A DNA stretch of 64,000 nt from Aequorivita lipolytica. Lineage in GTDB: Bacteria > Bacteroidota > Bacteroidia > Flavobacteriales > Flavobacteriaceae. Every line of letters begins with the position of its first letter. The first letter of the stretch is position 1. Made by a program: the position numbers and the translations under genes. Below the pieces are notes generated by a model. It was given only the letters and a program-made list of their open reading frames with translations. It did no database searches and had not been told where the DNA came from. The stretch covers positions 62,001-126,000 of the forward strand of contig NZ_VORU01000004.1 in the NCBI RefSeq assembly GCF_007997135.1. Direction: 5' to 3'. Of this stretch, positions 1 to 64,000 are shown piece by piece.

Positions 1-807
1 ATTTTGGCGGATAATTTTGGGAATACCGTTTATCTTTTTGAACGTGAATGCAGTATTCAGCGTCGCCATCAAAAAGTGGTGGAAGAGGCACCTTCTTCAG
101 TTTTAACCCCAGAAATGCGTAAACAAATGGGCGAAGCGGCCGTAAAAGTTGCAAAAGCTTGCGATTACGTGGGTGCTGGAACAGTGGAATTTCTTTTGGA
201 TGATAAACTCAATTTCTACTTCCTCGAAATGAACACGCGTTTGCAAGTGGAGCATCCAGTAACAGAATTGATTACAGGCTTGGATTTAGTGGAACAACAA
301 ATAAATGTTGCCAATAATGAAAAGCTTTCCTTTTCGCAGGAAGATTTAAAAATTACTGGGCACGCTTTCGAACTTCGAGTTTACGCGGAAGATCCATTGA
401 ATAACTTTATGCCAAGCGTTGGAAAATTGGAAGTTTATCGTCCACCGAGTGGAAAAAATATTCGGGTGGACGATGGTTTTACAGAAGGTATGCAGGTTCC
501 AATTCAGTATGACCCAATGCTTTCCAAATTAATAACCTACGGAAAAACCCGAAATGAAGCGATGCAGACAATGCTTGAAGCAATTTCAGAATATCATATT
601 GAAGGCGTCAGCACAACGCTACCTTTCGGAAAATTCGTTTTTGAACATGAAGCTTTCAGAAGTGGAGATTTCGACACCAATTTTGTAAAAAAATACTATT
701 CCGAAGAAAAACTAAAAGCAATCAATGAAGAAGAAGCAAAGGTTGCGGCCCTTTTCGCATTGAAACAATATTTAAAGGATTCAGAAAAACTTCGATTACC
801 GAAATAA
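1..807 (+). CDS. accC: Biotin carboxylase subunit of an acyl-CoA carboxylase (5' partial)
   Basis: The frame is open from base 1, so the start lies outside the window and only the C-terminal 268 residues are seen. This subunit uses ATP and bicarbonate to carboxylate biotin on a carrier protein. The ATP-grasp signature MNTRLQVEHPVTE holds the family's catalytic Arg and metal-binding region, and GHAFELRVYAEDP with FMPSVGKL marks the biotin carboxylase C-terminal domain. A carboxyltransferase gene follows 77 bp downstream on the same strand, which points to a propionyl-CoA or acetyl-CoA carboxylase complex in the cytoplasm. The biotin carrier gene is not in view. The gene could be the alpha chain of a two-subunit enzyme only if a carrier domain followed, and it does not. 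Confidence 0.93.
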   Translation: MLADNFGNTVYLFERECSIQRRHQKVVEEAPSSVLTPEMRKQMGEAAVKVAKACDYVGAGTVEFLLDDKLNFYFLEMNTRLQVEHPVTELITGLDLVEQQINVANNEKLSFSQEDLKITGHAFELRVYAEDPLNNFMPSVGKLEVYRPPSGKNIRVDDGFTEGMQVPIQYDPMLSKLITYGKTRNEAMQTMLEAISEYHIEGVSTTLPFGKFVFEHEAFRSGDFDTNFVKKYYSEEKLKAINEEEAKVAALFALKQYLKDSEKLRLPK

Positions 808-810
808 ATA

Positions 811-871
811 CTTTGCGCCCTCTGCGCCTCTGCGGTGGAATATTTACCACAGAGGCGCAGAGGGCGCAGAG
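811..871. repeat. Large inverted repeat (REP-like hairpin) between carboxylase genes
   Basis: Arms at 811-836 and 846-871 are 26 bp each with two mismatches, around a 9-bp loop. The arm is built on CTCTGCGCCCTCTGCG and is far richer in GC than its surroundings. It fills most of the 77-bp gap between accC and the carboxyltransferase. It has no T-run, so it looks like a dispersed palindromic repeat rather than a terminator. On mRNA it would form a strong stem that could stop 3'-5' decay or shift the stoichiometry of the two subunits. Confidence 0.85.
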
Positions 872-884
872 AAATAATTGAAAT

Positions 885-2426
885 ATGACCGACAACAATA
901 AAAAACTGCAAGAAATAATTTCCGAAGCAAAAAAAGGCGGTGGAGAAAAGCGCATTACAAAACAGCACGAAAAGAAAAAACTCACCGCCCGCGAACGCGT
1001 AGAATATCTTTTGGATGAAGGCTCTTTTGAAGAAATGGGCATTCTCGTCACCCACCGAACCACCGATTTCGATATGCAAAAGGAATTGTATTACGGCGAT
1101 GGAGTTGTTACGGGCTACGGAACAATCAATGGCCGTTTGGTATATGTTTTTGCACAGGATTTTACGGTTTTTGGTGGTGCACTCTCTGAAACACACGCTG
1201 AGAAAATCTGTAAAATAATGGATCATGCCGTGAGTGTTGGTGCGCCAATAATTGGTTTGAACGATTCGGGTGGGGCGCGTATTCAGGAAGGCGTTCGTTC
1301 TTTGGGCGGGTATGCAGATATCTTTTACAGGAACGTACAGGCTTCTGGCGTTGTTCCACAGATTTCGGCAATTATGGGGCCGTGTGCTGGTGGCGCAGTT
1401 TATTCACCAGCGATGACAGACTTCACTTTGATGGTGCAGGATAGCAGTTATATGTTTGTTACGGGACCGAACGTGGTAAAAACTGTTACCAATGAAAACG
1501 TAACTTCGGAAGAATTGGGCGGCGCACGAACGCACGCCACTAAAAGCGGAGTTACACATTTCACCGCTGCGAATGATATTGTGTGTTTGGAACAAATTAA
1601 AACCTTGCTCAGTTATCTTCCGCAGAACAATAAAACAGTAACAGAGAAATTGCCGTTTGAAGCTGTTGATGAATTTCGGGATGAGCTGGAAACCATCGTT
1701 CCGGATTCCGCCAACAAGCCCTATGATATGCACGACGTAATCAATGGAATAATTGACGAAGATTCCTTTTTTGAAGTGCATAAGGATTACGCAGAAAATA
1801 TTATAGTTGGTTTTGCAAGACTTGGCGGAAGAAGCATCGGTATTGTTGCAAACCAACCTATGAGTTTAGCGGGCGTTTTGGATGTGGACAGTTCCAAAAA
1901 AGGCGCGCGGTTTACGCGTTTCTGCGATTGTTTTAATATTCCGTTATTGGTTTTGGTTGATGTTCCGGGCTTTCTTCCGGGAACGGACCAAGAATGGAAT
2001 GGCATTATTCTAAACGGGGCCAAATTACTTTACGCTTTAAGTGAAGCAACCGTGCCGCGTGTTACTGTAATTACCAGAAAAGCCTATGGCGGTGCGTATG
2101 ATGTTATGAACAGCAAACACATTGGCGCAGATATGAATTATGCGTGGCCAACTGCTGAAATTGCCGTGATGGGCGCGAAGGGCGCCAGTGAGATTATTTT
2201 CAGAAAGGAAATTGCTGCTGCCGAAAATCCTGAATTGAAACTTTCGGAAAAAGAAGCTGAATATGCTGAAACTTTTGCAAATCCTTTTAAAGCAGCACAA
2301 CGTGGATTTATTGATGAAGTAATCCAACCACGAGAAACCCGAAGAAAATTATTGAAAGCTTTTGCAATGTTGGAAACAAAAGACGTGCCGCGGCCTAACC
2401 GTAAACACGGCAATATTCCGTTGTAA
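885..2426 (+). CDS. Acyl-CoA carboxylase carboxyltransferase (beta) subunit, propionyl-CoA carboxylase-like
   Basis: At 513 residues this is the usual length of PccB/MmdA-type carboxyltransferases, which move the carboxyl group from biotin to acetyl- or propionyl-CoA. Two crotonase-fold halves are visible. The N-terminal half has [16 protein letters not shown], the first oxyanion-hole stretch GGARIQEGV and then [12 protein letters not shown]. The C-terminal half has [13 protein letters not shown] and [10 protein letters not shown]. The ATG is preceded by the hairpin repeat, so any ribosome-binding site must lie in the last 13 bases. It is transcribed with accC. The substrate (propionyl versus acetyl) cannot be told from the sequence alone. 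In many Bacteroidota this subunit belongs to propionyl-CoA carboxylase of odd-chain and amino-acid breakdown. Confidence 0.93.
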
Positions 2427-2441
2427 GAATATTAAAAAAGA

Positions 2442-3242
2442 TTAGTTGGAAAACTCTTTAAAAATAATATAGATTCCCATCAATAATACAAACCAACCGA
2501 ATCCTTTTTTAAGTTTTTTGCCATCAACAAAAGTATTCAGTTTTATCCCGATAAATATACCTACCACTGAAATTGTGGTAAAAGTTAAAAGAAATTCCCA
2601 ATCAATTTCAAGCGTTGCAAGATCGCCGGTAAAGCCTATCAATGAGTTTATGGCAATAATGAGCAGTGAGGTTGCTACGGCCTTTTTCATCGGTAATTTC
2701 GCCAATAAAACCAAAGCTGGGATAATTAGAAATCCGCCACCAGCACCCACTGCGCCAGTTACAAAGCCAAGAAAAATTCCTTGTAGAACGATTAATGGAT
2801 AGTTGTATGTAACTTTTTTGCCCGTTTCGGGTTCGGGGCTTTTGTTGACAATCATTGTTATAGAAGCAGCAAGCATAACTATTGCAAAAAACAGCATTAT
2901 TGCAATATCTTTTGTAAGCGTAAAGCCATCCAACACAAATAGGTTTTCAGGTATCGCCGGAAGGACGAACCTTCTTGTTAGATAGACAGAAATAAAAGCA
3001 GGAGTTGCAAAAATGAAAGCTGTTTTAAAATCAACCAGCTTATTTTTCATATTGCGAATAGCGCCAACAAGAGCAGATGTTCCCACCACAAACAGCGAAT
3101 ATCCCGTTGCAACAATTGGATTTAAAGAAAAAAGATAAACCAATACGGGAACAGTTAAAATCGAGCCTCCGCCGCCTATTAGACCTAGGACCACGCCAAC
3201 CATAAGTGCGCCCAAATAACCTAATATTTCAGTAATTTCCAT
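2442..3242 (-). CDS. TSUP family (TauE/SafE) membrane exporter
   Basis: A 266-residue protein with about eight hydrophobic segments. It carries the two glycine-rich repeats of the TauE/SafE family, GLIGGGGSILTVPVL near residue 20 and GAVGAGGGFLIIPAL near residue 165. The family exports sulfite, sulfoacetate or other small organic anions across the inner membrane. It converges on the carboxylase gene with only 15 bp between stops, and diverges from the P-type ATPase across 187 bp that holds an FNR-like box at 3354. TauE proteins accompany cstB and sqr in the staphylococcal cst operon, and CstB-like and SQR genes lie 12-15 kb away here, so sulfite export is plausible. The substrate is an inference. 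Confidence 0.88.
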   Translation of the reverse strand: MEITEILGYLGALMVGVVLGLIGGGGSILTVPVLVYLFSLNPIVATGYSLFVVGTSALVGAIRNMKNKLVDFKTAFIFATPAFISVYLTRRFVLPAIPENLFVLDGFTLTKDIAIMLFFAIVMLAASITMIVNKSPEPETGKKVTYNYPLIVLQGIFLGFVTGAVGAGGGFLIIPALVLLAKLPMKKAVATSLLIIAINSLIGFTGDLATLEIDWEFLLTFTTISVVGIFIGIKLNTFVDGKKLKKGFGWFVLLMGIYIIFKEFSN

Positions 3243-3353
3243 TTAACGATTATGACTTTTGAAATGTTTACTACAAGATTAACCATTATTTTAAAAAATA
3301 GAACTTAAATTTTCAATTTTAGGCAAATAGAAAATTTGTTAGAATTTTTTCAT

Positions 3354-3396
3354 TGATAATTATCATAGCAATTAATAAAAGGTACCGATACTTTAA
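3354..3396 (+). promoter_or_regulatory. FNR-like box TGATAATTATCA with promoter for the P-type ATPase
   Basis: A perfect 12-bp palindrome at 3354-3365. The first base of a -7-like element (TACTTTAA, two mismatches to TAnnTTTG) lies exactly 35 bp after the first base of the box, at 3389-3396. The start codon is at 3430. The same geometry recurs at seven other TGAY-N4-RTCA boxes here. No good -7 element lies at 35 bp toward the divergent TSUP gene, though a weak match at 36 bp leaves shared control possible. Confidence 0.6.
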
Positions 3397-3429
3397 CGGG
3401 TAATTAATTAGTGCTATAAACCTAAATAT

Positions 3430-5970
3430 ATGGCGATAGAAAATTTTGATATTCAAGGTCTGTTAGATTCTGAAGTTTTAGCTTCACGGAAAAAATTTGG
3501 TGTAAACGTTCTGGAATCCAAGAAAAAGAACCCATTTTTTGAAGCAATAAAAGGGCTGCTAAAAGAGCCAATGGTCATTTTGTTGTTGGTTGCCGCTACG
3601 CTGTATTTTTTCACAGGAAATACGGGTGACGGAATTTTTCTTGCAGCGGCAATTCTTTTGGTTGCTGCAATATCGCTCTATCAAGATGCTAAAACGCATG
3701 ATGCATTAGAAAAACTCAAGGAACTTTCACAACCAAATTGTAAGGTAATCCGGAACGGTACGGTTGTGGAAATTAAAAGCCAAGAAGTTGTAGTTGGCGA
3801 TTTTTTGATGGTAGAGGAAGGTTCAACCATTGTTGCAGATGGCACTATTGTGCACTCCAATGACTTCTCAGTAAACGAATCCATCTTAACGGGAGAATCC
3901 TTTTCAGTGGAAAAAAACGCCTCTTCAAAAGACAACAAAATTTTTATGGGCACCCAAGTGGGCGGCGGGCTTGCCATTGCAGAAATAACCGCAGTGGGTA
4001 ATCAAACAAAGGTTGGGAAAATAGGGAAAAGCATTGAAGACATTTCTTCTGAAAGATCTACGCTTGAACTCCAAATAAACAATTTTGTAAAAAAGATGGT
4101 AATTGCGGGAGCGGTTATTTTTCTATTGGTTTGGGGAATCAACTATTACAATTCTGAAGACGTTTTAGACAGTCTTTTGAAGGCGCTCACACTTGCAATG
4201 AGTGTTTTGCCAGAGGAAATTCCTGTAGCCTTTACCACTTTTATGGCCATTGGCGCTTGGCGGCTTATGAATATGGGCGTCATCGTAAAACAGATGAAAA
4301 CCGTAGAATCCTTGGGCAGCGCTACTGTAATTTGCGTTGATAAAACTGGGACGATTACCGAGAATAAAATGCGTCTCGATAAGATTTTTACATTGGAAAC
4401 AGATAGAATAACTTCGGTTGAAGAAACGCTTTCCGAGAGTGAAAAATTGCTAATTACTACAGCAATGTGGGCCAGTGAGCCCATTCCTTTTGATACTATG
4501 GAACAGTCGCTGCACAAGTTTTATAAGAAAATAGTGAAAATTGACGAAAGGCCAAATTTTAAAATGGTGCACGAATATCCCTTGGGTGGCAAACCTCCAA
4601 TGATGACCCATATTTTTAAAAATGAATCGGGCAATCGCATAATCGCCGCTAAAGGTGCGCCAGAAGCTTTGATGGCAGTTTCAGATTTAAGCGGGGAGCA
4701 AAAGGAAATTCTAAAACAAAAAATCAGCATTTTGGCTGCGGACGGATATCGTGTTTTGGGAGTGGGAATTTCAAAGTTTGAAGGTACAGATTGGCCAAAG
4801 AAGCAGCAAGATTTTAATTTTGAATTTAAGGGGTTGGTAGCTTTTTATGATCCACCGAAGGAAAATATTTCAAAGGTGTTTCAAGATTTTTATAATGCAG
4901 GAATAGCCGTTAAAATTATTACTGGTGATATTGCTGAAACTACCATGGCAATTGCAAAAAAGGTAAATTTCAAAGGTTCAGGGGAAGTGATTTCGGGTGA
5001 TGAGCTTATAAATTTGGATGATTCTGAACTCCAAAAAATTACTTCAGAAAAAAACATTTTTGCCAGGATGTTTCCCGAAGCCAAACTCAAAATAATAAAC
5101 GCCCTCAAAGCGCAAGGTCACATAGTTGCAATGACCGGAGATGGCGTAAACGATGGTCCCGCGCTAAAAGCTGCCAATATTGGTGTGGCAATGGGAAAGA
5201 AGGGAACCGAGATTGCTAAACAATCTGCGTCGCTTGTTCTGGTGGATGATGATCTTTCCAAAATGGTGGAGGCGGTGGCCATGGGCCGAAAAATATATTC
5301 AAACCTCAAAAAGGCTATTCAATATATTATTTCAATCCACATTCCAATTATACTTATCGTTTTTATTCCCTTGGTTTTAGGATGGGTATATCCCAATATT
5401 TTTACGCCCGTACACGTAATTTTGTTGGAATTGATCATGGGTCCAACTTGCTCGATAGTCTATGAAAACGAACCTTTGGAAAAGGATTCTATGCTTCAAA
5501 AGCCGAGACCTTTTTCAAGTACATTTTTTAATTGGAGTGAACTTTTCACAAGTATTATACAAGGGCTGGTAATTACTGCAGGTGTGCTTACTGTTTATCA
5601 GTTGGCGGTCAATAATGGTGCTAATGAAGAAGTTACCCGCACTATGGTGTTTACGGCTCTTATAACTGCAAATATTGTATTGACGTTTGTAAATCGTTCT
5701 TTTATTTACTCCATTTTTACCACTTTTAGATATAAAAACAGATTGGTGCCTATTATGATTGGAATTACCATAGGCATCACTTTGTCACTTCTTTTGGTGC
5801 CACCTTTCACCGAATTCTTTGAATTTGAAAGACTTGGAATTAACCAGATTGGCATCAGCGTTGGGATTGGCGTTTTAAGTGCGTTATGGTATGAAACTGT
5901 GAAGTGGTGGAAACGCAATCACATTTCCAAAAAATCTCTTATCAATGAGCAAAACGATTTAAGTTATTGA
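3430..5970 (+). CDS. Cation-translocating P-type ATPase (P2-type, Ca2+-ATPase-like)
   Basis: An 846-residue P-type ATPase. In order it has a cation-ATPase N-terminal region, the actuator motif LTGES (about 153-157), the M4 motif PEEIP (261-265), the phosphorylation site DKTGT with Asp304, the nucleotide domain with KGAPEAL, the hinge TGDGVND (569-575), and C-terminal membrane helices after about 620. It couples ATP hydrolysis to export of a cation across the inner membrane. The M4 sequence PEEIP differs from PEGLP of classical SERCA-type pumps, and there are no N-terminal heavy-metal domains. I therefore leave the ion open, with Ca2+ or Mn2+ most likely. It has its own promoter with an FNR-like box at 3354. 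The next gene starts 86 bp downstream behind another box. Confidence 0.92.
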   Translation: MAIENFDIQGLLDSEVLASRKKFGVNVLESKKKNPFFEAIKGLLKEPMVILLLVAATLYFFTGNTGDGIFLAAAILLVAAISLYQDAKTHDALEKLKELSQPNCKVIRNGTVVEIKSQEVVVGDFLMVEEGSTIVADGTIVHSNDFSVNESILTGESFSVEKNASSKDNKIFMGTQVGGGLAIAEITAVGNQTKVGKIGKSIEDISSERSTLELQINNFVKKMVIAGAVIFLLVWGINYYNSEDVLDSLLKALTLAMSVLPEEIPVAFTTFMAIGAWRLMNMGVIVKQMKTVESLGSATVICVDKTGTITENKMRLDKIFTLETDRITSVEETLSESEKLLITTAMWASEPIPFDTMEQSLHKFYKKIVKIDERPNFKMVHEYPLGGKPPMMTHIFKNESGNRIIAAKGAPEALMAVSDLSGEQKEILKQKISILAADGYRVLGVGISKFEGTDWPKKQQDFNFEFKGLVAFYDPPKENISKVFQDFYNAGIAVKIITGDIAETTMAIAKKVNFKGSGEVISGDELINLDDSELQKITSEKNIFARMFPEAKLKIINALKAQGHIVAMTGDGVNDGPALKAANIGVAMGKKGTEIAKQSASLVLVDDDLSKMVEAVAMGRKIYSNLKKAIQYIISIHIPIILIVFIPLVLGWVYPNIFTPVHVILLELIMGPTCSIVYENEPLEKDSMLQKPRPFSSTFFNWSELFTSIIQGLVITAGVLTVYQLAVNNGANEEVTRTMVFTALITANIVLTFVNRSFIYSIFTTFRYKNRLVPIMIGITIGITLSLLLVPPFTEFFEFERLGINQIGISVGIGVLSALWYETVKWWKRNHISKKSLINEQNDLSY

Positions 5971-5984
5971 TAAACAGTATTAAC

Positions 5985-6027
5985 TGATTTTCGTCATTGT
6001 GAAGAATTTATTTCTAATTTAATTTCG
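5985..6027 (+). promoter_or_regulatory. FNR-like box TGATTTTCGTCA with -7-like element before the outer-membrane protein gene
   Basis: The box TGAT-TTTC-GTCA lies at 5985-5996. TAATTTCG (one mismatch to TAnnTTTG) begins 35 bp from the first base of the box, at 6020-6027. The start codon of the downstream gene is at 6056. The box begins 15 bp after the ATPase stop codon, so the outer-membrane protein is likely transcribed separately. Confidence 0.55.
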
Positions 6028-6055
6028 AATGGCGTTTAACTAAAAACCAAACATC

Positions 6056-6634
6056 ATGAAAAAGTACAATTTTTTACTTATAACAGTAATTCTACTAATT
6101 TCATTTACTGTGAAATCACAGGAAAAGTGGTCGGTAGAGTTTAGACCTGGTCTCAGTTTTCCTACGAGTGATGTGGGTAATACCGACACTAAAATCGGTT
6201 TTGGCTTTGAGATTACGGGTGCCTATAAAATTATGCCTCATTTGGCCGTTTACGCGGGTTGGGGTTGGAACCAGTTTAAAGGTGAAGATCGTCTTTCAAT
6301 AGAAGATATTACTTTTGAAGAGACGGGATATACTTTTGGGTTTCAACTTATACGTCCCATCGGCACTTCAGCATTTTCTTACATCGGGAGCGCCGGTGCG
6401 ATATATAACCACATAGAATTAGAAAATAACGCTGGAGACATAACCGCAGATACCGGCCACGGATTTGGATGGCAAGTAGCAGCTGGAGTTGATTATGAAT
6501 TTGCGCCGAACCTCGCTTTGCGACCAATGTTTAAGTACCGCTCTCTTTCAAGAGATTTGGAAATTGCCAATGTTTCTACCGAACTAAAGCTCAATTACAT
6601 TTCATTCGGTATTGGCCTAGCTTGGGATTTTTGA
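6056..6634 (+). CDS. Outer-membrane beta-barrel protein (small OmpA-like/porin-family barrel)
   Basis: 192 residues. A signal peptide ends near KSQEKW at about residue 22. Alternating hydrophobic strands with aromatic girdle residues follow: SVEFRPGLSFP, IGFGFEITGAYKI, LAVYAGWGWNQF, YTFGFQLIRPI, GFGWQVAAGVDYEF. The protein ends with ISFGIGLAWDF, a C-terminal Phe typical of outer-membrane barrels. Eight strands would fit the length. The specific role is unknown; such small barrels are often stress-induced. An FNR-like box sits 60-70 bp upstream, so its expression may follow the same signal as the universal stress proteins in this window. Confidence 0.8.
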   Translation: MKKYNFLLITVILLISFTVKSQEKWSVEFRPGLSFPTSDVGNTDTKIGFGFEITGAYKIMPHLAVYAGWGWNQFKGEDRLSIEDITFEETGYTFGFQLIRPIGTSAFSYIGSAGAIYNHIELENNAGDITADTGHGFGWQVAAGVDYEFAPNLALRPMFKYRSLSRDLEIANVSTELKLNYISFGIGLAWDF

Positions 6635-6714
6635 TTGTGTAACTGATCGTAAAATTGATTTTTCCTATTCTAGGTTTCTTTACAATTTTTTGAATTCACC
6701 AAAAGCTTTCTCAA

Positions 6715-7803
6715 ATGAAAATTGCATTTATCATCCTTCTCTTTATTCACGGTCTTATTCATTTGATGGGATTTTTAAAGGCTTTTGGCTTTGCTGAAAT
6801 CCCACAACTTTCGCAAAATTTTTCAAAACCGGAAGGTCTTTTATGGCTAGTGGTTACTTTGGTGTTTGTGACTGTAGGAGTACTTTTTCTGATGAAAAAC
6901 AATCTTTGGTTTTGGATGGCAATAGCAGCGGTAATATTTTCGCAGGTTTTGATTATTATGAATTGGCAGGATGCAAAATTCGGCACCATCGCAAATGTGA
7001 TTGTTTTGGTTATTGCAATCATGGCAATAGCTGGATGGAACTTTGAAAGAAAATACAAACAGGATGTAGCCCAATCTTTTGAAAACGTAACCATTTCCGA
7101 AGAAACAATTTCCGAAAAAGATATTGAAAACCTACCCGTTCCCGTTCAAAAATACCTGAAATACGTCGGGGTGCTTGGCAAGCCCAAAATAGAAACTGCC
7201 AAAGCTATTTTTAAAGGTGAAATGCGTGAAAAGGGAAAAGATTGGTTTGCTTTCACTTCGGAACAGTATAACTTTTTTGAGAATCCGACCCGTTTGTTTT
7301 TTATGAAGGCAATTTTCAAGGGACTGCCTACCCAAGGATACCATTATTACAAAGATGAAGAGGCTTCTATGCTTATAAAACTTTTATCGGTTTTCCCAGT
7401 TGTGGATATAATAGAGCCTGAAATGTTCAAAACAGAAACGGTAACCTATTTTAATGATATGTGTCTTTTTGCTCCAGCCGCATTAATTGATGAAAAAATT
7501 AAATGGCAAACTATTGATGATAAATCCGTAAAAGCAACCTACACAAACAAGAAAGCGACTATTTCGGCTATTTTGTATTTCAACGAAAATGATCAACTAA
7601 TTAATTTTATTTCAGAAGATAGGATGGAAGTGAATTCCAATCAAAGTGTTCCGTTTTCGACTCCAGTAACAAAATACGGTACTATCAACGGCTATAATTT
7701 ACCCGTTGCTGCTGATGCTGTTTATCAATTTCCCGATGGCGATTTTGTTTATGGGAAGTTTTATTTGCTGGATGTTCAGTATAATGTAAAAAATTTGGAT
7801 TGA
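6715..7803 (+). CDS. DUF6544-like membrane-anchored protein
   Basis: 362 residues. Three or four membrane helices occupy residues 1-105 (starting MKIAFIILLFIHGLIHLMGF). A soluble domain follows with VPVQKYLKYVGVLGKP, an F/W-rich segment WFAFTSEQYNFFENPTR and a C-terminal beta-rich part ending YGKFYLLDVQYNV. The pattern 'V..YL.Y.GV.GKP......F.G....W..F.....' matches what I recall of DUF6544. No enzyme activity is known to me for that family. It stands alone between the outer-membrane protein (80 bp upstream) and the convergent L,D-transpeptidase. I saw no regulator box upstream. The DUF assignment is from memory. Confidence 0.72.
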   Translation: MKIAFIILLFIHGLIHLMGFLKAFGFAEIPQLSQNFSKPEGLLWLVVTLVFVTVGVLFLMKNNLWFWMAIAAVIFSQVLIIMNWQDAKFGTIANVIVLVIAIMAIAGWNFERKYKQDVAQSFENVTISEETISEKDIENLPVPVQKYLKYVGVLGKPKIETAKAIFKGEMREKGKDWFAFTSEQYNFFENPTRLFFMKAIFKGLPTQGYHYYKDEEASMLIKLLSVFPVVDIIEPEMFKTETVTYFNDMCLFAPAALIDEKIKWQTIDDKSVKATYTNKKATISAILYFNENDQLINFISEDRMEVNSNQSVPFSTPVTKYGTINGYNLPVAADAVYQFPDGDFVYGKFYLLDVQYNVKNLD

Positions 7804-7914
7804 AAGAAATGGTTGCTTCCCGCAAAAATAAACTCCTATTTATAAAAAGTACGGAATTTCAACACTTGGATCATGTTTTGAAAATTTCTGGTCGGAATGA
7901 TTGGTTTGAGACTA

Positions 7915-8946
7915 TTAGTTGTTTAAATCTCCACAATCGCAAACGTTTATAGATTTTCCATCAATAGCTTTAAATGCAGATTCAATACTTTCTTTTCTAT
8001 ATGTTTCATTTTCAAAACCTGGATAAATATTTTCAAATTGAATGTCTTTTCCTTCATTATCTTTTCCCGTTAAATCGTACCGGATAACCACTTTTGTGCC
8101 TAATGGAGCATAGTAATATACAAACCATGCATCAGATTCCCGCAAGCCGATACAGCCATTGGAGTAGGCTTTGCCCAACGTTTCCAAATTTGTTGTGGGG
8201 TGAATAAGTTGTCCAAGACGGCGACCGTCAATTTCAGGCTCTATCCAAGGGATGGCTGGAAGGTTAGTGACCTTTTTATCATCCCGATTTGTTTTGTAAT
8301 ACCTTTGGTTGTCCTTAGGATTGATGAACCATGGTTTTTTATTAACTCTAACTATTTTTCCTATGCCGGGTTTTGTACGCAAATCTACTTCACCTTTTGC
8401 CATTTTTAAGTAACGTTTGTTATTCTGTCCAGCCCTAACCGGAAACTTTTGGATTACCTTTCCATCTTCAATAATGCGAAGTCTAAACTCTGGAATATTA
8501 ATATCCAGATAGGTGTTTTCCATAACTTCTCTTATTTTTTGGGTTTTTAGAGAATCTGGAATGAGCAGAGTTTGTCCTTCACTAAGTGCATTTAATGATT
8601 GGGAATCTTCATTAAAAATCCCCTTATCCATTAGGTAATAATAATCTGTATGGGCCAGAGTGTCCAAAATCCAATTGTTATTATGAACAATTATATACTC
8701 ATCAATAAGATAATTGTGGGTTTGATTATGCTCCGCTACAATGCTGTCCATCCATTTAAAGTAGGAGCGAATAGGAACATCTTTATTGACAACTATTTCA
8801 ATTGGTGTTGAAGTTTTTTCTTGTTTTAAACTGTCAGTTTCAACCACCTCATTTCCGTTATTTGATTTCTGTTCATTATTGAATTTGTTGTTGTTTAAGC
8901 AACTTACAAATACGAAAGAAAAAATAAACAGTAAAATATTTTTCAT
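7915..8946 (-). CDS. L,D-transpeptidase (YkuD) lipoprotein
   Basis: 343 residues. The lipobox VSC-L puts the lipidated Cys at residue 16. An Asn/Glu-rich linker follows, then a region with a possible LysM-like segment (LNALSEGQTLLIPDSL). The YkuD catalytic domain covers about 145-290, with the His of QLIHP (249) and the catalytic Cys265 in SNGCIGLRE. YkuD enzymes make 3-3 crosslinks in peptidoglycan or attach lipoproteins to it, so the protein acts in the periplasm. The usual signature SHGCIRL reads SNGCIGL here: the first His is Asn and the Arg is shifted (GLRE), which is common in Bacteroidota variants. A TGAC-N4-GTCA box with a consensus -7 element on this strand lies about 145-190 bp upstream, so the 5' leader would be long. 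Confidence 0.88.
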   Translation of the reverse strand: MKNILLFIFSFVFVSCLNNNKFNNEQKSNNGNEVVETDSLKQEKTSTPIEIVVNKDVPIRSYFKWMDSIVAEHNQTHNYLIDEYIIVHNNNWILDTLAHTDYYYLMDKGIFNEDSQSLNALSEGQTLLIPDSLKTQKIREVMENTYLDINIPEFRLRIIEDGKVIQKFPVRAGQNNKRYLKMAKGEVDLRTKPGIGKIVRVNKKPWFINPKDNQRYYKTNRDDKKVTNLPAIPWIEPEIDGRRLGQLIHPTTNLETLGKAYSNGCIGLRESDAWFVYYYAPLGTKVVIRYDLTGKDNEGKDIQFENIYPGFENETYRKESIESAFKAIDGKSINVCDCGDLNN

Positions 8947-9090
8947 CTTTTGAGTTTCATTGTGTTTATTAAAGAGTGCTCTAATTCACACAAAAAATTA
9001 GAGCATATTTTAGATCTTTAGTAGCGTTTTCAGAATAACTTGTTGAAAATTCAATTGTACTGAGCGGAATAGTTTACGCTAATTAAAAAT

Positions 9091-9133
9091 CAAACGTAAG
9101 AAGTTAATTGCCAAAATGGTATGACATTAGTCA
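9091..9133 (-). promoter_or_regulatory. FNR-like box TGACATTAGTCA with consensus -7 element reading toward the L,D-transpeptidase
   Basis: A perfect palindrome at 9122-9133. On the minus strand TACGTTTG (a full match to TAnnTTTG) begins at 9098, again exactly 35 bp from the first base of the box. The plus strand has no -7 element at that spacing, so the box is assigned to the L,D-transpeptidase and not to mlaE, although it sits in their shared 313-bp gap. The rest of this gap (8947-9259) shows nothing else recognisable. Confidence 0.65.
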
Positions 9134-9259
9134 TCTTTGTAATTATTTCTTTCCGCAATTATGGCCTTAGGCACACAATTGACCAAAACCTATTTTGCTG
9201 ATTTAAATCATACATCTTAAACTAAATCAATACTATATTTGATTTTTTCCTTTTACGAA

Positions 9260-10042
9260 ATGAATAAAGCAAACTCCATATTATTAAATACTAAATCATT
9301 TTTTGCTGAAATAGGCGATATGACTTTATTTGCTGGACGCTTTTTTAGGGAAGTGTTCAGTCCGCCATTTGAATTTAAGGAACTGCTTCGCCAATGTTAT
9401 AATATGGGCAATCGTTCTTTTTTATTGGTGAGTGTTACTGGGTTTATTTTAGGACTTGTGTTCACGCTACAGTCGCGACCCACTTTGATGCAGTTTGGTG
9501 CACAATCCTGGATGGCCTCCATGGTGAGTCTTTCCATTGTTCGCGAAATTGGGCCTGTAATAATAGCTCTTATCTGTGCTGGGCGAATTGGTTCGGGAAT
9601 TGGTGCAGAGCTCGGCTCTATGCGCGTTACAGAACAAATTGATGCAATGGAAGTTTCTGGCACCAACCCATTTAAATATTTGGTTATTACCCGTGTTGTG
9701 GCCACAACATTAATGTTGCCATTGTTGATAATTATGGGCGATGCCATCGCTCTTTTGGGTTCTGCCATTGTTGAAAACTTAAAAGGTGATGTTTCCTTTT
9801 TGCTCTATTTCAATCAGGTTTTTGATGCCTTAAAGTTCACCGATTTACTACCTGCAACGGTAAAATCTGTTTTCTTTGGCTTTGCCATTGGGATAGTGGG
9901 ATGTTATAAGGGATATAATTGTGCCAAAGGAACGGTAGGGGTAGGAGAGGCGTCAAATTCTGCTGTGGTCACTATTTCGATGCTGCTGTTTATTATTGAT
10001 TTTATCGCCGTTTTTGTAACCGATATATTTTTTGAAATATAA
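9260..10042 (+). CDS. mlaE: MlaE-family ABC permease
   Basis: 260 residues from the ATG at 9260; an in-frame TTG at 9239 could extend it by seven residues but is less likely. Five or six membrane helices are visible, with family motifs GFILGLVFTLQ, REIGPVIIALICAGRIGSG and TEQIDAMEVSGTNP (the conserved E-x-D-A-x-x-x-x-G-x-x-P coupling motif of MlaE/TGD1 permeases). MlaE with MlaF and MlaD moves phospholipids between the outer and inner membranes to keep outer-membrane asymmetry. The next gene's ATG directly abuts the stop codon, so mlaE-mlaF-mlaD form one operon. MlaB, MlaC and MlaA homologues are not in this window. Confidence 0.93.
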   Translation: MNKANSILLNTKSFFAEIGDMTLFAGRFFREVFSPPFEFKELLRQCYNMGNRSFLLVSVTGFILGLVFTLQSRPTLMQFGAQSWMASMVSLSIVREIGPVIIALICAGRIGSGIGAELGSMRVTEQIDAMEVSGTNPFKYLVITRVVATTLMLPLLIIMGDAIALLGSAIVENLKGDVSFLLYFNQVFDALKFTDLLPATVKSVFFGFAIGIVGCYKGYNCAKGTVGVGEASNSAVVTISMLLFIIDFIAVFVTDIFFEI

Positions 10043-10795
10043 ATGAATTCAGAAAAAAACATAAAGCCCGTACTAGAGTTAAAGAATCTGAAAAAAAGTT
10101 TTGGAGATAACGAAGTGCTCAAAGGTTTCAACCTTAAACTTTTTGAAGGGGAAAACTTGGTAATTATGGGAAAGTCAGGTTCTGGAAAATCGGTAATGGT
10201 AAAATGTCTGGTGGGTCTCATTCAGCCGGATAGTGGCAGTATTACCATTAAAGATCAAGATATTATTACGATGGGGCAAACGGAACTGGATGTTCTTAGA
10301 ACCGAAATAGGTTTTCTTTTTCAAGGAAGTGCGCTCTATGATTCCATGACCGTTCGGGAAAATCTGGAATTTCCACTGCGGCGCCATAAAGATAAAATTG
10401 AAAATTTTCAAGGAACCGAAATTTTGGTAAAGGAAGCTTTGGAGAACGTAGGGCTATTAAACGCTATAGATTTGATGCCCGCAGAACTTTCGGGCGGAAT
10501 GCAACGGCGGGTTGCTTTGGCGCGAGCGTTAATATTGAAACCAAAAATAATTATGTATGACGAGCCAACAACGGGTTTGGACCCAATCACGGCAAAGGAA
10601 ATTATTGAGTTAATGCGAAATATTCAAGAAAAATATCAAACCTCCTCACTTATTATCACGCACGATGTGGATTGTGCACGTGTAATTTCAAACCGAATGA
10701 TTTTGTTGGTGGATGGAATTAATTATGCCGAAGGAACTTTCGAAGAGCTTTCAAATTCGAGCGATCCACAAGTACAGGCATTCTTTAAAAACTAA
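10043..10795 (+). CDS. mlaF: MlaF-family ABC transporter ATP-binding protein
   Basis: 250 residues. Walker A GKSGSGKSVMVKCL lies near 45, the Q-loop GFLFQGSALYDSM near 90, the signature ELSGGMQRRVALARAL near 150, Walker B KIIMYDEPTTGLDP near 172 and the H-loop THD near 206. The FQGSALYDSMTV and GMQRRVALARAL wording is typical of MlaF rather than of drug or amino-acid importers. It powers the MlaE permease at the inner membrane. The gene abuts mlaE, and mlaD begins 3 bp after its stop, which suggests tight translational coupling. Confidence 0.93.
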   Translation: MNSEKNIKPVLELKNLKKSFGDNEVLKGFNLKLFEGENLVIMGKSGSGKSVMVKCLVGLIQPDSGSITIKDQDIITMGQTELDVLRTEIGFLFQGSALYDSMTVRENLEFPLRRHKDKIENFQGTEILVKEALENVGLLNAIDLMPAELSGGMQRRVALARALILKPKIIMYDEPTTGLDPITAKEIIELMRNIQEKYQTSSLIITHDVDCARVISNRMILLVDGINYAEGTFEELSNSSDPQVQAFFKN

Positions 10796-10798
10796 ATT

Positions 10799-11785
10799 AT
10801 GGGAAAATCAAATTCACAAAATATAAAGGTCGGCGTTTTTGTTGTTGTTGGCACAATACTTCTTATAGCAGCACTTTATTTTATTGGAAGCAAGCAGCAA
10901 ATGTTCAGTAAAAATATTGATATCTACGCTACATTCACAGACGTCAATGGCTTAACCTTGGGTAATAACGTGCGCTACTCCGGAATAAATGTGGGGACGG
11001 TAACTGGGATCGAAATGAAAGAAGTGGGCAAGATTACTATCGAAATGTCGGTGGAAGAAAAATCCGCTCATTTTATAAAAAAAGATGCCATTGCATCTAT
11101 CAGTTCTGATGGTTTGGTAGGGAGCATGGTGGTAAATATCGAACCTGGAAACGAACAGAAAGAAGCGACCGTCGTGTCTGGAGATTTTATTCAGTCTTAC
11201 AACGGCGTTAGCACTGCCGATATGATGAAGACTTTGAATGAAACCAATGAAAATATTGCTTTATTATCTGCGGATTTGTTGAAGATAACAAATCAAATTG
11301 TTGAAGGCAAAGGTACTTTGGGCGCATTGGTAAGCGATAGTTTGATGGCGAAAGATATAACACAATCTGCACGAGAGCTCAAAAAGATGACTTCGGGAGC
11401 TACCGAGGTAATTTCTCGAATCAATTCCATTATCTCAAAAATAAATTATGATGAAAGTGCTGCAGCCTTACTTTTAAGCGATACTGTTTCGAAAAACCAA
11501 ATCCAAAAAGTATTTGGCAATCTTGAAAGATCCAGTGATAATATCAATGAAGTAACTAAAAGCTTGGATGAATATATCAAGGAAATAAAATCTGGAAAAG
11601 GAACTTTGAATTACGTTACACAAGATGAAGCTCTGGTCAAAAATATTGACTCTACAATGATTAACATAAAAGAAGCTTCCGAGAAATTGAATGAAAATAT
11701 GGAAGCTCTTAAGCACAACTTTCTTTTCCGAGGTTATTTTAGAAAGCTTGAGCGACAGGAAAAAAGAGAAGCCAAGGAAAACTGA
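10799..11785 (+). CDS. mlaD: MlaD-family (MCE domain) lipid-transport protein
   Basis: 328 residues with one N-terminal membrane helix (about 10-29, GVFVVVGTILLIAALYFIG). An MCE domain follows at about 38-115, with FTDVNGLTLGNNVRYSGINVG and SSDGLVGSMVVNIEPG. The rest is a long helical region with heptad character to the end (ITNQIVEGKGTLGALVSD, later KSGKGTLNYV). MCE proteins form hexameric rings that bind lipids in the periplasm; the helical part may form the tube. This is longer than E. coli MlaD (183 aa) and closer to the single-MCE needle-like proteins of other phyla. It is the last gene of the mla operon; the Crp/Fnr gene begins 49 bp later. Confidence 0.9.
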   Translation: MGKSNSQNIKVGVFVVVGTILLIAALYFIGSKQQMFSKNIDIYATFTDVNGLTLGNNVRYSGINVGTVTGIEMKEVGKITIEMSVEEKSAHFIKKDAIASISSDGLVGSMVVNIEPGNEQKEATVVSGDFIQSYNGVSTADMMKTLNETNENIALLSADLLKITNQIVEGKGTLGALVSDSLMAKDITQSARELKKMTSGATEVISRINSIISKINYDESAAALLLSDTVSKNQIQKVFGNLERSSDNINEVTKSLDEYIKEIKSGKGTLNYVTQDEALVKNIDSTMINIKEASEKLNENMEALKHNFLFRGYFRKLERQEKREAKEN

Positions 11786-11833
11786 CTTAAAAGTGGTATT
11801 TTCGTTCTTTAAAACCAACCAAAAAATTGTTGC

Positions 11834-12466
11834 ATGCTCAATTATTTAAAAGAAAATTTCACCAATATTTTTGAAGACGCCTTAATTGAGGAGATAATAG
11901 AAGTTGGCACCTTAAAAGAAGTAAAAGAAGGCGAAAAATTAATAGAAATAGGTGATTATGTGCGGTCTATGCCTTTGCTGATTTCTGGGGCGATAAAAAT
12001 TTTGAGGGAAGACGAAGATGGCGACGAATTATTGCTCTATTTTTTAGAACGTGGCGACACCTGCGCAATGACTTTAACTTGCTGTTTGGGCCAGACCAAA
12101 AGTGAAATACGCGCTGTTGCAGAACTTGACACAACATTGATTATGATACCCATCCAAAAAATGGAAGAGTGGACGGGCAAGTACAAGAGCTGGCGCAATT
12201 TTGTGTTCCAAAGTTACCACGAACGCTTAACGGAAATGCTTGAAACCATTGATAGTATTGCTTTTTATAATATGGACGAGCGCTTGGTAAAATACCTTCA
12301 GAACAAAAAAAAGGTGACTAATGATTCCTTGATTAATTCTACTCATCAAGAAATAGCTTATGAACTTCATACTTCACGTGTTGTGGTTTCGCGTTTATTA
12401 AAAAAACTGGAATCACTTGGTAAAATTGAACTTTATCGAAATAGTATTAAGATAGTTTCGCTTTAA
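11834..12466 (+). CDS. Crp/Fnr family transcriptional regulator
   Basis: 210 residues. The cyclic-nucleotide-type beta-roll sensor is at about 20-115, the dimer helix at about 120-145 and the winged helix-turn-helix at about 150-210. The recognition helix SRVVVSRLLKKLE (181-193) keeps Ser186 and Arg187 of FNR-type helices, but the position of FNR Glu209 is Val183, so its DNA target should differ from TGA-type half-sites. There is no N-terminal FNR iron-sulfur Cys cluster. A central CAMTLTCC stretch (Cys77, Cys83, Cys84) might instead sense redox state. A GTAAC-N4-GTTAC palindrome begins 38 bp after its stop codon, in front of the peroxiredoxin gene. I infer that this protein binds the GTAAC class of boxes. 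Confidence 0.9.
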   Translation: MLNYLKENFTNIFEDALIEEIIEVGTLKEVKEGEKLIEIGDYVRSMPLLISGAIKILREDEDGDELLLYFLERGDTCAMTLTCCLGQTKSEIRAVAELDTTLIMIPIQKMEEWTGKYKSWRNFVFQSYHERLTEMLETIDSIAFYNMDERLVKYLQNKKKVTNDSLINSTHQEIAYELHTSRVVVSRLLKKLESLGKIELYRNSIKIVSL

Positions 12467-12503
12467 TTTCTAGATTCAAGTTTTCCATAATTCTGGTTAA
12501 AGT

Positions 12504-12547
12504 GTAACTTTTGTTACTGCCAAACGTATTTTCTTGGGGTATCTTTA
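12504..12547 (+). promoter_or_regulatory. GTAAC-N4-GTTAC operator with -7-like element before the peroxiredoxin gene
   Basis: A perfect palindrome, GTAAC-TTTT-GTTAC, at 12504-12517. From the first base of its inner 12-mer (12505) to the -7-like TATCTTTA (12540-12547, one mismatch) is exactly 35 bp, the spacing seen at the other boxes. The peroxiredoxin ATG is at 12573. The palindrome centre falls close to -41.5 relative to the predicted transcript start, the class II position for CRP/FNR activators. Confidence 0.65.
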
Positions 12548-12572
12548 TACTTCAAAATTATAGAGATATATT

Positions 12573-13232
12573 ATGGAAAATCAAGAATTTATAGAAATTA
12601 CATCAATGCCAAGAATCGGTGATAATGCGCCAGATTTTACAGCAAAGACTACAAAGGGTGATATTAAACTTTCAGATTTTGCGAAAGACAAATGGATTGT
12701 GATGTTTTCGCACCCGGCAGATTTTACACCTGTTTGCACCACAGAAATGAGCGGTTTCGCAATCCGCAAACCCGAATTTGACGCCTTTAATACTGAACTT
12801 TTGGGATTGAGTATAGACAGTATTCACTCTCATTTGGCATGGGTAAACAATGTGCGCGAAAAAACAGGAGTTTATTTTGACTTCCCAATTATTGCAGATA
12901 TTGATATGAAGGTTTCTAAACTCTATGGGATGTTACAGCCCAACGAAAGTGAAACCGCGGCGGTTAGAGCCGTTTTCTTTATAGATCCAAAAAAGAAAAT
13001 TAGGTTGATTATGTATTATCCGCTAAATGTGGGTAGAAATATGGATGAAATTTTAAGAGCGCTAGAAGCCTTGCAAACCTCAGATGAATTTGGCGTTGCA
13101 ATGCCTTTAGATTGGAAAAAAGGAGATAAAGTTATTGTTCCGCCACCAAAAACATTACAAGAAATGGAAGACCGTTTAAATGACGATTCCCTAGAAAAAA
13201 TTGATTTTTATTTGGCTAAAAAATCGCTTTAA
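12573..13232 (+). CDS. Peroxiredoxin (Prx6-type, AhpC/TSA family)
   Basis: 219 residues. The peroxidatic motif SHPADFTPVCTTE has its Cys at about residue 50, in the P-x-x-x-T/S-x-x-C form. A long C-terminal domain is present (VPPPKTLQEMEDRLND), as in the Prx6 subfamily. It reduces hydrogen peroxide and organic hydroperoxides in the cytoplasm. DKWIVMFSHPADFTP and WVNNVREKTG are family hallmarks. No obvious resolving Cys is seen, which suggests a one-Cys mechanism. It is probably the first gene of an operon with the cytochrome c/DUF3365 lipoprotein 24 bp downstream, and sits behind a GTAAC-type operator. Confidence 0.93.
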   Translation: MENQEFIEITSMPRIGDNAPDFTAKTTKGDIKLSDFAKDKWIVMFSHPADFTPVCTTEMSGFAIRKPEFDAFNTELLGLSIDSIHSHLAWVNNVREKTGVYFDFPIIADIDMKVSKLYGMLQPNESETAAVRAVFFIDPKKKIRLIMYYPLNVGRNMDEILRALEALQTSDEFGVAMPLDWKKGDKVIVPPPKTLQEMEDRLNDDSLEKIDFYLAKKSL

Positions 13233-13256
13233 TAATACAACCTAAAAAGTAAACTC

Positions 13257-14312
13257 ATGAAAATAATTGCATTAGCTATCTTGGGAAGCATCTTATTTGC
13301 TTGCAATACGCATACAAAAGAAAAGTATTCCAGCATTGAAAATGATTCTAAGAATTTGGCATTGGCCGAATATCAAGAGCATCCGGGGAAGAAATTGATG
13401 GAGAACAATTGTTACGTTTGCCACAATCCAAAAACTTCACAAGAAGAAATGATGGCACCGCCCATGATAGCTGTAAAGATGCATTATATTACTGAGGACA
13501 CTTCCAAAGAAGAATTTATAGATGCAATGGTTGATTGGTCTAAAAAACCTTCTGAAGAAAAATCTAAAATGCCTGGAGCTATTAAGAAATTCGGATTGAT
13601 GCCTTATCAATTCTTCCCAGAGAAAACCATTCGGGAAATTGCAGAATATATGTTTGATTATGAAGTGGAAGAGCCAGAATGGTTTCAAGCACATTATAAT
13701 GAAATGCACGGTGACAATCCAAAAATGAAAGGTAAAATGGGCGAAGGAAAAGGAATGGGAAAGGGAAAAGGAATGATGAAAGGAAAAGGAATGATGAAAG
13801 GAAATCAAACAGCCAATGCCCAGCAACCTACCCTTGAAGAGCGCGGAATGCAAATGGCCCAAACCACCAAAGCCGAATTGGGTAAAAACCTGATGGGACA
13901 AATACAAAAAAACGGAGTGATTGCCGCCCTAGATTTTTGTAACATCCAAGCCATGCCCATAACAGATAGTATGGCTACCGTTCATAAAGCGCACATTAAA
14001 AGGGTTACAGATAAACCTAGAAACCCAAATAACAAGGCGAATACTGCGGAATTGCTATACCTAGAAAATTTCAAAAAACAAGTTGCTGCAGGTGGCGAAG
14101 TGAAGCCAATTACAGTACAAATGGGTAACGAAACCGAATTTTATTACCCAATTGTAACTAATTCTATGTGTTTAAAATGCCACGGAACGCCCGGAAGGGA
14201 GTTAGAAACACTCACTTTGTCTAAAATTACAAAGCTTTATCCAGCCGATAAAGCTACAGGCTATACTGAAAATGAAGTGCGCGGAATTTGGAGCATAAGT
14301 TTCGAAAAATAG
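13257..14312 (+). CDS. Cytochrome c-DUF3365 (Tll0287-like) fusion lipoprotein
   Basis: 351 residues. The lipobox FAC-N gives lipidated Cys16. A first c-type haem site is CYVCH (52-56) in a monohaem cytochrome-like domain with downstream Met residues (MMAPPM). A low-complexity Met/Lys/Gly stretch at about 157-185 is built on repeats such as GKGMMKGKGMMKG. A Tll0287-like/DUF3365 domain covers about 190-350, with a second haem site CLKCH (305-309). DUF3365 domains are periplasmic haem sensor or redox domains. The Met/Lys-rich linker resembles copper- or haem-handling stretches, but that is speculation. It follows the peroxiredoxin by 24 bp and precedes the methyltransferase by 3 bp, so all three are likely co-transcribed. 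A role in periplasmic redox or peroxide handling is inferred from context. Confidence 0.82.
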   Translation: MKIIALAILGSILFACNTHTKEKYSSIENDSKNLALAEYQEHPGKKLMENNCYVCHNPKTSQEEMMAPPMIAVKMHYITEDTSKEEFIDAMVDWSKKPSEEKSKMPGAIKKFGLMPYQFFPEKTIREIAEYMFDYEVEEPEWFQAHYNEMHGDNPKMKGKMGEGKGMGKGKGMMKGKGMMKGNQTANAQQPTLEERGMQMAQTTKAELGKNLMGQIQKNGVIAALDFCNIQAMPITDSMATVHKAHIKRVTDKPRNPNNKANTAELLYLENFKKQVAAGGEVKPITVQMGNETEFYYPIVTNSMCLKCHGTPGRELETLTLSKITKLYPADKATGYTENEVRGIWSISFEK

Positions 14313-14315
14313 CCT

Positions 14316-14897
14316 ATGAATTATTACGAAACTTTTTGGAACCACAAATACCTCAGTGGCGAAACGGGTTGGGATATTGGCTATGTTTCAACGCCTTTAA
14401 AAGATTACATCGACCAACTTTCAGATAAAAATCTTAAAATATTGATTCCCGGAGGTGGTAACTCTTATGAAGCGGAATATCTTGTAAAAAATGGATTTTC
14501 AAATGTATTTGTGGTTGATATTTCTTCTATTCCCTTAGAAAACTTGGCTGAACGCGTTCCTTCCTTTCCAAAGGAAAATCTGTTGCATTCAGATTTTTTT
14601 GAATTGGAAGAAACATTCGACCTAATTTTAGAACAGACCTTCTTTTGTGCACTGGAGCCTTCACTTCGCGAGGATTATGTCAATAAAATGCATGAATTAC
14701 TAAAGCCTGAAGGTAAACTTATAGGACTTCTTTTCAATATTCCTTTAAATACTGACAAGCCACCTTTTGGAGGAAACAGAAATGAATATATTTCACTTTT
14801 TGAAGAAAAATTCAAAATAGAAAAAATGGAAACTGCGTACAATTCCATTCCAGAAAGGGAAGGAAACGAGCTATTCTTTAAACTTAGAAAGCAATAG
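14316..14897 (+). CDS. TPMT-family SAM-dependent methyltransferase
   Basis: 193 residues that open with WNHKYLSGETGWDIG, the N-terminal signature of thiopurine/thiol S-methyltransferase-like enzymes. SAM-binding motif I is ILIPGGGNSYEAEYL (in this family GGG replaces GxGxG), then VVDIS, and DLILEQTFFCAL is a TPMT-type motif IV. The family methylates thiols, sulfide, selenium or tellurium compounds, or halides and thiocyanate. Its place next to CstB-like and SQR genes makes sulfide or thiol methylation attractive, but the substrate is not readable. It begins 3 bp after the cytochrome gene, so it is probably the last member of the peroxiredoxin operon. Confidence 0.85.
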   Translation: MNYYETFWNHKYLSGETGWDIGYVSTPLKDYIDQLSDKNLKILIPGGGNSYEAEYLVKNGFSNVFVVDISSIPLENLAERVPSFPKENLLHSDFFELEETFDLILEQTFFCALEPSLREDYVNKMHELLKPEGKLIGLLFNIPLNTDKPPFGGNRNEYISLFEEKFKIEKMETAYNSIPEREGNELFFKLRKQ

Positions 14898-14974
14898 TTT
14901 TAAATTTTTGTTATAATCCTGCACAACATTTTAAGGTCTAAAAAGACTTTTATAAATTCATAAAAAATATAGTT

Positions 14975-16315
14975 ATGAAAATCAAACAATTTGAATATAA
15001 GCCACTTTCACATTTTTCATACGCCATTATCAGCGATGGAAAAATGGCTTTGGTTGATCCAGAAAGAAACCCAATACAGTATTATAAATATGCCGAAGAA
15101 AACGACGCAAAAATAGTTGCCGTTTTTGAAACGCATCCGCATGCCGATTTTGTGAGCTCGCATTTGCAAATTCATAATGAAACGGGTGCAAAATTATATT
15201 GCAGCAAAAAAACAGGTGCTGATTATCCCCATGTATCTTTTGATGATGGCGATGAGGTTACCATGGGAAACACCATTTTTAAGGCAATAAACACACCCGG
15301 ACATTCGCCAGACAGCGTGACGATTGTTGCCACAGAAGAGAATAAAACCGCTCTTTTTACGGGCGATACACTTTTCGTGGGAGATGTGGGCCGTCCCGAT
15401 TTACGTGAAAAGGCAGGCCATATGAAAGCCAAACGGGAGGATTTGGCAAAAATGATGTATAATACCATTCAAAATAAATTTACCCATTTACCAGATACTG
15501 CATACGTTTATCCCGCACACGGCGCAGGTTCGCTCTGTGGAAAAGGGATGAGCGAAGACGCTTCGTCTAGTACGCTTGGAAACGAGCGAATAGGAAATTG
15601 GGCGTTCAAAAAGCAAACGGAAGAACAATTTGTAAATCATTTGCTAGATTCCCAGCCTTTTATTCCGCACTATTTTGGGTATAATGTGGATGTAAATAAA
15701 AATGGCGCAAAAAATCTACGAACTGCTTTGGGTGAAATTGATTTTAAAATAGATGTCAATACTTCAAAAAATAATGCTTTGATAATTGATATTAGGGATG
15801 AAAGTGATTTTAAAAAGAATCATTTGCCCGGAAGTATAAATATTATGGCTATTTCTGAAACTGCCAAGTTTGAAACTTGGTTAGGATCCATTGTTCGTCC
15901 GAATGAAAAATTTCATTTGGTGGTAGATTCCATTGAAAATGCCGAAGCTATTCTTCACCGCACCGCCAAAATAGGTTACGAAGCAAATGTGGAATCCGTT
16001 TTCACCATTGATGATACTGATTTAGAAAAATCGATGGGCTTCAATTTGGAAGATTTTAAAAACAATACTAAAAATTATACTATTGTAGATATTCGCAATG
16101 AAAGCGAAGTTTCTGAAGGTAAAATTTTTGAGAAAGCAATTGCTATTCCGCTACATCAATTACGTGAAAATGCCAAGGAAATACCAACCAACAAACCAAT
16201 TGTTGTCCATTGTGCAGGCGGTTATCGCAGCACTGCGGGTGCAAGTATTCTTGAAAGGGAATTGAATGTGAAAAATGTTTTTGATCTAAGCGATGCCATA
16301 GAAGATTTTAAATAA
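14975..16315 (+). CDS. CstB-like persulfide dioxygenase-rhodanese fusion
   Basis: 446 residues, about the length I recall for staphylococcal CstB. The N-terminal MBL-fold persulfide dioxygenase has the metal motif THPHADF (near 54) and GDTLFVGDVGRPDL (near 130), the ETHE1 signature. A middle rhodanese-like domain (about 255-345) has no Cys at its loop and so is probably inactive. The C-terminal rhodanese has active-site loop VVHCAGGYRS with Cys413. Such enzymes oxidise persulfides made by SQR to sulfite or thiosulfate in the cytoplasm. No regulator box is seen in its 77-bp upstream gap. It converges on upp with stop codons directly abutting. The TauE-type exporter and SQR elsewhere in the window complete a sulfide-detoxification set. 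Confidence 0.9.
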   Translation: MKIKQFEYKPLSHFSYAIISDGKMALVDPERNPIQYYKYAEENDAKIVAVFETHPHADFVSSHLQIHNETGAKLYCSKKTGADYPHVSFDDGDEVTMGNTIFKAINTPGHSPDSVTIVATEENKTALFTGDTLFVGDVGRPDLREKAGHMKAKREDLAKMMYNTIQNKFTHLPDTAYVYPAHGAGSLCGKGMSEDASSSTLGNERIGNWAFKKQTEEQFVNHLLDSQPFIPHYFGYNVDVNKNGAKNLRTALGEIDFKIDVNTSKNNALIIDIRDESDFKKNHLPGSINIMAISETAKFETWLGSIVRPNEKFHLVVDSIENAEAILHRTAKIGYEANVESVFTIDDTDLEKSMGFNLEDFKNNTKNYTIVDIRNESEVSEGKIFEKAIAIPLHQLRENAKEIPTNKPIVVHCAGGYRSTAGASILERELNVKNVFDLSDAIEDFK

Positions 16316-16969
16316 TCATAGTTTTTCGCCAAAGGAAAGATCGCCCGCATCACCCAATCCCGGTATAATGTAGCCACGGCTATTTAAAGTGTCGTCCACC
16401 GCTGCAATCCAAAGATGTGTGTTTTCGGGAAAAACATTTTCTATGTATTCAATTCCAGGATTAGCCCCAATTATTGAAAGTATATGAATTTGTTTTGGAG
16501 CGCCGTGACTTTTAAATGCTTTAAGCACATTTTCCAAGGTTTTACCTGTAGCCAACATTGGGTCTGTTAGAACTAAAGTTTTGTTTTCAATGGAGGGTGA
16601 TGCCAAATAGTTTACAATTACTTCAAAGTCGTCACCGCCATCGGGATGATGCCTATATGCAGAAATAAAAGCATTTTCGGCTTTGTCGAAAAAATTCAGA
16701 ATGCCATTATGAAAGGGCAGTGCAGCCCGTAAAATGGAGCAAACCACCAAGTCATTTAGGGGCACGTGCATTTGTTTTTCTCCCAAAGGGGTTTTTACAA
16801 CTTCACTTTTATACTGCAAAGTTTTACTCATTTCATAACTGAGAATTTCACCGATGCGCTCAATGTTTTTTCGAAAGCGCATCGAGTCTTTTTGGATGGA
16901 AACATTGCGCATTTCCGAAACAAATTGGCTTAATACAGAATTTTGGTTGCTGAAGTCGTGAACAATCAT
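16316..16969 (-). CDS. upp: Uracil phosphoribosyltransferase
   Basis: 217 residues, the usual length for UPRT, which makes UMP from uracil and PRPP in pyrimidine salvage. The PRPP loop VLTDPMLATGKTL lies near 135 and the uracil-binding region RGYIIPGLGDAGD near the C-terminus. SILRAALPFHNGIL matches the conserved R-A-G/A-x-P region. It starts with ATG at 16969 and diverges from SQR across 209 bp that holds two regulator boxes, both oriented toward SQR. Its stop abuts the stop of the CstB-like gene. It is a housekeeping gene. Confidence 0.95.
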   Translation of the reverse strand: MIVHDFSNQNSVLSQFVSEMRNVSIQKDSMRFRKNIERIGEILSYEMSKTLQYKSEVVKTPLGEKQMHVPLNDLVVCSILRAALPFHNGILNFFDKAENAFISAYRHHPDGGDDFEVIVNYLASPSIENKTLVLTDPMLATGKTLENVLKAFKSHGAPKQIHILSIIGANPGIEYIENVFPENTHLWIAAVDDTLNSRGYIIPGLGDAGDLSFGEKL

Positions 16970-17046
16970 ATTTTTAAAAAGAATAAATACGAAGTTAAAA
17001 TTTCTTCCTTACGAACGGAATAATTCAGCATATTTTTTTTGTCTGT

Positions 17047-17090
17047 GTAACAAAAGTTACCGTCTTTCTTAATTAATAGTGACATTTTTG
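17047..17090 (+). promoter_or_regulatory. Upstream GTAAC-N4-GTTAC operator and -7-like element in the SQR promoter region
   Basis: A perfect palindrome, GTAAC-AAAA-GTTAC, at 17047-17060. CATTTTTG (one mismatch to TAnnTTTG) starts at 17083, 35 bp from the first base of the inner 12-mer. No -7 element lies at that spacing toward upp. The predicted transcript would start near 17097 and run through the second box at 17117. Confidence 0.58.
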
Positions 17091-17116
17091 AAATATCTAA
17101 GTGCTTCATTTCAATA

Positions 17117-17159
17117 TGATTATTATCATTTTTCAACCCTTTTCATTGAAGTAACTTAG
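17117..17159 (+). promoter_or_regulatory. Downstream FNR-like box TGATTATTATCA and -7-like element before SQR
   Basis: TGAT-TATT-ATCA at 17117-17128. TAACTTAG (one mismatch to TAnnTTTG) begins 35 bp from the first base of the box, at 17152. The SQR ATG is at 17179. This gives SQR two stacked promoters, one of each box class, so sulfide oxidation may answer to both regulators. Confidence 0.55.
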
Positions 17160-17178
17160 ACATCAAAACCTTCAAGAC

Positions 17179-18636
17179 ATGGCTAAAATTGTAATATTGG
17201 GTGCGGGAATCTCTGGGCACGTTGCCGCATCGCACCTACGCAGAAAATTGGATAAAACCCACGAAGTAGTTGTGGTTTCGCCCAACAGGAATTATCAATG
17301 GATTCCCTCCAATATATGGGTGGGCATTGGCCGAATGAAGTCCAAGGAAATTCTTTTTCCGCTAGCACCTTTGTATAAAAAAAAGGGGATTGGTTTTAAG
17401 CAAGCTAAAGTAACATCCTTTTATCCCGAAGGCGATATAAACGAAGCTAAACCTTATGTGTTAGCTGAATATGTTGTGGGAGAAGAGAAAGGCAGACAAG
17501 AAAAAATAACCTACGATTATCTCATAAACGCTACGGGCCCTAAGCTTAATTTTGAAGCTACAGAAGGGCTAAATCCTGGAACTAATAAAGCATATTCTGT
17601 TTGTACATATACCCACGCAGATCACGCCAATGAAGGTTTGCAAAGCCTAATTGAAGAAATGAAACAAGGAAAGGAAGCTCGAATCGTAATAGGTACAGGC
17701 CACGCAAAAGCCACTTGCCAAGGAGCTGCTTTTGAATATATCTTGAATGTGGAACAAGAACTTCGCCGACAAAAGGTTCGCGATAAGGCAAAAATTACTT
17801 GGATTTCCAATGAATACGAATTAGGAGATTTTGGAATGGACGGAATGTTGCTAAGCTATGGAAGCAACATAATGAAATCTCACGAAATGGTGGAAATGGT
17901 TTTTGAAGACCGCGGTATCGATTGGATTCTTGGCGCAGGCGTAAACAAAATTGAAGACGGACTTGCTCATTATGAAACTTTGAGTGGTGAGCAAAATAGC
18001 ATTGAATATGATTTTGCAATGTTAATTCCATCTTTCTCCGGACACGGATTTAAGGCTTTCGACAAAAATAATCAAGACATCACCGAAAAACTCTTTAAAG
18101 GTTTTATGATTGTTGATGCGGACTACAGTCCAAAACCTTATGAAGAATGGACAGTACAAGATTGGCCTGAAACCTATCAAAACCCAAACTATAAAAACAT
18201 TTTTGCGCCGGGAATAGCCTTTGCACCACCACACAGTATTTCCAAACCTCGTAAAAGTCCGAACGGAACAGAGATCTTTCCTGCTCCGCCAAGAACTGGA
18301 ATGCCATCTGGAATAACCGCAAAATTAGTAGCAGATAATATTATAGACAGCATTAAAAACAAAAATGAATCTTTACATCATAAAGGTTCTATGGGCAATA
18401 TGGGCGCAGCCTGCATCGCTTCCGCTGGGTTTGGGATGACCAAGGGTAGTGGTGTAAGCATAACAACGTTTCCTATAGTCCCAGATTATAAAAAATACCC
18501 AGATACCCAAGGCAGGAAGTTGGGCAAAACTTTTGGCGAGATCGGTCTTGCAGGCCATTGGCTGAAATTAATGCTACACTACGCCTTTATTTACAAAGCC
18601 AAAATGAAACCTTTTTGGTATTTAATACCTGAATAA
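17179..18636 (+). CDS. sqr: Sulfide:quinone oxidoreductase-like flavoprotein
   Basis: 485 residues. The FAD-binding GAGISG (8-13) opens a two-dinucleotide-binding-domain flavoprotein. Three Cys sit where SQR proteins have their redox and trisulfide Cys: Cys142 (YSVCTYTHA), Cys180 (ATCQGAAFEY) and Cys412 (GAACIASAGFGM). The C-terminus has two amphipathic or hydrophobic stretches (GHWLKLMLHYAFIY), as expected of a monotopic membrane protein. SQR oxidises sulfide to a persulfide and passes electrons to quinone; the CstB-like enzyme would take the persulfide on. It carries two regulator boxes in tandem upstream. The 46-residue gene downstream may belong to the same unit. Other flavocytochrome-like FCSD enzymes are possible but less likely. 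Confidence 0.88.
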   Translation: MAKIVILGAGISGHVAASHLRRKLDKTHEVVVVSPNRNYQWIPSNIWVGIGRMKSKEILFPLAPLYKKKGIGFKQAKVTSFYPEGDINEAKPYVLAEYVVGEEKGRQEKITYDYLINATGPKLNFEATEGLNPGTNKAYSVCTYTHADHANEGLQSLIEEMKQGKEARIVIGTGHAKATCQGAAFEYILNVEQELRRQKVRDKAKITWISNEYELGDFGMDGMLLSYGSNIMKSHEMVEMVFEDRGIDWILGAGVNKIEDGLAHYETLSGEQNSIEYDFAMLIPSFSGHGFKAFDKNNQDITEKLFKGFMIVDADYSPKPYEEWTVQDWPETYQNPNYKNIFAPGIAFAPPHSISKPRKSPNGTEIFPAPPRTGMPSGITAKLVADNIIDSIKNKNESLHHKGSMGNMGAACIASAGFGMTKGSGVSITTFPIVPDYKKYPDTQGRKLGKTFGEIGLAGHWLKLMLHYAFIYKAKMKPFWYLIPE

Positions 18637-18739
18637 ACTAGACAGTTTATAGGTTTAAAGGTTTAAGTGTTTTACGCCTTTCTCTTAAAATATAAACTTT
18701 CAAGTTTTACAAATAAACTATAATTAAAACTAAGAAGAA

Positions 18740-18880
18740 ATGACAAAGCGAATATCAAATTTCAAGAGATTTGTGATGATGAATCCCATCATCCAATTTT
18801 TCAAATTTATTATTTTGAGCATTAAAGTATTGCTAATAGTGGCCGGAGGTCACGGTGGAACGAGGGAAGTGACTAAATAA
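18740..18880 (+). CDS. Small protein of 46 residues downstream of sqr
   Basis: ATG at 18740, stop at 18878-18880. The product is a basic N-terminus (MTKRISNFKRF), one hydrophobic segment (about 16-35, with FFKFIILSIKVLLIVAG) and a glycine-rich tail GGHGGTRE. The ATG follows the purine-rich AAGAAGAA closely. I think I remember similar short proteins with an MMNP...GGHGGTR pattern in other Flavobacteriaceae but cannot confirm this. It lies 103 bp after sqr and 49 bp before the His-rich metal-resistance protein. A membrane-bound peptide with a metal- or cofactor-binding Gly-His tail is possible. The function is unknown. Confidence 0.55.
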   Translation: MTKRISNFKRFVMMNPIIQFFKFIILSIKVLLIVAGGHGGTREVTK

Positions 18881-18929
18881 TGTCTTTCTCCATTGCCAAC
18901 CAATATTATTGACTAATTTTACTTTTTAA

Positions 18930-19328
18930 ATGAAATCACTGTTCACAATATCGTTTTCCTTACTTATCGTTTTCCAAAGCGTAAGTTTTGGAATGCAAGA
19001 TGTTTTTCTGCTAGGACGTTTGGTTCAGCACGCTGAATATCATTCTGAAAATTATGGGGATGATTTCTTCACTTTTATTGAAAAGCATTACGGTTCTCAA
19101 AAAGCTGATCACCAAAAAAATCACAAAGAAGAAAAGCAGGAACACGAAGAATTACCTTTTCAGCATATTTCTTGCCATCACATTTCCGCTGATGTTGTTC
19201 TTATACCTTTTGAAATTCCTATTTTAAAAGCGGAAATAAATACACTACAATCACACTCCTTCCGCTATCAAAATCTATATGCTTCACTTGAAAAATTCTC
19301 TATTTTTCAACCCCCAAAATTTGCATAA
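18930..19328 (+). CDS. Small exported His-rich protein upstream of heavy-metal RND genes
   Basis: 132 residues. A hydrophobic N-terminal signal (to about residue 21) is followed by a His- and Glu-rich middle (HAEYHSENYGDDFFTF, HQKNHKEEKQEHEE, HISCHHIS) and a C-terminal YASLEKFSIFQPPKF. This is the layout of small Bacteroidota proteins that sit in front of CusA/CzcA genes (HYC_CC_PP-like), which are thought to bind metals in the periplasm. The assignment to that exact family is uncertain because only one conserved CHH is seen. It is in the same direction as the efflux genes and 143 bp upstream of them, probably one operon. It is a metal-sensing or chelating candidate. Confidence 0.72.
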   Translation: MKSLFTISFSLLIVFQSVSFGMQDVFLLGRLVQHAEYHSENYGDDFFTFIEKHYGSQKADHQKNHKEEKQEHEELPFQHISCHHISADVVLIPFEIPILKAEINTLQSHSFRYQNLYASLEKFSIFQPPKFA

Positions 19329-19471
19329 CTAAATAGACCAATTCGGAAATATAAATTTCCAAATACTTCTAAGGTCGCTATTTACCGTTTTTTTAAAAGC
19401 GGTTAAAATCAAATTTTACTATTTCGTTTTTCAATAATTTTCAGTTGAAAAAGATAAAATTTTAGTTAGTT

Positions 19472-22400
19472 ATGCTCTCAAAAATCATTCAATTCAGTAT
19501 AAAAAACAAACTCATTATTGGGCTGTTTACGCTTGTGCTTATTGGCTTCGGCGTGTTTTCACTCACGCAATTGTCCATTGGTGCCGTGCCCGATGTTACA
19601 AACAATCAAGTACAGGTAATTACCACTTCCCGCAACCTTTCCACGCAGGATATGGAACAATTTATAACCTATCCCGTAGAGTTGGAAATGGCGAATTTGC
19701 CTGGAGTGAAGGAAATCCGTTCCACCTCAAAATTTGGGCTTTCAGTAGTTACCATTGTATTTGAGGAAAATCTGGGAACTTATTTGCCAAGACAGCTTAT
19801 TGCTGAAAAAATTAAGTCTGCTGCTGAGAATATACCCGAAGGTTTCGGAATGCCACAAATGGGTCCAATAACAACAGGTCTTGGCGAAATCTACCAATAT
19901 ATTCTCGATGTGAAACCTGGGTATGAAGGTATATATTCAACCATGGAACTTCGTACAATTCAAGATTGGATTGTGAAAAGGCAGCTCTCCGGAATTCCCG
20001 GTGTAGTTGAAGTAAACACCTGGGGCGGCCAATTAAAGCAGTATGAAGTTGCCGTAAATACCCATAAACTGAACGCTATGAATATCACTGCTTCAGAAAT
20101 ATTTACAGCGCTGGAAAAAAACAACAGTGTTTCCGGCGGCGGTTATATTGAAAAGGAAAACCAAGCTTATTTTATACGTGGCGAAGGTTTGGCTTCTTCA
20201 TTGGAAGATATTGGGAATATTGTTGTAAAAAACGAAAATGGCTTTCCTATTTATATTAAGGATATCGCGAAAGTGCAGTTTGGAAGCGCGCCTCGTTTTG
20301 GTGCAATTACCGGAAATGGAGAAGGCGAAAAAGTCTTGGGACAAGTAATGATGCTGAAAGACGCCAACTCAAACCAAGTAATTGAGGATGTAAAAAAACG
20401 CGTGGCTGAAATTGCCGAATCGCTGCCCGAGGGCGTTTACATCAATCCAGTTTTAGACCGTAGTGTGCTAATAGCCAAAACCACTTTTACCATAGCGGAA
20501 AATCTTATACTGGGAGTGCTTATCGTAATTTTCGTAGTGGTTCTTTTATTGGGAAATCTCCGTTCGGGTCTCGTTGTTGCATCAGTGATTCCGCTGTCTT
20601 TGCTTTTTACGCTTTCACTAATGTATATTTTCGGCGTAGATGCAAATTTGATGAGTCTTGGTGCAATTGACTTCGGAATTATTATTGACGGAGCAGTTAT
20701 TATTGTTGAATTTGTAGCATTTCAAATAAGTAAAAATGCAACAAAATTAAATTCGCTTCCTTCCGAAGAAAAGCAATTAGCAAAAGACAATCTAACAGTT
20801 AAAAGCTCTACAAAAATGATGAATTCTGCCATTTTTGGACAACTTATTATTTTGATTGTTTTTATCCCAATACTTACATTAAGTGGGGTAGAAGGCAAAA
20901 TGTTTAAACCCATGGCGCTTACTTTTAGCTTTGCTTTGATTGGGGCGATGGTGCTTTGCTTTACGTATGTTCCTGTAGCTGCTTCTGTATTTTTAAAACC
21001 TACGGAAACTTCTGAAAAGAACATTTCTGTAAGAATAATGGCTTTTCTAAATCGTTTTTACGAACCTACAATTCGTTGGGCATTAGGTGCTAAAAAGTTA
21101 GTGTTGGGTATTGCAATATTAATTTTAGTTTCAACAATCTATCTTTTTACAACAATGGGCGGGGAGTTTGTACCTACGCTGGACGAAGGCGATTTTGTAA
21201 TTCAACCGGTGCTTAAAACAGGTACTTCTCTCAGCAATACTATAGCTATAACAACACAAATTGAAAAAATTCTAATAGACAATTTCCCCGAAGTAGATCA
21301 GGTAGTAAGTAGAATTGGTGCTGCGGAAGTTCCCACAGACCCCATGTCTATGGAAGAGAGCGACGTAATCGTTACCCTAAAGCCGAAAGGTGAATGGGTT
21401 TCAGCGGAAAGTAAAGATGAGCTTGCCAATAAATTCAAGGAAGCTTTGGCGATAATTCCGGGAATGGAAGTGGAATTTACCCAACCTATTGAAATGCGAT
21501 TTAACGAGCTTATTACCGGTGTTCGTGCGGATATTGCGATCAAAATTTTTGGAGAGGATCTCGAAGTGCTTAACAACAAAGCCAATGAAATAAAGAGACT
21601 TATCGAAAATGTGGAAGGTGCTGATGATATTATAGTGGAAAAAGTGGTAGGTCTGCCAGAGATGAATGTAAAGTTTGACCGAGCTAAAATTGCCCGCTAC
21701 GGACTCAACATTCAAGATTTGAACGAAATGATAGCAATGGGTTTTGCCGGAAAATCATTGGGAAGCATTTTTGAAGGCGAAAAACGATTTGACCTCGTGG
21801 TTCGGCTTGATGAAAACAACCGTCGCGACCTTTCAAACCTTCAAAATCTTTATGTAGATACTCCTTCCGGAGAAAAAGTTCCGTTACGCGAACTTGCTGA
21901 AATAAAATATACCAAAGGCGCAGCAAAAATTTCAAGAGATGATACCAAGCGCCGGATTGTTGTGGGAATAAACGTGCGAAGCCGTGACCTGCAAAGCGTT
22001 GTGGACGATGTGCAAAAGTTAATTGACGAAAACATAACCCTTCCCGTTGGCTACAGTATTGATTACGGCGGTCAGTTTGAAAACCTTCAAAGCGCAAAAA
22101 ATAGATTAATGTTCGCGGTTCCCGTGGCATTGGTGCTCATTTTCTTCCTGCTTTATTTCGCCTTTAATTCCGTAAAAGAAGCATTGATGATTTATTCTGC
22201 AATTCCATTGGCGGCAGTGGGTGGCGTATTGTTGTTATGGATACGCGATATGCCTTTTAGCATCTCGGCAGGGGTTGGGTTTATTGCCCTTTTTGGGATA
22301 GCCGTCCTCAACGGAATCGTTTTGATAGAGCATTTTAAAGAACTTAAAAAAGAAGGGATGACAGATAAAAAAGAACTTATAGTTCATGGTGCAAAAAATC

Positions 22401-23803
22401 GACTTAGGGCGGTTTTGCTTACGGCAGCCGCTGCCGCACTTGGTTTTTTGCCAATGGCGATTTCAACAAATGCTGGGGCTGAGGTTCAAAGACCTTTGGC
22501 AACCGTTGTTATTGGTGGCTTGGTAACAGCAACGCTTTTAACTCTAATTGTTTTACCGGTTTTGTTTTCAATTTTTGATTCAGATAAAAAAATAATTAAG
22601 CTAAAAAGAAAGGGAAAAAAATTACCCTTAACTATTTTAATCTTACTATTTGGGTTTACAGGAATGGCGCAGGAAAACCCCAAAACTTTGGAAGATTTAA
22701 ACACAATGGCTTTGGAAAACAACGCAGGTTTAAAAGCCTCTTCACTTCAAGTGGACGAAGCAAATGCCTTGATAGGAAGTGCTTTCAATTTTGACAAAAC
22801 CACTGTCTTTTATGAATTTGACGAAAATAATTTAGCACCAAACAATGAACCGCTCAAGGTTTTTGGAGTACAACAAGGGTTTCTTTTTCCGACGGTTTAT
22901 TTTGCTGAAAAAAATGTGAACCAGCGCCAGTTCGAAATGCAAAGTAGTCAGTACCAACTTCAAAAACGCAAAACTGAAGGTTTAGTTGCAGCGGCATATT
23001 ATCAATTTCAATTTGAGAAAAATAGGGAGCGAGTTTATAAAAGTTTGGACAGCCTTTATCAAAACTTTGCCTATGCCGCACAGCGCCGTTTTGAGCTTGG
23101 TGAAACCAATTATTTGGAAAAAATAACCGCTCGCGCAAAACAGCGACAGCTGGAAACAGATTACAGGCAGAGCAAAGAAGATGTGCAAATTGCAATGGCT
23201 CGACTAAAAGCGACAGTGCAATCTAAAGATAGTTTGATGATTGCTGAACAACCTTTGGAGAAACTGCAGCTTTCAATAGCAGCTTCGGAACAACATCCGG
23301 CAATAGATTATTACCAAAGCAGAACTGATTTTTTTGAAGCAAAACGCAGTCTCGAAAAGCAACATTTGCTGCCAGATATAAGCCTTACCTATTCCTTGGG
23401 AAGCAATTCGGGATTGAGCCAAAATCTGTATGCGTATCAAATTGGTCTGAAAATTCCGTTGCTTTTCAGTGGAAATGCTTCAAAAATAAAAGCGTCAAAA
23501 ATTGCTGCCGATGTAAGTCAAAGCCAAGCTGAAGATTATAAAATTCATTTGAATTCACGGAAAGTTCAATTGCTAAATGAAGTTTCAAAATATGAAGAAG
23601 CCCTTCAATATTATGAAACCGAAGGAAAATCACTTTCCGAAGAAATTTTGAAAACCGCAAACATCAGTTTCAAAAATGGCGAAATAGATTTCTTTCAATA
23701 CATTTTAAGTCTTGAAAACGCTTACGAAATTGAATTGCAATATCTTCAAAATCTCAACAATTACAACCAAGCGATTATCGCTATCAACTTTTTAATACTA
23801 TAA
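19472..23803 (+). CDS. CusA/CzcA-family heavy-metal RND pump fused to a TolC-like outer-membrane domain
   Basis: 1443 residues. Residues 1 to about 1040 form an HME-RND proton antiporter: N-terminal helix, periplasmic domains, and the metal-family helix-4 motif DFGIIIDGAVIIVE in the canonical DFGxxxDGAxxxxE form. The segment from about 1050 is LPLTILILLFGFTGMAQ, which looks like a complete signal peptide, and about 380 residues of TolC-type coiled-coil follow (NTMALENNAGLKASSL, KRKTEGLVAAAYYQF, EVSKYEEALQYYETEG). Inner-membrane pump and outer-membrane channel are thus made as one polypeptide, or are split at the internal signal. The frame is open throughout with no stop at the junction. An adaptor gene follows 10 bp downstream. 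Likely substrates are Cu, Zn, Co or Cd ions. Confidence 0.93.
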   Translation: MLSKIIQFSIKNKLIIGLFTLVLIGFGVFSLTQLSIGAVPDVTNNQVQVITTSRNLSTQDMEQFITYPVELEMANLPGVKEIRSTSKFGLSVVTIVFEENLGTYLPRQLIAEKIKSAAENIPEGFGMPQMGPITTGLGEIYQYILDVKPGYEGIYSTMELRTIQDWIVKRQLSGIPGVVEVNTWGGQLKQYEVAVNTHKLNAMNITASEIFTALEKNNSVSGGGYIEKENQAYFIRGEGLASSLEDIGNIVVKNENGFPIYIKDIAKVQFGSAPRFGAITGNGEGEKVLGQVMMLKDANSNQVIEDVKKRVAEIAESLPEGVYINPVLDRSVLIAKTTFTIAENLILGVLIVIFVVVLLLGNLRSGLVVASVIPLSLLFTLSLMYIFGVDANLMSLGAIDFGIIIDGAVIIVEFVAFQISKNATKLNSLPSEEKQLAKDNLTVKSSTKMMNSAIFGQLIILIVFIPILTLSGVEGKMFKPMALTFSFALIGAMVLCFTYVPVAASVFLKPTETSEKNISVRIMAFLNRFYEPTIRWALGAKKLVLGIAILILVSTIYLFTTMGGEFVPTLDEGDFVIQPVLKTGTSLSNTIAITTQIEKILIDNFPEVDQVVSRIGAAEVPTDPMSMEESDVIVTLKPKGEWVSAESKDELANKFKEALAIIPGMEVEFTQPIEMRFNELITGVRADIAIKIFGEDLEVLNNKANEIKRLIENVEGADDIIVEKVVGLPEMNVKFDRAKIARYGLNIQDLNEMIAMGFAGKSLGSIFEGEKRFDLVVRLDENNRRDLSNLQNLYVDTPSGEKVPLRELAEIKYTKGAAKISRDDTKRRIVVGINVRSRDLQSVVDDVQKLIDENITLPVGYSIDYGGQFENLQSAKNRLMFAVPVALVLIFFLLYFAFNSVKEALMIYSAIPLAAVGGVLLLWIRDMPFSISAGVGFIALFGIAVLNGIVLIEHFKELKKEGMTDKKELIVHGAKNRLRAVLLTAAAAALGFLPMAISTNAGAEVQRPLATVVIGGLVTATLLTLIVLPVLFSIFDSDKKIIKLKRKGKKLPLTILILLFGFTGMAQENPKTLEDLNTMALENNAGLKASSLQVDEANALIGSAFNFDKTTVFYEFDENNLAPNNEPLKVFGVQQGFLFPTVYFAEKNVNQRQFEMQSSQYQLQKRKTEGLVAAAYYQFQFEKNRERVYKSLDSLYQNFAYAAQRRFELGETNYLEKITARAKQRQLETDYRQSKEDVQIAMARLKATVQSKDSLMIAEQPLEKLQLSIAASEQHPAIDYYQSRTDFFEAKRSLEKQHLLPDISLTYSLGSNSGLSQNLYAYQIGLKIPLLFSGNASKIKASKIAADVSQSQAEDYKIHLNSRKVQLLNEVSKYEEALQYYETEGKSLSEEILKTANISFKNGEIDFFQYILSLENAYEIELQYLQNLNNYNQAIIAINFLIL

Positions 23804-23813
23804 AACATTCGTT

Positions 23814-24974
23814 ATGAACTATATTAAATCATTTTTGTTGCTTCTAATTCTCGTTTTGGTTTCGTGCAACAATTCAAAAACAGAAAGTCCCCTCCCAGCC
23901 TCCCCAGAGGGGAGTAGCGAGATGATCCATCTTTCAAAGGCGCAATTCGAAAACGCAAAAATGGAAGTGGGGCAACTCACCGAAAAACCTTTTGCTGAAA
24001 CAGTACAAACCAGCGGAGTGATTGACGTACCGCCACAAAGCCGTGCGGTAATTAGCGCCTTTGCCGGCGGTTATATTAAAAACACCCCTTTATTGGTGGG
24101 CGATAAAGTTACCAAAGGCCAGCGCTTGGTAACCCTTGAAAATCCTGAGTTTATCACGATGCAACAGAGTTATTTGGAAACTGCCGAGCAGCTTTCGTAT
24201 TTAAAATCTGAGTACGACCGCCAGAAAATTATGATGGATGAAAAAATCACTTCACAGAAAAGCTACTTAAAAGCCGAAAGTGAATACAAATCGAATTTGG
24301 CGCGTTACAACAGCTTGAAGAAAAACCTGGAAATGTTGAATATGAATCCTGCTTCGGTGCAAGCGGGAAACATTGTTTCGCAAGTAAATATTTACAGCCC
24401 CATTGACGGTAACGTGACCCAAGTTTATGTGAATACGGGCACCTACGTTTCGCCAGCCGATAAGATTATGGAAATTATGAATACCGACCATATTCACTTA
24501 GAATTGAAAGTTTTTGAAAAAGATTTAATGCAACTTAAAAAGGAACAGGAAATACTATTTACAGTGCCCGAAGCTTCAAAAGAAACCTTTAAGGGCGGAG
24601 TCCATTTGGTTGGAACTTCTATTGACCCAAACAGCCGAACTTCTTTGGTTCACGGCCATATAGACGAAAAGGATGAAAGCAACTTCACCGCCGGAATGTT
24701 TGTGGAAGCACAGATTGTTACGGGCACTTCAAACCAATTGGCGCTTCCCGAAACCGCCGTTGTGGAAATGGAAGATAAAAATTATGTTTTGCTAATTGAA
24801 AACGAGAATGCCGAAGAATTTGAATTACATGCAGTAGAAGTGAAAATTACTGCTACTTATAACGGCTTTACAGCTATTGAAAATACTTCAGAAATTAAAC
24901 CTGACAGCCGCTTTTTAACTAAAGGTGCCTTTGTGTTGTTGCAGGAAGAAGGTGGCGGCGGACATGGGCATTGA
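23814..24974 (+). CDS. RND efflux periplasmic adaptor lipoprotein (CusB/CzcB type)
   Basis: 386 residues. Lipobox VSC-N places lipidated Cys at 18. Next come a short Pro/Ser linker, a barrel-sandwich hybrid half with RAVISAFAGGYIKN, a coiled-coil hairpin (about 115-170), and VNIYSPIDGNVTQVYVNTG closing the lipoyl domain. The tail is HGH. The adaptor links the inner-membrane pump to the outer-membrane channel in the periplasm. The linker residues SPLPASPEGSS are encoded by a dispersed palindromic repeat (23887-23919) that also occurs between genes at 41383-41413, so the repeat seems to have been inserted in frame. This is the last gene of the metal-efflux operon. Confidence 0.92.
   Translation: MNYIKSFLLLLILVLVSCNNSKTESPLPASPEGSSEMIHLSKAQFENAKMEVGQLTEKPFAETVQTSGVIDVPPQSRAVISAFAGGYIKNTPLLVGDKVTKGQRLVTLENPEFITMQQSYLETAEQLSYLKSEYDRQKIMMDEKITSQKSYLKAESEYKSNLARYNSLKKNLEMLNMNPASVQAGNIVSQVNIYSPIDGNVTQVYVNTGTYVSPADKIMEIMNTDHIHLELKVFEKDLMQLKKEQEILFTVPEASKETFKGGVHLVGTSIDPNSRTSLVHGHIDEKDESNFTAGMFVEAQIVTGTSNQLALPETAVVEMEDKNYVLLIENENAEEFELHAVEVKITATYNGFTAIENTSEIKPDSRFLTKGAFVLLQEEGGGGHGH
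23887..23919. repeat. Short palindromic repeat inside the adaptor gene
   Basis: Sequence of the form GTCCCCTCCC-AGCCTCCCCAGAGGGGAG. It matches 41383-41413 with a few changes and has the CCCC/GGGG stem of a REP-like repeat. It lies in frame directly after the lipobox region, in a stretch that tolerates insertions. Its GC content stands out from the surrounding gene. Confidence 0.7.
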
Positions 24975-24975
24975 T

Positions 24976-25005
24976 AAAATCGAAATCGAAATCGAAAACG
25001 AAAAA
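24976..25005. repeat. Short GAAATC-type hexanucleotide repeat
   Basis: An imperfect run of the period-6 unit GAAATC after the adaptor stop, between convergent genes. The same unit is amplified further at 36273-36338. It may mark a slippage-prone stretch; no gene is affected here. Confidence 0.6.
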
Positions 25006-25027
25006 CAAAAATAAAATTTGATTGCTT

Positions 25028-25780
25028 TTATGATTCCGCATTGAGGACAGTTGCGAGTACTTCCCAGACAGTATTAGCTACAATTTTATGACCTTCAGCT
25101 GTGGGATGTATCCCGTCATTCTGATTTAATTCTTTAATGCCACCTACATCTTTTAAAATAAAAGGAATAAATGCGAGCTTATTTTCTGAAGCGAGATCAG
25201 CGAAAATGGCTCTAAATTGTGTGGTGTAATCCTGCCCCATATTTGGAGGCAATTCCATCCCTGCCAAAACAATCTTTGTACTGGGGCTTTTGGCTTTAAC
25301 TGCATCTACGATTGCTTGTAAATTAGCTTTGGTTTCAGCTATAGCCACGCCGCGCAGCCCATCATTCGCGCCAAGTTCCAAAACGAATATATCAATATCT
25401 TGGTTTAGAATCCAATCAATTCTACTTTTACCGCCAGCGGAAGTTTCACCACTTAGCCCAGAATTTACAACTTCATAGTTCAACCCCAACGAATCAATTT
25501 TAGATTGAATAATTCCAGGAAAAGCATCGTTAGTATCATCTAGGCCATAACCGGCTGTAATACTGTCGCCAAAAAATAGTATGGTTTTGCTTGAGGTGTT
25601 TTCTGTAGTTTCATTTTCAGTAGTGGCATTTTCGTTCTTATCTACATTGGCTTTTGATTTTGTATCATTTCCGCAGGAAATCACCACAAAAACCAGTAGG
25701 AAATAACAAAACTTTATGAGGTTTCGGTATTTGGAAACTGTACTATTTAAAAGGCTTTCTGTAATTTTGGACTTCGGCAT
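25028..25780 (-). CDS. SGNH-type arylesterase/lysophospholipase lipoprotein (TesA-like)
   Basis: 250 residues. SGNH block I is FFGDSITAGYG (catalytic Ser), block III LGANDGLRG and block V DGIHPTAEGHK (Asp-x-x-His), all characteristic of TesA-like esterases. The N-terminus has a hydrophobic segment ending FVVISC-G, a lipobox, after an unusually long leader of about 20 residues; no later ATG is available before it. Thr/Glu/Asn-rich residues form a linker. It diverges from a YbbA/YbbP-type ABC transporter with only 27 bp between start codons, the same neighbourhood as tesA-ybbA-ybbP in E. coli. The true substrate (lipid ester or aryl ester) is unknown. Confidence 0.9.
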   Translation of the reverse strand: MPKSKITESLLNSTVSKYRNLIKFCYFLLVFVVISCGNDTKSKANVDKNENATTENETTENTSSKTILFFGDSITAGYGLDDTNDAFPGIIQSKIDSLGLNYEVVNSGLSGETSAGGKSRIDWILNQDIDIFVLELGANDGLRGVAIAETKANLQAIVDAVKAKSPSTKIVLAGMELPPNMGQDYTTQFRAIFADLASENKLAFIPFILKDVGGIKELNQNDGIHPTAEGHKIVANTVWEVLATVLNAES

Positions 25781-25807
25781 AAGGTCGGTAATTATTATAA
25801 AATTTCA

Positions 25808-26497
25808 ATGGCAAAGATATTAAAGATTAACGGGCTGGAAAAAACTTATAAAAGCGGTTCTAAGCAATTAACAGTCCTTCAAAATGTTTCATTTGACGTT
25901 GAAAAAGGACAAACATTCGCTATTGTTGGGCCGTCGGGAAGTGGAAAAACCACCTTATTGGGTTTATCCGCAGGCTTAGACACACCCAGTGCTGGCACAG
26001 TTGAATTATGCGGACATAATTTAAACACCCTTAATGAGGACGAACGAGCGCAACTTCGAAATGAAGAAGTGGGTTTTATTTTTCAAGATTTTCAATTATT
26101 ACCAACATTAACGGCCCTAGAAAATGTAAGTGTGCCTTTAGAGCTGCAAGGCGCCAAAAATGCCACTAGCAGAGCGAAAGAGTTATTGGAAAAAGTTGGT
26201 TTGGGAGATCGGGTTGCTCATTATCCATCACAATTATCTGGTGGCGAGCAGCAGCGAGTAGCAGTAGCAAGAGCATTTTCCAATAGTCCCACTATATTAT
26301 TTGCAGATGAACCTACCGGGAATCTAGATGAAGAAACAGGCGAGAAAGTAATACAGTTGCTTTTTAACCTTAATGAAGAAGCAGGAACAACGCTGGTGAT
26401 TATTACCCACGATTTAGATTTGGCTGCAAGAACACAGCAGATTTTAAGATTAAAAGGCGGCAAGATTTTAACGAATGAAACAACTGTAAAAATTTGA
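25808..26497 (+). CDS. ybbA: YbbA-like ABC transporter ATP-binding protein
   Basis: 229 residues. Walker A is GPSGSGKTTLLGL, the Q-loop FIFQDFQLLPTLTALENV, the signature LSGGEQQRVAVARAF, Walker B ILFADEPTGNLDEETG and the H-loop THD. The wording belongs to the MacB/LolD-like group whose partners are FtsX-domain permeases. It energises the YbbP permease encoded next, whose TTG start overlaps its TGA stop. The TesA-like esterase diverges upstream. Together this matches the conserved tesA-ybbA-ybbP neighbourhood. The cargo is unknown; lipid or lysophospholipid extraction is a common guess. Confidence 0.92.
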   Translation: MAKILKINGLEKTYKSGSKQLTVLQNVSFDVEKGQTFAIVGPSGSGKTTLLGLSAGLDTPSAGTVELCGHNLNTLNEDERAQLRNEEVGFIFQDFQLLPTLTALENVSVPLELQGAKNATSRAKELLEKVGLGDRVAHYPSQLSGGEQQRVAVARAFSNSPTILFADEPTGNLDEETGEKVIQLLFNLNEEAGTTLVIITHDLDLAARTQQILRLKGGKILTNETTVKI

Positions 26498-29037
26498 ACA
26501 AGTCTCAGTTAAAATCAAATAGCAACACTGCTTGGCTTTTTAAAATGGCATGGCGCGATGCAAAGGCAAGTAGGGCGCGATTACTACTTTTTATGGCTTC
26601 CATTATATTAGGGATTGCTGCAGTAGTTTCCATACAGTTGTTCAGCCAGAACCTAACAGCTAATATTCAACGGCAATCAAAATCTTTGATGGGTGCCGAT
26701 TTTCTTATTGATACTGATCAGCTTCCCAATGCGCGAGCGCAAGCAATTATTGATTCTTTAAAACCTGATGCATCTGAAGTAAACTTTGTATCGATGGTTG
26801 CTTTTCCTAAAAATGACGGTACTAAATTAGTGCGTGTTCGTGGATTACAAGGCGATTTTCCATTTTATGGTACTATTGAAACACAACCTGTTAACGCGGC
26901 AACAAACTATCAAGTTTCTGGGGGAGCTTTAGTAGATGCAACTTTAATGTTGCAATACAACCTTCAGGCTGGCGACTCTATTAAAATAGGCGAAATAACC
27001 CTTCCCATAGCTGGGGCATTAAAAGCTATTCCTGGTAATACGGCTGTTTCAACTGCTGTAGCACCCTTGGTACTAATTCCCTTTCGGTTTATAGAAGCCA
27101 CGGAATTGTTACAATTTGGAAGCCGAAAAGAATATCAGTTTTTTTACAGGCAACCCAATGTAGATTTGGTGGCGTTGGAAAAAAAGTTGCAACCTTTACT
27201 GGAGGCAGAAAATGCAGACTTAGATACGCACACCGGCACGAGCAGCAGATTGGGGCGCCGGTATGACAATGTAGGATCGTTCTTAAACCTAACCGCTTTC
27301 ATCGCGCTATTGCTAGGCTGTGTAGGTATTGCCAGCTCGGTAAATATCTATATCAAGGAAAAAATAAAAGCGATTGCAGTCTTAAAATGTCTGGGAGCGT
27401 CCAGAAAACAAAGCTTTTTAATTTTCTTGATTCAGATTGCAGGAATAGGAATTCTAGGAGGTTTTATTGGAACTATAGTAGGGGTAGGGCTTCAGGAACT
27501 TTTTCCTATTGTATTAAAGGAATTTTTGCCTTTCGATCTAACAATTAGTATAACCGCACAACCATTAATCATGGGGGTTCTTTTAGGTTTAGTAATGTCG
27601 GTTTTATTTGCATTACTGCCTTTATTGCGCACTTGGTATGTTTCGCCATTAGAAGTGCTGCGGTTTAGCGGGGACTCTTCAAAACAATCAAAGAATGCCA
27701 TATATGGTGTAATTACCGTGATTGTTTTGTTTTTATACGCCTTTTCCTTTTGGTTGCTTAAAGATTGGTTATATGCGCTAGCCTTTATCGGCGGGATTCT
27801 TGTAACCTTCGGGGTGCTCGCAGGTATTGCAACACTCACAATGAAATTGGTTAAAAACTATTTCCCCAAACGGGCACGTTTTACTACAAGACAGAGTTTG
27901 CTTAATTTATTCCGTCCCAACAACCAAACTATTGTGCTGCTGGTAGCTATTGGTTTGGGCACGTTTTTAATCAGTACCCTATACTTTACAAAGGATATTT
28001 TACTGGATAAAGCAGCCTTGGGCCAAACCTCAGAAAGTGCAAACCTGATAACTCTAGACGTGCAACCAGACCAAGTAGCTGAGGTGGCAAATACCTTTGA
28101 GGCGAATAATCTGAATGTATTAGATAATATTCCGCTGGTTACCATGCGTATGCACAGTATAAAAAATGAATTGGTAAACAAGCTGCGAACTGATAGTACG
28201 TCGCAAATAAAAGGATGGCTTTTAAATCACGAGTTTAGAACAACCTACCGCAGTGAACTTATAGATTCCGAAGAAATTGTAGCAGGGGAGTGGGTGGCTT
28301 TGCAAAAGGAAAAAGATACCATCCAAGTCTCCATCTCCGACAATCTTGCAGAAGATGCCAATGTAACTATTGGCGATTTTATTGTTTTTAATGTGCAAGG
28401 CGTACTTATGGAAACTGTTGTTAAGAGCATCCGAAAAGTAGATTGGACAAATCTGCAACCTAATTTTACAATCGTTTTTCCAACAGGAGTTTTGGAAAAC
28501 GCGCCACAGTTTAATGTATTGACAACCTATGCCCCAACTGAGGAGAGTTCAGCTACCTTACAACGAGACTTGGTTAGTAAATTCCCCAATGTGTCTGTTA
28601 TTGATCTAAGACAGATGTTCACAGTAGTAGAAGATATACTGGATAAGGTTTCGTGGATTATTAATTTCATGGCATTTTTTAGCATCCTTACAGGCATTAT
28701 TGTTTTAATAGGCTCTGTGCGTACCAGCAAATACCAGCGAATAAAAGAAAGTGTTTTACTGCGAACCTTGGGCGCAAAAAACAAACAAATACTAACTATT
28801 ACCGCCCTGGAATATCTATTTCTAGGAATTTTGGGAAGTCTCTTGGGAATACTTTTGGCGCTGGGTAGCAGTTTGCTGTTGGCGGTATTTGTATTTGAAG
28901 AACCCTTTACGCCTTCGCTAATTCCATTTTTGGTTTTTCTACCCGGAATCTCCCTCTTGGTTTTGGGGATTGGGTTGAGTAATATTCGGGAAGTTTTGAG
29001 GAGCTCTCCTTTGGAGGTGCTTCGGAAGAGTGGGTAG
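26494..29037 (+). CDS. ybbP: YbbP-like FtsX-domain ABC permease
   Basis: 847 residues. It starts with TTG at 26494, overlapping the ybbA stop (an ATG at 26545 is the alternative). The order is an N-terminal helix (LLLFMASIILGIAAVVSIQL), a periplasmic domain, one FtsX block of helices (about 265-385), further helices near 405-460 and 480-500, a second periplasmic domain (about 520-700) and a second FtsX block to the end. This ten-helix, double-FtsX layout is the YbbP type. The last residues, IREVLRSSPLEVLRKSG, are repeated as a degenerate copy 1.3 kb downstream at 30290-30358, which shows that the 3' end of this gene has been duplicated or replaced. A repeat island starts within 60 bp of the stop codon. 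Confidence 0.91.
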   Translation: MNKSQLKSNSNTAWLFKMAWRDAKASRARLLLFMASIILGIAAVVSIQLFSQNLTANIQRQSKSLMGADFLIDTDQLPNARAQAIIDSLKPDASEVNFVSMVAFPKNDGTKLVRVRGLQGDFPFYGTIETQPVNAATNYQVSGGALVDATLMLQYNLQAGDSIKIGEITLPIAGALKAIPGNTAVSTAVAPLVLIPFRFIEATELLQFGSRKEYQFFYRQPNVDLVALEKKLQPLLEAENADLDTHTGTSSRLGRRYDNVGSFLNLTAFIALLLGCVGIASSVNIYIKEKIKAIAVLKCLGASRKQSFLIFLIQIAGIGILGGFIGTIVGVGLQELFPIVLKEFLPFDLTISITAQPLIMGVLLGLVMSVLFALLPLLRTWYVSPLEVLRFSGDSSKQSKNAIYGVITVIVLFLYAFSFWLLKDWLYALAFIGGILVTFGVLAGIATLTMKLVKNYFPKRARFTTRQSLLNLFRPNNQTIVLLVAIGLGTFLISTLYFTKDILLDKAALGQTSESANLITLDVQPDQVAEVANTFEANNLNVLDNIPLVTMRMHSIKNELVNKLRTDSTSQIKGWLLNHEFRTTYRSELIDSEEIVAGEWVALQKEKDTIQVSISDNLAEDANVTIGDFIVFNVQGVLMETVVKSIRKVDWTNLQPNFTIVFPTGVLENAPQFNVLTTYAPTEESSATLQRDLVSKFPNVSVIDLRQMFTVVEDILDKVSWIINFMAFFSILTGIIVLIGSVRTSKYQRIKESVLLRTLGAKNKQILTITALEYLFLGILGSLLGILLALGSSLLLAVFVFEEPFTPSLIPFLVFLPGISLLVLGIGLSNIREVLRSSPLEVLRKSG

Positions 29038-29087
29038 TGAGTTGTTGGTTTAATTTTTCAGGACGAGACAGGGGGATTTGGCTTGTG

Positions 29088-29285
29088 GTGGCCTCGATAC
29101 TAATTTCAAAGCCGCTCCGCTTTTTTGAGATTCACTCGGACACCGCGATTATCTGTACTTTGATTTGATGTGATGTAGGTTCCTGAGTGACCGACGATAG
29201 GAGGTTGTATCGAAGGGTCCGGGATTGGTATCCTCGATACTAATTTCAAAGCCGCTACGCTTTTTTGAAATTCACTCGGACACCA
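29088..29285. repeat. Flavobacterial CTCGATAC/CTCGGACACC repeat array, left block
   Basis: One 140-bp unit plus the first part of a second. Two X elements start at 29092 and 29232. Each runs CCTCGATAC, an inverted repeat of AATTTCAAA and TTTGAAATT type around a GC-containing loop, then TCACTCGGACACC. Between them lies one X' element in which the boundary words appear in reverse orientation (CCTGAGTGA ... GTATCGAAGG). The block is 48-250 bp from the 3' end of the GIY-YIG gene, and the matching right block lies on its other side. Confidence 0.85.
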
Positions 29286-29333
29286 GGGAGATTTAGCTTT
29301 GAATTTTAGAATTTACTCAGTTACCCAGGATAA

Positions 29334-29624
29334 TTATTTTCTGAAAACTTTTTTAGCCAATTTAGGTAATAAATAATTTTCTCCAGAGATTAATGCTTCT
29401 TTCTTTTTTCGAGACCATCGCTGTACTTGTTTTTCTCTGTAAAAGGCTGAATCTATTCTGTCATATTCTTCAAAATAAATCAGTTTGACGGGCAGCCTGT
29501 TTTTTGTGTAATTTGATCCTTCACCTGTTTGGTGTTGGATGAATCTTAATTCCAAATCTTTTGTGCTTCCTGTATAATAGGTGTCATCATTGCATAGTAA
29601 TATGTACATAAAGCCTTTGGACAT
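29334..29624 (-). CDS. Single-domain GIY-YIG nuclease (UPF0213/Ssn-like)
   Basis: 96 residues, a bare GIY-YIG catalytic domain. The motif reads MYILLCND-x-x-YYTG, with Tyr7 and Tyr17 at the two signature tyrosines. Arg27 (LELRF), YTKNRLPVKLIY and the metal-binding Glu64 (FYREKQVQRW) follow, then a basic tail. It is the length of the COG2827/UPF0213 group. Members of this group have been reported, as I recall, to be site-specific single-stranded DNA nucleases (Ssn family) whose targets are repeated sequences in the host genome. Here blocks of a 138-140-bp palindromic repeat flank the gene on both sides. It is alone on the minus strand within an intergenic island. Its target being the flanking repeat is inference. 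Confidence 0.9.
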   Translation of the reverse strand: MSKGFMYILLCNDDTYYTGSTKDLELRFIQHQTGEGSNYTKNRLPVKLIYFEEYDRIDSAFYREKQVQRWSRKKKEALISGENYLLPKLAKKVFRK

Positions 29625-29654
29625 ATTATAAAGTTATTAAATATTTAGAAATTT

Positions 29655-29989
29655 GGTGTCCTCGATACAAATTTCACTTCGCTTTGCTCTTTGAAATTCA
29701 CTCGGACACCGGGATTTATCTGTACTTTGATTTGACGTGATGTAGGTCCTGAGTGACCGACGATAGGAGGTTGTATCGAAGGGTCCGGGATTGGTGTCCT
29801 CGATACAAATTTCACTTCGCTTTGCTCTTTGAAATTCACTCGGACACCGGGATTTATCTGTACTTTGATTTGACGTGATGTAGGTCCTGAGTGACCGACG
29901 ATAGGAGGTTGTATCGAAGGGTCCGGGATTGGTATCCTCGATACTAATTTCAAAGCGGCTACGCTTTTTTGAAATTCACTCGGACACCG
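29655..29989. repeat. Flavobacterial CTCGATAC/CTCGGACACC repeat array, right block
   Basis: Two full tandem units with a period of exactly 138 bp (X elements at 29660 and 29798) and a third partial X at 29936. The arms GGTGTCC and GGACACC plus AAATTTCA and TGAAATT make a long hairpin. Loop sequences differ: X3 and X4 share CTTCGCTTTGCTCT, while X5 is like the left block (AAGCGGCTACGC). X' elements with reversed boundary words lie between them. The first two units are almost identical, which implies recent duplication. The block begins 31 bp upstream of the GIY-YIG start codon. Confidence 0.87.
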
Positions 29990-30212
29990 TTTGTGATTAT
30001 AGCTTCTATTTATAAAGGGCTCGTAATGAAAGCTCCTTCCCCACAGCAAAAACTTCAATAAAACACCCGCACTTCATAATAGGGGAAGGTGGCCACTTGC
30101 GAAATATTTAAAATAGAAACATAAAATTTTAACTTGGTGCTATTAACTCCCTTTAAACCCACCTTCTCTAACCCTTCCCCAATACTTGTTCGAACATTGT
30201 TCAAAGAAATAC

Positions 30213-30286
30213 CCCACGTTGGCGCGGGCGTCTCGCCCGTGTTCCCCCGCAAAGTTAACTCCAAATATTTACGGCAAGAGCGAGAC
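30213..30286. repeat. GGCGCGGGCGTCTCGCCCGTG dispersed repeat, copy 1
   Basis: About 75 bp. It opens with CCCACGTTGGCG, contains the hairpin CGGGCG-TCT-CGCCCG, and ends CGGCAAGAGCGAGAC. Copy 2 at 31868-31942 matches it along its whole length. It is much richer in GC than the flanks. It stops 3 bp before the relic of the ybbP tail. Between 29990 and 30212 I see no gene, only short AT-rich and C-rich stretches. Confidence 0.8.
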
Positions 30287-30289
30287 GCT

Positions 30290-30358
30290 ATTGGATTGAG
30301 CAATATTAGTCAAGTTTTAAGTAGCTCTTCTCTGGAGGTTCTTAGGAAGAGTGGGTAA
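30290..30358 (+). pseudogene. Relic of a second ybbP 3' end
   Basis: Translates as IGLSNISQVLSSSSLEVLRKSG followed by a stop, against IGLSNIREVLRSSPLEVLRKSG at the end of ybbP. Similarity continues past the stop codon (TTGTTAATTTAATTTTT against TTGTTGGTTTAATTTTT) to about 30380, so this is a DNA-level copy of the gene end and its flank. Only the last 22 codons remain. Many third-position changes mean it is not a fresh duplication; it may be the tail of an older resident ybbP that was displaced. Confidence 0.8.
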
Positions 30359-30583
30359 TGGATTGTTAATTTAATTTTTAGAATTAAAATCATAAAAATG
30401 TTTTCTGTTTCAGGTTGGAAATAGGAAGCATTTTTTTTGTGTTATTACTTTTTTTGTTGGAATGCGGAATCCCGTAAAGATGGGTGGGGGATTTGGTTTA
30501 TATTTGAAAAATCAATAATTGAGGTGCTGCATATATGCGATATATACGTAATGCCTATATCCATATCTTAGCCTTAATAAAAA

Positions 30584-31747
30584 ATGATACTTATAGACAA
30601 ACCATATATTTCAGATTTTCTGGTAAGAACTATTAAAGAAAATAATTTTGAAATTATTGCTACTAAAGAAGCAAAGTCATTGATTAATGATGATTCTATG
30701 AATTGGATTTCGGAAAAGAATGCGAAAAATAAAATTATAAACAGCCCAAACCCTCTTATTTATACAAATTCTGAGAATTCATTAACATGGATTTTCAACA
30801 ATCTAAAAGCAACTAACCTACCTAACCAAATAAGATTATTTAAAGACAAACTTAAATTTAGAGAACTAACTAAAGATTTGTTTCCTAATTTCATGTTTAG
30901 AAAAATTAAAATAGATGAAATTCAAACCTTAGATATTGATGAATTAAAACTACCATTTGTTATTAAGCCTTCATTAGGTTTTTTTAGTATTGGAGTGCAT
31001 ATCGTGAATAACAAGTCTGATTGGTATGCTGCTCAAAAAGAATTAAACTATGATAATCTAAAAAGTATTTACCCTAAAGAAGTAATGGATGCTTCTACTT
31101 TTATTATAGAAGAATACATAGAAGGAGAAGAATTCGCCATAGATGCCTATTTTAATAATGATGGAGAAGTAGTTATTCTAAATATTCTACATCATAAATT
31201 TTCTTCACGTACTGATGTAAGTGATAGGGTTTACTCCACTTCTCAAAGCATAATTCGTAAGTACAAAGAAAGCGTTGAAGCGTTTTTAAAACCCATAGGG
31301 AAAAAAGCGGATTTGAAAAACTTTCCTTTACATGTAGAGGTTAGAATTGATAAAAAAGGAATACTAAAACCAATAGAAATAAACCCGCAACGATTTGGAG
31401 GGTGGTGTACAACTGGCGATCTTTCATGGTATGCATTTAAGTTTAATTCATACCAATATTTCATTCAAAATAAAAAACCGAATTGGGATGAAATTTTCAA
31501 AAACAAGAAAGATGAAATTTATAGCATTATTTTATTAAACAATAATTCAGGTTTTAAACCATCAGAAATTTCTCATTTTGATTTTGATGCGCTGAAACAA
31601 GATTTAGAAAATGTATTAGTTGTCAGAAAATTGGATTTTAACAAATACCCTGCATTTGGATTCTTATTTACTGAAACAAGTGAAGGAAATGAAAAAGAAC
31701 TGAAAGGAATACTAAATTCTGATTTAAGTAAATATATTAGAAAATAG
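30584..31747 (+). CDS. ATP-grasp family ligase-like protein
   Basis: 387 residues. There is an N-terminal pre-ATP-grasp region, then ATP-grasp elements: LPFVIKPSLGFFSIGVH (nucleotide-binding Lys and loop, near 125-140), FIIEEYIEGEEFAIDAYF (hinge, near 180-200) and LKPIEINPQRFGG (metal-binding Glu/Asn, near 260). ATP-grasp enzymes join a carboxylate to an amine or thiol through an acylphosphate. The acceptor is unknown. The gene looks more AT-rich and uses more AAA/ATT codons than its neighbours. It stands alone between two copies of the GGCGCGGGCG repeat (30213 and 31868), which suggests an acquired accessory gene. The 203 bp before it (30381-30583) show no recognisable feature. Confidence 0.82.
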   Translation: MILIDKPYISDFLVRTIKENNFEIIATKEAKSLINDDSMNWISEKNAKNKIINSPNPLIYTNSENSLTWIFNNLKATNLPNQIRLFKDKLKFRELTKDLFPNFMFRKIKIDEIQTLDIDELKLPFVIKPSLGFFSIGVHIVNNKSDWYAAQKELNYDNLKSIYPKEVMDASTFIIEEYIEGEEFAIDAYFNNDGEVVILNILHHKFSSRTDVSDRVYSTSQSIIRKYKESVEAFLKPIGKKADLKNFPLHVEVRIDKKGILKPIEINPQRFGGWCTTGDLSWYAFKFNSYQYFIQNKKPNWDEIFKNKKDEIYSIILLNNNSGFKPSEISHFDFDALKQDLENVLVVRKLDFNKYPAFGFLFTETSEGNEKELKGILNSDLSKYIRK

Positions 31748-31867
31748 AAATTACTAAGGCTAACAAAAAATATAGTGCATTTGGCAGACAATGCTAAATA
31801 TGAAGATGATAGCAATAAATAAACAAAGTAGTAAACTGAAAATTTGGAGCGTTGAAATGCCAAACGT

Positions 31868-31942
31868 CCCACGCTGGCGCGGGCGTCTCGCCCGTGTCCC
31901 CCGCAAAGCTAGTCTCCAAACCTTTACGGCACGAGCGAGACC
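31868..31942. repeat. GGCGCGGGCGTCTCGCCCGTG dispersed repeat, copy 2
   Basis: A direct repeat of 30213-30286 in the same orientation, with a few base changes: CCCACGCTGGCG, hairpin CGGGCG-TCT-CGCCCG, end CGGCACGAGCGAGAC. The two copies bracket the ybbP relic and the ATP-grasp gene. The remainder of the 325-bp gap 31748-32072 shows no gene; only AT-rich sequence before the next start codon. Confidence 0.8.
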
Positions 31943-32072
31943 ATCGTGCTAGCCGCGCAGGTTGCTAGATTAGCTCATAAAAATCTAATACCTAAAATTC
32001 TAACCCGTTCCAATATCCTATAATCCCCCAAAATTCCGTATCTTAAACCTTCACTTTTTAAAAATCTTAACT

Positions 32073-32657
32073 ATGAAAAAACTACTAATCATCCTCGCCT
32101 TTGCATTTAGCTTTTCAGCATTCTCACAAAGCAAAATTTTATCAAAAAACATACAGATAAAAACCGCAATGCTAGCCGCCCCCGATATGTATCAGGAAGG
32201 TGCAACTGTTCTTGGTTATAATGACGAAGGAAAACTTATCACTTTAAGAGAAGGAACAAATGGAATGGTCTGCATAGCAGACGATCCAAACAAGGAAGGA
32301 ATAAGCGTAGCCTGTTACGGCGCCGAACTGGAACCTTTTATGGCACGTGGCCGAGAATTGGCCGCTGAAGGAAAGTCCAATGAAGAAAAAAGTGAAGCTC
32401 GAAAAAATGAAATAGATGCCGGAACTTTAAAAATGCCAGTAGAACCATCTATGACGTATATATTAGCCGGTGAAGAAAAAGATTATAATCCCGAAACCGG
32501 CGAACTTCTAAATAGTAAAATACGCTACGTACTTTACAAACCCTATATGACTGGCAAAAGCACAGGATTGCCCACAAAGCCACAAGCACCCGGAATGCCT
32601 TGGTTGATGGATGCGGGCACACATCGATCTCATATAATGATTACGCCTGCAAATTAG
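32073..32657 (+). CDS. Exported protein of unknown function
   Basis: 194 residues. A clear signal peptide (MKKLLIILAFAFSFSAFSQS) is cleaved near residue 20 after FSQ. The mature part has no membrane segment. Readable stretches are AAPDMYQEGATVLGYND, MVCIADDPNKEGISVACYG (two Cys that could pair), MARGRELAAEGKS and a C-terminal GMPWLMDAGTHRSHIMI. I do not recognise a family. The His near the end (THRSH) and the acidic middle could bind metal, but this is only a guess. It is alone on the plus strand, with repeat-containing gaps on both sides. Confidence 0.7.
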   Translation: MKKLLIILAFAFSFSAFSQSKILSKNIQIKTAMLAAPDMYQEGATVLGYNDEGKLITLREGTNGMVCIADDPNKEGISVACYGAELEPFMARGRELAAEGKSNEEKSEARKNEIDAGTLKMPVEPSMTYILAGEEKDYNPETGELLNSKIRYVLYKPYMTGKSTGLPTKPQAPGMPWLMDAGTHRSHIMITPAN

Positions 32658-32694
32658 TAGTCAGTAGTCAGTATTCAGTAGTCAGTAGTCAGTA
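32658..32694. repeat. Heptamer tandem repeat (TAGTCAG type)
   Basis: Five or so imperfect copies of TAGTCAG/TATTCAG begin directly at the stop codon of the preceding gene. The remaining part of the gap 32658-32978 holds the GTAAT/GTTAC operator at 32898 and otherwise nothing recognisable. Confidence 0.75.
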
Positions 32695-32897
32695 TGCGGT
32701 AGACGGGAGACAGGTGAGTTAGGACTTATTTTGAACATTTCACATCAAATATTTATTTTGAATCATATGCGTTTAAAACAGTTGATGATAGTCTTATGTC
32801 CTACGTCTATAAGTCCTAAGTGAGAAAAGTCGAAGGTCAAACTACACAACCTTTGAGGTTGAACCTATTAAATAAACAATGAAAAATCTTGACTTGT

Positions 32898-32941
32898 GTA
32901 ATCTTTGTTACAGAACTTCTCGTTTTGCAAGCTTACATTTG
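32898..32941 (+). promoter_or_regulatory. GTAAT-N4-GTTAC operator with consensus -7 element before DUF302 gene
   Basis: GTAAT-CTTT-GTTAC at 32898-32911, one mismatch to the GTAAC palindrome. TACATTTG, a full match to TAnnTTTG, begins at 32934, exactly 35 bp from the first base of the inner 12-mer. The start codon is at 32979. Confidence 0.62.
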
Positions 32942-32978
32942 TTTAAGTTCGTTGAAGTAAATTAAATAATCAAAAATC

Positions 32979-33368
32979 ATGAGTTACTACATTAGCACCA
33001 CATTAAAAAACACAACTTTTCAAGAAGCTATTGAAAAAACAACGGCAGCTTTAAAGGAAGAAGGCTTCGGTGTTTTGACCGAAATAGACCTTAAAGCCAC
33101 ATTAAAAAAGAAATTGGATGCCGATTTCTACAACTACACTATTCTCGGCGCGTGTAATCCAAAAATGGCGTATCAAGCGCTACAAGCTGAAAACAAAATT
33201 GGGACGATGCTTCCGTGCAACGTAATAGTTCAGGAACGCAAACCCGGAATTATTGAGGTTTCGGCAGTAGATCCGGCGGCTTCGATGATGGCAGTGGAAA
33301 ATGATTCTTTGGTAGATATAGCTAAAGATGTTCAACAGAGGTTGACCAAAGTTATTCAGAGTATTTAG
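32979..33368 (+). CDS. DUF302 domain protein
   Basis: 129 residues, one complete DUF302 domain. FQEAIEKTTAALKEEGFGVL, then TILGACNPKMAYQALQAE and GTMLPCNVIVQE with its two Cys (GAC and LPC) are family features. DUF302 proteins are small and cytoplasmic or periplasmic. They have been linked to sulfur and heavy-metal metabolism and often sit near sulfide-oxidation or electron-transfer genes. No signal peptide is seen. A cytochrome b561-like gene follows 30 bp later in the same direction, so the two are probably co-transcribed from the GTAAC-class promoter upstream. That promoter class is shared with SQR and peroxiredoxin. Confidence 0.9.
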   Translation: MSYYISTTLKNTTFQEAIEKTTAALKEEGFGVLTEIDLKATLKKKLDADFYNYTILGACNPKMAYQALQAENKIGTMLPCNVIVQERKPGIIEVSAVDPAASMMAVENDSLVDIAKDVQQRLTKVIQSI

Positions 33369-33398
33369 AAACACATTAATTTAAATTCAATAAGTCCA

Positions 33399-33971
33399 AT
33401 GGAAACTGTACACTATTCTAAAATCTATAGAATTATCCACTGGGCCATCGCGGTTTCTTTTCTGCTTTTACTGATTACTATTTTTCTGAGATTGACTTGG
33501 ATGAATAAAAATAATATGGCAGATATTATCCAAACTTATCTAGGTGGTACCGATCAGTCATTGTCTCGGGAGCAGCTTATTGTTTTAGCAAAACAAATAC
33601 GAAAACCTATGTGGGACTGGCATATATATTTAGGTTATGTTTTAACCGGTTTATTTAGTTTGCGCTTTATTTTGCCCTTTTTTGGAACAATGAAGTTTCA
33701 AAGTCCTTTGGCTAAAAACTTAACTTTAAAACAGAAATTTCAGAAATGGACGTATATCATTTTTTATGTATGTGTTGTAGTTTCCTTGGTTACCGGGCTT
33801 ATAATAGTTTGGGGGCCAAAAACTTTGAAAGATCCAATGGAAGAAATTCACATACTTGGTATTTATTACTTGATAGCATTTATTGTAATCCACGTTGGCG
33901 GAATATTAGTTGCAGAATTTACAAATCAAAAAGGAATCATCTCAAGAATAATAAGAGGTTCCGATGATTGA
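33399..33971 (+). CDS. Cytochrome b561-type membrane cytochrome
   Basis: 190 residues with four membrane helices. His residues stand where b561/Ni-hydrogenase-type cytochrome b proteins hold two haems: RIIHWAIAVSF in helix 1, WDWHIYLGYVL in helix 2, and EIHILGIYYLIAFIVIHVGG covering helix 4. It would pass electrons between the quinone pool and a periplasmic partner. Its partner here is unclear; the preceding DUF302 gene is 30 bp away and probably co-transcribed. A strong hairpin with a T-run (34047-34077) lies 76 bp after the stop and ends this unit. Confidence 0.86.
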   Translation: METVHYSKIYRIIHWAIAVSFLLLLITIFLRLTWMNKNNMADIIQTYLGGTDQSLSREQLIVLAKQIRKPMWDWHIYLGYVLTGLFSLRFILPFFGTMKFQSPLAKNLTLKQKFQKWTYIIFYVCVVVSLVTGLIIVWGPKTLKDPMEEIHILGIYYLIAFIVIHVGGILVAEFTNQKGIISRIIRGSDD

Positions 33972-34046
33972 TTAAGATAAAGAAAGTATTTAGGAACGTT
34001 TCGTGGTTGGTTCGTTCCTAAAGAGTGTAGATTTAATTGGTTAGTA

Positions 34047-34077
34047 AAAAGCATCCTGAAAAGGGTGCTTTTTTTTA
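34047..34077 (+). terminator. Rho-independent terminator after the cytochrome b561 gene
   Basis: Stem AGCATCC (34051-34057) pairs with GGGTGCT (34064-34070), with one G-T pair and a 6-base loop, preceded by four A and followed by a run of T. It fits the end of the DUF302-cytochrome b transcript. Confidence 0.8.
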
Positions 34078-34140
34078 TACTGATATTAAATGTCCAAAGG
34101 TATACTGTCCGCCTAGACCAATAATATTGATTCTAAATAA

Positions 34141-34184
34141 AGTCTTACATCTTATGTCTTTCAGCGCAGCGGTCTTACGTCTTA
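34141..34184. repeat. GTCTTACATCTTACGTCTT-type dispersed repeat, copy 1
   Basis: Runs AGTCTTACATCTTATGTCTT, then AGCGCAGCGGTCTTACGTCTT. An inverted copy lies at 40754-40800. It falls between convergent genes and shows no coding potential of its own. Confidence 0.7.
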
Positions 34185-34207
34185 TTCGAAAACGATTACT
34201 TTATAAT

Positions 34208-34810
34208 TTAAAAAGCGACTCCTTTCTTCTGAAACACTAAGGTAGTCATTGCTCTTACATCTTGGACGTTAGTAGTTTTTACAGGTTCTATCAATACTAG
34301 TGGATACTTTTTTGAAATTTTTGAAATGAGACTTCTATTAATATAAAACTCACCAGTTTCTTTACTAAAACCATCTTGTACAAAGGGTTTTTTATCATCC
34401 AATCCAATATCTGAAGCTACTCGTATCAATAAAGTTCCCATTGGTTTTAGCACTCGAAATAGTTCAGCAATCATTTTATTGTAATGCGTTTCACTCTGTG
34501 CAAAATGTAATACAGCACAACATATAATATGGTCAAAGCTATTTTCGTCATAAGGCAAATTGTCTAATTGACCTACTATAAAATTTTCTGAAAATTTTGG
34601 ATATATCTCTTTAGCCAAAACGATTCTTTGCGCATCTGCATCTATACCGCTAATATTAAAATCGTTCTGATAAAACCATTTTAAGTTACGCCCACTACCA
34701 CATCCTGCATCTAGTATGGTTTGATCACTCTCATAGCGACCTTTTAATATTTGGTCGATAACGTAGATATCAACATTTCCCAATAAATTGAATGTTTCGC
34801 TATAGTTCAT
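34208..34810 (-). CDS. Class I SAM-dependent methyltransferase
   Basis: 200 residues. Motif I is ILDAGCGSGRNLKWF, motif II SGIDADAQRI, motif III FDHIICCAVLHFA and post-motif ELFRVLKPMGTLLIRVASDI: a Methyltransf_11/25-type Rossmann domain. Substrate unknown. The short length leaves no extra recognition domain. It is on the minus strand, converging on the cytochrome b561 gene and diverging from the TolC gene across 156 bp. The GTAAC box at 34904 lies in that gap but is spaced for the TolC side. The start ATG at 34810 is the only good one. Confidence 0.85.
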   Translation of the reverse strand: MNYSETFNLLGNVDIYVIDQILKGRYESDQTILDAGCGSGRNLKWFYQNDFNISGIDADAQRIVLAKEIYPKFSENFIVGQLDNLPYDENSFDHIICCAVLHFAQSETHYNKMIAELFRVLKPMGTLLIRVASDIGLDDKKPFVQDGFSKETGEFYINRSLISKISKKYPLVLIEPVKTTNVQDVRAMTTLVFQKKGVAF

Positions 34811-34903
34811 TTCTTTTTAAATTTCAATAAACAATATATGCATTGTTATCAAGAAAAAATCTTTCATCAGCTTGTTATTAAACTGCAACTAATTCCTGCA
34901 TTG

Positions 34904-34947
34904 GTAACATTAGTTACTTACACACTCTAAATTCTGATGTATTTTTA
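34904..34947 (+). promoter_or_regulatory. GTAAC-N4-GTTAC operator with -7-like element before the TolC-RND operon
   Basis: A perfect palindrome, GTAAC-ATTA-GTTAC, at 34904-34917. TATTTTTA (one mismatch to TAnnTTTG) starts at 34940, exactly 35 bp from the first base of the inner 12-mer. Transcription from it would start near 34954, which supports the ATG at 34967 and rules out the earlier in-frame start at 34937. Confidence 0.63.
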
Positions 34948-34966
34948 CCGCAAATTAAATATAGCA

Positions 34967-36274
34967 ATGAAGATTAATATTATTATTACACTATTTGGTT
35001 TTTTGCCAGCGATGGTTTTTGCGCAGCAAACCGTGCCCATTTCCAAAGCAGAAGTGCTGGGAAAGGTGATTCAGCAAAACAATAAATTGAAGATTGGCGA
35101 GCAGCAAGTGCTCGCTGCAAAAGGCGATTATAACCAGACTAACGCTGTGTTTCTTCCTAATATTACTGCTTCACATAGTGGAATGGCTACTACAAACCCG
35201 TTAATGGCTTTTGGTTTTAAGTTGAATCAGGAAATACTGACCCAAGCAGATTTTGACCCAAATAGTTTGAATAACCCTTCCCAGGTTCAAATATTTGCTA
35301 CAAAATTTGAAGTGCAACAACCAATTGTAAATGTGGATGGAATTTTTCAAAGAAAAGCCGCAAAGGCAAAATGGGGAGCAACCCAAATGCAGTTGGCAAG
35401 AACTGGCGATTATCTTTCCTTAGAAACTGAAAAGGCGTACATGCAATTGCAATTGGCCTATAAAAGTGTTGCCGTTTTAGAAAGTGCAAATAAAGCAGCC
35501 AATGAAAATCTCCGTTTGGCGAATAATAGTTTCAAACAAGGTTATTTGCAACAGAGTGATGTTTTGGCGGTACAAGTGCGCGTTGCCGAAGTTGAGAACC
35601 AATTGCAGTATGCAAAAAGCAATGTGATAAACGCTTCGGAATATCTTGCTTTGCTTATGAATGAAGAGGTTTCTGGCGTTTTAAAACCCACGGATTCTTT
35701 AATGGTTTCTTCGGAAATAAATGCCGCTGAAAACCTTTCTAATTCCAGAGCAGATATTCAAGCGATGGAGTTTGCTGCGGAAGCCTACAAACAAAATTAC
35801 AAAGCAGATAAAATGACATTCCTGCCAAGGCTGAATGCTTTTGGAAGCTATGAACTTTACGATGATCAGATTTTTCAAGCAGATGCCGACGGATATTTAT
35901 TCGGTGCAGCTTTAACTTGGAATCTTTTTGAAGGCTCCAAACGCTTCGGAAAAACACAAAAAAGCAAAGCTGAATTCAACAAAGCAAATCTTGAATTGGA
36001 ACAATACAAAGCTGAAAGTCAATTAGAATTGAACAAAGCAAAACGAATGTTTCAAGACGCAAAAAACAATTTGAAATTAACTGAATTGGCGCTTGAACAA
36101 TCAAAAGAAGCGCTACGTATTCGCACTAACAGATTTACGGAAGGTCTGGAAAGAACCACCGATTTATTGAGCGCTGAAACGCAGTTTTCGCAAAAACAGT
36201 TGGAATATTTTAATACTGTTTTTCAACATAATTACGCTTTAGCTTATTTACAATTCTTAACAAAAAACAATTGA
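34967..36274 (+). CDS. TolC-family outer-membrane efflux protein
   Basis: 435 residues from ATG 34967. This start gives a clean signal peptide (MKINIIITLFGFLPAMVFAQ); an upstream in-frame ATG at 34937 would overlap the promoter. Two outer-membrane-factor repeats with long heptad helices are visible (AADGDYNQ-like region near 45; LANNSFKQGYLQQSDVLAVQ; NRFTEGLERTTDLLSAET). The protein forms the trimeric outer-membrane channel for the adaptor and RND pump encoded downstream. The gap to the adaptor gene is 166 bp and filled with a hexamer repeat and a palindromic repeat, which may lower downstream expression. It is under a GTAAC-class operator. Confidence 0.92.
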   Translation: MKINIIITLFGFLPAMVFAQQTVPISKAEVLGKVIQQNNKLKIGEQQVLAAKGDYNQTNAVFLPNITASHSGMATTNPLMAFGFKLNQEILTQADFDPNSLNNPSQVQIFATKFEVQQPIVNVDGIFQRKAAKAKWGATQMQLARTGDYLSLETEKAYMQLQLAYKSVAVLESANKAANENLRLANNSFKQGYLQQSDVLAVQVRVAEVENQLQYAKSNVINASEYLALLMNEEVSGVLKPTDSLMVSSEINAAENLSNSRADIQAMEFAAEAYKQNYKADKMTFLPRLNAFGSYELYDDQIFQADADGYLFGAALTWNLFEGSKRFGKTQKSKAEFNKANLELEQYKAESQLELNKAKRMFQDAKNNLKLTELALEQSKEALRIRTNRFTEGLERTTDLLSAETQFSQKQLEYFNTVFQHNYALAYLQFLTKNN

Positions 36275-36338
36275 AATCGAAAATGAAATCGAAACCGAAA
36301 TCGAAATCGAAATCGAAATCGAAACCGAAATCGAAAAT
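36273..36338. repeat. GAAATC hexanucleotide microsatellite
   Basis: About eleven imperfect copies of GAAATC/GAAACC/GAAAAT begin at the stop codon of the TolC gene and run toward the adaptor gene. A shorter run of the same unit occurs at 24976-25005. Both sit directly after efflux genes. Confidence 0.8.
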
Positions 36339-36370
36339 AATATCAATATAAACCTTTCCCCAAGTAACCT

Positions 36371-36395
36371 TTCCCCCTTTGGGGGTTAGGGGGAT
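36371..36395. repeat. TTCCCCC/GGGGG palindromic repeat, copy 1
   Basis: TTCCCCCTTTGGGGGTTAGG followed by GGGAT. The stem is CCCCC/GGGGG with a second G-run. A near copy is at 58364-58389. It lies 46-70 bp upstream of the RND adaptor start codon and could weaken or insulate translation. Confidence 0.65.
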
Positions 36396-36440
36396 AGACG
36401 AAACAAAAATTATAAATAAACAAGATTTAAAAAAATCAAT

Positions 36441-37520
36441 ATGAAACTATTTTATACAAGTTTGCTTTTTTTAGGGGTTTTTAGCCTTTCCAGCTGCGGC
36501 AATTCTTCTGAAGAAAAGAAAATTGATAGCACTCCTGCTGTTTCAGTAACGGTAAGTTCTGTAGCTGCAGAAAATAATACGCCATTTTTAACTGCAAGTG
36601 GGAAAATAGAAGCTGCAAACAGCGCAACTCTCAGCACCCGAATGATGGGCTTTGTGGACAAAGTTCACGTTAATGTAGGTGATAAAGTTTCAAAAGGACA
36701 ATTGTTGGTTAGCATCAACAATTCAGATCTTTCTGCAAAACAAGCGCAGACAAGTGCTGGAATTACGGAAGCGCAAGCCGCTTTTAACAATGCAGAAAAA
36801 GATTACCAACGTTTTCAAAATCTATTCGCAGAAAACAGCGCGAGCCAAAAGGAACTTGACGATCAGCGTGCCCGTTTTGAAATGGCTAGAGCCAGATTAG
36901 AAGGCGCAAGACAGATGAAAAACGAAGTGCAATCGCAGTTTGCGTACGTAAATCTTCGTGCTCCTTTTAACGGAGTTATCACTAATAAATACATTGAAGC
37001 TGGCTATATGGCAAACCCGGGAGAACCATTACTTTCGGTTGAAGGTCCGGGTAATTTTGAAGTAACCGCTTCAGTTCCCGAAAGTGAAATTTCAAAAATA
37101 AAATCAGGGACCGAAGTACAAGTGATTGTAAAATCTTCAGATAAAATACTGCCAGCGACTGTTACCGAAGTGAGCACTTCGGCCAAAAATACTGGCGGTC
37201 AATTTTTGGTAAAGGTGGTTTTAGATAAAACGGATGCCAGCATTCTTTCGGGAATGTATGCCACCGTTCAGTTTCCCATAGAAAAGAAAAGAGATGTTAC
37301 GGCAATTTTAGTTCCAGCGGAAGCTTTGGTAAAACGTGGACAATTAACAGGAATTTACACGGTGAGTGAAAGTAATACAGCAATACTACGCTGGTTGCGA
37401 TTGGGCCGTACTTTCGGCGATAATGTGGAAGTACTTTCAGGATTGGCAGCAGATGAAAATTATATTATTTCTTCCGAAGGAAAACTTTTCAACGGAGCGA
37501 AAATAACCATTAAACAATAA
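36441..37520 (+). CDS. RND efflux periplasmic adaptor lipoprotein
   Basis: 359 residues. The lipobox SSC-G places lipidated Cys at about residue 19. The lipoyl half reads GFVDKVHVNVGDKVSKGQ; a short coiled-coil hairpin contains LFAENSASQKELDDQ; the second lipoyl half is VNLRAPFNGVITNKYIEAG; a beta-barrel and membrane-proximal domain follow. It belongs to the MexA/AcrA-like HlyD-family adaptors and connects the TolC channel to the pump encoded 2 bp downstream. Substrates are unknown. The RND pump of this operon lacks the heavy-metal motif, so organic compounds are more likely than metals. Confidence 0.92.
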   Translation: MKLFYTSLLFLGVFSLSSCGNSSEEKKIDSTPAVSVTVSSVAAENNTPFLTASGKIEAANSATLSTRMMGFVDKVHVNVGDKVSKGQLLVSINNSDLSAKQAQTSAGITEAQAAFNNAEKDYQRFQNLFAENSASQKELDDQRARFEMARARLEGARQMKNEVQSQFAYVNLRAPFNGVITNKYIEAGYMANPGEPLLSVEGPGNFEVTASVPESEISKIKSGTEVQVIVKSSDKILPATVTEVSTSAKNTGGQFLVKVVLDKTDASILSGMYATVQFPIEKKRDVTAILVPAEALVKRGQLTGIYTVSESNTAILRWLRLGRTFGDNVEVLSGLAADENYIISSEGKLFNGAKITIKQ

Positions 37521-37522
37521 TA

Positions 37523-40500
37523 ATGAAAGACGGACTAGCAGGCAAAATTGCCAAGTTATTTATAGGCTCAAAGCTTACGGTGCTGTTGATGATCGTGTTT
37601 ATGGTCGTAGGTGTGTGGAGCTCGTTTTTAATTCCGCGGGAGGAAGAACCGCAAATTGATGTGGCAATGGCCGACATATTTGTGGGCTATCCGGGCGCTT
37701 CCCCAACCGAAGTGGAATCGAGGGTCGTAAAACCATTGGAAAAACTGGTTTCCAACATTCCCGGGGTGGAATATGTTTACTCTACTTCTTCAAAAGAAGG
37801 TGCAATGGTAATCGTTCAGTTTTACGTAGGTGAAGACATTGAACGTTCTTTCGTAAAGCTTTACAACGAAATGAACAAGCACATGGACAAGATGCCTCCG
37901 GGCGTAACCATGCCGCTTGTAAAACCGCGTGCCATCGACGATGTGCCAATGCTGGGTGTTACGCTTTGGAGCGAAACGTATGACGATTATCAACTAAAAC
38001 AAATAGCAGACGAACTCACCCAAGAAATTGAAAAGGTGAATGAAGTTTCCACCACACAAAAAGTTGGAGGTAGAAACAGACAATTGCGAGTTGTTTTGGA
38101 CAAAGACAAATTGGCTGCGAGTGGATTGGACTTTTTGAGTGTAGCCGAAATGATAAAGGCAAACAACCAGCAAATGAGTTCGGGCAGTTTTGATAAAAAT
38201 GACACCGAGTTTTTGGTTTCAACTGGGAATTTCCTAAAATCTGCAACCGATGTTGAGAACTTGGTTGTAGGCGTGCAGCAGAACCAACCAATTTATTTGA
38301 AGCAGGTTGCCAATATTTTTGATGGCCCCGAAATTCCGAGTAAATATGTTTCCTTCGGCTTTGGAGGAGCTAGTGAAAATGTGTTGAATTATCCTTCGGA
38401 ATATCCCGCCGTAACTATTTCAGTAGCAAAAAGGAAAGGTGCCGATGCGATGAAAATCGCCGATGTGATTATCGATAAAGTTGACCATTTGCGAAGCAAT
38501 TTAATTCCTGATGACGTTCACGTTGAAATAACACGGAATTATGGAGAAACAGCTTCCCAAAAAGTTTCTGAATTGCTGATGCATCTTATGGGCGCTATCA
38601 TTGCGGTTACTTTGGTTGTAATGCTCGCAATGGGTTGGCGCGGTGGATTAGTGGTTTTTCTTTCGGTGCCAATCACATTTGCACTGACGCTTTTGAGTTA
38701 CTATCTACTCGACTATACGCTAAACAGAATCACACTTTTCGCCTTGGTATTCGTAACGGGAATCGTGGTGGATGACTCCATTATTATTGCCGAAAATATG
38801 CACAGGCATTTTAAGATGAAACGCTTGCCGTTTAAGCAAGCTGCTATTTATGCGATAAACGAAGTGGGCAACCCAACTATTTTGGCAACTCTTACGGTAA
38901 TTGCATCTGTATTGCCAATGGCTTTTGTGTCTGGATTAATGGGGCCATATATGTCGCCAATGCCTATCGGTGCTTCTATTGCGATGATACTCTCGTTGTT
39001 TGTAGCTTTAACTATAACGCCTTATTTGGGCTATATTTTTCTTAGAGAAAAGGAGAAGAAAGGAAAAGCACCGAAGCCTGAAAAACCTTTGGAAAGTACT
39101 TTCATTTATAGGATTTATTCAAAATTTGAAACTCCCTTGATTGAAAACAAAAAGACACGTTGGCTGTTCTTGGGAACTACAATAGTACTTCTCTTGGGTT
39201 CCGTAATGTTATTTTTTACTAAATCGGTTGCTGTGAAAATGCTGCCTTTCGATAATAAAAACGAAATGCAGGTAGTGATTGATATGCCCGAAGGAACAAC
39301 TTTGGAACGCACCGCGGTAGTTGCTCGTGAAATTGGACAATACCTTTCCACACAACCGCTTGTGGTTAATTATCAAAATTATGTAGGTACTTCGGCACCC
39401 ATTACTTTTAATGGTTTGGTGCGTCATTACGACCTTCGTGGAGGTAGCAATATGGCTGATATTCAAGTGAACTTGGTTAGCAAGGAAGAAAGGGATGAAC
39501 AAAGTCACGATATCGCAAAACTGATTCGTCCACATATTCAAGAGATTGGGAATAAATTTGGCGCAAATGTGAAAATAGTGGAAGTTCCACCGGGTCCACC
39601 TGTGCTTTCAACAATAGTCGCTGAAATCTATGGACCAGATTATGACCAGCAAATAGCAGTTGCAAAGCAAGTTGAAAATATCCTCAACGAAACCCCAGAT
39701 GTTGTAGATGTAGATTGGATGGTGGAAGCCGACCAAAGGGAATATGAATTTGTGATAGACAAAGAAAAAGCGATGCGTTATGGTGTAGCGCCGCAGCAGA
39801 TTGTTTATACGATGAATATGGCGCTTTCGGACAGACCTGTAACCAATCTTTACGATGAAAATGCTGCCGTACAGGTGGGAATAATATTGGCTTTGGATGA
39901 AAAGGAAAAATCTACTATCCAAGATATTTCGCAGTTGAAAATTGCTTCTAAGCAAGGCAATATGGTTTCTGTGGGCGATTTGGTAAATATTCAAGAAAGC
40001 ACCCGCGCAAAAAGCATTTACCGCAAAAACCAAAAACGAGTAGTTTATGTTTTAGCAGATATGGCGGGAGAGCTTGAAAGTCCGGTTTATGCTATTCTGG
40101 GAATGACCGATAAACTAAATAACATAAAGTTACCGGCCGGTTACAAGATGAATGAGCTGTACTTGGAGCAACCTAAATTTGAAGACGATTTCACCGTAAA
40201 GTGGGATGGTGAATGGCAGATTACTTTAGAAGTATTCCGCGATCTGGGAATTGCCTTTTTGGGTGTTATTATCATCATTTATATTTTAATAGTAGGTTGG
40301 TTCCAAAACTTTAGAGCTCCGATAGTAATGATGGTGGCAATTCCACTTTCGTTGATAGGTATTGTGCTCGGTCACTGGATTATGGGCGCTTTTTTTACCG
40401 CAACTTCGTTTATTGGTATGATTGCACTAGCAGGAATTATGGTGCGGAATTCGGTGCTTTTGATTGATTTTATAAACCTTAGAACTGCAGAAGGAATTCC

Positions 40501-40750
40501 ACTAAAACAAGCCGTAATTGAAGCAGGAGCAGTGCGAACAACCCCAATATTATTGACTGCAGGAACGGTTGTTATCGGCGCATTTGTAATACTTTTTGAT
40601 CCTATTTTTCAAGGACTCGCAATTTCACTGATGGGTGGAACCATTGTTTCCACAGTGCTTACGTTGCTTGTTGTGCCGTTGGTTTATTATATGATTGAAC
40701 GGAAGAATTTTGAGGAAAAAGAGGAAGAATTAGAGGAGAAAAAAGAATAA
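37523..40750 (+). CDS. RND efflux pump permease (HAE/VexF-like)
   Basis: 1075 residues, a full RND transporter. It has an N-terminal helix, GYPGASPTEVESRVVKPLE (porter domain), helix 4 VTGIVVDDSIIIAENM with the paired Asp of proton relay, a second hydrophobic N-terminus-like helix near 545 and C-terminal helices with GIMVRNSVLLIDFINLR. The tail is a highly charged Glu/Lys run. The DD motif, in place of DFGxxxDGA, sets it apart from the CusA-type pump at 19472. It starts 2 bp after the adaptor stop. Two small genes follow in the same direction after a repeat-filled gap. Confidence 0.92.
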   Translation: MKDGLAGKIAKLFIGSKLTVLLMIVFMVVGVWSSFLIPREEEPQIDVAMADIFVGYPGASPTEVESRVVKPLEKLVSNIPGVEYVYSTSSKEGAMVIVQFYVGEDIERSFVKLYNEMNKHMDKMPPGVTMPLVKPRAIDDVPMLGVTLWSETYDDYQLKQIADELTQEIEKVNEVSTTQKVGGRNRQLRVVLDKDKLAASGLDFLSVAEMIKANNQQMSSGSFDKNDTEFLVSTGNFLKSATDVENLVVGVQQNQPIYLKQVANIFDGPEIPSKYVSFGFGGASENVLNYPSEYPAVTISVAKRKGADAMKIADVIIDKVDHLRSNLIPDDVHVEITRNYGETASQKVSELLMHLMGAIIAVTLVVMLAMGWRGGLVVFLSVPITFALTLLSYYLLDYTLNRITLFALVFVTGIVVDDSIIIAENMHRHFKMKRLPFKQAAIYAINEVGNPTILATLTVIASVLPMAFVSGLMGPYMSPMPIGASIAMILSLFVALTITPYLGYIFLREKEKKGKAPKPEKPLESTFIYRIYSKFETPLIENKKTRWLFLGTTIVLLLGSVMLFFTKSVAVKMLPFDNKNEMQVVIDMPEGTTLERTAVVAREIGQYLSTQPLVVNYQNYVGTSAPITFNGLVRHYDLRGGSNMADIQVNLVSKEERDEQSHDIAKLIRPHIQEIGNKFGANVKIVEVPPGPPVLSTIVAEIYGPDYDQQIAVAKQVENILNETPDVVDVDWMVEADQREYEFVIDKEKAMRYGVAPQQIVYTMNMALSDRPVTNLYDENAAVQVGIILALDEKEKSTIQDISQLKIASKQGNMVSVGDLVNIQESTRAKSIYRKNQKRVVYVLADMAGELESPVYAILGMTDKLNNIKLPAGYKMNELYLEQPKFEDDFTVKWDGEWQITLEVFRDLGIAFLGVIIIIYILIVGWFQNFRAPIVMMVAIPLSLIGIVLGHWIMGAFFTATSFIGMIALAGIMVRNSVLLIDFINLRTAEGIPLKQAVIEAGAVRTTPILLTAGTVVIGAFVILFDPIFQGLAISLMGGTIVSTVLTLLVVPLVYYMIERKNFEEKEEELEEKKE

Positions 40751-40753
40751 AGC

Positions 40754-41030
40754 GAAAAGACTTAAGACCGCTGCGCTACAAGACGTAAGATGTAAGACTG
40801 AAAATTGGGGTTGATTGAATAAAAAATAACAATAAACAATCAGTAGTGTCCGATAAAAATATTATCCGAATGTAGGAAGCTCCATAATATATGTAGTCCC
40901 TACGGGACTGGATTTTCAAGGGGTTCAATTTTATTACCCATGTTAAATGCCTAGCGGCATACTGCCCCAGCGGGGCAAAATTTTGGTAATTAAGCAATCA
41001 CAATTAAATTAATGTCCCGTAGGGACATCA
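40754..41030. repeat. Composite intergenic repeat region after the RND pump
   Basis: This occupies most of the 326-bp gap 40751-41076. It begins with an inverted copy (40754-40800) of the GTCTTACATCTTACGTCTT repeat at 34141. From 40890 to 41027 come four short hairpins: GTCCC-TAC-GGGAC near 40894, GCCTAGCGGC near 40951, TGCCCC-AGC-GGGGCA near 40963, and TGTCCC-GTA-GGGACA near 41013. The GTCCCGTAGGGAC word is a widespread Bacteroidota repeat. No gene is seen here. Confidence 0.8.
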
Positions 41031-41076
41031 TATAATTCTTAACCAGATAATAACAATAATCAATAAAGAATAAGCT

Positions 41077-41382
41077 ATGAAACTATTAATCGTAACCGTT
41101 GTGGACGAATTTCAGAAAGACGTGCTGCAACTTTTCAAGAAAGCAAATATTGAGAGTTACAGTGGGTCCGATATTGAAGGCTATAAAAATGCGTCTTCCT
41201 TTATGATGAATTCCAGTTGGTTTCCTTCGGAAAAGGGCGGGGCAGACAGCAGTATGTTTTTCTCTTTCACCGAGGATGAAAAGATTGATTCATTTTTCAG
41301 CTTAGTGACGCAATTCAATAAAACCTTAGAAACTAATAATCCTATTCATGCGGTTGTAGTCCCGATAGAACGTAGTATATAA
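41077..41382 (+). CDS. Small PII/CutA-like ferredoxin-fold protein (tentative)
   Basis: 101 residues without signal peptide or membrane helix. The pattern MKLLIVTVVDEFQKDVLQLF ... IESYSGSDIEGY ... SSMFFSFTEDEKIDSFF ... NPIHAVVVPIERSI (broken here) suggests a beta-alpha-beta-beta-alpha-beta fold like PII or CutA proteins. Bacteroidota often place such a protein after RND efflux genes. A role in sensing or buffering a small ligand is possible, but nothing in the sequence proves it. It is followed within 77 bp by a small DUF2892 membrane protein. Confidence 0.6.
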   Translation: MKLLIVTVVDEFQKDVLQLFKKANIESYSGSDIEGYKNASSFMMNSSWFPSEKGGADSSMFFSFTEDEKIDSFFSLVTQFNKTLETNNPIHAVVVPIERSI

Positions 41383-41413
41383 GTCCCCTCCCGACCTCCC
41401 CGAAGGGGAGGAG
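41383..41413. repeat. GTCCCCTCCC/GGGGAG palindromic repeat, intergenic copy
   Basis: GTCCCCTCCCGACCTCCCC followed by GAAGGGGAGGAG. It begins immediately after the stop codon of the preceding gene and matches the copy inside the adaptor gene at 23887-23919. Confidence 0.7.
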
Positions 41414-41458
41414 TAAGTAGGGCGAATTTAGTTGTTTAATTTTAAAAAATTCAAAACT

Positions 41459-41665
41459 ATGATTAACAGATATATTAGAGCAATTGCCGGAACTTTTATT
41501 TTGATCAGTCTTCTTTTGGCTGTTTATGTGAATATCAATTGGTTGTGGTTCACAGGGTTCGTGGGTATCAACTTGTTACAATCATCATTCACAAAATGGT
41601 GCTTGATGGAAAAAATCCTTAAAAAACTTGGTGTGAAAGATCAGGGCGAGAGTTGTTGTTCATAG
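41459..41665 (+). CDS. DUF2892/YgaP-like small membrane protein
   Basis: 68 residues from the ATG at 41459 (an in-frame TTG at 41432 is less likely). Starts MINRYIRAIAGTFILISLLL, which is the DUF2892 opening (N-x-x-R-x-x-R-x-x-A/G), and has two membrane helices separated by NWLWFTGF, then C-terminal CLMEKILKKLGVK and a CC motif. DUF2892 segments form the membrane part of YgaP-type rhodanese proteins and also occur alone, as here. The terminal SCCS may bind metal or carry sulfur. It probably belongs to the RND operon's tail. Confidence 0.85.
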   Translation: MINRYIRAIAGTFILISLLLAVYVNINWLWFTGFVGINLLQSSFTKWCLMEKILKKLGVKDQGESCCS

Positions 41666-41690
41666 TTGAACTTCTGTGAGTTATCAGTGA

Positions 41691-41822
41691 AGAGGTTGTC
41701 TAAAAAGTGATTAAGAATGTCAAACTGAGCGCAGTCGAAGTTTTAATGTTTTGATAATCAACATAGGTTTCGACTGCGCTCAACCTGACATACTAAAGTT
41801 TAATACTTTTTAGACAGCCTCT
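41691..41822. repeat. MITE-like inverted repeat GAGGYTGTCTAAAAAGT
   Basis: 132 bp. The terminal inverted repeats GAGGTTGTCTAAAAAGT (41692-41708) and ACTTTTTAGACAGCCTC (41805-41821) differ by one base. A second inverted pair, CTGAGCGCAGTCGAA and TTCGACTGCGCTCA, is nested inside. The whole folds into one long imperfect hairpin followed by T-rich sequence, so it could also end transcription in both directions. It has no ORF. It fills the gap between the DUF2892 gene and the HPF promoter. Confidence 0.85.
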
Positions 41823-41872
41823 TTTTATTTTCGAAAATTTCTGTCATAGATAATCCAACATCTACCATAATA

Positions 41873-41915
41873 TGACTTTAATCATTTTAAAATTCACAAA
41901 TTCGGAATATATTTG
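41873..41915 (+). promoter_or_regulatory. FNR-like box TGACTTTAATCA with consensus -7 element before HPF-USP
   Basis: TGAC-TTTA-ATCA at 41873-41884. TATATTTG, a full match to TAnnTTTG, starts 35 bp from the first base of the box, at 41908. The HPF start codon is at 41942. This is one of the cleanest examples of the arrangement. Confidence 0.7.
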
Positions 41916-41941
41916 AGATATATAAACCAATTAAGAGTATC

Positions 41942-42241
41942 ATGACTATAAACATCCAATACGTGAAAATGCCCACCAGTGAGGCGATGAACGAATATGT
42001 AGAAAAGAAGCTGAAAAAACTTGCTGAAAAATATGAATGGCTAATTAGAGCTGAGGTAAGTTTTAAGTTGGAAAACAATGTTTACGGTAAAGGCAATATC
42101 TGTGAAATGGAACTGAGCCTTCCAGGGCCTAAAATTTTCGCAACATCGAAAGAAGCAACGTTTGAAGCGGCCGCAAAAGAAACTATTTCTGATTTGGAAA
42201 AGCAGCTTAAAAAACGAAAAGCAAAATTTACTACTCATTAA
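41942..42241 (+). CDS. hpf: HPF/RaiA-family ribosome hibernation factor (short form)
   Basis: 99 residues: one S30AE/YfiA domain with the usual order MTINIQYVKMPTSEAMNEYV, KKLKKLAEKY, then a beta-strand hairpin and a basic C-terminal helix (EKQLKKRKAKF). Short HPF binds the decoding centre of the 30S subunit and promotes inactive 100S ribosomes or protects idle ribosomes. A universal stress protein gene follows 12 bp later, so the two are co-transcribed from the box-promoter at 41873. This joins translation arrest and stress proteins in one regulon. Confidence 0.9.
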   Translation: MTINIQYVKMPTSEAMNEYVEKKLKKLAEKYEWLIRAEVSFKLENNVYGKGNICEMELSLPGPKIFATSKEATFEAAAKETISDLEKQLKKRKAKFTTH

Positions 42242-42252
42242 AAATAACTACA

Positions 42253-43089
42253 ATGAAAAAAATATTAGTTCCCGTAGATTTCTCTAAACATTCTGAATAT
42301 GCTATGGAAGTAGCGGCTAAAATTGCCAAAAAACAAAATGCTGAAATAGTTGCGGTGCATATGATGGGCCTTAGCGATGCGGTTGTAACACGAGATGAAA
42401 GCAAAGAAGCTTTTGAAGCAATGTTTTACATGAAACTTGCCGAAAAACGCTTTACTGAATTTCTTGACAAAGATTATCTGGAGGGAATTAAAGTTACCGA
42501 CACTGTGCACAATTATAAAATTTTTGGTGAACTCAACGAATTGGCACTTGAGTTTAAAGCAGATTTGATTGTAATGGGATCTCACGGAAGCTCAGGTTTA
42601 AAGGAAGTTTTTGTAGGAAGTAATACAGAAAAAGTAGTGCGTACGTCCGAAATCCCGGTTTTAGTAATAAAGCACCGCCATGAAAATTTTAATCCAGAGC
42701 TTGGAGTTTTTGCTTGCGACTTTTTAGAAAATGCAGTGGGCCCGTATAAGCGCGCGCAGAAAATGTTTGACGCATTGGGAATTAACATGCAATTGCTTTT
42801 CGTGAACCTTGCAGGCGATTTCCGCAGCACGCGCGAAATAGAAAAACGAATTCTCAACTTTTTGAAAATCGCAGGAGACACAAATCCGTTGGATAGTTTG
42901 AACAAAGTGGTTCAGTACAATGAATATACTGTGGAAGCTGGAATCTTCGGCTACAGCCAAGTAAGCAGTGCAGACATTATATCACTACCAACACAAGGGC
43001 GCCAAGGCTTAGCTCATTTCTTCAGTGGGAGTATTGGTGAAGATGTGGTAAATCATTCAGATTTGCCGGTGATGACATTTAAAGTTTAG
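42253..43089 (+). CDS. Universal stress protein, tandem Usp domains
   Basis: 278 residues, two Usp folds in tandem. The first domain opens MKKILVPVDFSKHSEYAMEV and has the nucleotide motif VMGSHGSSGLKEVFVGS (G-2x-G-9x-G-S) near 115. The second domain (about 150-278) is degenerate, with an ISLPTQGRQGLAHFFSGS stretch at its end. Usp proteins bind ATP or AMP and help cells survive starvation, oxygen limitation and redox stress, but the biochemical role is unclear. It is co-transcribed with hpf (12 bp gap). A terminator at 43118-43160 separates it from the convergent deoD. Confidence 0.92.
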   Translation: MKKILVPVDFSKHSEYAMEVAAKIAKKQNAEIVAVHMMGLSDAVVTRDESKEAFEAMFYMKLAEKRFTEFLDKDYLEGIKVTDTVHNYKIFGELNELALEFKADLIVMGSHGSSGLKEVFVGSNTEKVVRTSEIPVLVIKHRHENFNPELGVFACDFLENAVGPYKRAQKMFDALGINMQLLFVNLAGDFRSTREIEKRILNFLKIAGDTNPLDSLNKVVQYNEYTVEAGIFGYSQVSSADIISLPTQGRQGLAHFFSGSIGEDVVNHSDLPVMTFKV

Positions 43090-43117
43090 TTAATTGCTAT
43101 CGACATCAATTAACGAT

Positions 43118-43160
43118 AAAAGCAGGGACCTCAATTATAGGTTTCTGCTTTTTTATTTTT
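43118..43160. terminator. Bidirectional terminator between usp and deoD
   Basis: AAAAGCAGGGACCT (43118-43131) pairs with AGGTTTCTGCTTTT (43139-43152) over 14 bp, including two G-T pairs, around a 7-base loop. T-runs follow on the plus side and A-run/T-run symmetry on the other. It sits exactly between two convergent genes. Confidence 0.85.
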
Positions 43161-43860
43161 AAAGTACTGTATTCAGTGCAATCTCAATCATTTTTGAAAA
43201 GCTGCCCTCGCGTTCATCTGCAGTTGTACTTTCGCCAGTTACCAAAGAATCTGAAATGGTCAGAATTGCCAATGCTTTCACATTAAATTTTGCTGCGATT
43301 GTGTAAAGACCGGCGGCTTCCATTTCAACACAGAGCACCCCAAAATCCGCCCACTTTTTATAATTATTGAAATCATCTTCATAAAACTGGTCGCTCGAGA
43401 GTACGTTACCTGCTTTTATGGGAATATTATTTTCCTTTGCATAAAGCGTGGCTTTCATAAACAAATCAAAATCTGCAGTAGGTGAGTAGTCGCAGTTTAC
43501 GAAACGTGTATTATTGATTCCCGAAGTGGAAGAGGCGGCCATCGCAATCACAATATCGCGGAGGTTTATATTTTTCTGATAGCTTCCCGCTGAACCAACA
43601 CGAATTAGGTTTTTTACGCCGTAATCATTAATAAGCTCGTGGCAATAAATGAGAGCTGAAGGAATTCCCATTCCAGTTCCCTGTACTGAAATGCGCTTTC
43701 CTCGAAAAGTTCCAGTATATCCCAACATGCCGCGAACATCATTGTAGCATTTAGCATTTTCAAGAAAAGTTTCGGCAATCCATTTGGCGCGCATTGGGTC
43801 GCCAGGGAGCAATACGGACTCTGCAATTTCTCCAGGTTTCGCTTCAATATGTGTGCTCAT
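43159..43860 (-). CDS. deoD: Purine-nucleoside phosphorylase (DeoD type)
   Basis: 233 residues from the ATG at 43860. I chose it over the upstream in-frame TTG at 43887 because MSTHIEAKPGEIAESVLLPG lines up with the N-terminus of E. coli DeoD. Motifs include PGDPMRAKWIAE, GTGMGIPS, RVGSAGSYQ (phosphate and ribose binding), MEAAGLY and the catalytic SDSL (Asp near the C-terminus). The hexameric enzyme splits purine nucleosides with phosphate to base and (deoxy)ribose-1-phosphate. The gene overlaps the 3' end of deoC by 17 bp and ends the trxA-deoC-deoD operon of nucleoside breakdown. Confidence 0.94.
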   Translation of the reverse strand: MSTHIEAKPGEIAESVLLPGDPMRAKWIAETFLENAKCYNDVRGMLGYTGTFRGKRISVQGTGMGIPSALIYCHELINDYGVKNLIRVGSAGSYQKNINLRDIVIAMAASSTSGINNTRFVNCDYSPTADFDLFMKATLYAKENNIPIKAGNVLSSDQFYEDDFNNYKKWADFGVLCVEMEAAGLYTIAAKFNVKALAILTISDSLVTGESTTADEREGSFSKMIEIALNTVL

Positions 43861-44515
43861 CGGTGTCTTTTTTTGAGGAAGTGACAATCGCTATTCCCGC
43901 TGAAGTTCCTATTCTACTAACGCCCATTTCAATATATTTTTTAGCAGTTTTTGCATCTTTTATTCCGCCGGAGGCTTTTATTTTTAATGTGTCGCCTACT
44001 TCGTCAACCATAATTTTTACAGCCAGTTCCGTGGCGCCGCCAGTTCCGAAGCCTGTAGAGGTTTTAACAAAATCTGCTCCAGCTTGTTTTGCAATCTGGC
44101 AAGCCATTCGTATTTCGTCATCGGTTAAATAGCAGGTCTCGAGAATTACTTTTAAAGTTCGGCTGCCGATGGCATTTTTGACAGCTGCTATATCTTCAGC
44201 AACTAATTTGGGCGAATTAGCTTTCAGCAAACCTATATTCAGAACCATGTCAATTTCATCGGCACCGTCTTTTACGCACTGTTCTGCTTCGCACACTTTG
44301 GCTTGAGAACTGTTTGCTCCCAGCGGAAAACCAACAACCGCAGCAACTTTTACATCGCTATTTTTTAATTCATTTGTAGCTAAAAAGACGTAACAGCTAT
44401 TTACGCAGACCGCATAAAAATTATATTCTTTGGCTTCGTTGCAAAGCTTTAAAATGTCTTGTGGGGTAGCGGTAGCTTTTAATAGGGTGTGATCTATGAA
44501 ACGGCTAAGATTCAT
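43844..44515 (-). CDS. deoC: Deoxyribose-phosphate aldolase
   Basis: 223 residues from the ATG at 44515, which overlaps the trxA stop by one base; a TTG one codon upstream is the alternative. Typical features are NLSRFIDHTLLKATAT (opening), VAAVVGFPLGAN, DEIDMVLNIG, the TIM-barrel lysine in GADFVKTSTGFGTGGAT (Schiff-base Lys) and ASGGIKDAKTA. It cleaves 2-deoxyribose-5-phosphate into glyceraldehyde-3-phosphate and acetaldehyde. With DeoD it feeds nucleoside sugars into central metabolism. The C-terminal residues SSKKDTDEHTY are encoded in the overlap with deoD. Confidence 0.94.
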   Translation of the reverse strand: MNLSRFIDHTLLKATATPQDILKLCNEAKEYNFYAVCVNSCYVFLATNELKNSDVKVAAVVGFPLGANSSQAKVCEAEQCVKDGADEIDMVLNIGLLKANSPKLVAEDIAAVKNAIGSRTLKVILETCYLTDDEIRMACQIAKQAGADFVKTSTGFGTGGATELAVKIMVDEVGDTLKIKASGGIKDAKTAKKYIEMGVSRIGTSAGIAIVTSSKKDTDEHTY

Positions 44516-44817
44516 CAATTTTTGTGTTGATTGATGATATTAACCAAATCGTTTTTCTGTAAAACACCACTTTGTCGCCAAAGTTGTTTTCCATTTTTGA
44601 ATAGAATCATCGTGGGAACGCCACGCACTTGGTATTGCGCCGCCAGCGGTTGGTTTTTGTCCACGTCAATTTTTACAATTTTTACTGCATCACCCAGTTC
44701 GTCTTTTACTTGTTTCAGTATTGGCGCCAGCATTTTGCAGGGTCCACACCAATCGGCAAAGAAGTCTACCAGTACGGGTGTTTCAGAATTGATAATGTCT
44801 TTAAAATTGGTTTTCAT
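44515..44817 (-). CDS. trxA: Thioredoxin
   Basis: 100 residues, a minimal thioredoxin: active site ADWCGPCKM with Cys24 and Cys27, then IDVDKNQPLAAQYQVRGVPT with the cis-Pro. No signal peptide, so it is cytoplasmic. It is the first gene of an operon with deoC and deoD, an unusual partner for nucleoside catabolism. A (GGTTGTC)n tandem repeat starts 6 bp upstream of the start codon, where the ribosome-binding region should be, so copy-number change could alter expression. Confidence 0.93.
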   Translation of the reverse strand: MKTNFKDIINSETPVLVDFFADWCGPCKMLAPILKQVKDELGDAVKIVKIDVDKNQPLAAQYQVRGVPTMILFKNGKQLWRQSGVLQKNDLVNIINQHKN

Positions 44818-44823
44818 TTTATT

Positions 44824-44879
44824 GGTTGTCGGTTGTCGGTTGTCGGTTGTCGGTTGTCGGTTGTCTGTTGTCTGTTGTC
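44824..44879. repeat. Heptamer tandem repeat (GGTTGTC)6(TGTTGTC)2 upstream of trxA
   Basis: Eight uninterrupted 7-bp units. The array ends 6 bp from the trxA start codon (read on the minus strand as GACAACC repeats). It occupies the translation initiation or leader region of the trxA-deoC-deoD operon. Perfect head-to-tail units suggest slippage-prone DNA. Confidence 0.9.
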
Positions 44880-44979
44880 TCCAACTATGCTAAAGCTTCT
44901 GTGGGAGAGTGTTGCAGGTTTTTTCTAGCAAAATCATCACGTTTTTACTACCAACTGTTGCTGCTCACTGAATACTTTT

Positions 44980-45849
44980 TTAGAGAATCAAAGGATTCCT
45001 TTTATACTTTCTTAAAACGGGCATCAACATTTGTAAAGGAATTTTGATGGAATATGTTCCGGTGTAGGAGGGACAGATAATACAGTCGTCAAAATAGTAT
45101 TCTACCACATCATCGTTTATTACGAAGTTGTTTTTGGCGTTGAAGAAATCATCTGCTGAAATAGCCCAACAATCGTAATACATTTCACCAGAGTTGATTT
45201 TCTCTTTTAGCAGCGTATTTAAAATTTCACGAAGCTCTTCTTCGGTACCATTGTTGAAAAAATCTTCATATTTCATAAAAACGGATCGCTCCAAGTCAAA
45301 GTTTAAACAATCAAATGTATAGGCCGCGTGAGCTGCGCCAGTGTAATGGTTCTCTTTGTAAAATAGTACACTTATAAGTCTATCGTTAAGGTTGTAGATT
45401 TTATAATCTACCATTCGGCTTTCATTTTGCTTCGGAATTCCCAAGGAATCACAGAGTCTTTTTTCTTCTAAAATTTGCTTTTCTACACCTTTTGCATCTA
45501 GATAATACTTGCTAATGTACTCGTTGAAGTTTTCAAATTGGGGCTTGATTTTTTCGTTGAGATAGGGATATTTAAAATCCAAGGTGTACAAATCACCTTT
45601 CTTTAAAAACGATTTTGAGATTAGCAGATTTTCCATTTCCGCCTTTGCATCTTCTTTCTCAAGAAGTTCCTGACGTTTTATAATGAGAGTTTGTTGCTGT
45701 GTCTCTAAATTTCGGTCTGATACACGCAAGGAATCTACAATTTCTTCTTGGTTACTGAGCGGAGCCGAAGTATCAACTTCGTCTTTCTTCGGGTCGTTCT
45801 TACACCCAAAAAAGATAAATAAAAATAGGACTGGCAGAAGAATTCTCAT
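44980..45849 (-). CDS. DUF3298/RsiV-like lipoprotein
   Basis: 289 residues. The lipobox FFGC-K places lipidated Cys at about residue 16. A Glu/Gln-rich coiled stretch (about 40-75) precedes a domain with YTLDFKYPYLNEKIKPQFE, VLFYKENHYTGAAHAAYTFD (matching the H-x-x-G-A-A-H/N pattern of RsiV/PdaC C-terminal domains) and EELREILNTLLKEKI. Such DUF3298 domains bind peptidoglycan fragments or lysozyme in RsiV and accompany deacetylases in PdaC, but here there is no partner domain. It is a lone gene on the minus strand; function unknown. Confidence 0.78.
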   Translation of the reverse strand: MRILLPVLFLFIFFGCKNDPKKDEVDTSAPLSNQEEIVDSLRVSDRNLETQQQTLIIKRQELLEKEDAKAEMENLLISKSFLKKGDLYTLDFKYPYLNEKIKPQFENFNEYISKYYLDAKGVEKQILEEKRLCDSLGIPKQNESRMVDYKIYNLNDRLISVLFYKENHYTGAAHAAYTFDCLNFDLERSVFMKYEDFFNNGTEEELREILNTLLKEKINSGEMYYDCWAISADDFFNAKNNFVINDDVVEYYFDDCIICPSYTGTYSIKIPLQMLMPVLRKYKRNPLIL

Positions 45850-45919
45850 AATGTTGGGGGATTTTTATTTGTAAATTTAAGCAAACAATTTTAAGCAGGC
45901 AGGCAGATGGTTTATGGAT

Positions 45920-46324
45920 TTAATCTTTCAGGAGAACTTTCAGTTTTGAAAGCATAATAACTTCACTTTTGTTCTTCCCTGAAAATGAACTAGCAATGGC
46001 GTTTGCGGTTTTCCAAATAAGTTGTTTTCGTTCTTTGGTGAAAAGTTTTGGGTATTCTTTATTATAATCGGCAAAACTTTCAAAGCAGTCGTTTGCGTCA
46101 AGCTGCTCGTAATCAAACCAGTCAAAGACCACTTCAATCTGGTATGCGGCATCGGTATGAAAGGGATCTTCATATTCGTCCAAGTTTTTCCATTGTTCTG
46201 CTACAATATTTTTCAATGCGTCATATTCTTCTTTCCGCACGATTTTATCGGCCGCAGCGATGGAATAAAAAAGCTCGCCCATCTTTTGGTAAAACAGCAG
46301 TTGCGGTTTGTCCACGGTTCCCAT
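45920..46324 (-). CDS. TerB-like helical protein (tentative)
   Basis: 134 residues, all-helical by appearance. LLFYQKMGELFYSIAAADK followed by IVRKEEYDALKNIV resembles the TerB/DjlA-type fold ('LFYSIAAADG.I...E...L'), with an Asp-rich middle (FDWFDYEQLDANDCFESF). TerB domains bind divalent metals near membranes. It lacks a signal peptide. It diverges from the histidine kinase gene across 110 bp, and the FNR-like box there has a well-spaced -7 element on both strands, so this protein is probably co-regulated with the two-component system. Confidence 0.66.
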   Translation of the reverse strand: MGTVDKPQLLFYQKMGELFYSIAAADKIVRKEEYDALKNIVAEQWKNLDEYEDPFHTDAAYQIEVVFDWFDYEQLDANDCFESFADYNKEYPKLFTKERKQLIWKTANAIASSFSGKNKSEVIMLSKLKVLLKD

Positions 46325-46354
46325 AATTATATAGTTTAATGATTTTTAATATTG

Positions 46355-46397
46355 TAAAACTAAGTTCATTTTTTCTGAAATTTTATGATATAAATCA
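46355..46397 (-). promoter_or_regulatory. Shared FNR-like box TGATATAAATCA, minus-strand promoter toward the TerB-like gene
   Basis: The palindrome at 46386-46397 also serves the minus strand: TAGTTTTA (one mismatch to TAnnTTTG) begins at 46362, exactly 35 bp from the first base of the box read on this strand. The TerB-like start codon is at 46324. Confidence 0.58.
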
Positions 46398-46430
46398 GTT
46401 AACAAAAACTGTTTAAAATCGTTACTTTTG
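46386..46430 (+). promoter_or_regulatory. Shared FNR-like box TGATATAAATCA with consensus -7 element before the histidine kinase
   Basis: TGAT-ATAA-ATCA at 46386-46397. TACTTTTG, a full match to TAnnTTTG, is at 46423-46430. Here the spacing is 37 bp, the single exception to 35. The start codon is at 46435, so the transcript would be nearly leaderless. If the receiver-CRP protein binds this class of box, the kinase-regulator operon controls itself. Confidence 0.62.
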
Positions 46431-46434
46431 GGGA

Positions 46435-47670
46435 ATGAAGGTTTTCGAGGAAAAAAAGGGAAATATTTTTAAAATTCTCTCTGAGGCAATTTCAGAAGGC
46501 ATTGTTATCGTTAATGCAAAACAAGAGATTGTAACATCAAACGAGGCTGCAGATATCATGTTCGGCTATGATCCCAAAGAACTTTTTGGACAAAATTTGA
46601 ACGTTCTTATTCCACGCGGATATAGGGAAAACCACCACCATCAGGTTGACGAATTTTTGGATAAAAGTGACCCTCGCCAGATGGGCCATGGACGCGATCT
46701 TTATGGACAGCGCAAGAATGGCAGTGTTTTTCCTGTGGAAGCTGGCTTAAATCCTTTTGAAATCTACGGCAGTAAGTATGTAATGGCGCTTGTTACCGAC
46801 ATTTCCGTTCGTAAAAATCAAGAGAAAGAAATTTTAGAGCTCAACTTATATTTGGAACAAAAAATTGAAGAACGTACCAGGGAGCTTAATAAAACTATTA
46901 AAGTTTTACAGGAAGAAGTTGCAAAACGTAAAGAAGCGGAGCATAAAATGAAGGAATCGCTGCGCAAGGAGCGCGAGCTTAATGAATTGAAAACCAAGTT
47001 TCTTTCACTGGTTTCGCACGAGTTTAAAACGCCTTTGAGTGGGATTCTAACTTCTGCCACGCTCGCTGGAAAATATACTGAGACAGAACAACAGGATAAG
47101 AGGGAAAAGCATTTAAAGACTATTCAAAGTAAAGTAAAATACTTGAACAACATTTTAAACGATTTTCTTTCCATAGAACGATTAGAGTCTGGCAAGGCCA
47201 CTTATAAATTTGATACATTTCCGCTTAGCAAAGTAGTGAATGAGGTTATATATAATTCAAATATGCTTTTAAAAGATGGACAAAGAATTAATTATCCCAA
47301 CAATATTGATGACATCACAGTAAATTTTGATGAAAAAATTCTGGAGCTTTCATTAACCAATCTAATAAATAATGCCATTAAATATTCACCGGAATACACA
47401 ACAATTGACGTGGCAGTTGTGAATAAAAACGAAACTATAGTTATACAAATAAAAGATGAAGGGATGGGCATCCCACAAAAAGAGCAGAAATATATTTTTA
47501 ACAGGTATTTCCGTGCTGAAAATGCACTTTTAGATCAAGGCACTGGCATTGGTCTAAACATAGTAAAAAGCCACCTGGAAAGTCTGGGCGGCAAAATTAC
47601 CTTTGAAAGTGAAGAGGGTAAGGGTAGCGCATTTACAATTTCTTTCTCCACTAAAAACAATACAAACTAA
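46435..47670 (+). CDS. PAS-domain sensor histidine kinase, FixL-like PAS
   Basis: 411 residues with no membrane segment, so a soluble sensor. The PAS domain covers about 10-125, a coiled-coil 128-185, the dimerisation/phosphorylation domain has SHEFKTPLSG with His195, and the ATPase domain has LTNLINNAIKYS (N box), KDEGMGIP (G1) and GTGIGLNIVK (G2). Within the PAS domain His67 (YRENH) and Arg87 (GHGRDLYGQRKNGS) fall at the positions of the FixL haem ligand and the oxygen-gating Arg. Many haem-free PAS domains keep a similar pattern, so haem binding is inferred. The regulator gene abuts its stop codon. Its promoter holds an FNR-like box. Confidence 0.92.
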   Translation: MKVFEEKKGNIFKILSEAISEGIVIVNAKQEIVTSNEAADIMFGYDPKELFGQNLNVLIPRGYRENHHHQVDEFLDKSDPRQMGHGRDLYGQRKNGSVFPVEAGLNPFEIYGSKYVMALVTDISVRKNQEKEILELNLYLEQKIEERTRELNKTIKVLQEEVAKRKEAEHKMKESLRKERELNELKTKFLSLVSHEFKTPLSGILTSATLAGKYTETEQQDKREKHLKTIQSKVKYLNNILNDFLSIERLESGKATYKFDTFPLSKVVNEVIYNSNMLLKDGQRINYPNNIDDITVNFDEKILELSLTNLINNAIKYSPEYTTIDVAVVNKNETIVIQIKDEGMGIPQKEQKYIFNRYFRAENALLDQGTGIGLNIVKSHLESLGGKITFESEEGKGSAFTISFSTKNNTN

Positions 47671-48723
47671 ATGAAGACAATACTTCTTATTGAAGACGAT
47701 ATCGCATTAAGAGAAAATACCGCTGAACTTTTGGAGCTTGCGGGCTACACGGTCTATACCGCTCCCAACGGTAAGGTTGGCATTGAAAAAGCAAAAAAGG
47801 AAAATCCGAATATCATTATCTGTGATATTATGATGCCAGAAATAGACGGATACGGAGTTCTAGAAGCGGTGGCGCTAGAGGAGAGCACAAAACACATTCC
47901 CTTTATATTTCTTTCTGCTAAAACAGAACACAAAGAAATTAGAAAAGGAATGGACATGGGCGCTGATGATTACCTCACAAAACCCTTTGATGAGGAAGAA
48001 TTGTTAAGTGCCGTGGAAAGCCGTTTGGCAAAAGCAAAAATTTTGGAAATGCGTAAGAATGACCAAGATCAAACAACTGTTGTAGATGAAGAAAATCTCC
48101 AAAACCTAAATCAACTGAAAAACTTTTTTTGTGATGAAGGTGAAGTGTCCACATATAAAAAAGGAGAAAACATATACCGAAAAGGGGATCACTCTAACAA
48201 CATGTTTCTTATTTTAAAAGGCGTGGTGAAAACACACACGATGGAAGCCAACGCAAAAGAGCTCATTACTGGACTCTATAAAGCAGATGATTTTTTAGGG
48301 TTCACCTCTTTTGATGATAACATTCCTTACAATGAAACCGCCACAGCCGTTGAAGAAACGGAAGTTGTAGGCATTTCAAAAACATATGTAAAGGATATTT
48401 TGAAAAAAAGCCAGGATGTCTCTTTGGAACTGATGAATTTATTAACCAATAATCTTTCTGAAATAAAACAGCAATTGGTTAAAATGGCCTACAGTTCTGT
48501 GCGCAAAAAAACAGCGGCGACTATTCTTCAATTTAGTGAAATTATGAATAAAAAGCCCAACGCGCCACTTCGGATTTCTCGAAATGATCTTGCTACAACC
48601 GCCGGTATAGCAACCGAAAGCCTAATTAGAACACTTTCAGATTTTAAGAGAGATGGGCTTATTGAAATTGAAGGACGCGACATTCGCATTATAGATATGG
48701 AAAGCCTGCGCGAGATTGAATAG
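47671..48723 (+). CDS. Response regulator fused to a CRP/FNR domain (receiver-cNMP-HTH)
   Basis: 350 residues. The receiver domain (1-120) has Asp9/Asp10, phosphorylated Asp52 (ICDIMMPEIDG), Ser82 and Lys104. A linker (120-145), a CRP-type beta-roll (about 150-240), a dimer helix and a Crp-type winged HTH (about 278-342) follow. The recognition helix ATESLIRTLSDFKRDG (314-329) aligns with FNR TVETISRLLGRFQKSG, keeping the Glu (316) and Arg (320) that read TGA half-sites. The beta-roll lacks the cAMP phosphate-binding motif RxA, so it may not bind a nucleotide. This is a FixJ receiver joined to a FixK-type output in one protein. I infer that it binds the TGAY-N4-RTCA boxes. Confidence 0.93.
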   Translation: MKTILLIEDDIALRENTAELLELAGYTVYTAPNGKVGIEKAKKENPNIIICDIMMPEIDGYGVLEAVALEESTKHIPFIFLSAKTEHKEIRKGMDMGADDYLTKPFDEEELLSAVESRLAKAKILEMRKNDQDQTTVVDEENLQNLNQLKNFFCDEGEVSTYKKGENIYRKGDHSNNMFLILKGVVKTHTMEANAKELITGLYKADDFLGFTSFDDNIPYNETATAVEETEVVGISKTYVKDILKKSQDVSLELMNLLTNNLSEIKQQLVKMAYSSVRKKTAATILQFSEIMNKKPNAPLRISRNDLATTAGIATESLIRTLSDFKRDGLIEIEGRDIRIIDMESLREIE

Positions 48724-48784
48724 TACTTTAGAAGCCAATTTATTTCTAGAATGAACAATCAATCAGCAACATTTTTTCCATAAC

Positions 48785-48827
48785 TGACTTTTATCATTTT
48801 CTGTCCCAACCATTACAAATATTTTTG
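48785..48827 (+). promoter_or_regulatory. FNR-like box TGACTTTTATCA with consensus -7 element before usp
   Basis: TGAC-TTTT-ATCA at 48785-48796. TATTTTTG (full match to TAnnTTTG) starts 35 bp from the first base of the box, at 48820. The start codon is at 48847. The box is 62 bp after the regulator gene's stop codon, so this usp has its own promoter. Confidence 0.7.
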
Positions 48828-48846
48828 TCGGTAAGATTATGATGCA

Positions 48847-49689
48847 ATGATGACTATATTAATCCCGACGGATTTTTCTGAAAATTCACACAATGCCATT
48901 AGGTATGCACTGAACTATTTTGCCGATATTCCTGTAAATTTTTATATTCTTCATGTTTCGCTCAAAAACTCACTTTACAAAGATGATAAACATGATGCCG
49001 AAGAGCTTTTTGAATTTTCCGAAAACAAACATGTATTACAAGATCCTTTAATAATGCTAAAGGAAGAAATTAAAATCTGTAAGCTTTTATCCAAAAATAG
49101 CAACCATCATTTTTATGCGCTTCACGAAAATGTGCTATTGGTTGAAGCCATTAGAAAACACGTTGAAGAAAAAGAAATCGATTATATTTTGATGGGGACC
49201 AAAGGAGCCTCAAAGACAAACCGTAACGAAATAGGCAGCAACACTAGTGAAGTTATTACTAAGGTGAAATGCCCCGTTTTTGTGATTCCAGAAAATGCTT
49301 TGTTCAATACTATAAAGAATATTGCTTTTTTAACTGATTACAACTGCATATTTCGCAACAAGGTTATCACTAAGCTTTCAGACTCATTAAACTTACAACT
49401 TGCCGCGCTTAGGGTACTTCATATTCGTTCCCAAAATGTTTTGCTTAGTGCATCTCAAACAGATAATAAAGGGTTTCTACACTATTTCTTTAGAGAGACA
49501 AAGCACAGTTTTCACTATTTAGAGAATAAAAATATTGAAACAGGAATACAGGATTTCGTAGAGACATGGGAAATAGATATGATTGCCATTGTAGCTAAAA
49601 ACCTAAATTTTGTTCAGCGCCTTCTTTTTAAACCAATTGTTGATTCCACTTACCAATCAGAAGTTCCATTTTTAATACTTCACGAGTAA
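48847..49689 (+). CDS. Universal stress protein, tandem Usp domains
   Basis: 280 residues (a second ATG follows at once, so 279 is also possible). It opens TILIPTDFSENSHNAIRYAL. The first-domain nucleotide motif reads LMGTKGASKTNRNEIGSNTS, with the spacing of the ATP-binding Usp class but with Asn-rich substitutions. The second domain (about 155-280) lacks the motif and is divergent. It is the first of four USP genes downstream of the two-component operon, single-transcribed behind an FNR-like box. Other USPs here share about the same length and layout, which suggests paralogues from repeated duplication. Confidence 0.9.
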   Translation: MMTILIPTDFSENSHNAIRYALNYFADIPVNFYILHVSLKNSLYKDDKHDAEELFEFSENKHVLQDPLIMLKEEIKICKLLSKNSNHHFYALHENVLLVEAIRKHVEEKEIDYILMGTKGASKTNRNEIGSNTSEVITKVKCPVFVIPENALFNTIKNIAFLTDYNCIFRNKVITKLSDSLNLQLAALRVLHIRSQNVLLSASQTDNKGFLHYFFRETKHSFHYLENKNIETGIQDFVETWEIDMIAIVAKNLNFVQRLLFKPIVDSTYQSEVPFLILHE

Positions 49690-49736
49690 CTTTTGCCGCT
49701 CGAATTAGTTTTGTAAGTTGAGAAAGAACTAAAACT

Positions 49737-49970
49737 CTAACGAAACTTTTTCTCTCTACCAATTGGATGATCTTCATAAAAATCTTCAAAATCTTTATCA
49801 GTAGCATAATTATCCTTCAGAACTTTTACTACAGAGATAACGAGTAAAACCTGTCCCAAAACCATAAGGTAAAATACCCAGCTAAAAGGAAAATTCATCG
49901 CTGCAAAAATGGTGACTGTCAAGAGTATAAAAGTGGTGATGATAAGGTATGTAATTGCTGAAATTTTCAT
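49737..49970 (-). CDS. Small two-helix membrane protein of unknown function
   Basis: 77 residues: two membrane helices (about 4-24 and 28-50) and a charged cytoplasmic tail, YATDKDFEDFYEDHPIGREK. ATG at 49970. I know no name for the family; similar short proteins occur in Flavobacteriaceae genomes. It is on the minus strand between two universal stress protein genes. It diverges from the next usp; the FNR-like box in that gap has no good -7 element on this strand at 35 bp. Confidence 0.65.
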   Translation of the reverse strand: MKISAITYLIITTFILLTVTIFAAMNFPFSWVFYLMVLGQVLLVISVVKVLKDNYATDKDFEDFYEDHPIGREKKFR

Positions 49971-50045
49971 AAAATTTTTTATTTGAATTTACAAAATATA
50001 ATCAGCGTTTATTCTTAACGATTCCTTAAAAATCAACAAGTTGGA

Positions 50046-50088
50046 TGATATTTGTCATATTTTTTAGCACTGTGTTTTTTTATCTTTA
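50046..50088 (+). promoter_or_regulatory. FNR-like box TGATATTTGTCA with -7-like element before usp
   Basis: TGAT-ATTT-GTCA at 50046-50057. TATCTTTA (one mismatch to TAnnTTTG, the same sequence as in the peroxiredoxin promoter) begins 35 bp from the first base of the box, at 50081. It supports the start at 50114 and excludes the in-frame earlier start at 50045, which lies inside the box. Confidence 0.68.
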
Positions 50089-50113
50089 CATATCAACAAG
50101 TAAATTAATTACT

Positions 50114-50959
50114 ATGCGAAAAATACTGATTCCAACAGATTTCTCTGAAAATTCTCTGAACGCTATTAAATACGCCACAGAACTCTTTAAGCATGGTTAC
50201 GCTGAAATTTATCTTCTCCATGCTTTTGCAGACGAAGTATATGATGCTAAGACGCGTTTGGCACATGAAATTTTTGATGAACTTCAGCAAAAAACACTTG
50301 ACAGAACAAAAGAAGCTCTGGAGAACTTTAGCGAGAAAATACTTGCATTTTCTCCAAATCCCAAACATAAATTACACACCATTGCAGAATTTGGATTGTT
50401 AGTAGATTCTGTAAATGATTGGGTTGAAAAGGAAAACATAGATGTGGTGGTTATGGGAACCAAAGGTAAAACTGACGATAAAAAGATAACCTTTGGCAGC
50501 AACACGCTTCAGGTAATAAAATACGTTAAATGTCCTGTATTAGCCATTCCCGAAGTTTACGGTGATGTACATCCAAAAAATATTTTGTTTCCAACAGATT
50601 ATCAATTGCCCCACAAAAGAAGGGAATTGAAATTAGTGAGCAGTATAGCAAAATGTTTTGCTTCAAGGATAAATTTCTTTTATGTTTCAAAATTCCCTTC
50701 TTTATCATTGCGACAGCAGGACAACAAGACCTTTTTGGAAGCTGTTTTTTGTGAAAACCAAATAAATTTTCATCACGAAGAGGGTAAAGACATTACAAAA
50801 GCCATCAATACCTTCATCATTGAAAACCCCATAGACATGCTGGTTATGGTGAACACGCGCCATTCCTATTTAGAAAATATACTATATCAATCCACCGTTG
50901 AGAAAATAGGGCTACATATAGACATCCCTTTTTTAGTGCTTCAAAATTTACCAAGATAA
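50114..50959 (+). CDS. Universal stress protein, tandem Usp domains
   Basis: 281 residues from the ATG at 50114. An open frame continues upstream to 50045, but that would place the regulator box inside the gene and add a hydrophobic stretch not seen in the family. It opens MRKILIPTDFSENSLNAIKY. The first-domain nucleotide motif is VMGTKGKTDDKKITFGSNTL. The second domain begins near NILFPTDYQLPHKRRE and lacks the motif. It is the first gene of a run usp-usp-usp-ATP-cone protein-beta-CASP protein with small gaps. Confidence 0.92.
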   Translation: MRKILIPTDFSENSLNAIKYATELFKHGYAEIYLLHAFADEVYDAKTRLAHEIFDELQQKTLDRTKEALENFSEKILAFSPNPKHKLHTIAEFGLLVDSVNDWVEKENIDVVVMGTKGKTDDKKITFGSNTLQVIKYVKCPVLAIPEVYGDVHPKNILFPTDYQLPHKRRELKLVSSIAKCFASRINFFYVSKFPSLSLRQQDNKTFLEAVFCENQINFHHEEGKDITKAINTFIIENPIDMLVMVNTRHSYLENILYQSTVEKIGLHIDIPFLVLQNLPR

Positions 50960-50977
50960 ACTTTAAAAATTTTTAAA

Positions 50978-51829
50978 ATGAAAAAAATTCTCGTTCCAAC
51001 AGATTTCTCTAACAACGCATACGCGGCTCTGTTTTATGTAACAAAACTTTTTAGTGATGAAGCTCTACAAATAACCATTCTACATTCTTTTAGTGAAGAA
51101 GTTGATAAACTTACAAGCCGTGTAGATATTGGCCGTTCTGAAAATATAATAGAAAAGCTATACCGTCAATCTGATGAAGACGGCGAGCAATTGGTGCATA
51201 AAATTAAATTAGACTCTTCTAAAGTAGCACACAATTTTGAAGTTATCTCTACGCCTGCTACTCTGTCAAAAAGCATTAATAAGCTAGTTTCTACCGAGGG
51301 AATAGACCTTGTGGTAATGGGCAGCAAAGGCCGCACTGGCGCCGAAGATGTTCTAGTGGGTAGCACCACCGTTAAAATTACCAAATCACTGGAAGGTTGT
51401 CCGCTGCTTATTGTTCCGCGCGAGGTAGATTTTGTGATACCAACAAACATCGCATTTGCGTCTGATTATAATGATTTTTACCAGCTTTCAAAATTGAGAC
51501 CTATCGTTCGTTTAGTGCGTCAATATAATTCAAACCTACATTTAGTTCACGTAGGCGAGGAAAATGAATTGGAGTCTAACCAACAGCAAAACCTAGAACA
51601 ATATAGAAACGACCTTTCAGAATATGACACTGAGTTTCACTTTATTCCGAAAAAGACGAACATTTCAAAAACCCTTCACGGCTTTATAGATCACGAAAAA
51701 ATGGATTTATTGGCTCTGGTATATCACAAGCATGCATTTTTAAAGCAACTCTTTCGAGAGCCAGTAGTGAGCAGGGTTGGGAAACATACGCATGTGCCCA
51801 CTTTGGTTATTCCCATTAAAAATGAGTAG
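50978..51829 (+). CDS. Universal stress protein, tandem Usp domains
   Basis: 283 residues, opening MKKILVPTDFSNNAYAALFY. Of the five USPs here it has one of the most intact nucleotide motifs, VMGSKGRTGAEDVLVGSTTV (G-2x-G-9x-G-S/T), so ATP binding is likely. The second domain has NIAFASDYNDFYQLSKL and no motif. The gap to the previous usp is 18 bp, consistent with co-transcription from the box-promoter at 50046. The next usp starts 38 bp after its stop codon. Confidence 0.92.
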   Translation: MKKILVPTDFSNNAYAALFYVTKLFSDEALQITILHSFSEEVDKLTSRVDIGRSENIIEKLYRQSDEDGEQLVHKIKLDSSKVAHNFEVISTPATLSKSINKLVSTEGIDLVVMGSKGRTGAEDVLVGSTTVKITKSLEGCPLLIVPREVDFVIPTNIAFASDYNDFYQLSKLRPIVRLVRQYNSNLHLVHVGEENELESNQQQNLEQYRNDLSEYDTEFHFIPKKTNISKTLHGFIDHEKMDLLALVYHKHAFLKQLFREPVVSRVGKHTHVPTLVIPIKNE

Positions 51830-51867
51830 CTTAGAAAAAAATAAAGCAATAATTTAAAACACAAAAG

Positions 51868-52719
51868 ATGAAAAAACGAATATTGATCCCGACGGATTTT
51901 TCGAGAAATGCCTACAATGCTATTAAGTACGCAATGGAACTTTATAAAAAGGAATATTGTGAATTTATAATCCTACATACCTATTATCATTCTGGTTGCT
52001 CCAAAGATAATCTTTTGATTCCTGAACCATCAGAGAAAACACAGAAGACCGTTCAAGAAAATTCTGAAAAAAGGATGGAGAAGCTAAAACTACAAATGGA
52101 TATTTACGATAAAAATGATAATCACGAATTTCATTTTAGAAGTGAGTTTGGACCATTTTATGATGTTTTAAAGAAGACCATTGAAAAGGAAGACATAAAA
52201 TTGGTGATTATGGGAACCCGCGGTGAAACAGACGATAGCAGCGTAATTCTCGGCAGCAATGCGGTAAATGTAATGGAAGAAATAAGAAACTGTCCAGTGC
52301 TTGCCATTCCTGCGAATACCATGTATAAAGACCCAAACGAGATTGTTTTTCCAACCAGTTTTAAGACCCATTATAAAGAAAAGGAATTGCAAACTTTGGT
52401 AGAAATTTCACGTTTAACAAATGCACCTATTCGAATTTTGCATATTCAAAAAGGAAAAAAATTAACTGATGCTCAGGAAGAAAATAAAGCACTATTAGAG
52501 CGTATTTTAAATGCTGCAGATTTTACCCATCACAAGCTTTACGATATAGATTTGCAGGAGGGCGTACGTTGTTTTGTGCAAAGTCGTGAAAGTGAGATGA
52601 TTGCTTTTGTAAATAAGAAGCACAATTTCTTTGGAAGTATATTTTCAAATCCAATGGTAAAAGAACTTGGAAAACACACAACTGTGCCTCTATTAGCTAT
52701 GCACGATTTGAGAAATTAA
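51868..52719 (+). CDS. Universal stress protein, tandem Usp domains
   Basis: 283 residues, opening KKRILIPTDFSRNAYNAIKY. The first-domain motif reads IMGTRGETDDSSVILGSNAV, similar to the paralogue at 50114. The second domain starts near IVFPTSFKTHYKEKELQTL. The protein ends ATG-rich MHDLRN. The ATP-cone gene begins 4 bp after its stop codon, so the two are translationally close. This is the fifth USP in 11 kb and the third in tandem. Confidence 0.92.
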   Translation: MKKRILIPTDFSRNAYNAIKYAMELYKKEYCEFIILHTYYHSGCSKDNLLIPEPSEKTQKTVQENSEKRMEKLKLQMDIYDKNDNHEFHFRSEFGPFYDVLKKTIEKEDIKLVIMGTRGETDDSSVILGSNAVNVMEEIRNCPVLAIPANTMYKDPNEIVFPTSFKTHYKEKELQTLVEISRLTNAPIRILHIQKGKKLTDAQEENKALLERILNAADFTHHKLYDIDLQEGVRCFVQSRESEMIAFVNKKHNFFGSIFSNPMVKELGKHTTVPLLAMHDLRN

Positions 52720-52723
52720 TTTA

Positions 52724-53572
52724 ATGGCGAAAAACATTTCAAATATTGAAGTTGTAAAACACTCTGGACAAAAGGCGAAATTTTCAATTGAAAAATTAAA
52801 AACCTCACTTCGGAAAAGCGGTGCGGAAGAAGCATTGGTAAATGAAATTTCCAATCACGTTCGCGATGAACTTTACCAAGGTATTTCTACAAAAGAAATT
52901 TACAACCGTGCCTTTTCACTTCTCAAAAAAAAGAAAAAAGGCTACGCTTCAAAATACAAACTAAAAAAAGCAATTTACGAGCTTGGACCAACTGGTTTTC
53001 CTTTTGAAAAATTTGTGGGAGCGTTACTTTTTTATAGCGGCTATGAAGTAAAGACAGGACAGTTTTTACAAGGAAAATGCGTAACTCACGAAGTAGATGT
53101 AGTTGCGCACAAAAACGGGCAATACATTGTTGCCGAGTGTAAATTCCATAGTGATGAGGGTCGTAATTGCGATGTAAAAGTGCCGCTCTATATCCATTCA
53201 CGCTATCGCGATATTCTAAATTTTTATAGTGATAAAAACAATGACGAAAAACCGAACGAGGGTTGGGTGATTACCAATACCCGTTTTACCGAAGATGCTA
53301 TAAAATATGGCGAATGTGCAGGGCTATATTTATTGAGTTGGGATCTTCCCAAAGATAACGGCATCAAAGATCGTATAGACAGTCTTGGCCTTTATCCTGT
53401 TACTGTTTCCACATTGCTTAGCCAACGCGAGAAACAGTTTTTACTAAGCCGCGATGTTGTGCTTTGCAAACAATTAATAAATGATGATTTCTATCTGGAT
53501 CATTTGGGAATTTCAGAAAAGCGGAAAGAGCGGATTTTAGATGAAATTAAACTTTTATGCAAAAACGAATAA
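52724..53572 (+). CDS. ATP-cone domain fused to a PD-(D/E)XK nuclease-like domain
   Basis: 282 residues. The N-terminal ATP-cone (about 8-95) reads VVKHSGQKAKFSIEKLKTSL, like NrdR and ribonucleotide reductase cones that sense ATP/dATP. A restriction-endonuclease-like core follows: FEKFVGALLFYSGYEVKTG, then HEVDVVAHKNGQYIVAECK, in which Glu123/Asp125 and Glu138-x-Lys140 form a PD-(D/E)XK active site. The C-terminus is helical. It could be a nucleotide-regulated DNA nuclease (Mrr-type), but no modification methylase is near. It starts 4 bp after a usp gene and 1 bp before the beta-CASP start, so it looks like part of a stress operon. Confidence 0.86.
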   Translation: MAKNISNIEVVKHSGQKAKFSIEKLKTSLRKSGAEEALVNEISNHVRDELYQGISTKEIYNRAFSLLKKKKKGYASKYKLKKAIYELGPTGFPFEKFVGALLFYSGYEVKTGQFLQGKCVTHEVDVVAHKNGQYIVAECKFHSDEGRNCDVKVPLYIHSRYRDILNFYSDKNNDEKPNEGWVITNTRFTEDAIKYGECAGLYLLSWDLPKDNGIKDRIDSLGLYPVTVSTLLSQREKQFLLSRDVVLCKQLINDDFYLDHLGISEKRKERILDEIKLLCKNE

Positions 53573-53573
53573 G

Positions 53574-54944
53574 ATGCAAACACTAAAAATCCATTTCCTA
53601 GGCGCTGCCGGAACCGTAACGGGTTCCAAATTCTTAATTGAAACTCCAGAAAAAAACATTTTAATTGATTGCGGCATGTTTCAAGGTTTAAAGGAACTGC
53701 GTGAAAAAAACTGGGAACATCTTCCAATAGAGGTTTCGGAAATTGATGTTGTGCTTCTTACCCACGGCCATTTAGATCATACTGGCTATTTGCCGCGATT
53801 GGTTAAACAAGGTTTCCGCGGAAAAATTATCGGTACTGCGCCAACACTTGCAATTACAAAAATTATTTTATTGGATAGTGCCAAAATCCACGAAGAAGAA
53901 GCTGAAAGAGCTAATGAAGAAGGTTATTCTAAACATAAACCCGCCGAACCGTTTTATAGCGTGCAAGAAGCTGAGGTTACATTGGGCTTCTTTAAAGCTG
54001 AAGAAAAAGATCAGTGGATTGAACTTTCAGAAAACATAAAATATCGTTTTCGGTATAATGGCCATATTATTGGCGCAACGTTTATTGAGTTGGAAATCTT
54101 TGGAAAAACATTTGTCTTTTCAGGAGATATTGGCAGGGAGCACGACCTGTTGCTTTCGCCTCCTGAAAAACCTGGGTATGCAGATTATCTTTTTATGGAA
54201 AGTACGTATGGCAACAAACTTCACCCGCAAGAAAGTGTTTCAGATAAACTAGTGGAACTCATTAATAAAACCATTCACAATCGGGGTAATTTGATTATTC
54301 CTTCCTTTGCGGTGGAGCGTTTACAGACATTGATGTTTCTTCTTTGGAAATTGTACGACGAAAACCGAATTCCGAACATCCCAATATTTATAGATAGTCC
54401 GATGGGTAACAACGCACTTTCTGTGTTTCAAAATTTTCCGGATTGGCACAAAATTCCGATGAAAGATTTCAACGCGATGAATAACAGGATGAACATTATT
54501 ACTTCCTATAAAGAAACTTGGGAAACCATTGACAATCCGCAGCCAAAAGTGGTTATTGCCGGTAGTGGAATGGTCACCGGCGGAAGGGTTTTGACATATT
54601 TGAAACAAATGAAAGACAAAACAAACACTACCGTTTTATTAGTTGGTTATCAAGCTGAGGGAACCCGTGGCAGACAAATGCTGGAAGGAGCGCACGAACT
54701 GAAATTCTTTGGAAAATATTATCCCGTGAAAGCTGAAATCCATCATATTGAAAGCCTTTCAGCGCATGCTGATCAACAAGGTCTTTTAGATTGGACGAGC
54801 AATATAAAAAACAAACCCGAAGAAGTATTTCTTATTCACGGAGAACCCACGGCGCAAGATGCTTTTCGGATTAAATTGAGAGATACTTATGGTTGGAAGG
54901 TAACTATTCCGAAGTTGTATGAGATAATGGAATTTATAGTATGA
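53574..54944 (+). CDS. MBL-fold beta-CASP RNA-processing hydrolase
   Basis: 456 residues from the ATG at 53574, 1 bp after the previous stop. It opens LKIHFLGAAGTVTGSKFLIE. The metal motif THGHLDHTG has His64, His66, Asp68 and His69; GDIGREHD follows; the beta-CASP inserts have ESTYGN and a conserved His in SAHADQQGLLDW; VFLIHGEP is motif C-like near the end. This is the CPSF73/TTHA0252-type group, which acts as RNA endo- or 5'-exonuclease. It ends the usp operon, suggesting that RNA turnover is tied to the stress response. The substrate (RNA or DNA) is not certain. Confidence 0.9.
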   Translation: MQTLKIHFLGAAGTVTGSKFLIETPEKNILIDCGMFQGLKELREKNWEHLPIEVSEIDVVLLTHGHLDHTGYLPRLVKQGFRGKIIGTAPTLAITKIILLDSAKIHEEEAERANEEGYSKHKPAEPFYSVQEAEVTLGFFKAEEKDQWIELSENIKYRFRYNGHIIGATFIELEIFGKTFVFSGDIGREHDLLLSPPEKPGYADYLFMESTYGNKLHPQESVSDKLVELINKTIHNRGNLIIPSFAVERLQTLMFLLWKLYDENRIPNIPIFIDSPMGNNALSVFQNFPDWHKIPMKDFNAMNNRMNIITSYKETWETIDNPQPKVVIAGSGMVTGGRVLTYLKQMKDKTNTTVLLVGYQAEGTRGRQMLEGAHELKFFGKYYPVKAEIHHIESLSAHADQQGLLDWTSNIKNKPEEVFLIHGEPTAQDAFRIKLRDTYGWKVTIPKLYEIMEFIV

Positions 54945-54968
54945 GATAAGTGATTTTGTATTAGCGAA

Positions 54969-55361
54969 TCATATTTTTTTATTTGAATTCATATAAATAA
55001 ATCCCGCAAATAATAAGGTAAACAGAATCCTAAAAATCATAGCAAAAATGGTTCGGCCTTCATAAAGCCCCCCCGTTTGAATATGGATGTAAAATGCTGT
55101 GAATGCGAAAAGTAGAACGAGCGCTATTGACAGCATTAGCCAAAAAGACCAATTTTTTGATTTTAAAAATCCATAGACTACAATTAAATATAAAATACCC
55201 GCGGTCAAATTTGTCTTTACAATAAAAGGCACATAGTTTCCTTCCTTTGCACGTATACCAAACCAATCGAATAATACAGAGCTGCTCATAAATATGGTAA
55301 GAAACGCAAAAGCAATTAGTACGATTGCGATACTGTATTTAAATATTTTATTCTTTCCCAT
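54969..55361 (-). CDS. Four-helix membrane protein of unknown function
   Basis: 130 residues from the ATG at 55361. An upstream in-frame start at 55397 would overlap the LOG gene and is less likely. Four hydrophobic segments are visible (YSIAIVLIAFAFLTIFMSS, LTAGILYLIVVYGFL, FWLMLSIALVLLFAFTAF, IFRILFTLLFAGFIYM) and a Lys-rich end. No motif recognised. It is on the minus strand directly after the LOG gene and may be the last gene of the long minus-strand operon. Confidence 0.72.
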   Translation of the reverse strand: MGKNKIFKYSIAIVLIAFAFLTIFMSSSVLFDWFGIRAKEGNYVPFIVKTNLTAGILYLIVVYGFLKSKNWSFWLMLSIALVLLFAFTAFYIHIQTGGLYEGRTIFAMIFRILFTLLFAGFIYMNSNKKI

Positions 55362-55371
55362 AATTAAATTT

Positions 55372-56121
55372 TTAAAATCTTCTTCTGTTTTCCCCATACC
55401 ACCATTTTGGTTTGTACTCCTTTTTTACCAATCCAAATCTTTTAATAGCGTGTACTTTAATGTGTTCCACCACTTCTTCAGCAGAATCGGTTACAAAAAG
55501 CAGTTTCATATCCTCGGGGCTTATACTTTCGTTTTCGGCCATTGATTGAATGTGGTGGCAAAGTTCTTTGTGGTATTCCGAATCGAAAATAACAATAGGG
55601 AAATCCTGGATTATCTTGGTCTGAATTAAAGTGATGGCCTCAAAGAGTTCATCCAAAGTGCCCATTCCGCCCGGCATCACTACATAAGCGTAAGAATATT
55701 TCATCATTAAAAACTTCCTTACAAAGAAATACGGAATGTCTATCCATTTATGTAAGTAGGGATTAGGTTTTTGTTCAAAAGGCAGAATAATATTTACGCC
55801 TACTGAATAGCCGCCCGCCTCAAAAGCACCTTTGTTAGCGGCTTCCATAATGCCGGGACCACCGCCAGTCATAATAGTAAACCCCAATTTTGAAAGTTCA
55901 GCGCCAATTTTTTCTGCATTTTGATAGTGTATGGAATCTGGAGTGAACCGCGCCGAGCCAAAAACGGTAACGCAAGGCCCGATAAAGTGCATTTTCCGAA
56001 AACCTTTTATAAAATTATACTGAACTTTCAGTGTGAAAATAAATTCCTTAAATCGGGAACGGGGTCTTTGTAGAAAGGGAGATTCACTTTTTTGTAGATG
56101 ATATTTTTTATCGTTTTCCAT
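55372..56121 (-). CDS. LOG-family protein (cytokinin-activating-type nucleotide phosphoribohydrolase)
   Basis: 249 residues from the ATG at 56121, which overlaps the TGA of the upstream permease by one base; the longer open frame is excluded. The Rossmann core shows VTVFGSARF, TGGGPGIMEAANKGAFEAGG and the catalytic signature MPGGMGTLDELFE (PGGxGTxxE). Enzymes of this type hydrolyse nucleoside 5'-monophosphates to base and ribose-5-phosphate. In bacteria without cytokinins the physiological substrate is debated. It is translationally coupled to the ABC-2 export genes, an unusual pairing without an obvious link. Confidence 0.9.
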   Translation of the reverse strand: MENDKKYHLQKSESPFLQRPRSRFKEFIFTLKVQYNFIKGFRKMHFIGPCVTVFGSARFTPDSIHYQNAEKIGAELSKLGFTIMTGGGPGIMEAANKGAFEAGGYSVGVNIILPFEQKPNPYLHKWIDIPYFFVRKFLMMKYSYAYVVMPGGMGTLDELFEAITLIQTKIIQDFPIVIFDSEYHKELCHHIQSMAENESISPEDMKLLFVTDSAEEVVEHIKVHAIKRFGLVKKEYKPKWWYGENRRRF

Positions 56122-57242
56122 CAATTCACTTTTTTGTAGCTCCAAACAGCCAATCCATTCATTACAATGGCATATAATAGCGTTTTCCAAAGTTGTGGTA
56201 AAATATCCATAAAACCAGAGCCTTTTAGCATAACCATCCGTACAACCGCTACAAAGTATTTTATGGGGTTGAATTCTGTAACTATCTGTGCCCATTTAGG
56301 CATGCTTTCTATTGGCGTAAACAAGCCGCTCATTAAAATGAAAATCACAATAAAAAACCAAGCGATAAACATAGCTTGTTGTTGCGTATCGGTGAAATTT
56401 GAAATTAGCAGCCCCATACCTAAAATCACTAAAATGTAAATAGAAGTGTAGGCGTAAAGAAGTATTATACTGCCTATCATAGGAACATTAAAAATCACTT
56501 TTGCAAGTATCAGTCCAATGGTCAATAATCCCATTCCTATTATCCAAAACGGAAATAGTTTACCGATAATAAACTGACTTTTTCTAATAGGCGTTACATT
56601 AATTTGTTCCAAAGTGCCTATTTCTTTTTCGCGAACAATATTCATCCCAGAGAGAAATAAAGTTATCATCGTTACCAATAAAACTAAAATTCCGGGCACC
56701 ATAAAGGTTTTATAATCTAGGGTGGTATTGTACCAAAAGGAAGGGATACTTTCAATCGTTACGGGCTGTACAGATTTTTTTGATGTGTCCATAATGGACA
56801 TTTTTACATCTTTATTAAAGCTTTGCACAATTTGATTCACATACCCATTTTCAACACCAGCAGCGGCGCCATCAATAGCATTAATGGTTATGGATAAATC
56901 TGTGGTTTTTTCTTTTAGTAGATTTCTTTCAAAATGATTTGGTATTTCCAGCACCACATCAACTTCTCCAGCTAGCATTGCTGAACTTGCTTCTTTAGAT
57001 GAATTGAAATCAGTTAAAACATCAAAATAGGTAGAGGCGTTAAACTTCTCTATCAATGCGCGGGATGTTGAGGTGTGATCGTAATCTATGTATGCAAACT
57101 TTATGTTTTTTACTTCATACGTAGCTGCATTGGATAGAATGACCAGTTGCAGAATGGGCAGGATAAATATGATAGGTAACATCCCTTTATTTCTAAAGAT
57201 TTGCTTAAACTCCTTTTGAATTATGTAACCGATGGTCTTCAT
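56121..57242 (-). CDS. ABC-2 type permease (YbhR/YbhS-like)
   Basis: 373 residues. One N-terminal helix (about 20-37, MLPIIFILPILQLVILS), a large periplasmic domain (about 45-170), then five helices, with the ABC-2 signature NIVREKEIGTLEQINVTPIRKSQFIIGK split across the coupling region (first part IVREKEIGTLEQINVTP). It forms a heterodimeric exporter with the next permease. The cargo is unknown; YbhFSR in E. coli handles drugs or Na+/H+-linked substrates. It overlaps the preceding gene by one base. Confidence 0.9.
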   Translation of the reverse strand: MKTIGYIIQKEFKQIFRNKGMLPIIFILPILQLVILSNAATYEVKNIKFAYIDYDHTSTSRALIEKFNASTYFDVLTDFNSSKEASSAMLAGEVDVVLEIPNHFERNLLKEKTTDLSITINAIDGAAAGVENGYVNQIVQSFNKDVKMSIMDTSKKSVQPVTIESIPSFWYNTTLDYKTFMVPGILVLLVTMITLFLSGMNIVREKEIGTLEQINVTPIRKSQFIIGKLFPFWIIGMGLLTIGLILAKVIFNVPMIGSIILLYAYTSIYILVILGMGLLISNFTDTQQQAMFIAWFFIVIFILMSGLFTPIESMPKWAQIVTEFNPIKYFVAVVRMVMLKGSGFMDILPQLWKTLLYAIVMNGLAVWSYKKVN

Positions 57243-58348
57243 TATTCCAGCCGTATTTTATATTTTTTGATACTTAGCCCAATAAAGAAAAGGGTCATCC
57301 CGATTAATATTAGCGTTTCTTTCCAAACAAAAGCTAGCCCAACTCCTTTAAGCATTATGGCTTTTATAATGATGATAAACCATTTTGCAGGAATTATATG
57401 ACTAATTATTTGAAGTGGTGCCGGCATACTTGATATGGGAAAAATAAATCCAGAAAGTAATATTACGGGCAGCATTAACCCCATTAAGGAAATCATCATT
57501 GCGGCCTGTTGTGTTTCTGCGATGGTTGAGATTAAAATTCCTAATGCTAATGAAGTGATTATAAATAAAACGCTTTCCAAGCCCAATAAAAACAGACTTC
57601 CCTGAACTGGCATCTTAAATATAAAAATGCTCAAAAGCACTATTACCGCTGCATTTATAACAGATAGAAAAATATAAGGAACCACTTTCCCTATAATTAC
57701 TTGAAAGGGTTTTAAGGGTGATACTAACAAGATTTCCATCGTGCCTAATTCCTTTTCGCGGGTGATGGAAATTGAAGTCATCATTGCCGAAACCAGCATC
57801 AAAATAATCGTCATTACCCCAGGAACAAACATAAAAACGCTTTTAAGTTCTGGGTTATAAACCATCCGTGTTTGCGGAACTATTTGATACTCCATAACAA
57901 TCCCTTTATTTTTCGATTGCTGATAGTTTTGAAGTATTGAATTGATATAATTGGTTATCGAATTTGCAGTATTTGGGTCGGTGGCATCGGTTATTATTTG
58001 AATGGTAGCTTTTTGCTCTTTAATTAGATTTTTGCTGAAATCTTTTTCAAAATTCAATACTGCTTTTATTTTCCCTTTCTTAAAAGCAGTTTCTATATCG
58101 GCTTCCCGAGCAATCATTTGTTTTATTGTGAAGTACTTTGACGCTGAAATCTTATTGATTATTTCCTCGGTTGTAGCATCTTTTGAATGGTCTAAAACAG
58201 CAATATCCACATTATTTATTTCATTGGTAATAGCAAACCCGAAAAGCAGTATCTGGGCAATTGGCATACCGAAAAGTATAAACAGTGACCGTCTATCTCT
58301 GAAGATATGGTAGAATTCCTTTTTTATAAAACCTATAAATCGTTTCAT
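57242..58348 (-). CDS. ABC-2 type permease (YbhS/YbhR-like)
   Basis: 368 residues from the ATG at 58348; a TTG two codons upstream (58354) is an alternative. Same layout as its neighbour: KKEFYHIFRDRRSLFILFG opening, N-terminal helix, periplasmic domain to about 170, then helices with SITREKELGTMEILLVSP as the coupling segment. The C-terminal part has helices near 225-310 and 335-355. The two permeases are paralogues with about 370 residues each. A palindromic C/G repeat lies between it and the ATPase gene upstream. Confidence 0.9.
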   Translation of the reverse strand: MKRFIGFIKKEFYHIFRDRRSLFILFGMPIAQILLFGFAITNEINNVDIAVLDHSKDATTEEIINKISASKYFTIKQMIAREADIETAFKKGKIKAVLNFEKDFSKNLIKEQKATIQIITDATDPNTANSITNYINSILQNYQQSKNKGIVMEYQIVPQTRMVYNPELKSVFMFVPGVMTIILMLVSAMMTSISITREKELGTMEILLVSPLKPFQVIIGKVVPYIFLSVINAAVIVLLSIFIFKMPVQGSLFLLGLESVLFIITSLALGILISTIAETQQAAMMISLMGLMLPVILLSGFIFPISSMPAPLQIISHIIPAKWFIIIIKAIMLKGVGLAFVWKETLILIGMTLFFIGLSIKKYKIRLE

Positions 58349-58363
58349 TTTCAAACTTTTTGG

Positions 58364-58389
58364 TTCCCCCTTTAGGGGGCTAGGGGGCT
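58364..58389. repeat. TTCCCCC/GGGGG palindromic repeat, copy 2
   Basis: TTCCCCCTTTAGGGGGCTAG followed by GGGGCT; near copy of 36371-36395. It overlaps the last bases of the upstream ABC ATPase gene, whose TAG stop at 58388-58390 is read in the repeat's edge. Confidence 0.65.
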
Positions 58390-59122
58390 ATTCAATATTC
58401 CGTGCCAGCTTCAAAAACACATCGTTCATCGAATCTACGTTGAACTGTTCCTTCAATTTTTTCGGAGTGTCCAGGGCTTCTATTTTTCCTTCTACCATTA
58501 TGGAAACGCGGTCGCAATATTCAGCTTCGTCCATATAATGTGTGGTTACGAAAATGGTTGTGCCTTGGTCTGCCGCTTTATAAATCATTTCCCAAAACTG
58601 TCTTCGGGTTATTGGGTCAACGCCGCCAGTAGGTTCATCTAAAAAAACAATTTTTGGCTCGTGTAAAAGCGATACCGAAAACGATAGCTTTTGTTTCCAC
58701 CCCAAAGGCAGTGAACCAACCAATTTATTGCTTATATTTTCCAATCCCAGTTCGGAAACCAATTGTTCTCTTTTCTCCTTTATTTTTTTCCTTGGCAAAC
58801 CATAAATGCCTCCAAAAAAAGTAATGTTTTCATTGACCGTTAAATCATCATAAAGTGCGAATTTCTGGCTCATATAGCCTATATTCTTTTTGATAGATTC
58901 AGTTTGAGTATATACATCAAATCCTGCAACCTTTGCACTGCCCGATGAAGGTTTTGAAATCCCAATAAGCATTTTCATAGCCGTTGTTTTTCCAGCGCCA
59001 TTTGCACCCAAAAATCCAAAGATTTCACCTTTTTTAACTTCAAAACTGATGGCATTCACAGCTGTAAAATCACCAAAGGTTTTGGTTAATTGATGGGCCT
59101 CTATAACATTTTCCTTTTTCAT
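58388..59122 (-). CDS. ABC exporter ATP-binding protein (second ATPase)
   Basis: 244 residues. Walker A GFLGANGAGKTTAMKML, Q-loop IGYMSQKFALYDDLTVNENI, Walker B KIVFLDEPTGGVDPITRRQF and H-loop TTHYMDEAEYCDRVSIM. The signature region reads VGSLPLGWKQKLSFSVSLL: the LSGG is replaced by LPLGW, so this subunit may form one degenerate ATP site. Together with the ATPase encoded upstream it corresponds to the two halves of E. coli YbhF, here split into separate genes. It lies 39 bp upstream of the permease gene and 90 bp downstream of the other ATPase gene. Confidence 0.92.
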   Translation of the reverse strand: MKKENVIEAHQLTKTFGDFTAVNAISFEVKKGEIFGFLGANGAGKTTAMKMLIGISKPSSGSAKVAGFDVYTQTESIKKNIGYMSQKFALYDDLTVNENITFFGGIYGLPRKKIKEKREQLVSELGLENISNKLVGSLPLGWKQKLSFSVSLLHEPKIVFLDEPTGGVDPITRRQFWEMIYKAADQGTTIFVTTHYMDEAEYCDRVSIMVEGKIEALDTPKKLKEQFNVDSMNDVFLKLARNIE

Positions 59123-59154
59123 CTGTCTATAATATTTGTTTTTTAAAGGACAGA

Positions 59155-59212
59155 TGGAACATCCATAATAGACATTCCTTTATGTGTTTAAAAATTAATC
59201 TTGGATGTTTCA
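59155..59212. promoter_or_regulatory. Possible operator dyad between the two ABC ATPase genes
   Basis: TGGAACATCCA (59155-59165) and TTGGATGTTTCA (59201-59212) are inverted relatives across a 35-bp spacer in the 90-bp gap. It may bind a repressor or form a weak hairpin. The two arms are imperfect and no promoter is clear, so confidence is low. Confidence 0.3.
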
Positions 59213-60115
59213 TTATCTCGCTAATTCCATAAAGGCATCCTCTATATTTGCTAGGGTGGGTTCTATGTGAATATCTGTTAAACCTGCTTTTTCCAAATAG
59301 GATTTTAAATCCGCATTTTCAAAAGAATCCCTTTTGTCAGTATAATGCACAAACTCCCCAAACGGAAATACGCTATACAAATGTTCATAACCTTGAAGTG
59401 TTTGTATCAATTTATACATATTATTTGCCCCCACATTGTAAATGGTTTTAGGGAACTTGTTTACAATAGCTTCCGGCGTATCAATTTCTAATATCTTGCC
59501 ATCTTGAATCAATGCAATCCTATCACACAAAGCAGCCTCGTCCATATATGGCGTTGATACTAATATGGTAATCTCTTTTTTCTGAAGACGTTTTAGCATT
59601 TCCCAAAATTCTTTGCGCGAAACAGGATCCACACCCGTGGTGGGTTCGTCCAAAAAAAGTACTTTCGGTTTGTGGATCAAAGCGCAACAAAGGGCAAGTT
59701 TTTGTTTCATTCCGCCGGAAAGTTTGCCCGCCCGTCGATTTTTAAAAGGTTCGATTTGAACGTAAATATCTTCAATCAAATCGTAGTTTTCCTCAATCGT
59801 CGTTCCGAAAATAGTGGCGAAGAACGTTAGGTTTTCTTCCACCGTTAAATCTTGGTAAAGTGAAAACCGCCCCGGCATATAGCCCACGGATTTTCGGATT
59901 GCTTTATAATCCTTTACAACATCAAAACCAGCGACTGTGGCAGTACCTTCATCTGGAATTAAAAGCGTGGTCAAAATTCTGAAAATGGTAGTTTTCCCTG
60001 CGCCATCGGAACCGATTAGGCCAAAGAGTTCGCCCGGATTCACATTGAACGAAATATCCTGAACAGCTTTTACCTTTTTATAGGATTTGCTGATATGGCT
60101 GAGGGAAATACTCAT
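59213..60115 (-). CDS. ABC exporter ATP-binding protein (first ATPase)
   Basis: 300 residues. Walker A GLIGSDGAGKTTIFRIL, Q-loop VGYMPGRFSLYQDLTVEENL, signature KLSGGMKQKLALCCALI, Walker B KVLFLDEPTTGVDPVSRKEF, then a C-terminal extension of about 75 residues (YEHLYSVFPFGEFVHYT, IEPTLANIEDAFMEL) of the YbhF/DrrA type. GYMPGRFSLYQDL is usual for YbhF N-terminal halves. It abuts the OsmC gene (stop and start adjacent) and would pair with the second ATPase and the two permeases. Confidence 0.92.
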   Translation of the reverse strand: MSISLSHISKSYKKVKAVQDISFNVNPGELFGLIGSDGAGKTTIFRILTTLLIPDEGTATVAGFDVVKDYKAIRKSVGYMPGRFSLYQDLTVEENLTFFATIFGTTIEENYDLIEDIYVQIEPFKNRRAGKLSGGMKQKLALCCALIHKPKVLFLDEPTTGVDPVSRKEFWEMLKRLQKKEITILVSTPYMDEAALCDRIALIQDGKILEIDTPEAIVNKFPKTIYNVGANNMYKLIQTLQGYEHLYSVFPFGEFVHYTDKRDSFENADLKSYLEKAGLTDIHIEPTLANIEDAFMELAR

Positions 60116-60562
60116 TTACGCTTCTATTTTGATCGTAATTTCCATCGTGATTTTAGATTTTATTGAATTTGAAATCAAACAAGCTGCTTCCGATTTTTCA
60201 ACAATTCGTTCTGCACGTTCGCGGTCTTTTTCGTCTTTGATGGTTACAGTGGGTTCTAGAATTATCTCCGTCATTAAATATTTGCCATCCACTCTTTCCA
60301 AAACACCTTTCGATTTGCAACTGAAACCTGAAAAATCCAGCTTTGAATTTTCAGCAATTGCCAAAAAAGTAGTCATCAAACAACTACTAACAGCTGCTGT
60401 AAAAAGATGTTCGGGCGACCAAATATTGGGCATTCCCTTTGGGAATTCAGGCGGTGTAGCAATTTCAATGCAGTTATTACTTTCTGCCAATTCTGGCGAG
60501 CACATTATTCCTTGGCGGTCCTGGCGCCAGTCTATATCTACGTTATAATGATGTTTTTCCAT
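60116..60562 (-). CDS. OsmC-family peroxiredoxin-like protein
   Basis: 148 residues from the ATG at 60562; earlier in-frame starts overlap the upstream gene's 3' end. The first part has IATPPEFPKGMPNIWSPEHL and LFTAAVSSCLMTTFLAIA, which holds the first active Cys region of OsmC/Ohr proteins. The second Cys lies in KSEAACLISNSIK. OsmC proteins detoxify organic hydroperoxides using thiols such as lipoyl groups. Here the gene abuts the ABC ATPase and lies 16 bp after the lipoprotein gene, placing it in the exporter operon. Confidence 0.9.
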   Translation of the reverse strand: MEKHHYNVDIDWRQDRQGIMCSPELAESNNCIEIATPPEFPKGMPNIWSPEHLFTAAVSSCLMTTFLAIAENSKLDFSGFSCKSKGVLERVDGKYLMTEIILEPTVTIKDEKDRERAERIVEKSEAACLISNSIKSKITMEITIKIEA

Positions 60563-60578
60563 TGTTTTTAAATTTTTA

Positions 60579-61079
60579 TTATTGAAAATAAGTATAATAA
60601 CCATCAAGGTTTTCTTTGATGCTCGCTGTTACTTCAGAACCTTCGTCCGTAGTTGAAACCTTTCCTAAAGCTTCAATTTTCTCGATAAGTGGATGAAGAA
60701 AAACGTGTAGGTTGTCGTGTGAAGGACCTTCCATTGTACATTTTTTTACCAATACGTTTTTATCCTCGTTTAGTTTTGAAGCCAAAGTATGGTAGTCTTC
60801 CACAGTTTTTAGGTCGCTGGTTTTAACTAAACCAAGCATTTTGTCAACGCCTTCAGTTGTTTCTAGATTAGCTTGCCATTTGCTCCCGTTGTCGAGTTTT
60901 ATTTCGTTTACCCAAGCATTGTTCATTGAATGCATTTCGGTGGCCATTTCTTCCATTTCGTGTTCGTTAACCCCTTCCGTGGTTTGAACGGTTTCAGTAC
61001 TTTCCTCTTTGTGTTTGGTTTCGTTACAGCTTATTAATAATGCTGAAATGATTGCTGTTGTTAAGATTACTTTTTTCAT
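60579..61079 (-). CDS. Lipoprotein of unknown function
   Basis: 166 residues. Lipobox LLISC-N places lipidated Cys at 18. The next 30 residues are Glu/Thr-rich, then a helical domain follows: MHSMNNAWVNEIKLDNG, KWQANLETTEGVDKML, and HDNLHVFLHPLIEKIEAL with three His. The His and Met content (EMEEMATEMHSM) might bind metal, but I know no family name. It probably faces the periplasm. It lies 30 bp after the VIT1 gene and 16 bp before osmC. Confidence 0.75.
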   Translation of the reverse strand: MKKVILTTAIISALLISCNETKHKEESTETVQTTEGVNEHEMEEMATEMHSMNNAWVNEIKLDNGSKWQANLETTEGVDKMLGLVKTSDLKTVEDYHTLASKLNEDKNVLVKKCTMEGPSHDNLHVFLHPLIEKIEALGKVSTTDEGSEVTASIKENLDGYYTYFQ

Positions 61080-61109
61080 AATGTGTTATTTAAATTAATT
61101 TATAATTTT

Positions 61110-61823
61110 CTAAATATTTATTCCAAATAGATACCCAACTAATGCTGTGATTCCCATTGCTATTGTTCCCCAAAAGGTAATTCTGATTATAGCTTTCCCA
61201 ATACTTGAACCGCCTGTTTTGGCAGCTACCACGCCTAAAATTATTAGAAAAAAAATAGCAGAACCATATAATGTATATTCCATACTTTTTAAGGGTAGGA
61301 ATAGCGTTACAACAAGCGGAAGAACCCCTCCAACAATAAATGAGGCTCCAGACGCTAGTGCAGCTTGTATGGGATTTGCTTGGCTTATTTCATTAATTCC
61401 CAATTCATCCCTAACATGTGCAGCTAAAGCATCATTTTCTGTAAATTCTTTTGCTACAATGAGCGCGGTTTCTTTTTTTAAACCTCTTTTTTCGTAAATT
61501 TCAGCTAATCGAATTAGCTCTATTTCTGGCATTTCTGCTAACTCTATTTTTTCTCGCGCTATATCAGCTTTTTCTATATCTGTTTGAGAACTTACGGAAA
61601 CATATTCTCCTGCAGCCATTGAAAGTGCTCCAGCCACCAAACCCGCTACTGTTGCCAGTATTATTGGGTCTCTCATGTCACTTGCGGCGGCTACCCCAAT
61701 TGCTATACTTGCCGTAGATAAAATCCCGTCATTAGCCCCAAGAACAGCCGCTCTTAACCAATTACTGCGATGGATGAAATGATTATCTAAATAACCTTCT
61801 AAATTATCTGTATTTGCTTCCAT
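61110..61823 (-). CDS. VIT1/CCC1-family metal transporter
   Basis: 237 residues with five membrane helices. The opening HRSNWLRAAVLGANDGILST is the VIT family's first-helix signature, followed by MAAGEYVSVSSQTDIE and the cytoplasmic metal-binding-type helical hairpin (about 85-145, rich in Glu). Family members move Fe2+ or Mn2+ out of the cytoplasm in exchange for protons. It sits between the adaptor and the lipoprotein of the exporter operon. A CCCTAAT tandem repeat lies 33 bp before its start codon. Confidence 0.9.
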   Translation of the reverse strand: MEANTDNLEGYLDNHFIHRSNWLRAAVLGANDGILSTASIAIGVAAASDMRDPIILATVAGLVAGALSMAAGEYVSVSSQTDIEKADIAREKIELAEMPEIELIRLAEIYEKRGLKKETALIVAKEFTENDALAAHVRDELGINEISQANPIQAALASGASFIVGGVLPLVVTLFLPLKSMEYTLYGSAIFFLIILGVVAAKTGGSSIGKAIIRITFWGTIAMGITALVGYLFGINI

Positions 61824-61855
61824 TTATATGAATTTTGAAACTTCATTATTTTTTT

Positions 61856-61900
61856 CCTAATCCCTAATCCCTAATCCCTAATCCCTAATCCCTAATCCCT
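61856..61900. repeat. CCCTAAT heptamer tandem repeat
   Basis: Five full CCCTAAT units with partial units on both sides, directly after the adaptor's coding region, whose TAG stop (61899-61901) falls in the last unit. It fills most of the leader between the adaptor and the VIT1 gene. It resembles eukaryotic telomere repeats only by chance. Confidence 0.85.
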
Positions 61901-62783
61901 ATTCAGAAATCCACATTTCCGCTGGCATCCCAATTTTTAGGCTACCATCGTTTATAACACTAATTTTTACTGCATAAACTAAGTTTACGCGTTCCTCTTT
62001 AGTTTGAATTATTTTCGGTGTAAATTCTGCAGAAGCTGAAATCCAGCTTATCGTTCCTTTGTAGTTTTTCATTTCTTCTCCGGAATCTATTTTTACGGTT
62101 ACTTCCTGCCCGATTTTGATATTTGGAAGTTGTGTTTCGCTTACGTAAACGCGTAGTGTCATTTCTTCCAAATTGGCGATTTTGTATAATGGTTTTCCGA
62201 AGGAAACAATTTCTCCGGGCTCGGCAAACTGCGTTAAAACGGTTCCTCTTAACGGGTTCGTTATTTTGCTTTTAGAAATCTGTTCCTCAATTTGCGCCGC
62301 TTTGGCATCGATGGATTTTACTTCGTTTACGATGGGTGCATTTTGGGTTTCCACATTCTGAATTTGCTTTTTCAAAACGTCCACTTGGCTGTTGGCTTGA
62401 TCTACTTGGCGCTGGGTAGCAGCGTTTTCTGAAAACATATTTTGCACGCGTTGTTGTTCCGTTTTTGCGGTTTGCAACTGTTGGTTTAAAACACTCACTT
62501 GAGACCAAACCCCGCCCGATTTTGAAGCTACTGTTTCTTTTGAAGCAAGCAGTTGTAATTTACTCAGATGAAGCTGAAGCGTATCAACGAGTCCAACTAA
62601 AGCTCCTTTTTCCAAAATTTGGCCTTCCTCTAAATTTAGAAATTCAAGCTTTCCGTTTGCTTCAGAAGAGATTGTGATTTCAGTTGCTTCAAAATTTCCG
62701 TAGCCATCGGCTTTTTCATCGTTGGAGCAGGAGAGTAAGCTTCCTAAAAGGAAAGTGGCTATTATAATATGTGGTTTTTTCAT
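61899..62783 (-). CDS. HlyD-family periplasmic adaptor (YbhG-like)
   Basis: 294 residues. Lipobox LLSC-S near residue 19 makes it a lipoprotein, unlike E. coli YbhG. The barrel-sandwich half is ATEITISSEANGKLEFLNLE, a coiled-coil hairpin covers about 85-170, then ISKSKITNPLRGTVLTQFAE closes the lipoyl domain and a beta-barrel follows. It would connect the ABC-2 exporter to the TolC channel encoded 68 bp upstream. The adaptor-ATPase-ATPase-permease-permease order is interrupted by VIT1, the lipoprotein and osmC. Confidence 0.91.
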   Translation of the reverse strand: MKKPHIIIATFLLGSLLSCSNDEKADGYGNFEATEITISSEANGKLEFLNLEEGQILEKGALVGLVDTLQLHLSKLQLLASKETVASKSGGVWSQVSVLNQQLQTAKTEQQRVQNMFSENAATQRQVDQANSQVDVLKKQIQNVETQNAPIVNEVKSIDAKAAQIEEQISKSKITNPLRGTVLTQFAEPGEIVSFGKPLYKIANLEEMTLRVYVSETQLPNIKIGQEVTVKIDSGEEMKNYKGTISWISASAEFTPKIIQTKEERVNLVYAVKISVINDGSLKIGMPAEMWISE

Positions 62784-62800
62784 CTGTATGTTTTATTACC

Positions 62801-62839
62801 ACGAATACACGAATACTGTTTTTCTATTCGTGAATTCGT
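62801..62839. repeat. ACGAATACACGAATA inverted repeat
   Basis: Arms ACGAATACACGAATA (62801-62815) and TATTCGTGAATTCGT (62825-62839) differ at one position around a 9-base loop. It stands in the 67-bp gap between the TolC and adaptor genes of the exporter operon. It is of the dispersed ACGAATTCACGAAT type and could form an mRNA hairpin. Confidence 0.75.
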
Positions 62840-62850
62840 TGCTCTCTTTT

Positions 62851-64000
62851 TTAATTCCCTTTAATTATTTTAAAATTCGCCTTTGAAAGCGCCATTTGAA
62901 TTTCGTGCAATTGATTGTCTATTTTAGCCTCATAAAGATTGTTCAGTTCTGTAATATATTCTGAAGAAGTAATAGCGCCATTCTGCAATTGGGAAGTTGT
63001 GGCTTGTAAAACTTTTTCGCGCAACATAATTATTTCAGTGTCTTTTTGAAGTATTTCTTCATATTTTTTAATGTCACTTTCGGCTTCTTTTTGTTGCATT
63101 TGGTTATTCAGCAAAAACGTTTCTTTTTCGGTTAAAACTATTTCTTTTGAAATATCTACGGTTTGTTTTTTCTCCTTAGTTTTTCCCCAGTCAAAAATGT
63201 TCCAATTCATTTTCAAGCCAACCATATAAAAATCCTGAAATGAATTGTCCAACATATTTAATCCTGGATTGCCATAGCCAGCCTGCGCAAAGCCCAATAA
63301 TTTGGGGTAATTGCTTTTAGAAATAACTTCTTTTGAAGTTTCCAGTTGATTTTCTTGCAGGTTGAAAAGTTCCAGTTCGGGACGTTCTGAAATGCTTTCT
63401 GGCGAAACCAAAATCTCTGGATTTTCTAAAATTATAGTACTATCTAAGCTTTTTGAAAGTAACAATGAAAGGTTGTTCAACGTTTTTTTTCTATCGAATT
63501 TGGTTTGCGTAAGCTGCTGCTCCAATTTCAGCATTTCGGCTTGCAGCATTTGTTGGGAAGCGGGGAGGACGGCTCCATATTTAACTCCAGCAATCATTTC
63601 TTTTAAACGAGCGTCAAGTTGTTCCATTTTTGAAGACAATAGTTTTTCCTGTTCCTGAAAAAGCAAAATACTGAAATAGCTTTGGTTTATTCGGCTTTTT
63701 AAAGCGTAGAGGTTTACTGCAACTTGCTGTTGTTGCGTTTGTAATTCAGCCTGTTTCAATTTGGTATTTGCCGCAATATTTCCACCATTATAAATTAATT
63801 GATTCGCATCTATCGTAGCGCGATATTGATCTTTATTGGACGGTTCAATAGTAGTATTTGGAATTTGAATAGGAAATTCAATAACGTCTGTTTGGTAAGT
63901 GGCTTGTGCATTTAAATCTAATTTTGGAAGCTTTTCTTTTTCCAAAATTTTAATTTCAGAATTGAGTTTTTCTTTCAGTAAAGCACTTTGCTTAGCTAAC
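62851..64000 (-). CDS. TolC-family outer-membrane efflux protein (5' partial)
   Basis: The frame stays open to base 64000, so the start and signal peptide lie outside; 382 codons are seen. TolC features are TIDANQLIYNGGNIAANTKL, GVKYGAVLPASQQMLQAEML and LQNGAITSSEYITELNNLYE, with long helices between strands. It forms the outer-membrane channel for the ABC-2 exporter. The product is the first visible gene of the minus-strand operon that runs down to the LOG gene. A regulator gene may lie beyond the window edge. Confidence 0.9.
   Translation of the reverse strand, partial: LAKQSALLKEKLNSEIKILEKEKLPKLDLNAQATYQTDVIEFPIQIPNTTIEPSNKDQYRATIDANQLIYNGGNIAANTKLKQAELQTQQQQVAVNLYALKSRINQSYFSILLFQEQEKLLSSKMEQLDARLKEMIAGVKYGAVLPASQQMLQAEMLKLEQQLTQTKFDRKKTLNNLSLLLSKSLDSTIILENPEILVSPESISERPELELFNLQENQLETSKEVISKSNYPKLLGFAQAGYGNPGLNMLDNSFQDFYMVGLKMNWNIFDWGKTKEKKQTVDISKEIVLTEKETFLLNNQMQQKEAESDIKKYEEILQKDTEIIMLREKVLQATTSQLQNGAITSSEYITELNNLYEAKIDNQLHEIQMALSKANFKIIKGN

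Follow-up and report, generated by a model that had tools for sequence, protein, structure and literature searches.

In Bradyrhizobium diazoefficiens, the FixLJ-FixK2 system has a FixL-type PAS kinase on top and a CRP/FNR-type activator with a TTGA-type palindrome; FixK2 targets include fixNOQP, hemN2, a usp and Hsp20, and the activator is auto-repressed (PMC9104804). In Rhizobium leguminosarum, one anaerobox, TTGAT-N4-ATCAA at -32 to -34, serves both the kinase-driven FixK and FnrN, a cysteine-bearing protein (PMC7888657). Escherichia coli FNR has a CRP-type fold, an E..R helix, a TGAT-N4-ATCA core and a class II position, and FixJ combines a receiver with a LuxR-type HTH output. To our knowledge, low-oxygen induction of cbb3 respiration and denitrification in Flavobacteriia has been little described. 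In one meta-regulon study, the role given to the CRP/FNR protein of a Flavobacteriales MAG was carbon sensing, and no evidence was obtained for CRP/FNR-type denitrification control in that organism group (PMC8510549). Our search of the open-access literature (titles and abstract openings, few subscription journals) found neither a receiver-CRP fusion nor an FNR regulon of Flavobacteriales.

We analysed a 64,000-nt stretch of DNA from a marine Aequorivita, hereafter the window. The palindrome TGAYNNNNRTCA occurs 12 times in it, with 3.2 expected, and none of 100 shuffles reached 12. The original prediction, made from the sequence alone, had listed eight 12-bp boxes, a distance of 35 bp in eight of nine box-promoter pairs and 37 bp in the other, and -7 elements with no mismatch in four pairs, one in four and two in one. 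All of this held, and every box was found where it had been placed. A tenth pair had been overlooked (box 9199-9210, 35 bp, perfect TATATTTG), upstream of mlaE (ATG 9260). The Bacteroidota primary sigma promoter element TAnnTTTG at -7 is perfect in five of the ten window pairs, has one mismatch in four and two mismatches in one. The base directly 3' of the box is T in all nine 35-bp pairs and G in the 37-bp pair. The features are given below in window coordinates.

3354..3396, + strand: box TGATAATTATCA, 35 bp, -7 TACTTTAA (2 mismatches), upstream of cation P-type ATPase 3430-5970
5985..6027, + strand: box TGATTTTCGTCA, 35 bp, -7 TAATTTCG (1 mismatch), upstream of outer-membrane beta-barrel gene 6056-6634
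9091..9133, - strand: box TGACTAATGTCA (9122-9133), 35 bp, perfect -7 TACGTTTG, upstream of L,D-transpeptidase 7915-8946 (-)
9199..9241, + strand: box TGATTTAAATCA, 35 bp, perfect -7 TATATTTG, upstream of mlaE (ATG 9260)
11834..12466, + strand: 210-aa Crp paralogue, helix SRVVVSR
17117..17159, + strand: box TGATTATTATCA, 35 bp, -7 TAACTTAG (1 mismatch), upstream of SQR-like flavoprotein 17179-18636
41873..41915, + strand: box TGACTTTAATCA, 35 bp, perfect -7 TATATTTG, upstream of hpf 41942-42241 and usp 42253-43089
46355..46397, - strand: shared box 46386-46397 read leftward, 35 bp, -7 TAGTTTTA (1 mismatch), upstream of TerB-like gene 45920-46324 (-)
46386..46430, + strand: shared box 46386-46397 read rightward, 37 bp, perfect -7 TACTTTTG with its end 4 bp upstream of the kinase ATG
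46435..47670, + strand: PAS histidine kinase (PAS, HisKA, HATPase_c; FixL-like PAS)
47671..48723, + strand: receiver-cNMP_binding-HTH_Crp fusion, proposed reader of the box
48785..48827, + strand: box TGACTTTTATCA, 35 bp, perfect -7 TATTTTTG, upstream of usp 48847-49689
50046..50088, + strand: box TGATATTTGTCA, 35 bp, -7 TATCTTTA (1 mismatch), upstream of a usp array

With its two -7 mismatches, the 3354 site is the weakest putative regulon member. The gene row starting at mlaE (9260) extends to the 210-aa Crp gene. For the SQR-like flavoprotein 17179-18636, the NCBIfam SQR match is far under its cut-off. The usp array begins with an ORF called at 50045-50959; its true start must lie 3' of the -7. 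The three remaining box matches (26709, 37981, 48060) fall within ORFs, and none has a -7 element with at most two mismatches at 35 bp on the + strand. The in-gene box at 48060 has a one-mismatch -7 element on the - strand; this pair was set aside as chance.

The genome-wide scan, set beforehand as the check that could refute the proposed unit, was passed. Results showed that the exact combination of box, 35 bp and TAnnTTTG occurs nine times genome-wide and not at all in the reversed-pattern control; with one mismatch allowed at 35 bp, the counts were 28 and 7, respectively. When spacing was left free over 31 values, 13 exact pairs were found, nine of them at 35 bp, against three in the control; the exact pairs genome-wide include a 36-bp one on contig C27. 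One contig (C30) carries 21 of the 28 one-mismatch sites. Places were read for four of the seven sites elsewhere (not C7, C43 and C27:4255), and the one exact match among them is on C36, preceding a flavoprotein gene.

The spacing is conserved in relatives. In 80 related loci, 160 pairs were at 35 bp and no other distance had more than 13; five scrambled palindromes, 5-7 times rarer than the box, gave none at 35 bp. Spacings of 45 and 57 bp were rejected as a class, since most of these sites fall within the kinase gene or lack an ORF. Downstream of the 160 sites we found genes whose best own match is usp 48847-49689 (57 sites) or the 50045-50959 usp (17), together with matches to hpf (21), the TerB-like gene (8) and mlaE (2); one related locus has a 35-bp site upstream of the best match to the 6056-6634 beta-barrel gene. 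The unit was present in 141 of 246 genomes and 55 of 82 genera, in some as single chance hits. Box and spacing are shown by the sequence. The earlier claim of a class II geometry, with the box near -41, gains support from the fixed 35 bp to the -7, the transcription starts themselves being inferred.

Putative targets, likewise shown by sequence, comprise the cbb3 oxidase (ccoNO), hemN, a FixI-like ATPase, nos and nor genes, cytochromes c, usp and hpf, and much of the regulon is situated outside the window. The target survey covered 75 places, of which 28 of 28 were read in five genomes with only the plain FNR-like protein and 36 of 47 in seven with only the fusion. The gaps in the latter were G206 (none read), G167 (3/7) and G102 (2/3), and neither of the two places read in G102 had a core target. 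The earlier inference of a single regulon gained support, as the unit recurs in relatives before overlapping low-oxygen gene sets. These results indicate that the boxes likely constitute an FNR/FixK-type low-oxygen and denitrification regulon, with class II sites on the Bacteroidota TAnnTTTG promoter and the receiver-CRP fusion as the best candidate reader; binding, starts and the sign of regulation are inferred.

In the fusion, the output part consists of cNMP_binding (PF00027) followed by HTH_Crp_2 (PF13545), both above cut-off, by which it belongs to the CRP/FNR superfamily. The receiver keeps D52, S82 and K104 in 80, 80 and 81 of 81 fusions; with its acidic pair, phospho-Asp, Ser/Thr and Lys, and with the adjoining kinase, the fusion qualifies as a two-component response regulator. 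In the recognition helix, E316, I319 and R320 are present in 81/81 fusions, and E316 and R320 are taken to be the TGA half-site contacts, from CRP/FNR. The helix pattern ATE[ST].IR is common to the fusion and to plain FNR-like proteins; among the fusion's own paralogues it is found in the fusion alone. The iron-sulphur cysteines of FNR are absent from the fusion (the sole conserved Cys in the 81 fusions is C51, in the receiver), and the NCBIfam Fnr profile aligns with it only from model position 37 onward. Domains and conserved residues are shown here; phosphotransfer and DNA binding are inferred.

Plain FNR-like proteins that share the fusion's recognition helix occur in 32 of 40 genomes of the family sample and in none of 28 of the genus. 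All 27 fusion-bearing genomes of the genus hold 5-17 motifs, and the single genome without the fusion (G251) holds none. G251 also lacks ccoNO and the L020-type Crp, indicating that the whole package was lost there; its value as a clean natural knock-out is weakened, ccoNO being missing as well. Mean motif numbers were 7.0 in fusion-only (n = 8), 5.2 in plain-only (n = 50), 11.1 in both-bearing (n = 16) and 0.35 in neither-bearing genomes (n = 130), without correction for genome size; many of the last 130 are small. Regulator classes were sorted by hand, with 39 Weeksella-type genomes including five that also have a second-type fusion. This co-occurrence is shown, and the direction of evolutionary change is inferred. 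Box and spacing are also found in fusion-free genomes, so the site alone does not reveal its reader. The earlier proposal of the receiver-CRP protein as reader is supported by its helix, which matches that of the plain FNR-like proteins accompanying the same box in relatives, although binding is inferred. Two points go beyond that proposal: relatives rely on a different, cysteine-bearing FNR-like protein, and the PAS domain of the kinase is FixL-like.

The kinase gene adjoins the fusion gene in 78 of 80 loci, and the kinase has the FixL domain set PAS, HisKA and HATPase_c. No hydrophobic stretch was found in it (top 19-residue Kyte-Doolittle mean 1.1). FixL or DosP-type entries make up the 13 best of 15 solved relatives of its PAS domain (PDB). 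At the column where both FixL proteins have a common His (H67 here), 74 of 79 kinases have His, and the FixL distal Arg is retained in 54 of 79; we take these columns to have the FixL roles of proximal heme His and distal Arg. The Arg81 column was dropped as FixL heme-ligand position, since the alignments put the shared FixL His opposite H67. An oxygen signal sensed via heme is inferred.

A box lies close to the kinase start in 60 of 78 loci; the kinase promoter was recognised in 36 and unrecognised in 42. Exact sites at 36-37 bp lie upstream of the kinase in 18 of 19 cases, and the 37-bp exception first noted in the window is seen again at kinase promoters in related loci. Three recognised kinase promoters are at 35 bp, each with one mismatch, and one exact 35-bp site lies upstream of a REC-CRP gene itself; the off-register rule thus has exceptions. 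The 37-bp pair at 46386..46430 is presumably an off-register autoregulatory site.

In the proposed mechanism, low oxygen would lead the FixL-like PAS kinase to phosphorylate D52 of the receiver. The phosphorylated fusion dimer would bind [CA]TGAY-N4-RTCAT some 40 bp ahead of the start, beside the -33 region, and contact RNA polymerase, a contact that the fixed 35-bp distance may serve. The FixL-FixJ-FixK cascade would thereby be condensed to two proteins, acting on a regulon run in relatives by a cysteine-bearing FNR-like protein. The box at the own promoter, mostly 1-2 bp off register (or at 23 bp), would suggest weak or negative autoregulation. A bolder reading, which we can neither favour nor dismiss, is that Flavobacteriaceae reduced FixL-FixJ-FixK to a FixL-like kinase and a receiver joined to a FixK/FNR-type activator, that this pair replaces the iron-sulphur FNR in Aequorivita, with box, spacing and core targets unchanged, and that negative feedback is the purpose of the off-register own promoter (36-37 or 23 bp). 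The last step of this reading is weakened by the three one-mismatch kinase promoters at 35 bp and the 42 of 78 unrecognised ones.

Three other explanations were weighed. The fixed spacing might merely have been inherited along with similar promoters within a single gene cluster, such as usp promoters that arose by duplication, without functional constraint. Points in its favour are the concentration of one-mismatch sites on a single contig (21 of 28), the paralogy of the usp genes, and orthology among many of the 160 sites. We nevertheless consider it very unlikely: the stretch from box to -7 has a composition close to background at positions 18-34, the genes downstream of the sites are unrelated, and the unit spans the 141 genomes and 55 genera noted above, even with some single chance hits among them. 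Alternatively, another Crp protein (L020, L021 or the 210-aa one) might read the boxes, the receiver-CRP pair being merely co-located in the cluster. The genome has four HTH_Crp_2 matches, L020 (VETVIR) and L021 (PESLSR) retain an E..R helix that could recognise TGA half-sites, and motif-free G251 also lacks an L020-type match. Against this, G251 has no exact motif even though it retains a 210-aa orthologue (60%) and an L021 orthologue (80%); G030, with only the plain FNR-like and 210-aa types, has two motifs; the ATE[ST].IR helix is confined to the fusion among its own paralogues; and the fusion is encoded within the box cluster, with a box near the adjoining kinase in the 60 of 78 loci. This rival is therefore unlikely. 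The 210-aa Crp was rejected as reader, as its helix lacks the Glu and its G251 orthologue is present despite the absence of motifs. An NO role for L020, suggested by a globin-like neighbour, was dropped, that neighbour having no Pfam match.

A third possibility accepts the fusion as reader and holds that the kinase senses redox, quinone, flavin or another small molecule rather than oxygen via heme. The distal Arg is found in just 54 of the 79 kinases and the His is missing in five; many PAS relatives of this type have no known heme. On the other side stand the 13 FixL or DosP-type best matches among the solved relatives, and a PAS protein taken as control from another, related genome, which matches the Aer receptor with no FixL among 35; the control represents another PAS type and is therefore weak. 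We lean slightly against a non-heme signal, without excluding it. The preferred reading remains a receiver-CRP fusion that reads the boxes under a FixL-like kinase.

For low-oxygen control in Flavobacteriia, a box, a spacing, a set of targets and a candidate regulator can now be put to the test. The findings also present a natural example of two sensing modes, a cysteine-bearing FNR-like protein and a phosphorelay, that apparently act on promoters of one kind, together with an exact distance rule for a sigma factor with little-studied activators. Compared with E. coli FNR, the fusion system shares the CRP-type fold, the E..R helix, the TGAT-N4-ATCA core and, as inferred from the 35 bp to the -7, the class II position, but the fusion lacks the iron-sulphur cysteines, has a receiver, and works with a promoter of the Bacteroidota TAnnTTTG type. 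It is not a FixJ, its output being cNMP_binding and HTH_Crp_2, nor a stand-alone FixK, since a receiver is attached, although the absence of a Cys cluster does match FixK. In B. diazoefficiens a separate FixJ drives fixK2 transcription, whereas in Aequorivita the receiver is fused to the CRP-type protein, leaving no transcriptional middle step. The plain FNR-like protein of Flavobacteriales (e.g. L103:12370-13050) has the recognition helix, box and 35-bp spacing of the fusion, and overlapping targets; it has no receiver, the CRP part of the fusion is about 33% identical to it, and all 11 close sequences that were read have CxxC plus a Cys before IP. In R. leguminosarum, FxkR adds a third protein that acts on fixK, whereas the Aequorivita fusion would act directly and without a plain protein; the sharing of one site by FixK and FnrN there resembles the apparent sharing of one box by the fusion and the plain FNR-like protein in Flavobacteriales.

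The original prediction had placed eight TGAY-N4-RTCA palindromes ("boxes") at positions 3354, 5985, 9122, 17117, 41873, 46386, 48785 and 50046 of the window, and had paired them with nine TAnnTTTG-like -7 elements, eight at 35 bp from the first base of the box and one at 37 bp. All eight coordinates were confirmed, the nine spacings held on re-measurement, and the -7 elements carried 0, 1 and 2 mismatches in 4, 4 and 1 of the nine pairs, as claimed. A tenth pair had been missed: a box at 9199 with a perfect -7 element, TATATTTG, at 35 bp before mlaE. The window contains 12 box matches against 3.2 expected, a number reached by 0 of 100 shuffles; the remaining three matches (26709, 37981 and 48060) are intragenic.

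A genome scan for the box and -7 pair, named beforehand as the check, was run on the 3.31-Mb genome with the reversed pattern as control, and the pair exceeded the control. The exact arrangement (box, 23 bp, TAnnTTTG) occurred 9 times versus 0. When the gap was freed to 8-38 bp, 13 pairs were found (control 3), of which 9 had the 35-bp spacing, and allowing one mismatch gave 28 pairs versus 7. Contig C30, which carries the window, holds 21 of these 28 sites on 326 of 3,313 kb, 20 of them within 67,985-171,377; some sites off C30 may be chance matches. Around relatives of the receiver-CRP gene (80 loci, distances of 12-69 bp scanned), 160 pairs lay at 35 bp and 13 at 37; 36 bp had 6, and no other distance had more than 6. 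Five scrambled palindromes gave 0 pairs at 35 bp in the same loci, the scrambles being themselves 5-7 times rarer (152-218 versus 1048 box orientations). The loci are mutually related, so the 160 pairs are not independent events.

Much of the proposed regulon lies within about 103 kb of the 3.31-Mb genome (C30:67985-171377, the window plus loci L011-L013). Comparable clustering was observed in three other genomes of the genus (G252, G256 and G259) and not in genome G241.

The base right after the box is T in 98% of 156 distinct 35-bp sites, and the T-rich tract extends to position 17. The Bacteroidota sigma factor recognizes TAnnTTTG at -7 and TTTG near -33, the latter not found in Flavobacterium johnsoniae (PMC7366714). 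Judged from sequence alone, without mapped starts, the tract would fall where this -33 TTTG would be, and the box centre near -40, the class II position.

Genes following boxes in the window and elsewhere on C30
Cation P-type ATPase; beta-barrel protein; L,D-transpeptidase; mlaE gene row
SQR-like flavoprotein; hpf and usp; TerB-like gene (window 45920-46324, minus strand, 134 aa); usp genes
Cytochrome c, then nosZ, nosL and nosD
Further cytochromes c with COX1-type (NorB-like) subunits; acetyl-CoA hydrolase; hemerythrin/ScdA protein
FixI-like P-type ATPase; CcoNO; HemN; alginate-export-type porin; phosphofructokinase

CcoN, CcoO and HemN scored above the NCBIfam cut-off. By analogy, this set resembles the low-oxygen regulons of FNR and FixK; FixK2 data include fixNOQP, hemN2, a usp and Hsp20 (PMC9104804). 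The TerB-like protein, encoded behind a shared box, matches no Pfam or NCBIfam family; in related loci, 8 of the 160 sites at 35 bp lie before a match to it.

Candidate readers of the box and neighbouring genes
Window 47671-48723: receiver-cNMP_binding-HTH_Crp protein (the fusion), the proposed reader
Window 46435-47670: PAS histidine kinase
Window 11834-12466: 210-aa Crp
L020:925-1512: 195-aa Crp paralogue
L020:146-553: divergent neighbour of the L020 Crp, no Pfam match

The genome has four HTH_Crp_2 matches, one below the family cut-off. The recognition helix of the fusion is ATESLIR, and that of the receiver-less ("plain") FNR-like proteins of Flavobacteriales that were read is ATES[CAV]IR or ATETVIR. 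In an order sample of 246 genomes, a near full-length fusion was present in 29 and a plain protein (near full-length, at least 39% identical to the L103 protein, L103:12370-13050) in 66; the plain protein occurred in 32 of 40 genomes of the family sample. Exact motifs averaged 11.1 in genomes with both proteins (n = 16), 7.0 with the fusion only (n = 8), 5.2 with the plain protein only (n = 50), 3.6 with a Weeksella-type protein (n = 39), 1.3 with a partial match (n = 3) and 0.35 with neither (n = 130); control means were 0 to 0.31, and counts were uncorrected for genome size. Within the genus, the near full-length plain protein is absent from 28/28 genomes; in 27 of them a reading frame of 346-385 aa gives a match, which was counted as the fusion. 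These 27 contain 5-17 exact motifs each (controls, 4 in all). G251, the genome without the fusion, has 0 exact motifs and also lacks CcoNO. Regulator, targets and boxes are thus present or absent together.

Could another Crp paralogue read the boxes instead? Both the 210-aa Crp (60%) and the paralogue at L021 (80%) have orthologues in G251, which has no exact motif, and this makes both unlikely readers. The L020-type Crp is not excluded and remains possible; its helix, VETVIR, has E..IR like that of the fusion, and it might share the boxes.

For the fusion as reader, sequence conservation was examined in 81 fusions: the receiver residues D52, S82 and K104 are kept in 80, 80 and 81, and the helix residues E316, I319 and R320 each in 81. 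No FNR-type cysteine is conserved across them. All 11 close plain sequences read (L102-L105, L109, L111, L115, L117-L120) have a CxxC close to the N-terminus and a Cys preceding IP. At an offset of 16 between L103 and the NCBIfam Fnr profile, C4, C7 and C106 fall on 20, 23 and 122, which we take to be FNR cluster ligands; an intervening gap would shift the last. The plain proteins may thus have three of the four FNR cysteines and could be iron-sulphur FNR proteins with one non-Cys ligand, FNR numbering here being general background.

Targets overlap between plain-only and fusion-only genomes. Matches to the C30 genome's own targets followed 10 of 28 sites in five plain-only genomes (HemN and CcoNO in 4 genomes each, Usp in 2) and 15 of 36 sites read in six fusion-only genomes (HemN and CcoNO in 3 each, Usp in 4, plus TerB-like, cytochrome c and FTHFS); among these six, G102 gave 0 of 2. 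The remaining sites precede other genes, including cupredoxin-cytochrome c proteins in plain-only genomes, or no ORF.

Boxes in plain-only genomes also lie upstream of a short PAS protein (about 209 aa; L138:2113-2742; by eye also L130), whose L138 copy has the Aer receptor as closest PDB relative and no kinase domain found by Pfam. In two such genomes, a multicopper-oxidase-type protein fused to cytochrome c (L132:1305-2750, L147:442-1884), nitrite-reductase-like by eye, lies under a box.

The kinase promoter departs from the common spacing. The kinase follows 0 of the 160 exact sites at 35 bp (a REC-CRP gene follows one), 13/13 at 37 bp, 5/6 at 36 and 4/5 at 23. A search tolerating one mismatch recognised a kinase promoter in 36 of 78 loci (25 at 36-37 bp, 7 at 23, 3 at 35 and 1 at 34) and none in 42, so the shift is common, not absolute. 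Of the 13 exact sites at 37 bp, 12 have G in place of T immediately after the box. In the window, the shared box faces the divergent TerB-like gene and serves it at 35 bp. In the 22 exact kinase promoters of related loci (spacing 23, 36 or 37 bp), as in the window (46423-46435), 3-6 bp separate the end of the -7 element from the start codon; the regulator mRNA may therefore be nearly leaderless. The off-register box, or a 23-bp box over the core promoter, would be predicted to give weak or negative autoregulation; Bradyrhizobium fixK2 is auto-repressed (PMC9104804). The exact 23-bp kinase boxes were found in L054, L056, L058 and L059 (three Maribacter, one other Flavobacteriaceae), and at this position would overlap RNA polymerase.

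The kinase adjoins the fusion in 78/80 loci, with a box near its start in 60 of the 78, and it lacks any hydrophobic stretch. Among 15 solved relatives of its PAS domain, the top 13 are FixL or DosP-type entries; a PAS protein of a different type, used as control, matched the Aer receptor, with no FixL among 35. H67 lies in the column of the His common to both FixL proteins (His in 74/79 kinases) and R87 in that of the FixL distal Arg (Arg in 54/79); the roles of these FixL residues are general background. The phospho-acceptor H195 is kept in 79/79. The FixL/DosP-like PAS and these columns make heme binding and oxygen sensing by the kinase plausible, though unproven.

Neither a receiver-CRP fusion nor this regulon in Flavobacteriia was found in a partial search of the literature by titles and abstract starts, and no solved chain spans both receiver and CRP parts among 60 of the 216 structure matches. 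HcpR, DNR and NnrR motifs are treated in PMC1274295, whose relevant sections contain no Bacteroidetes motif like the present box. For one Flavobacteriales MAG, carbon sensing was predicted for its CRP/FNR protein and no denitrification control by CRP/FNR was found (PMC8510549); the boxes described here come from other genomes and suggest that this kind of control does occur in Flavobacteriales. Rhizobia switch on fixK transcription through FixL and FixJ (or hFixL and FxkR), and one box at -32 to -34 is common to FixK and the cysteine-bearing FnrN (PMC7888657). The fusion joins receiver and FixK-like part in a single protein; by analogy, it would work like FixLJ-FixK, phosphotransfer and DNA binding being inferred. 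The fusion is a member of both the CRP/FNR superfamily and the response regulators, yet stands outside FNR, FixJ and FixK as each is defined.
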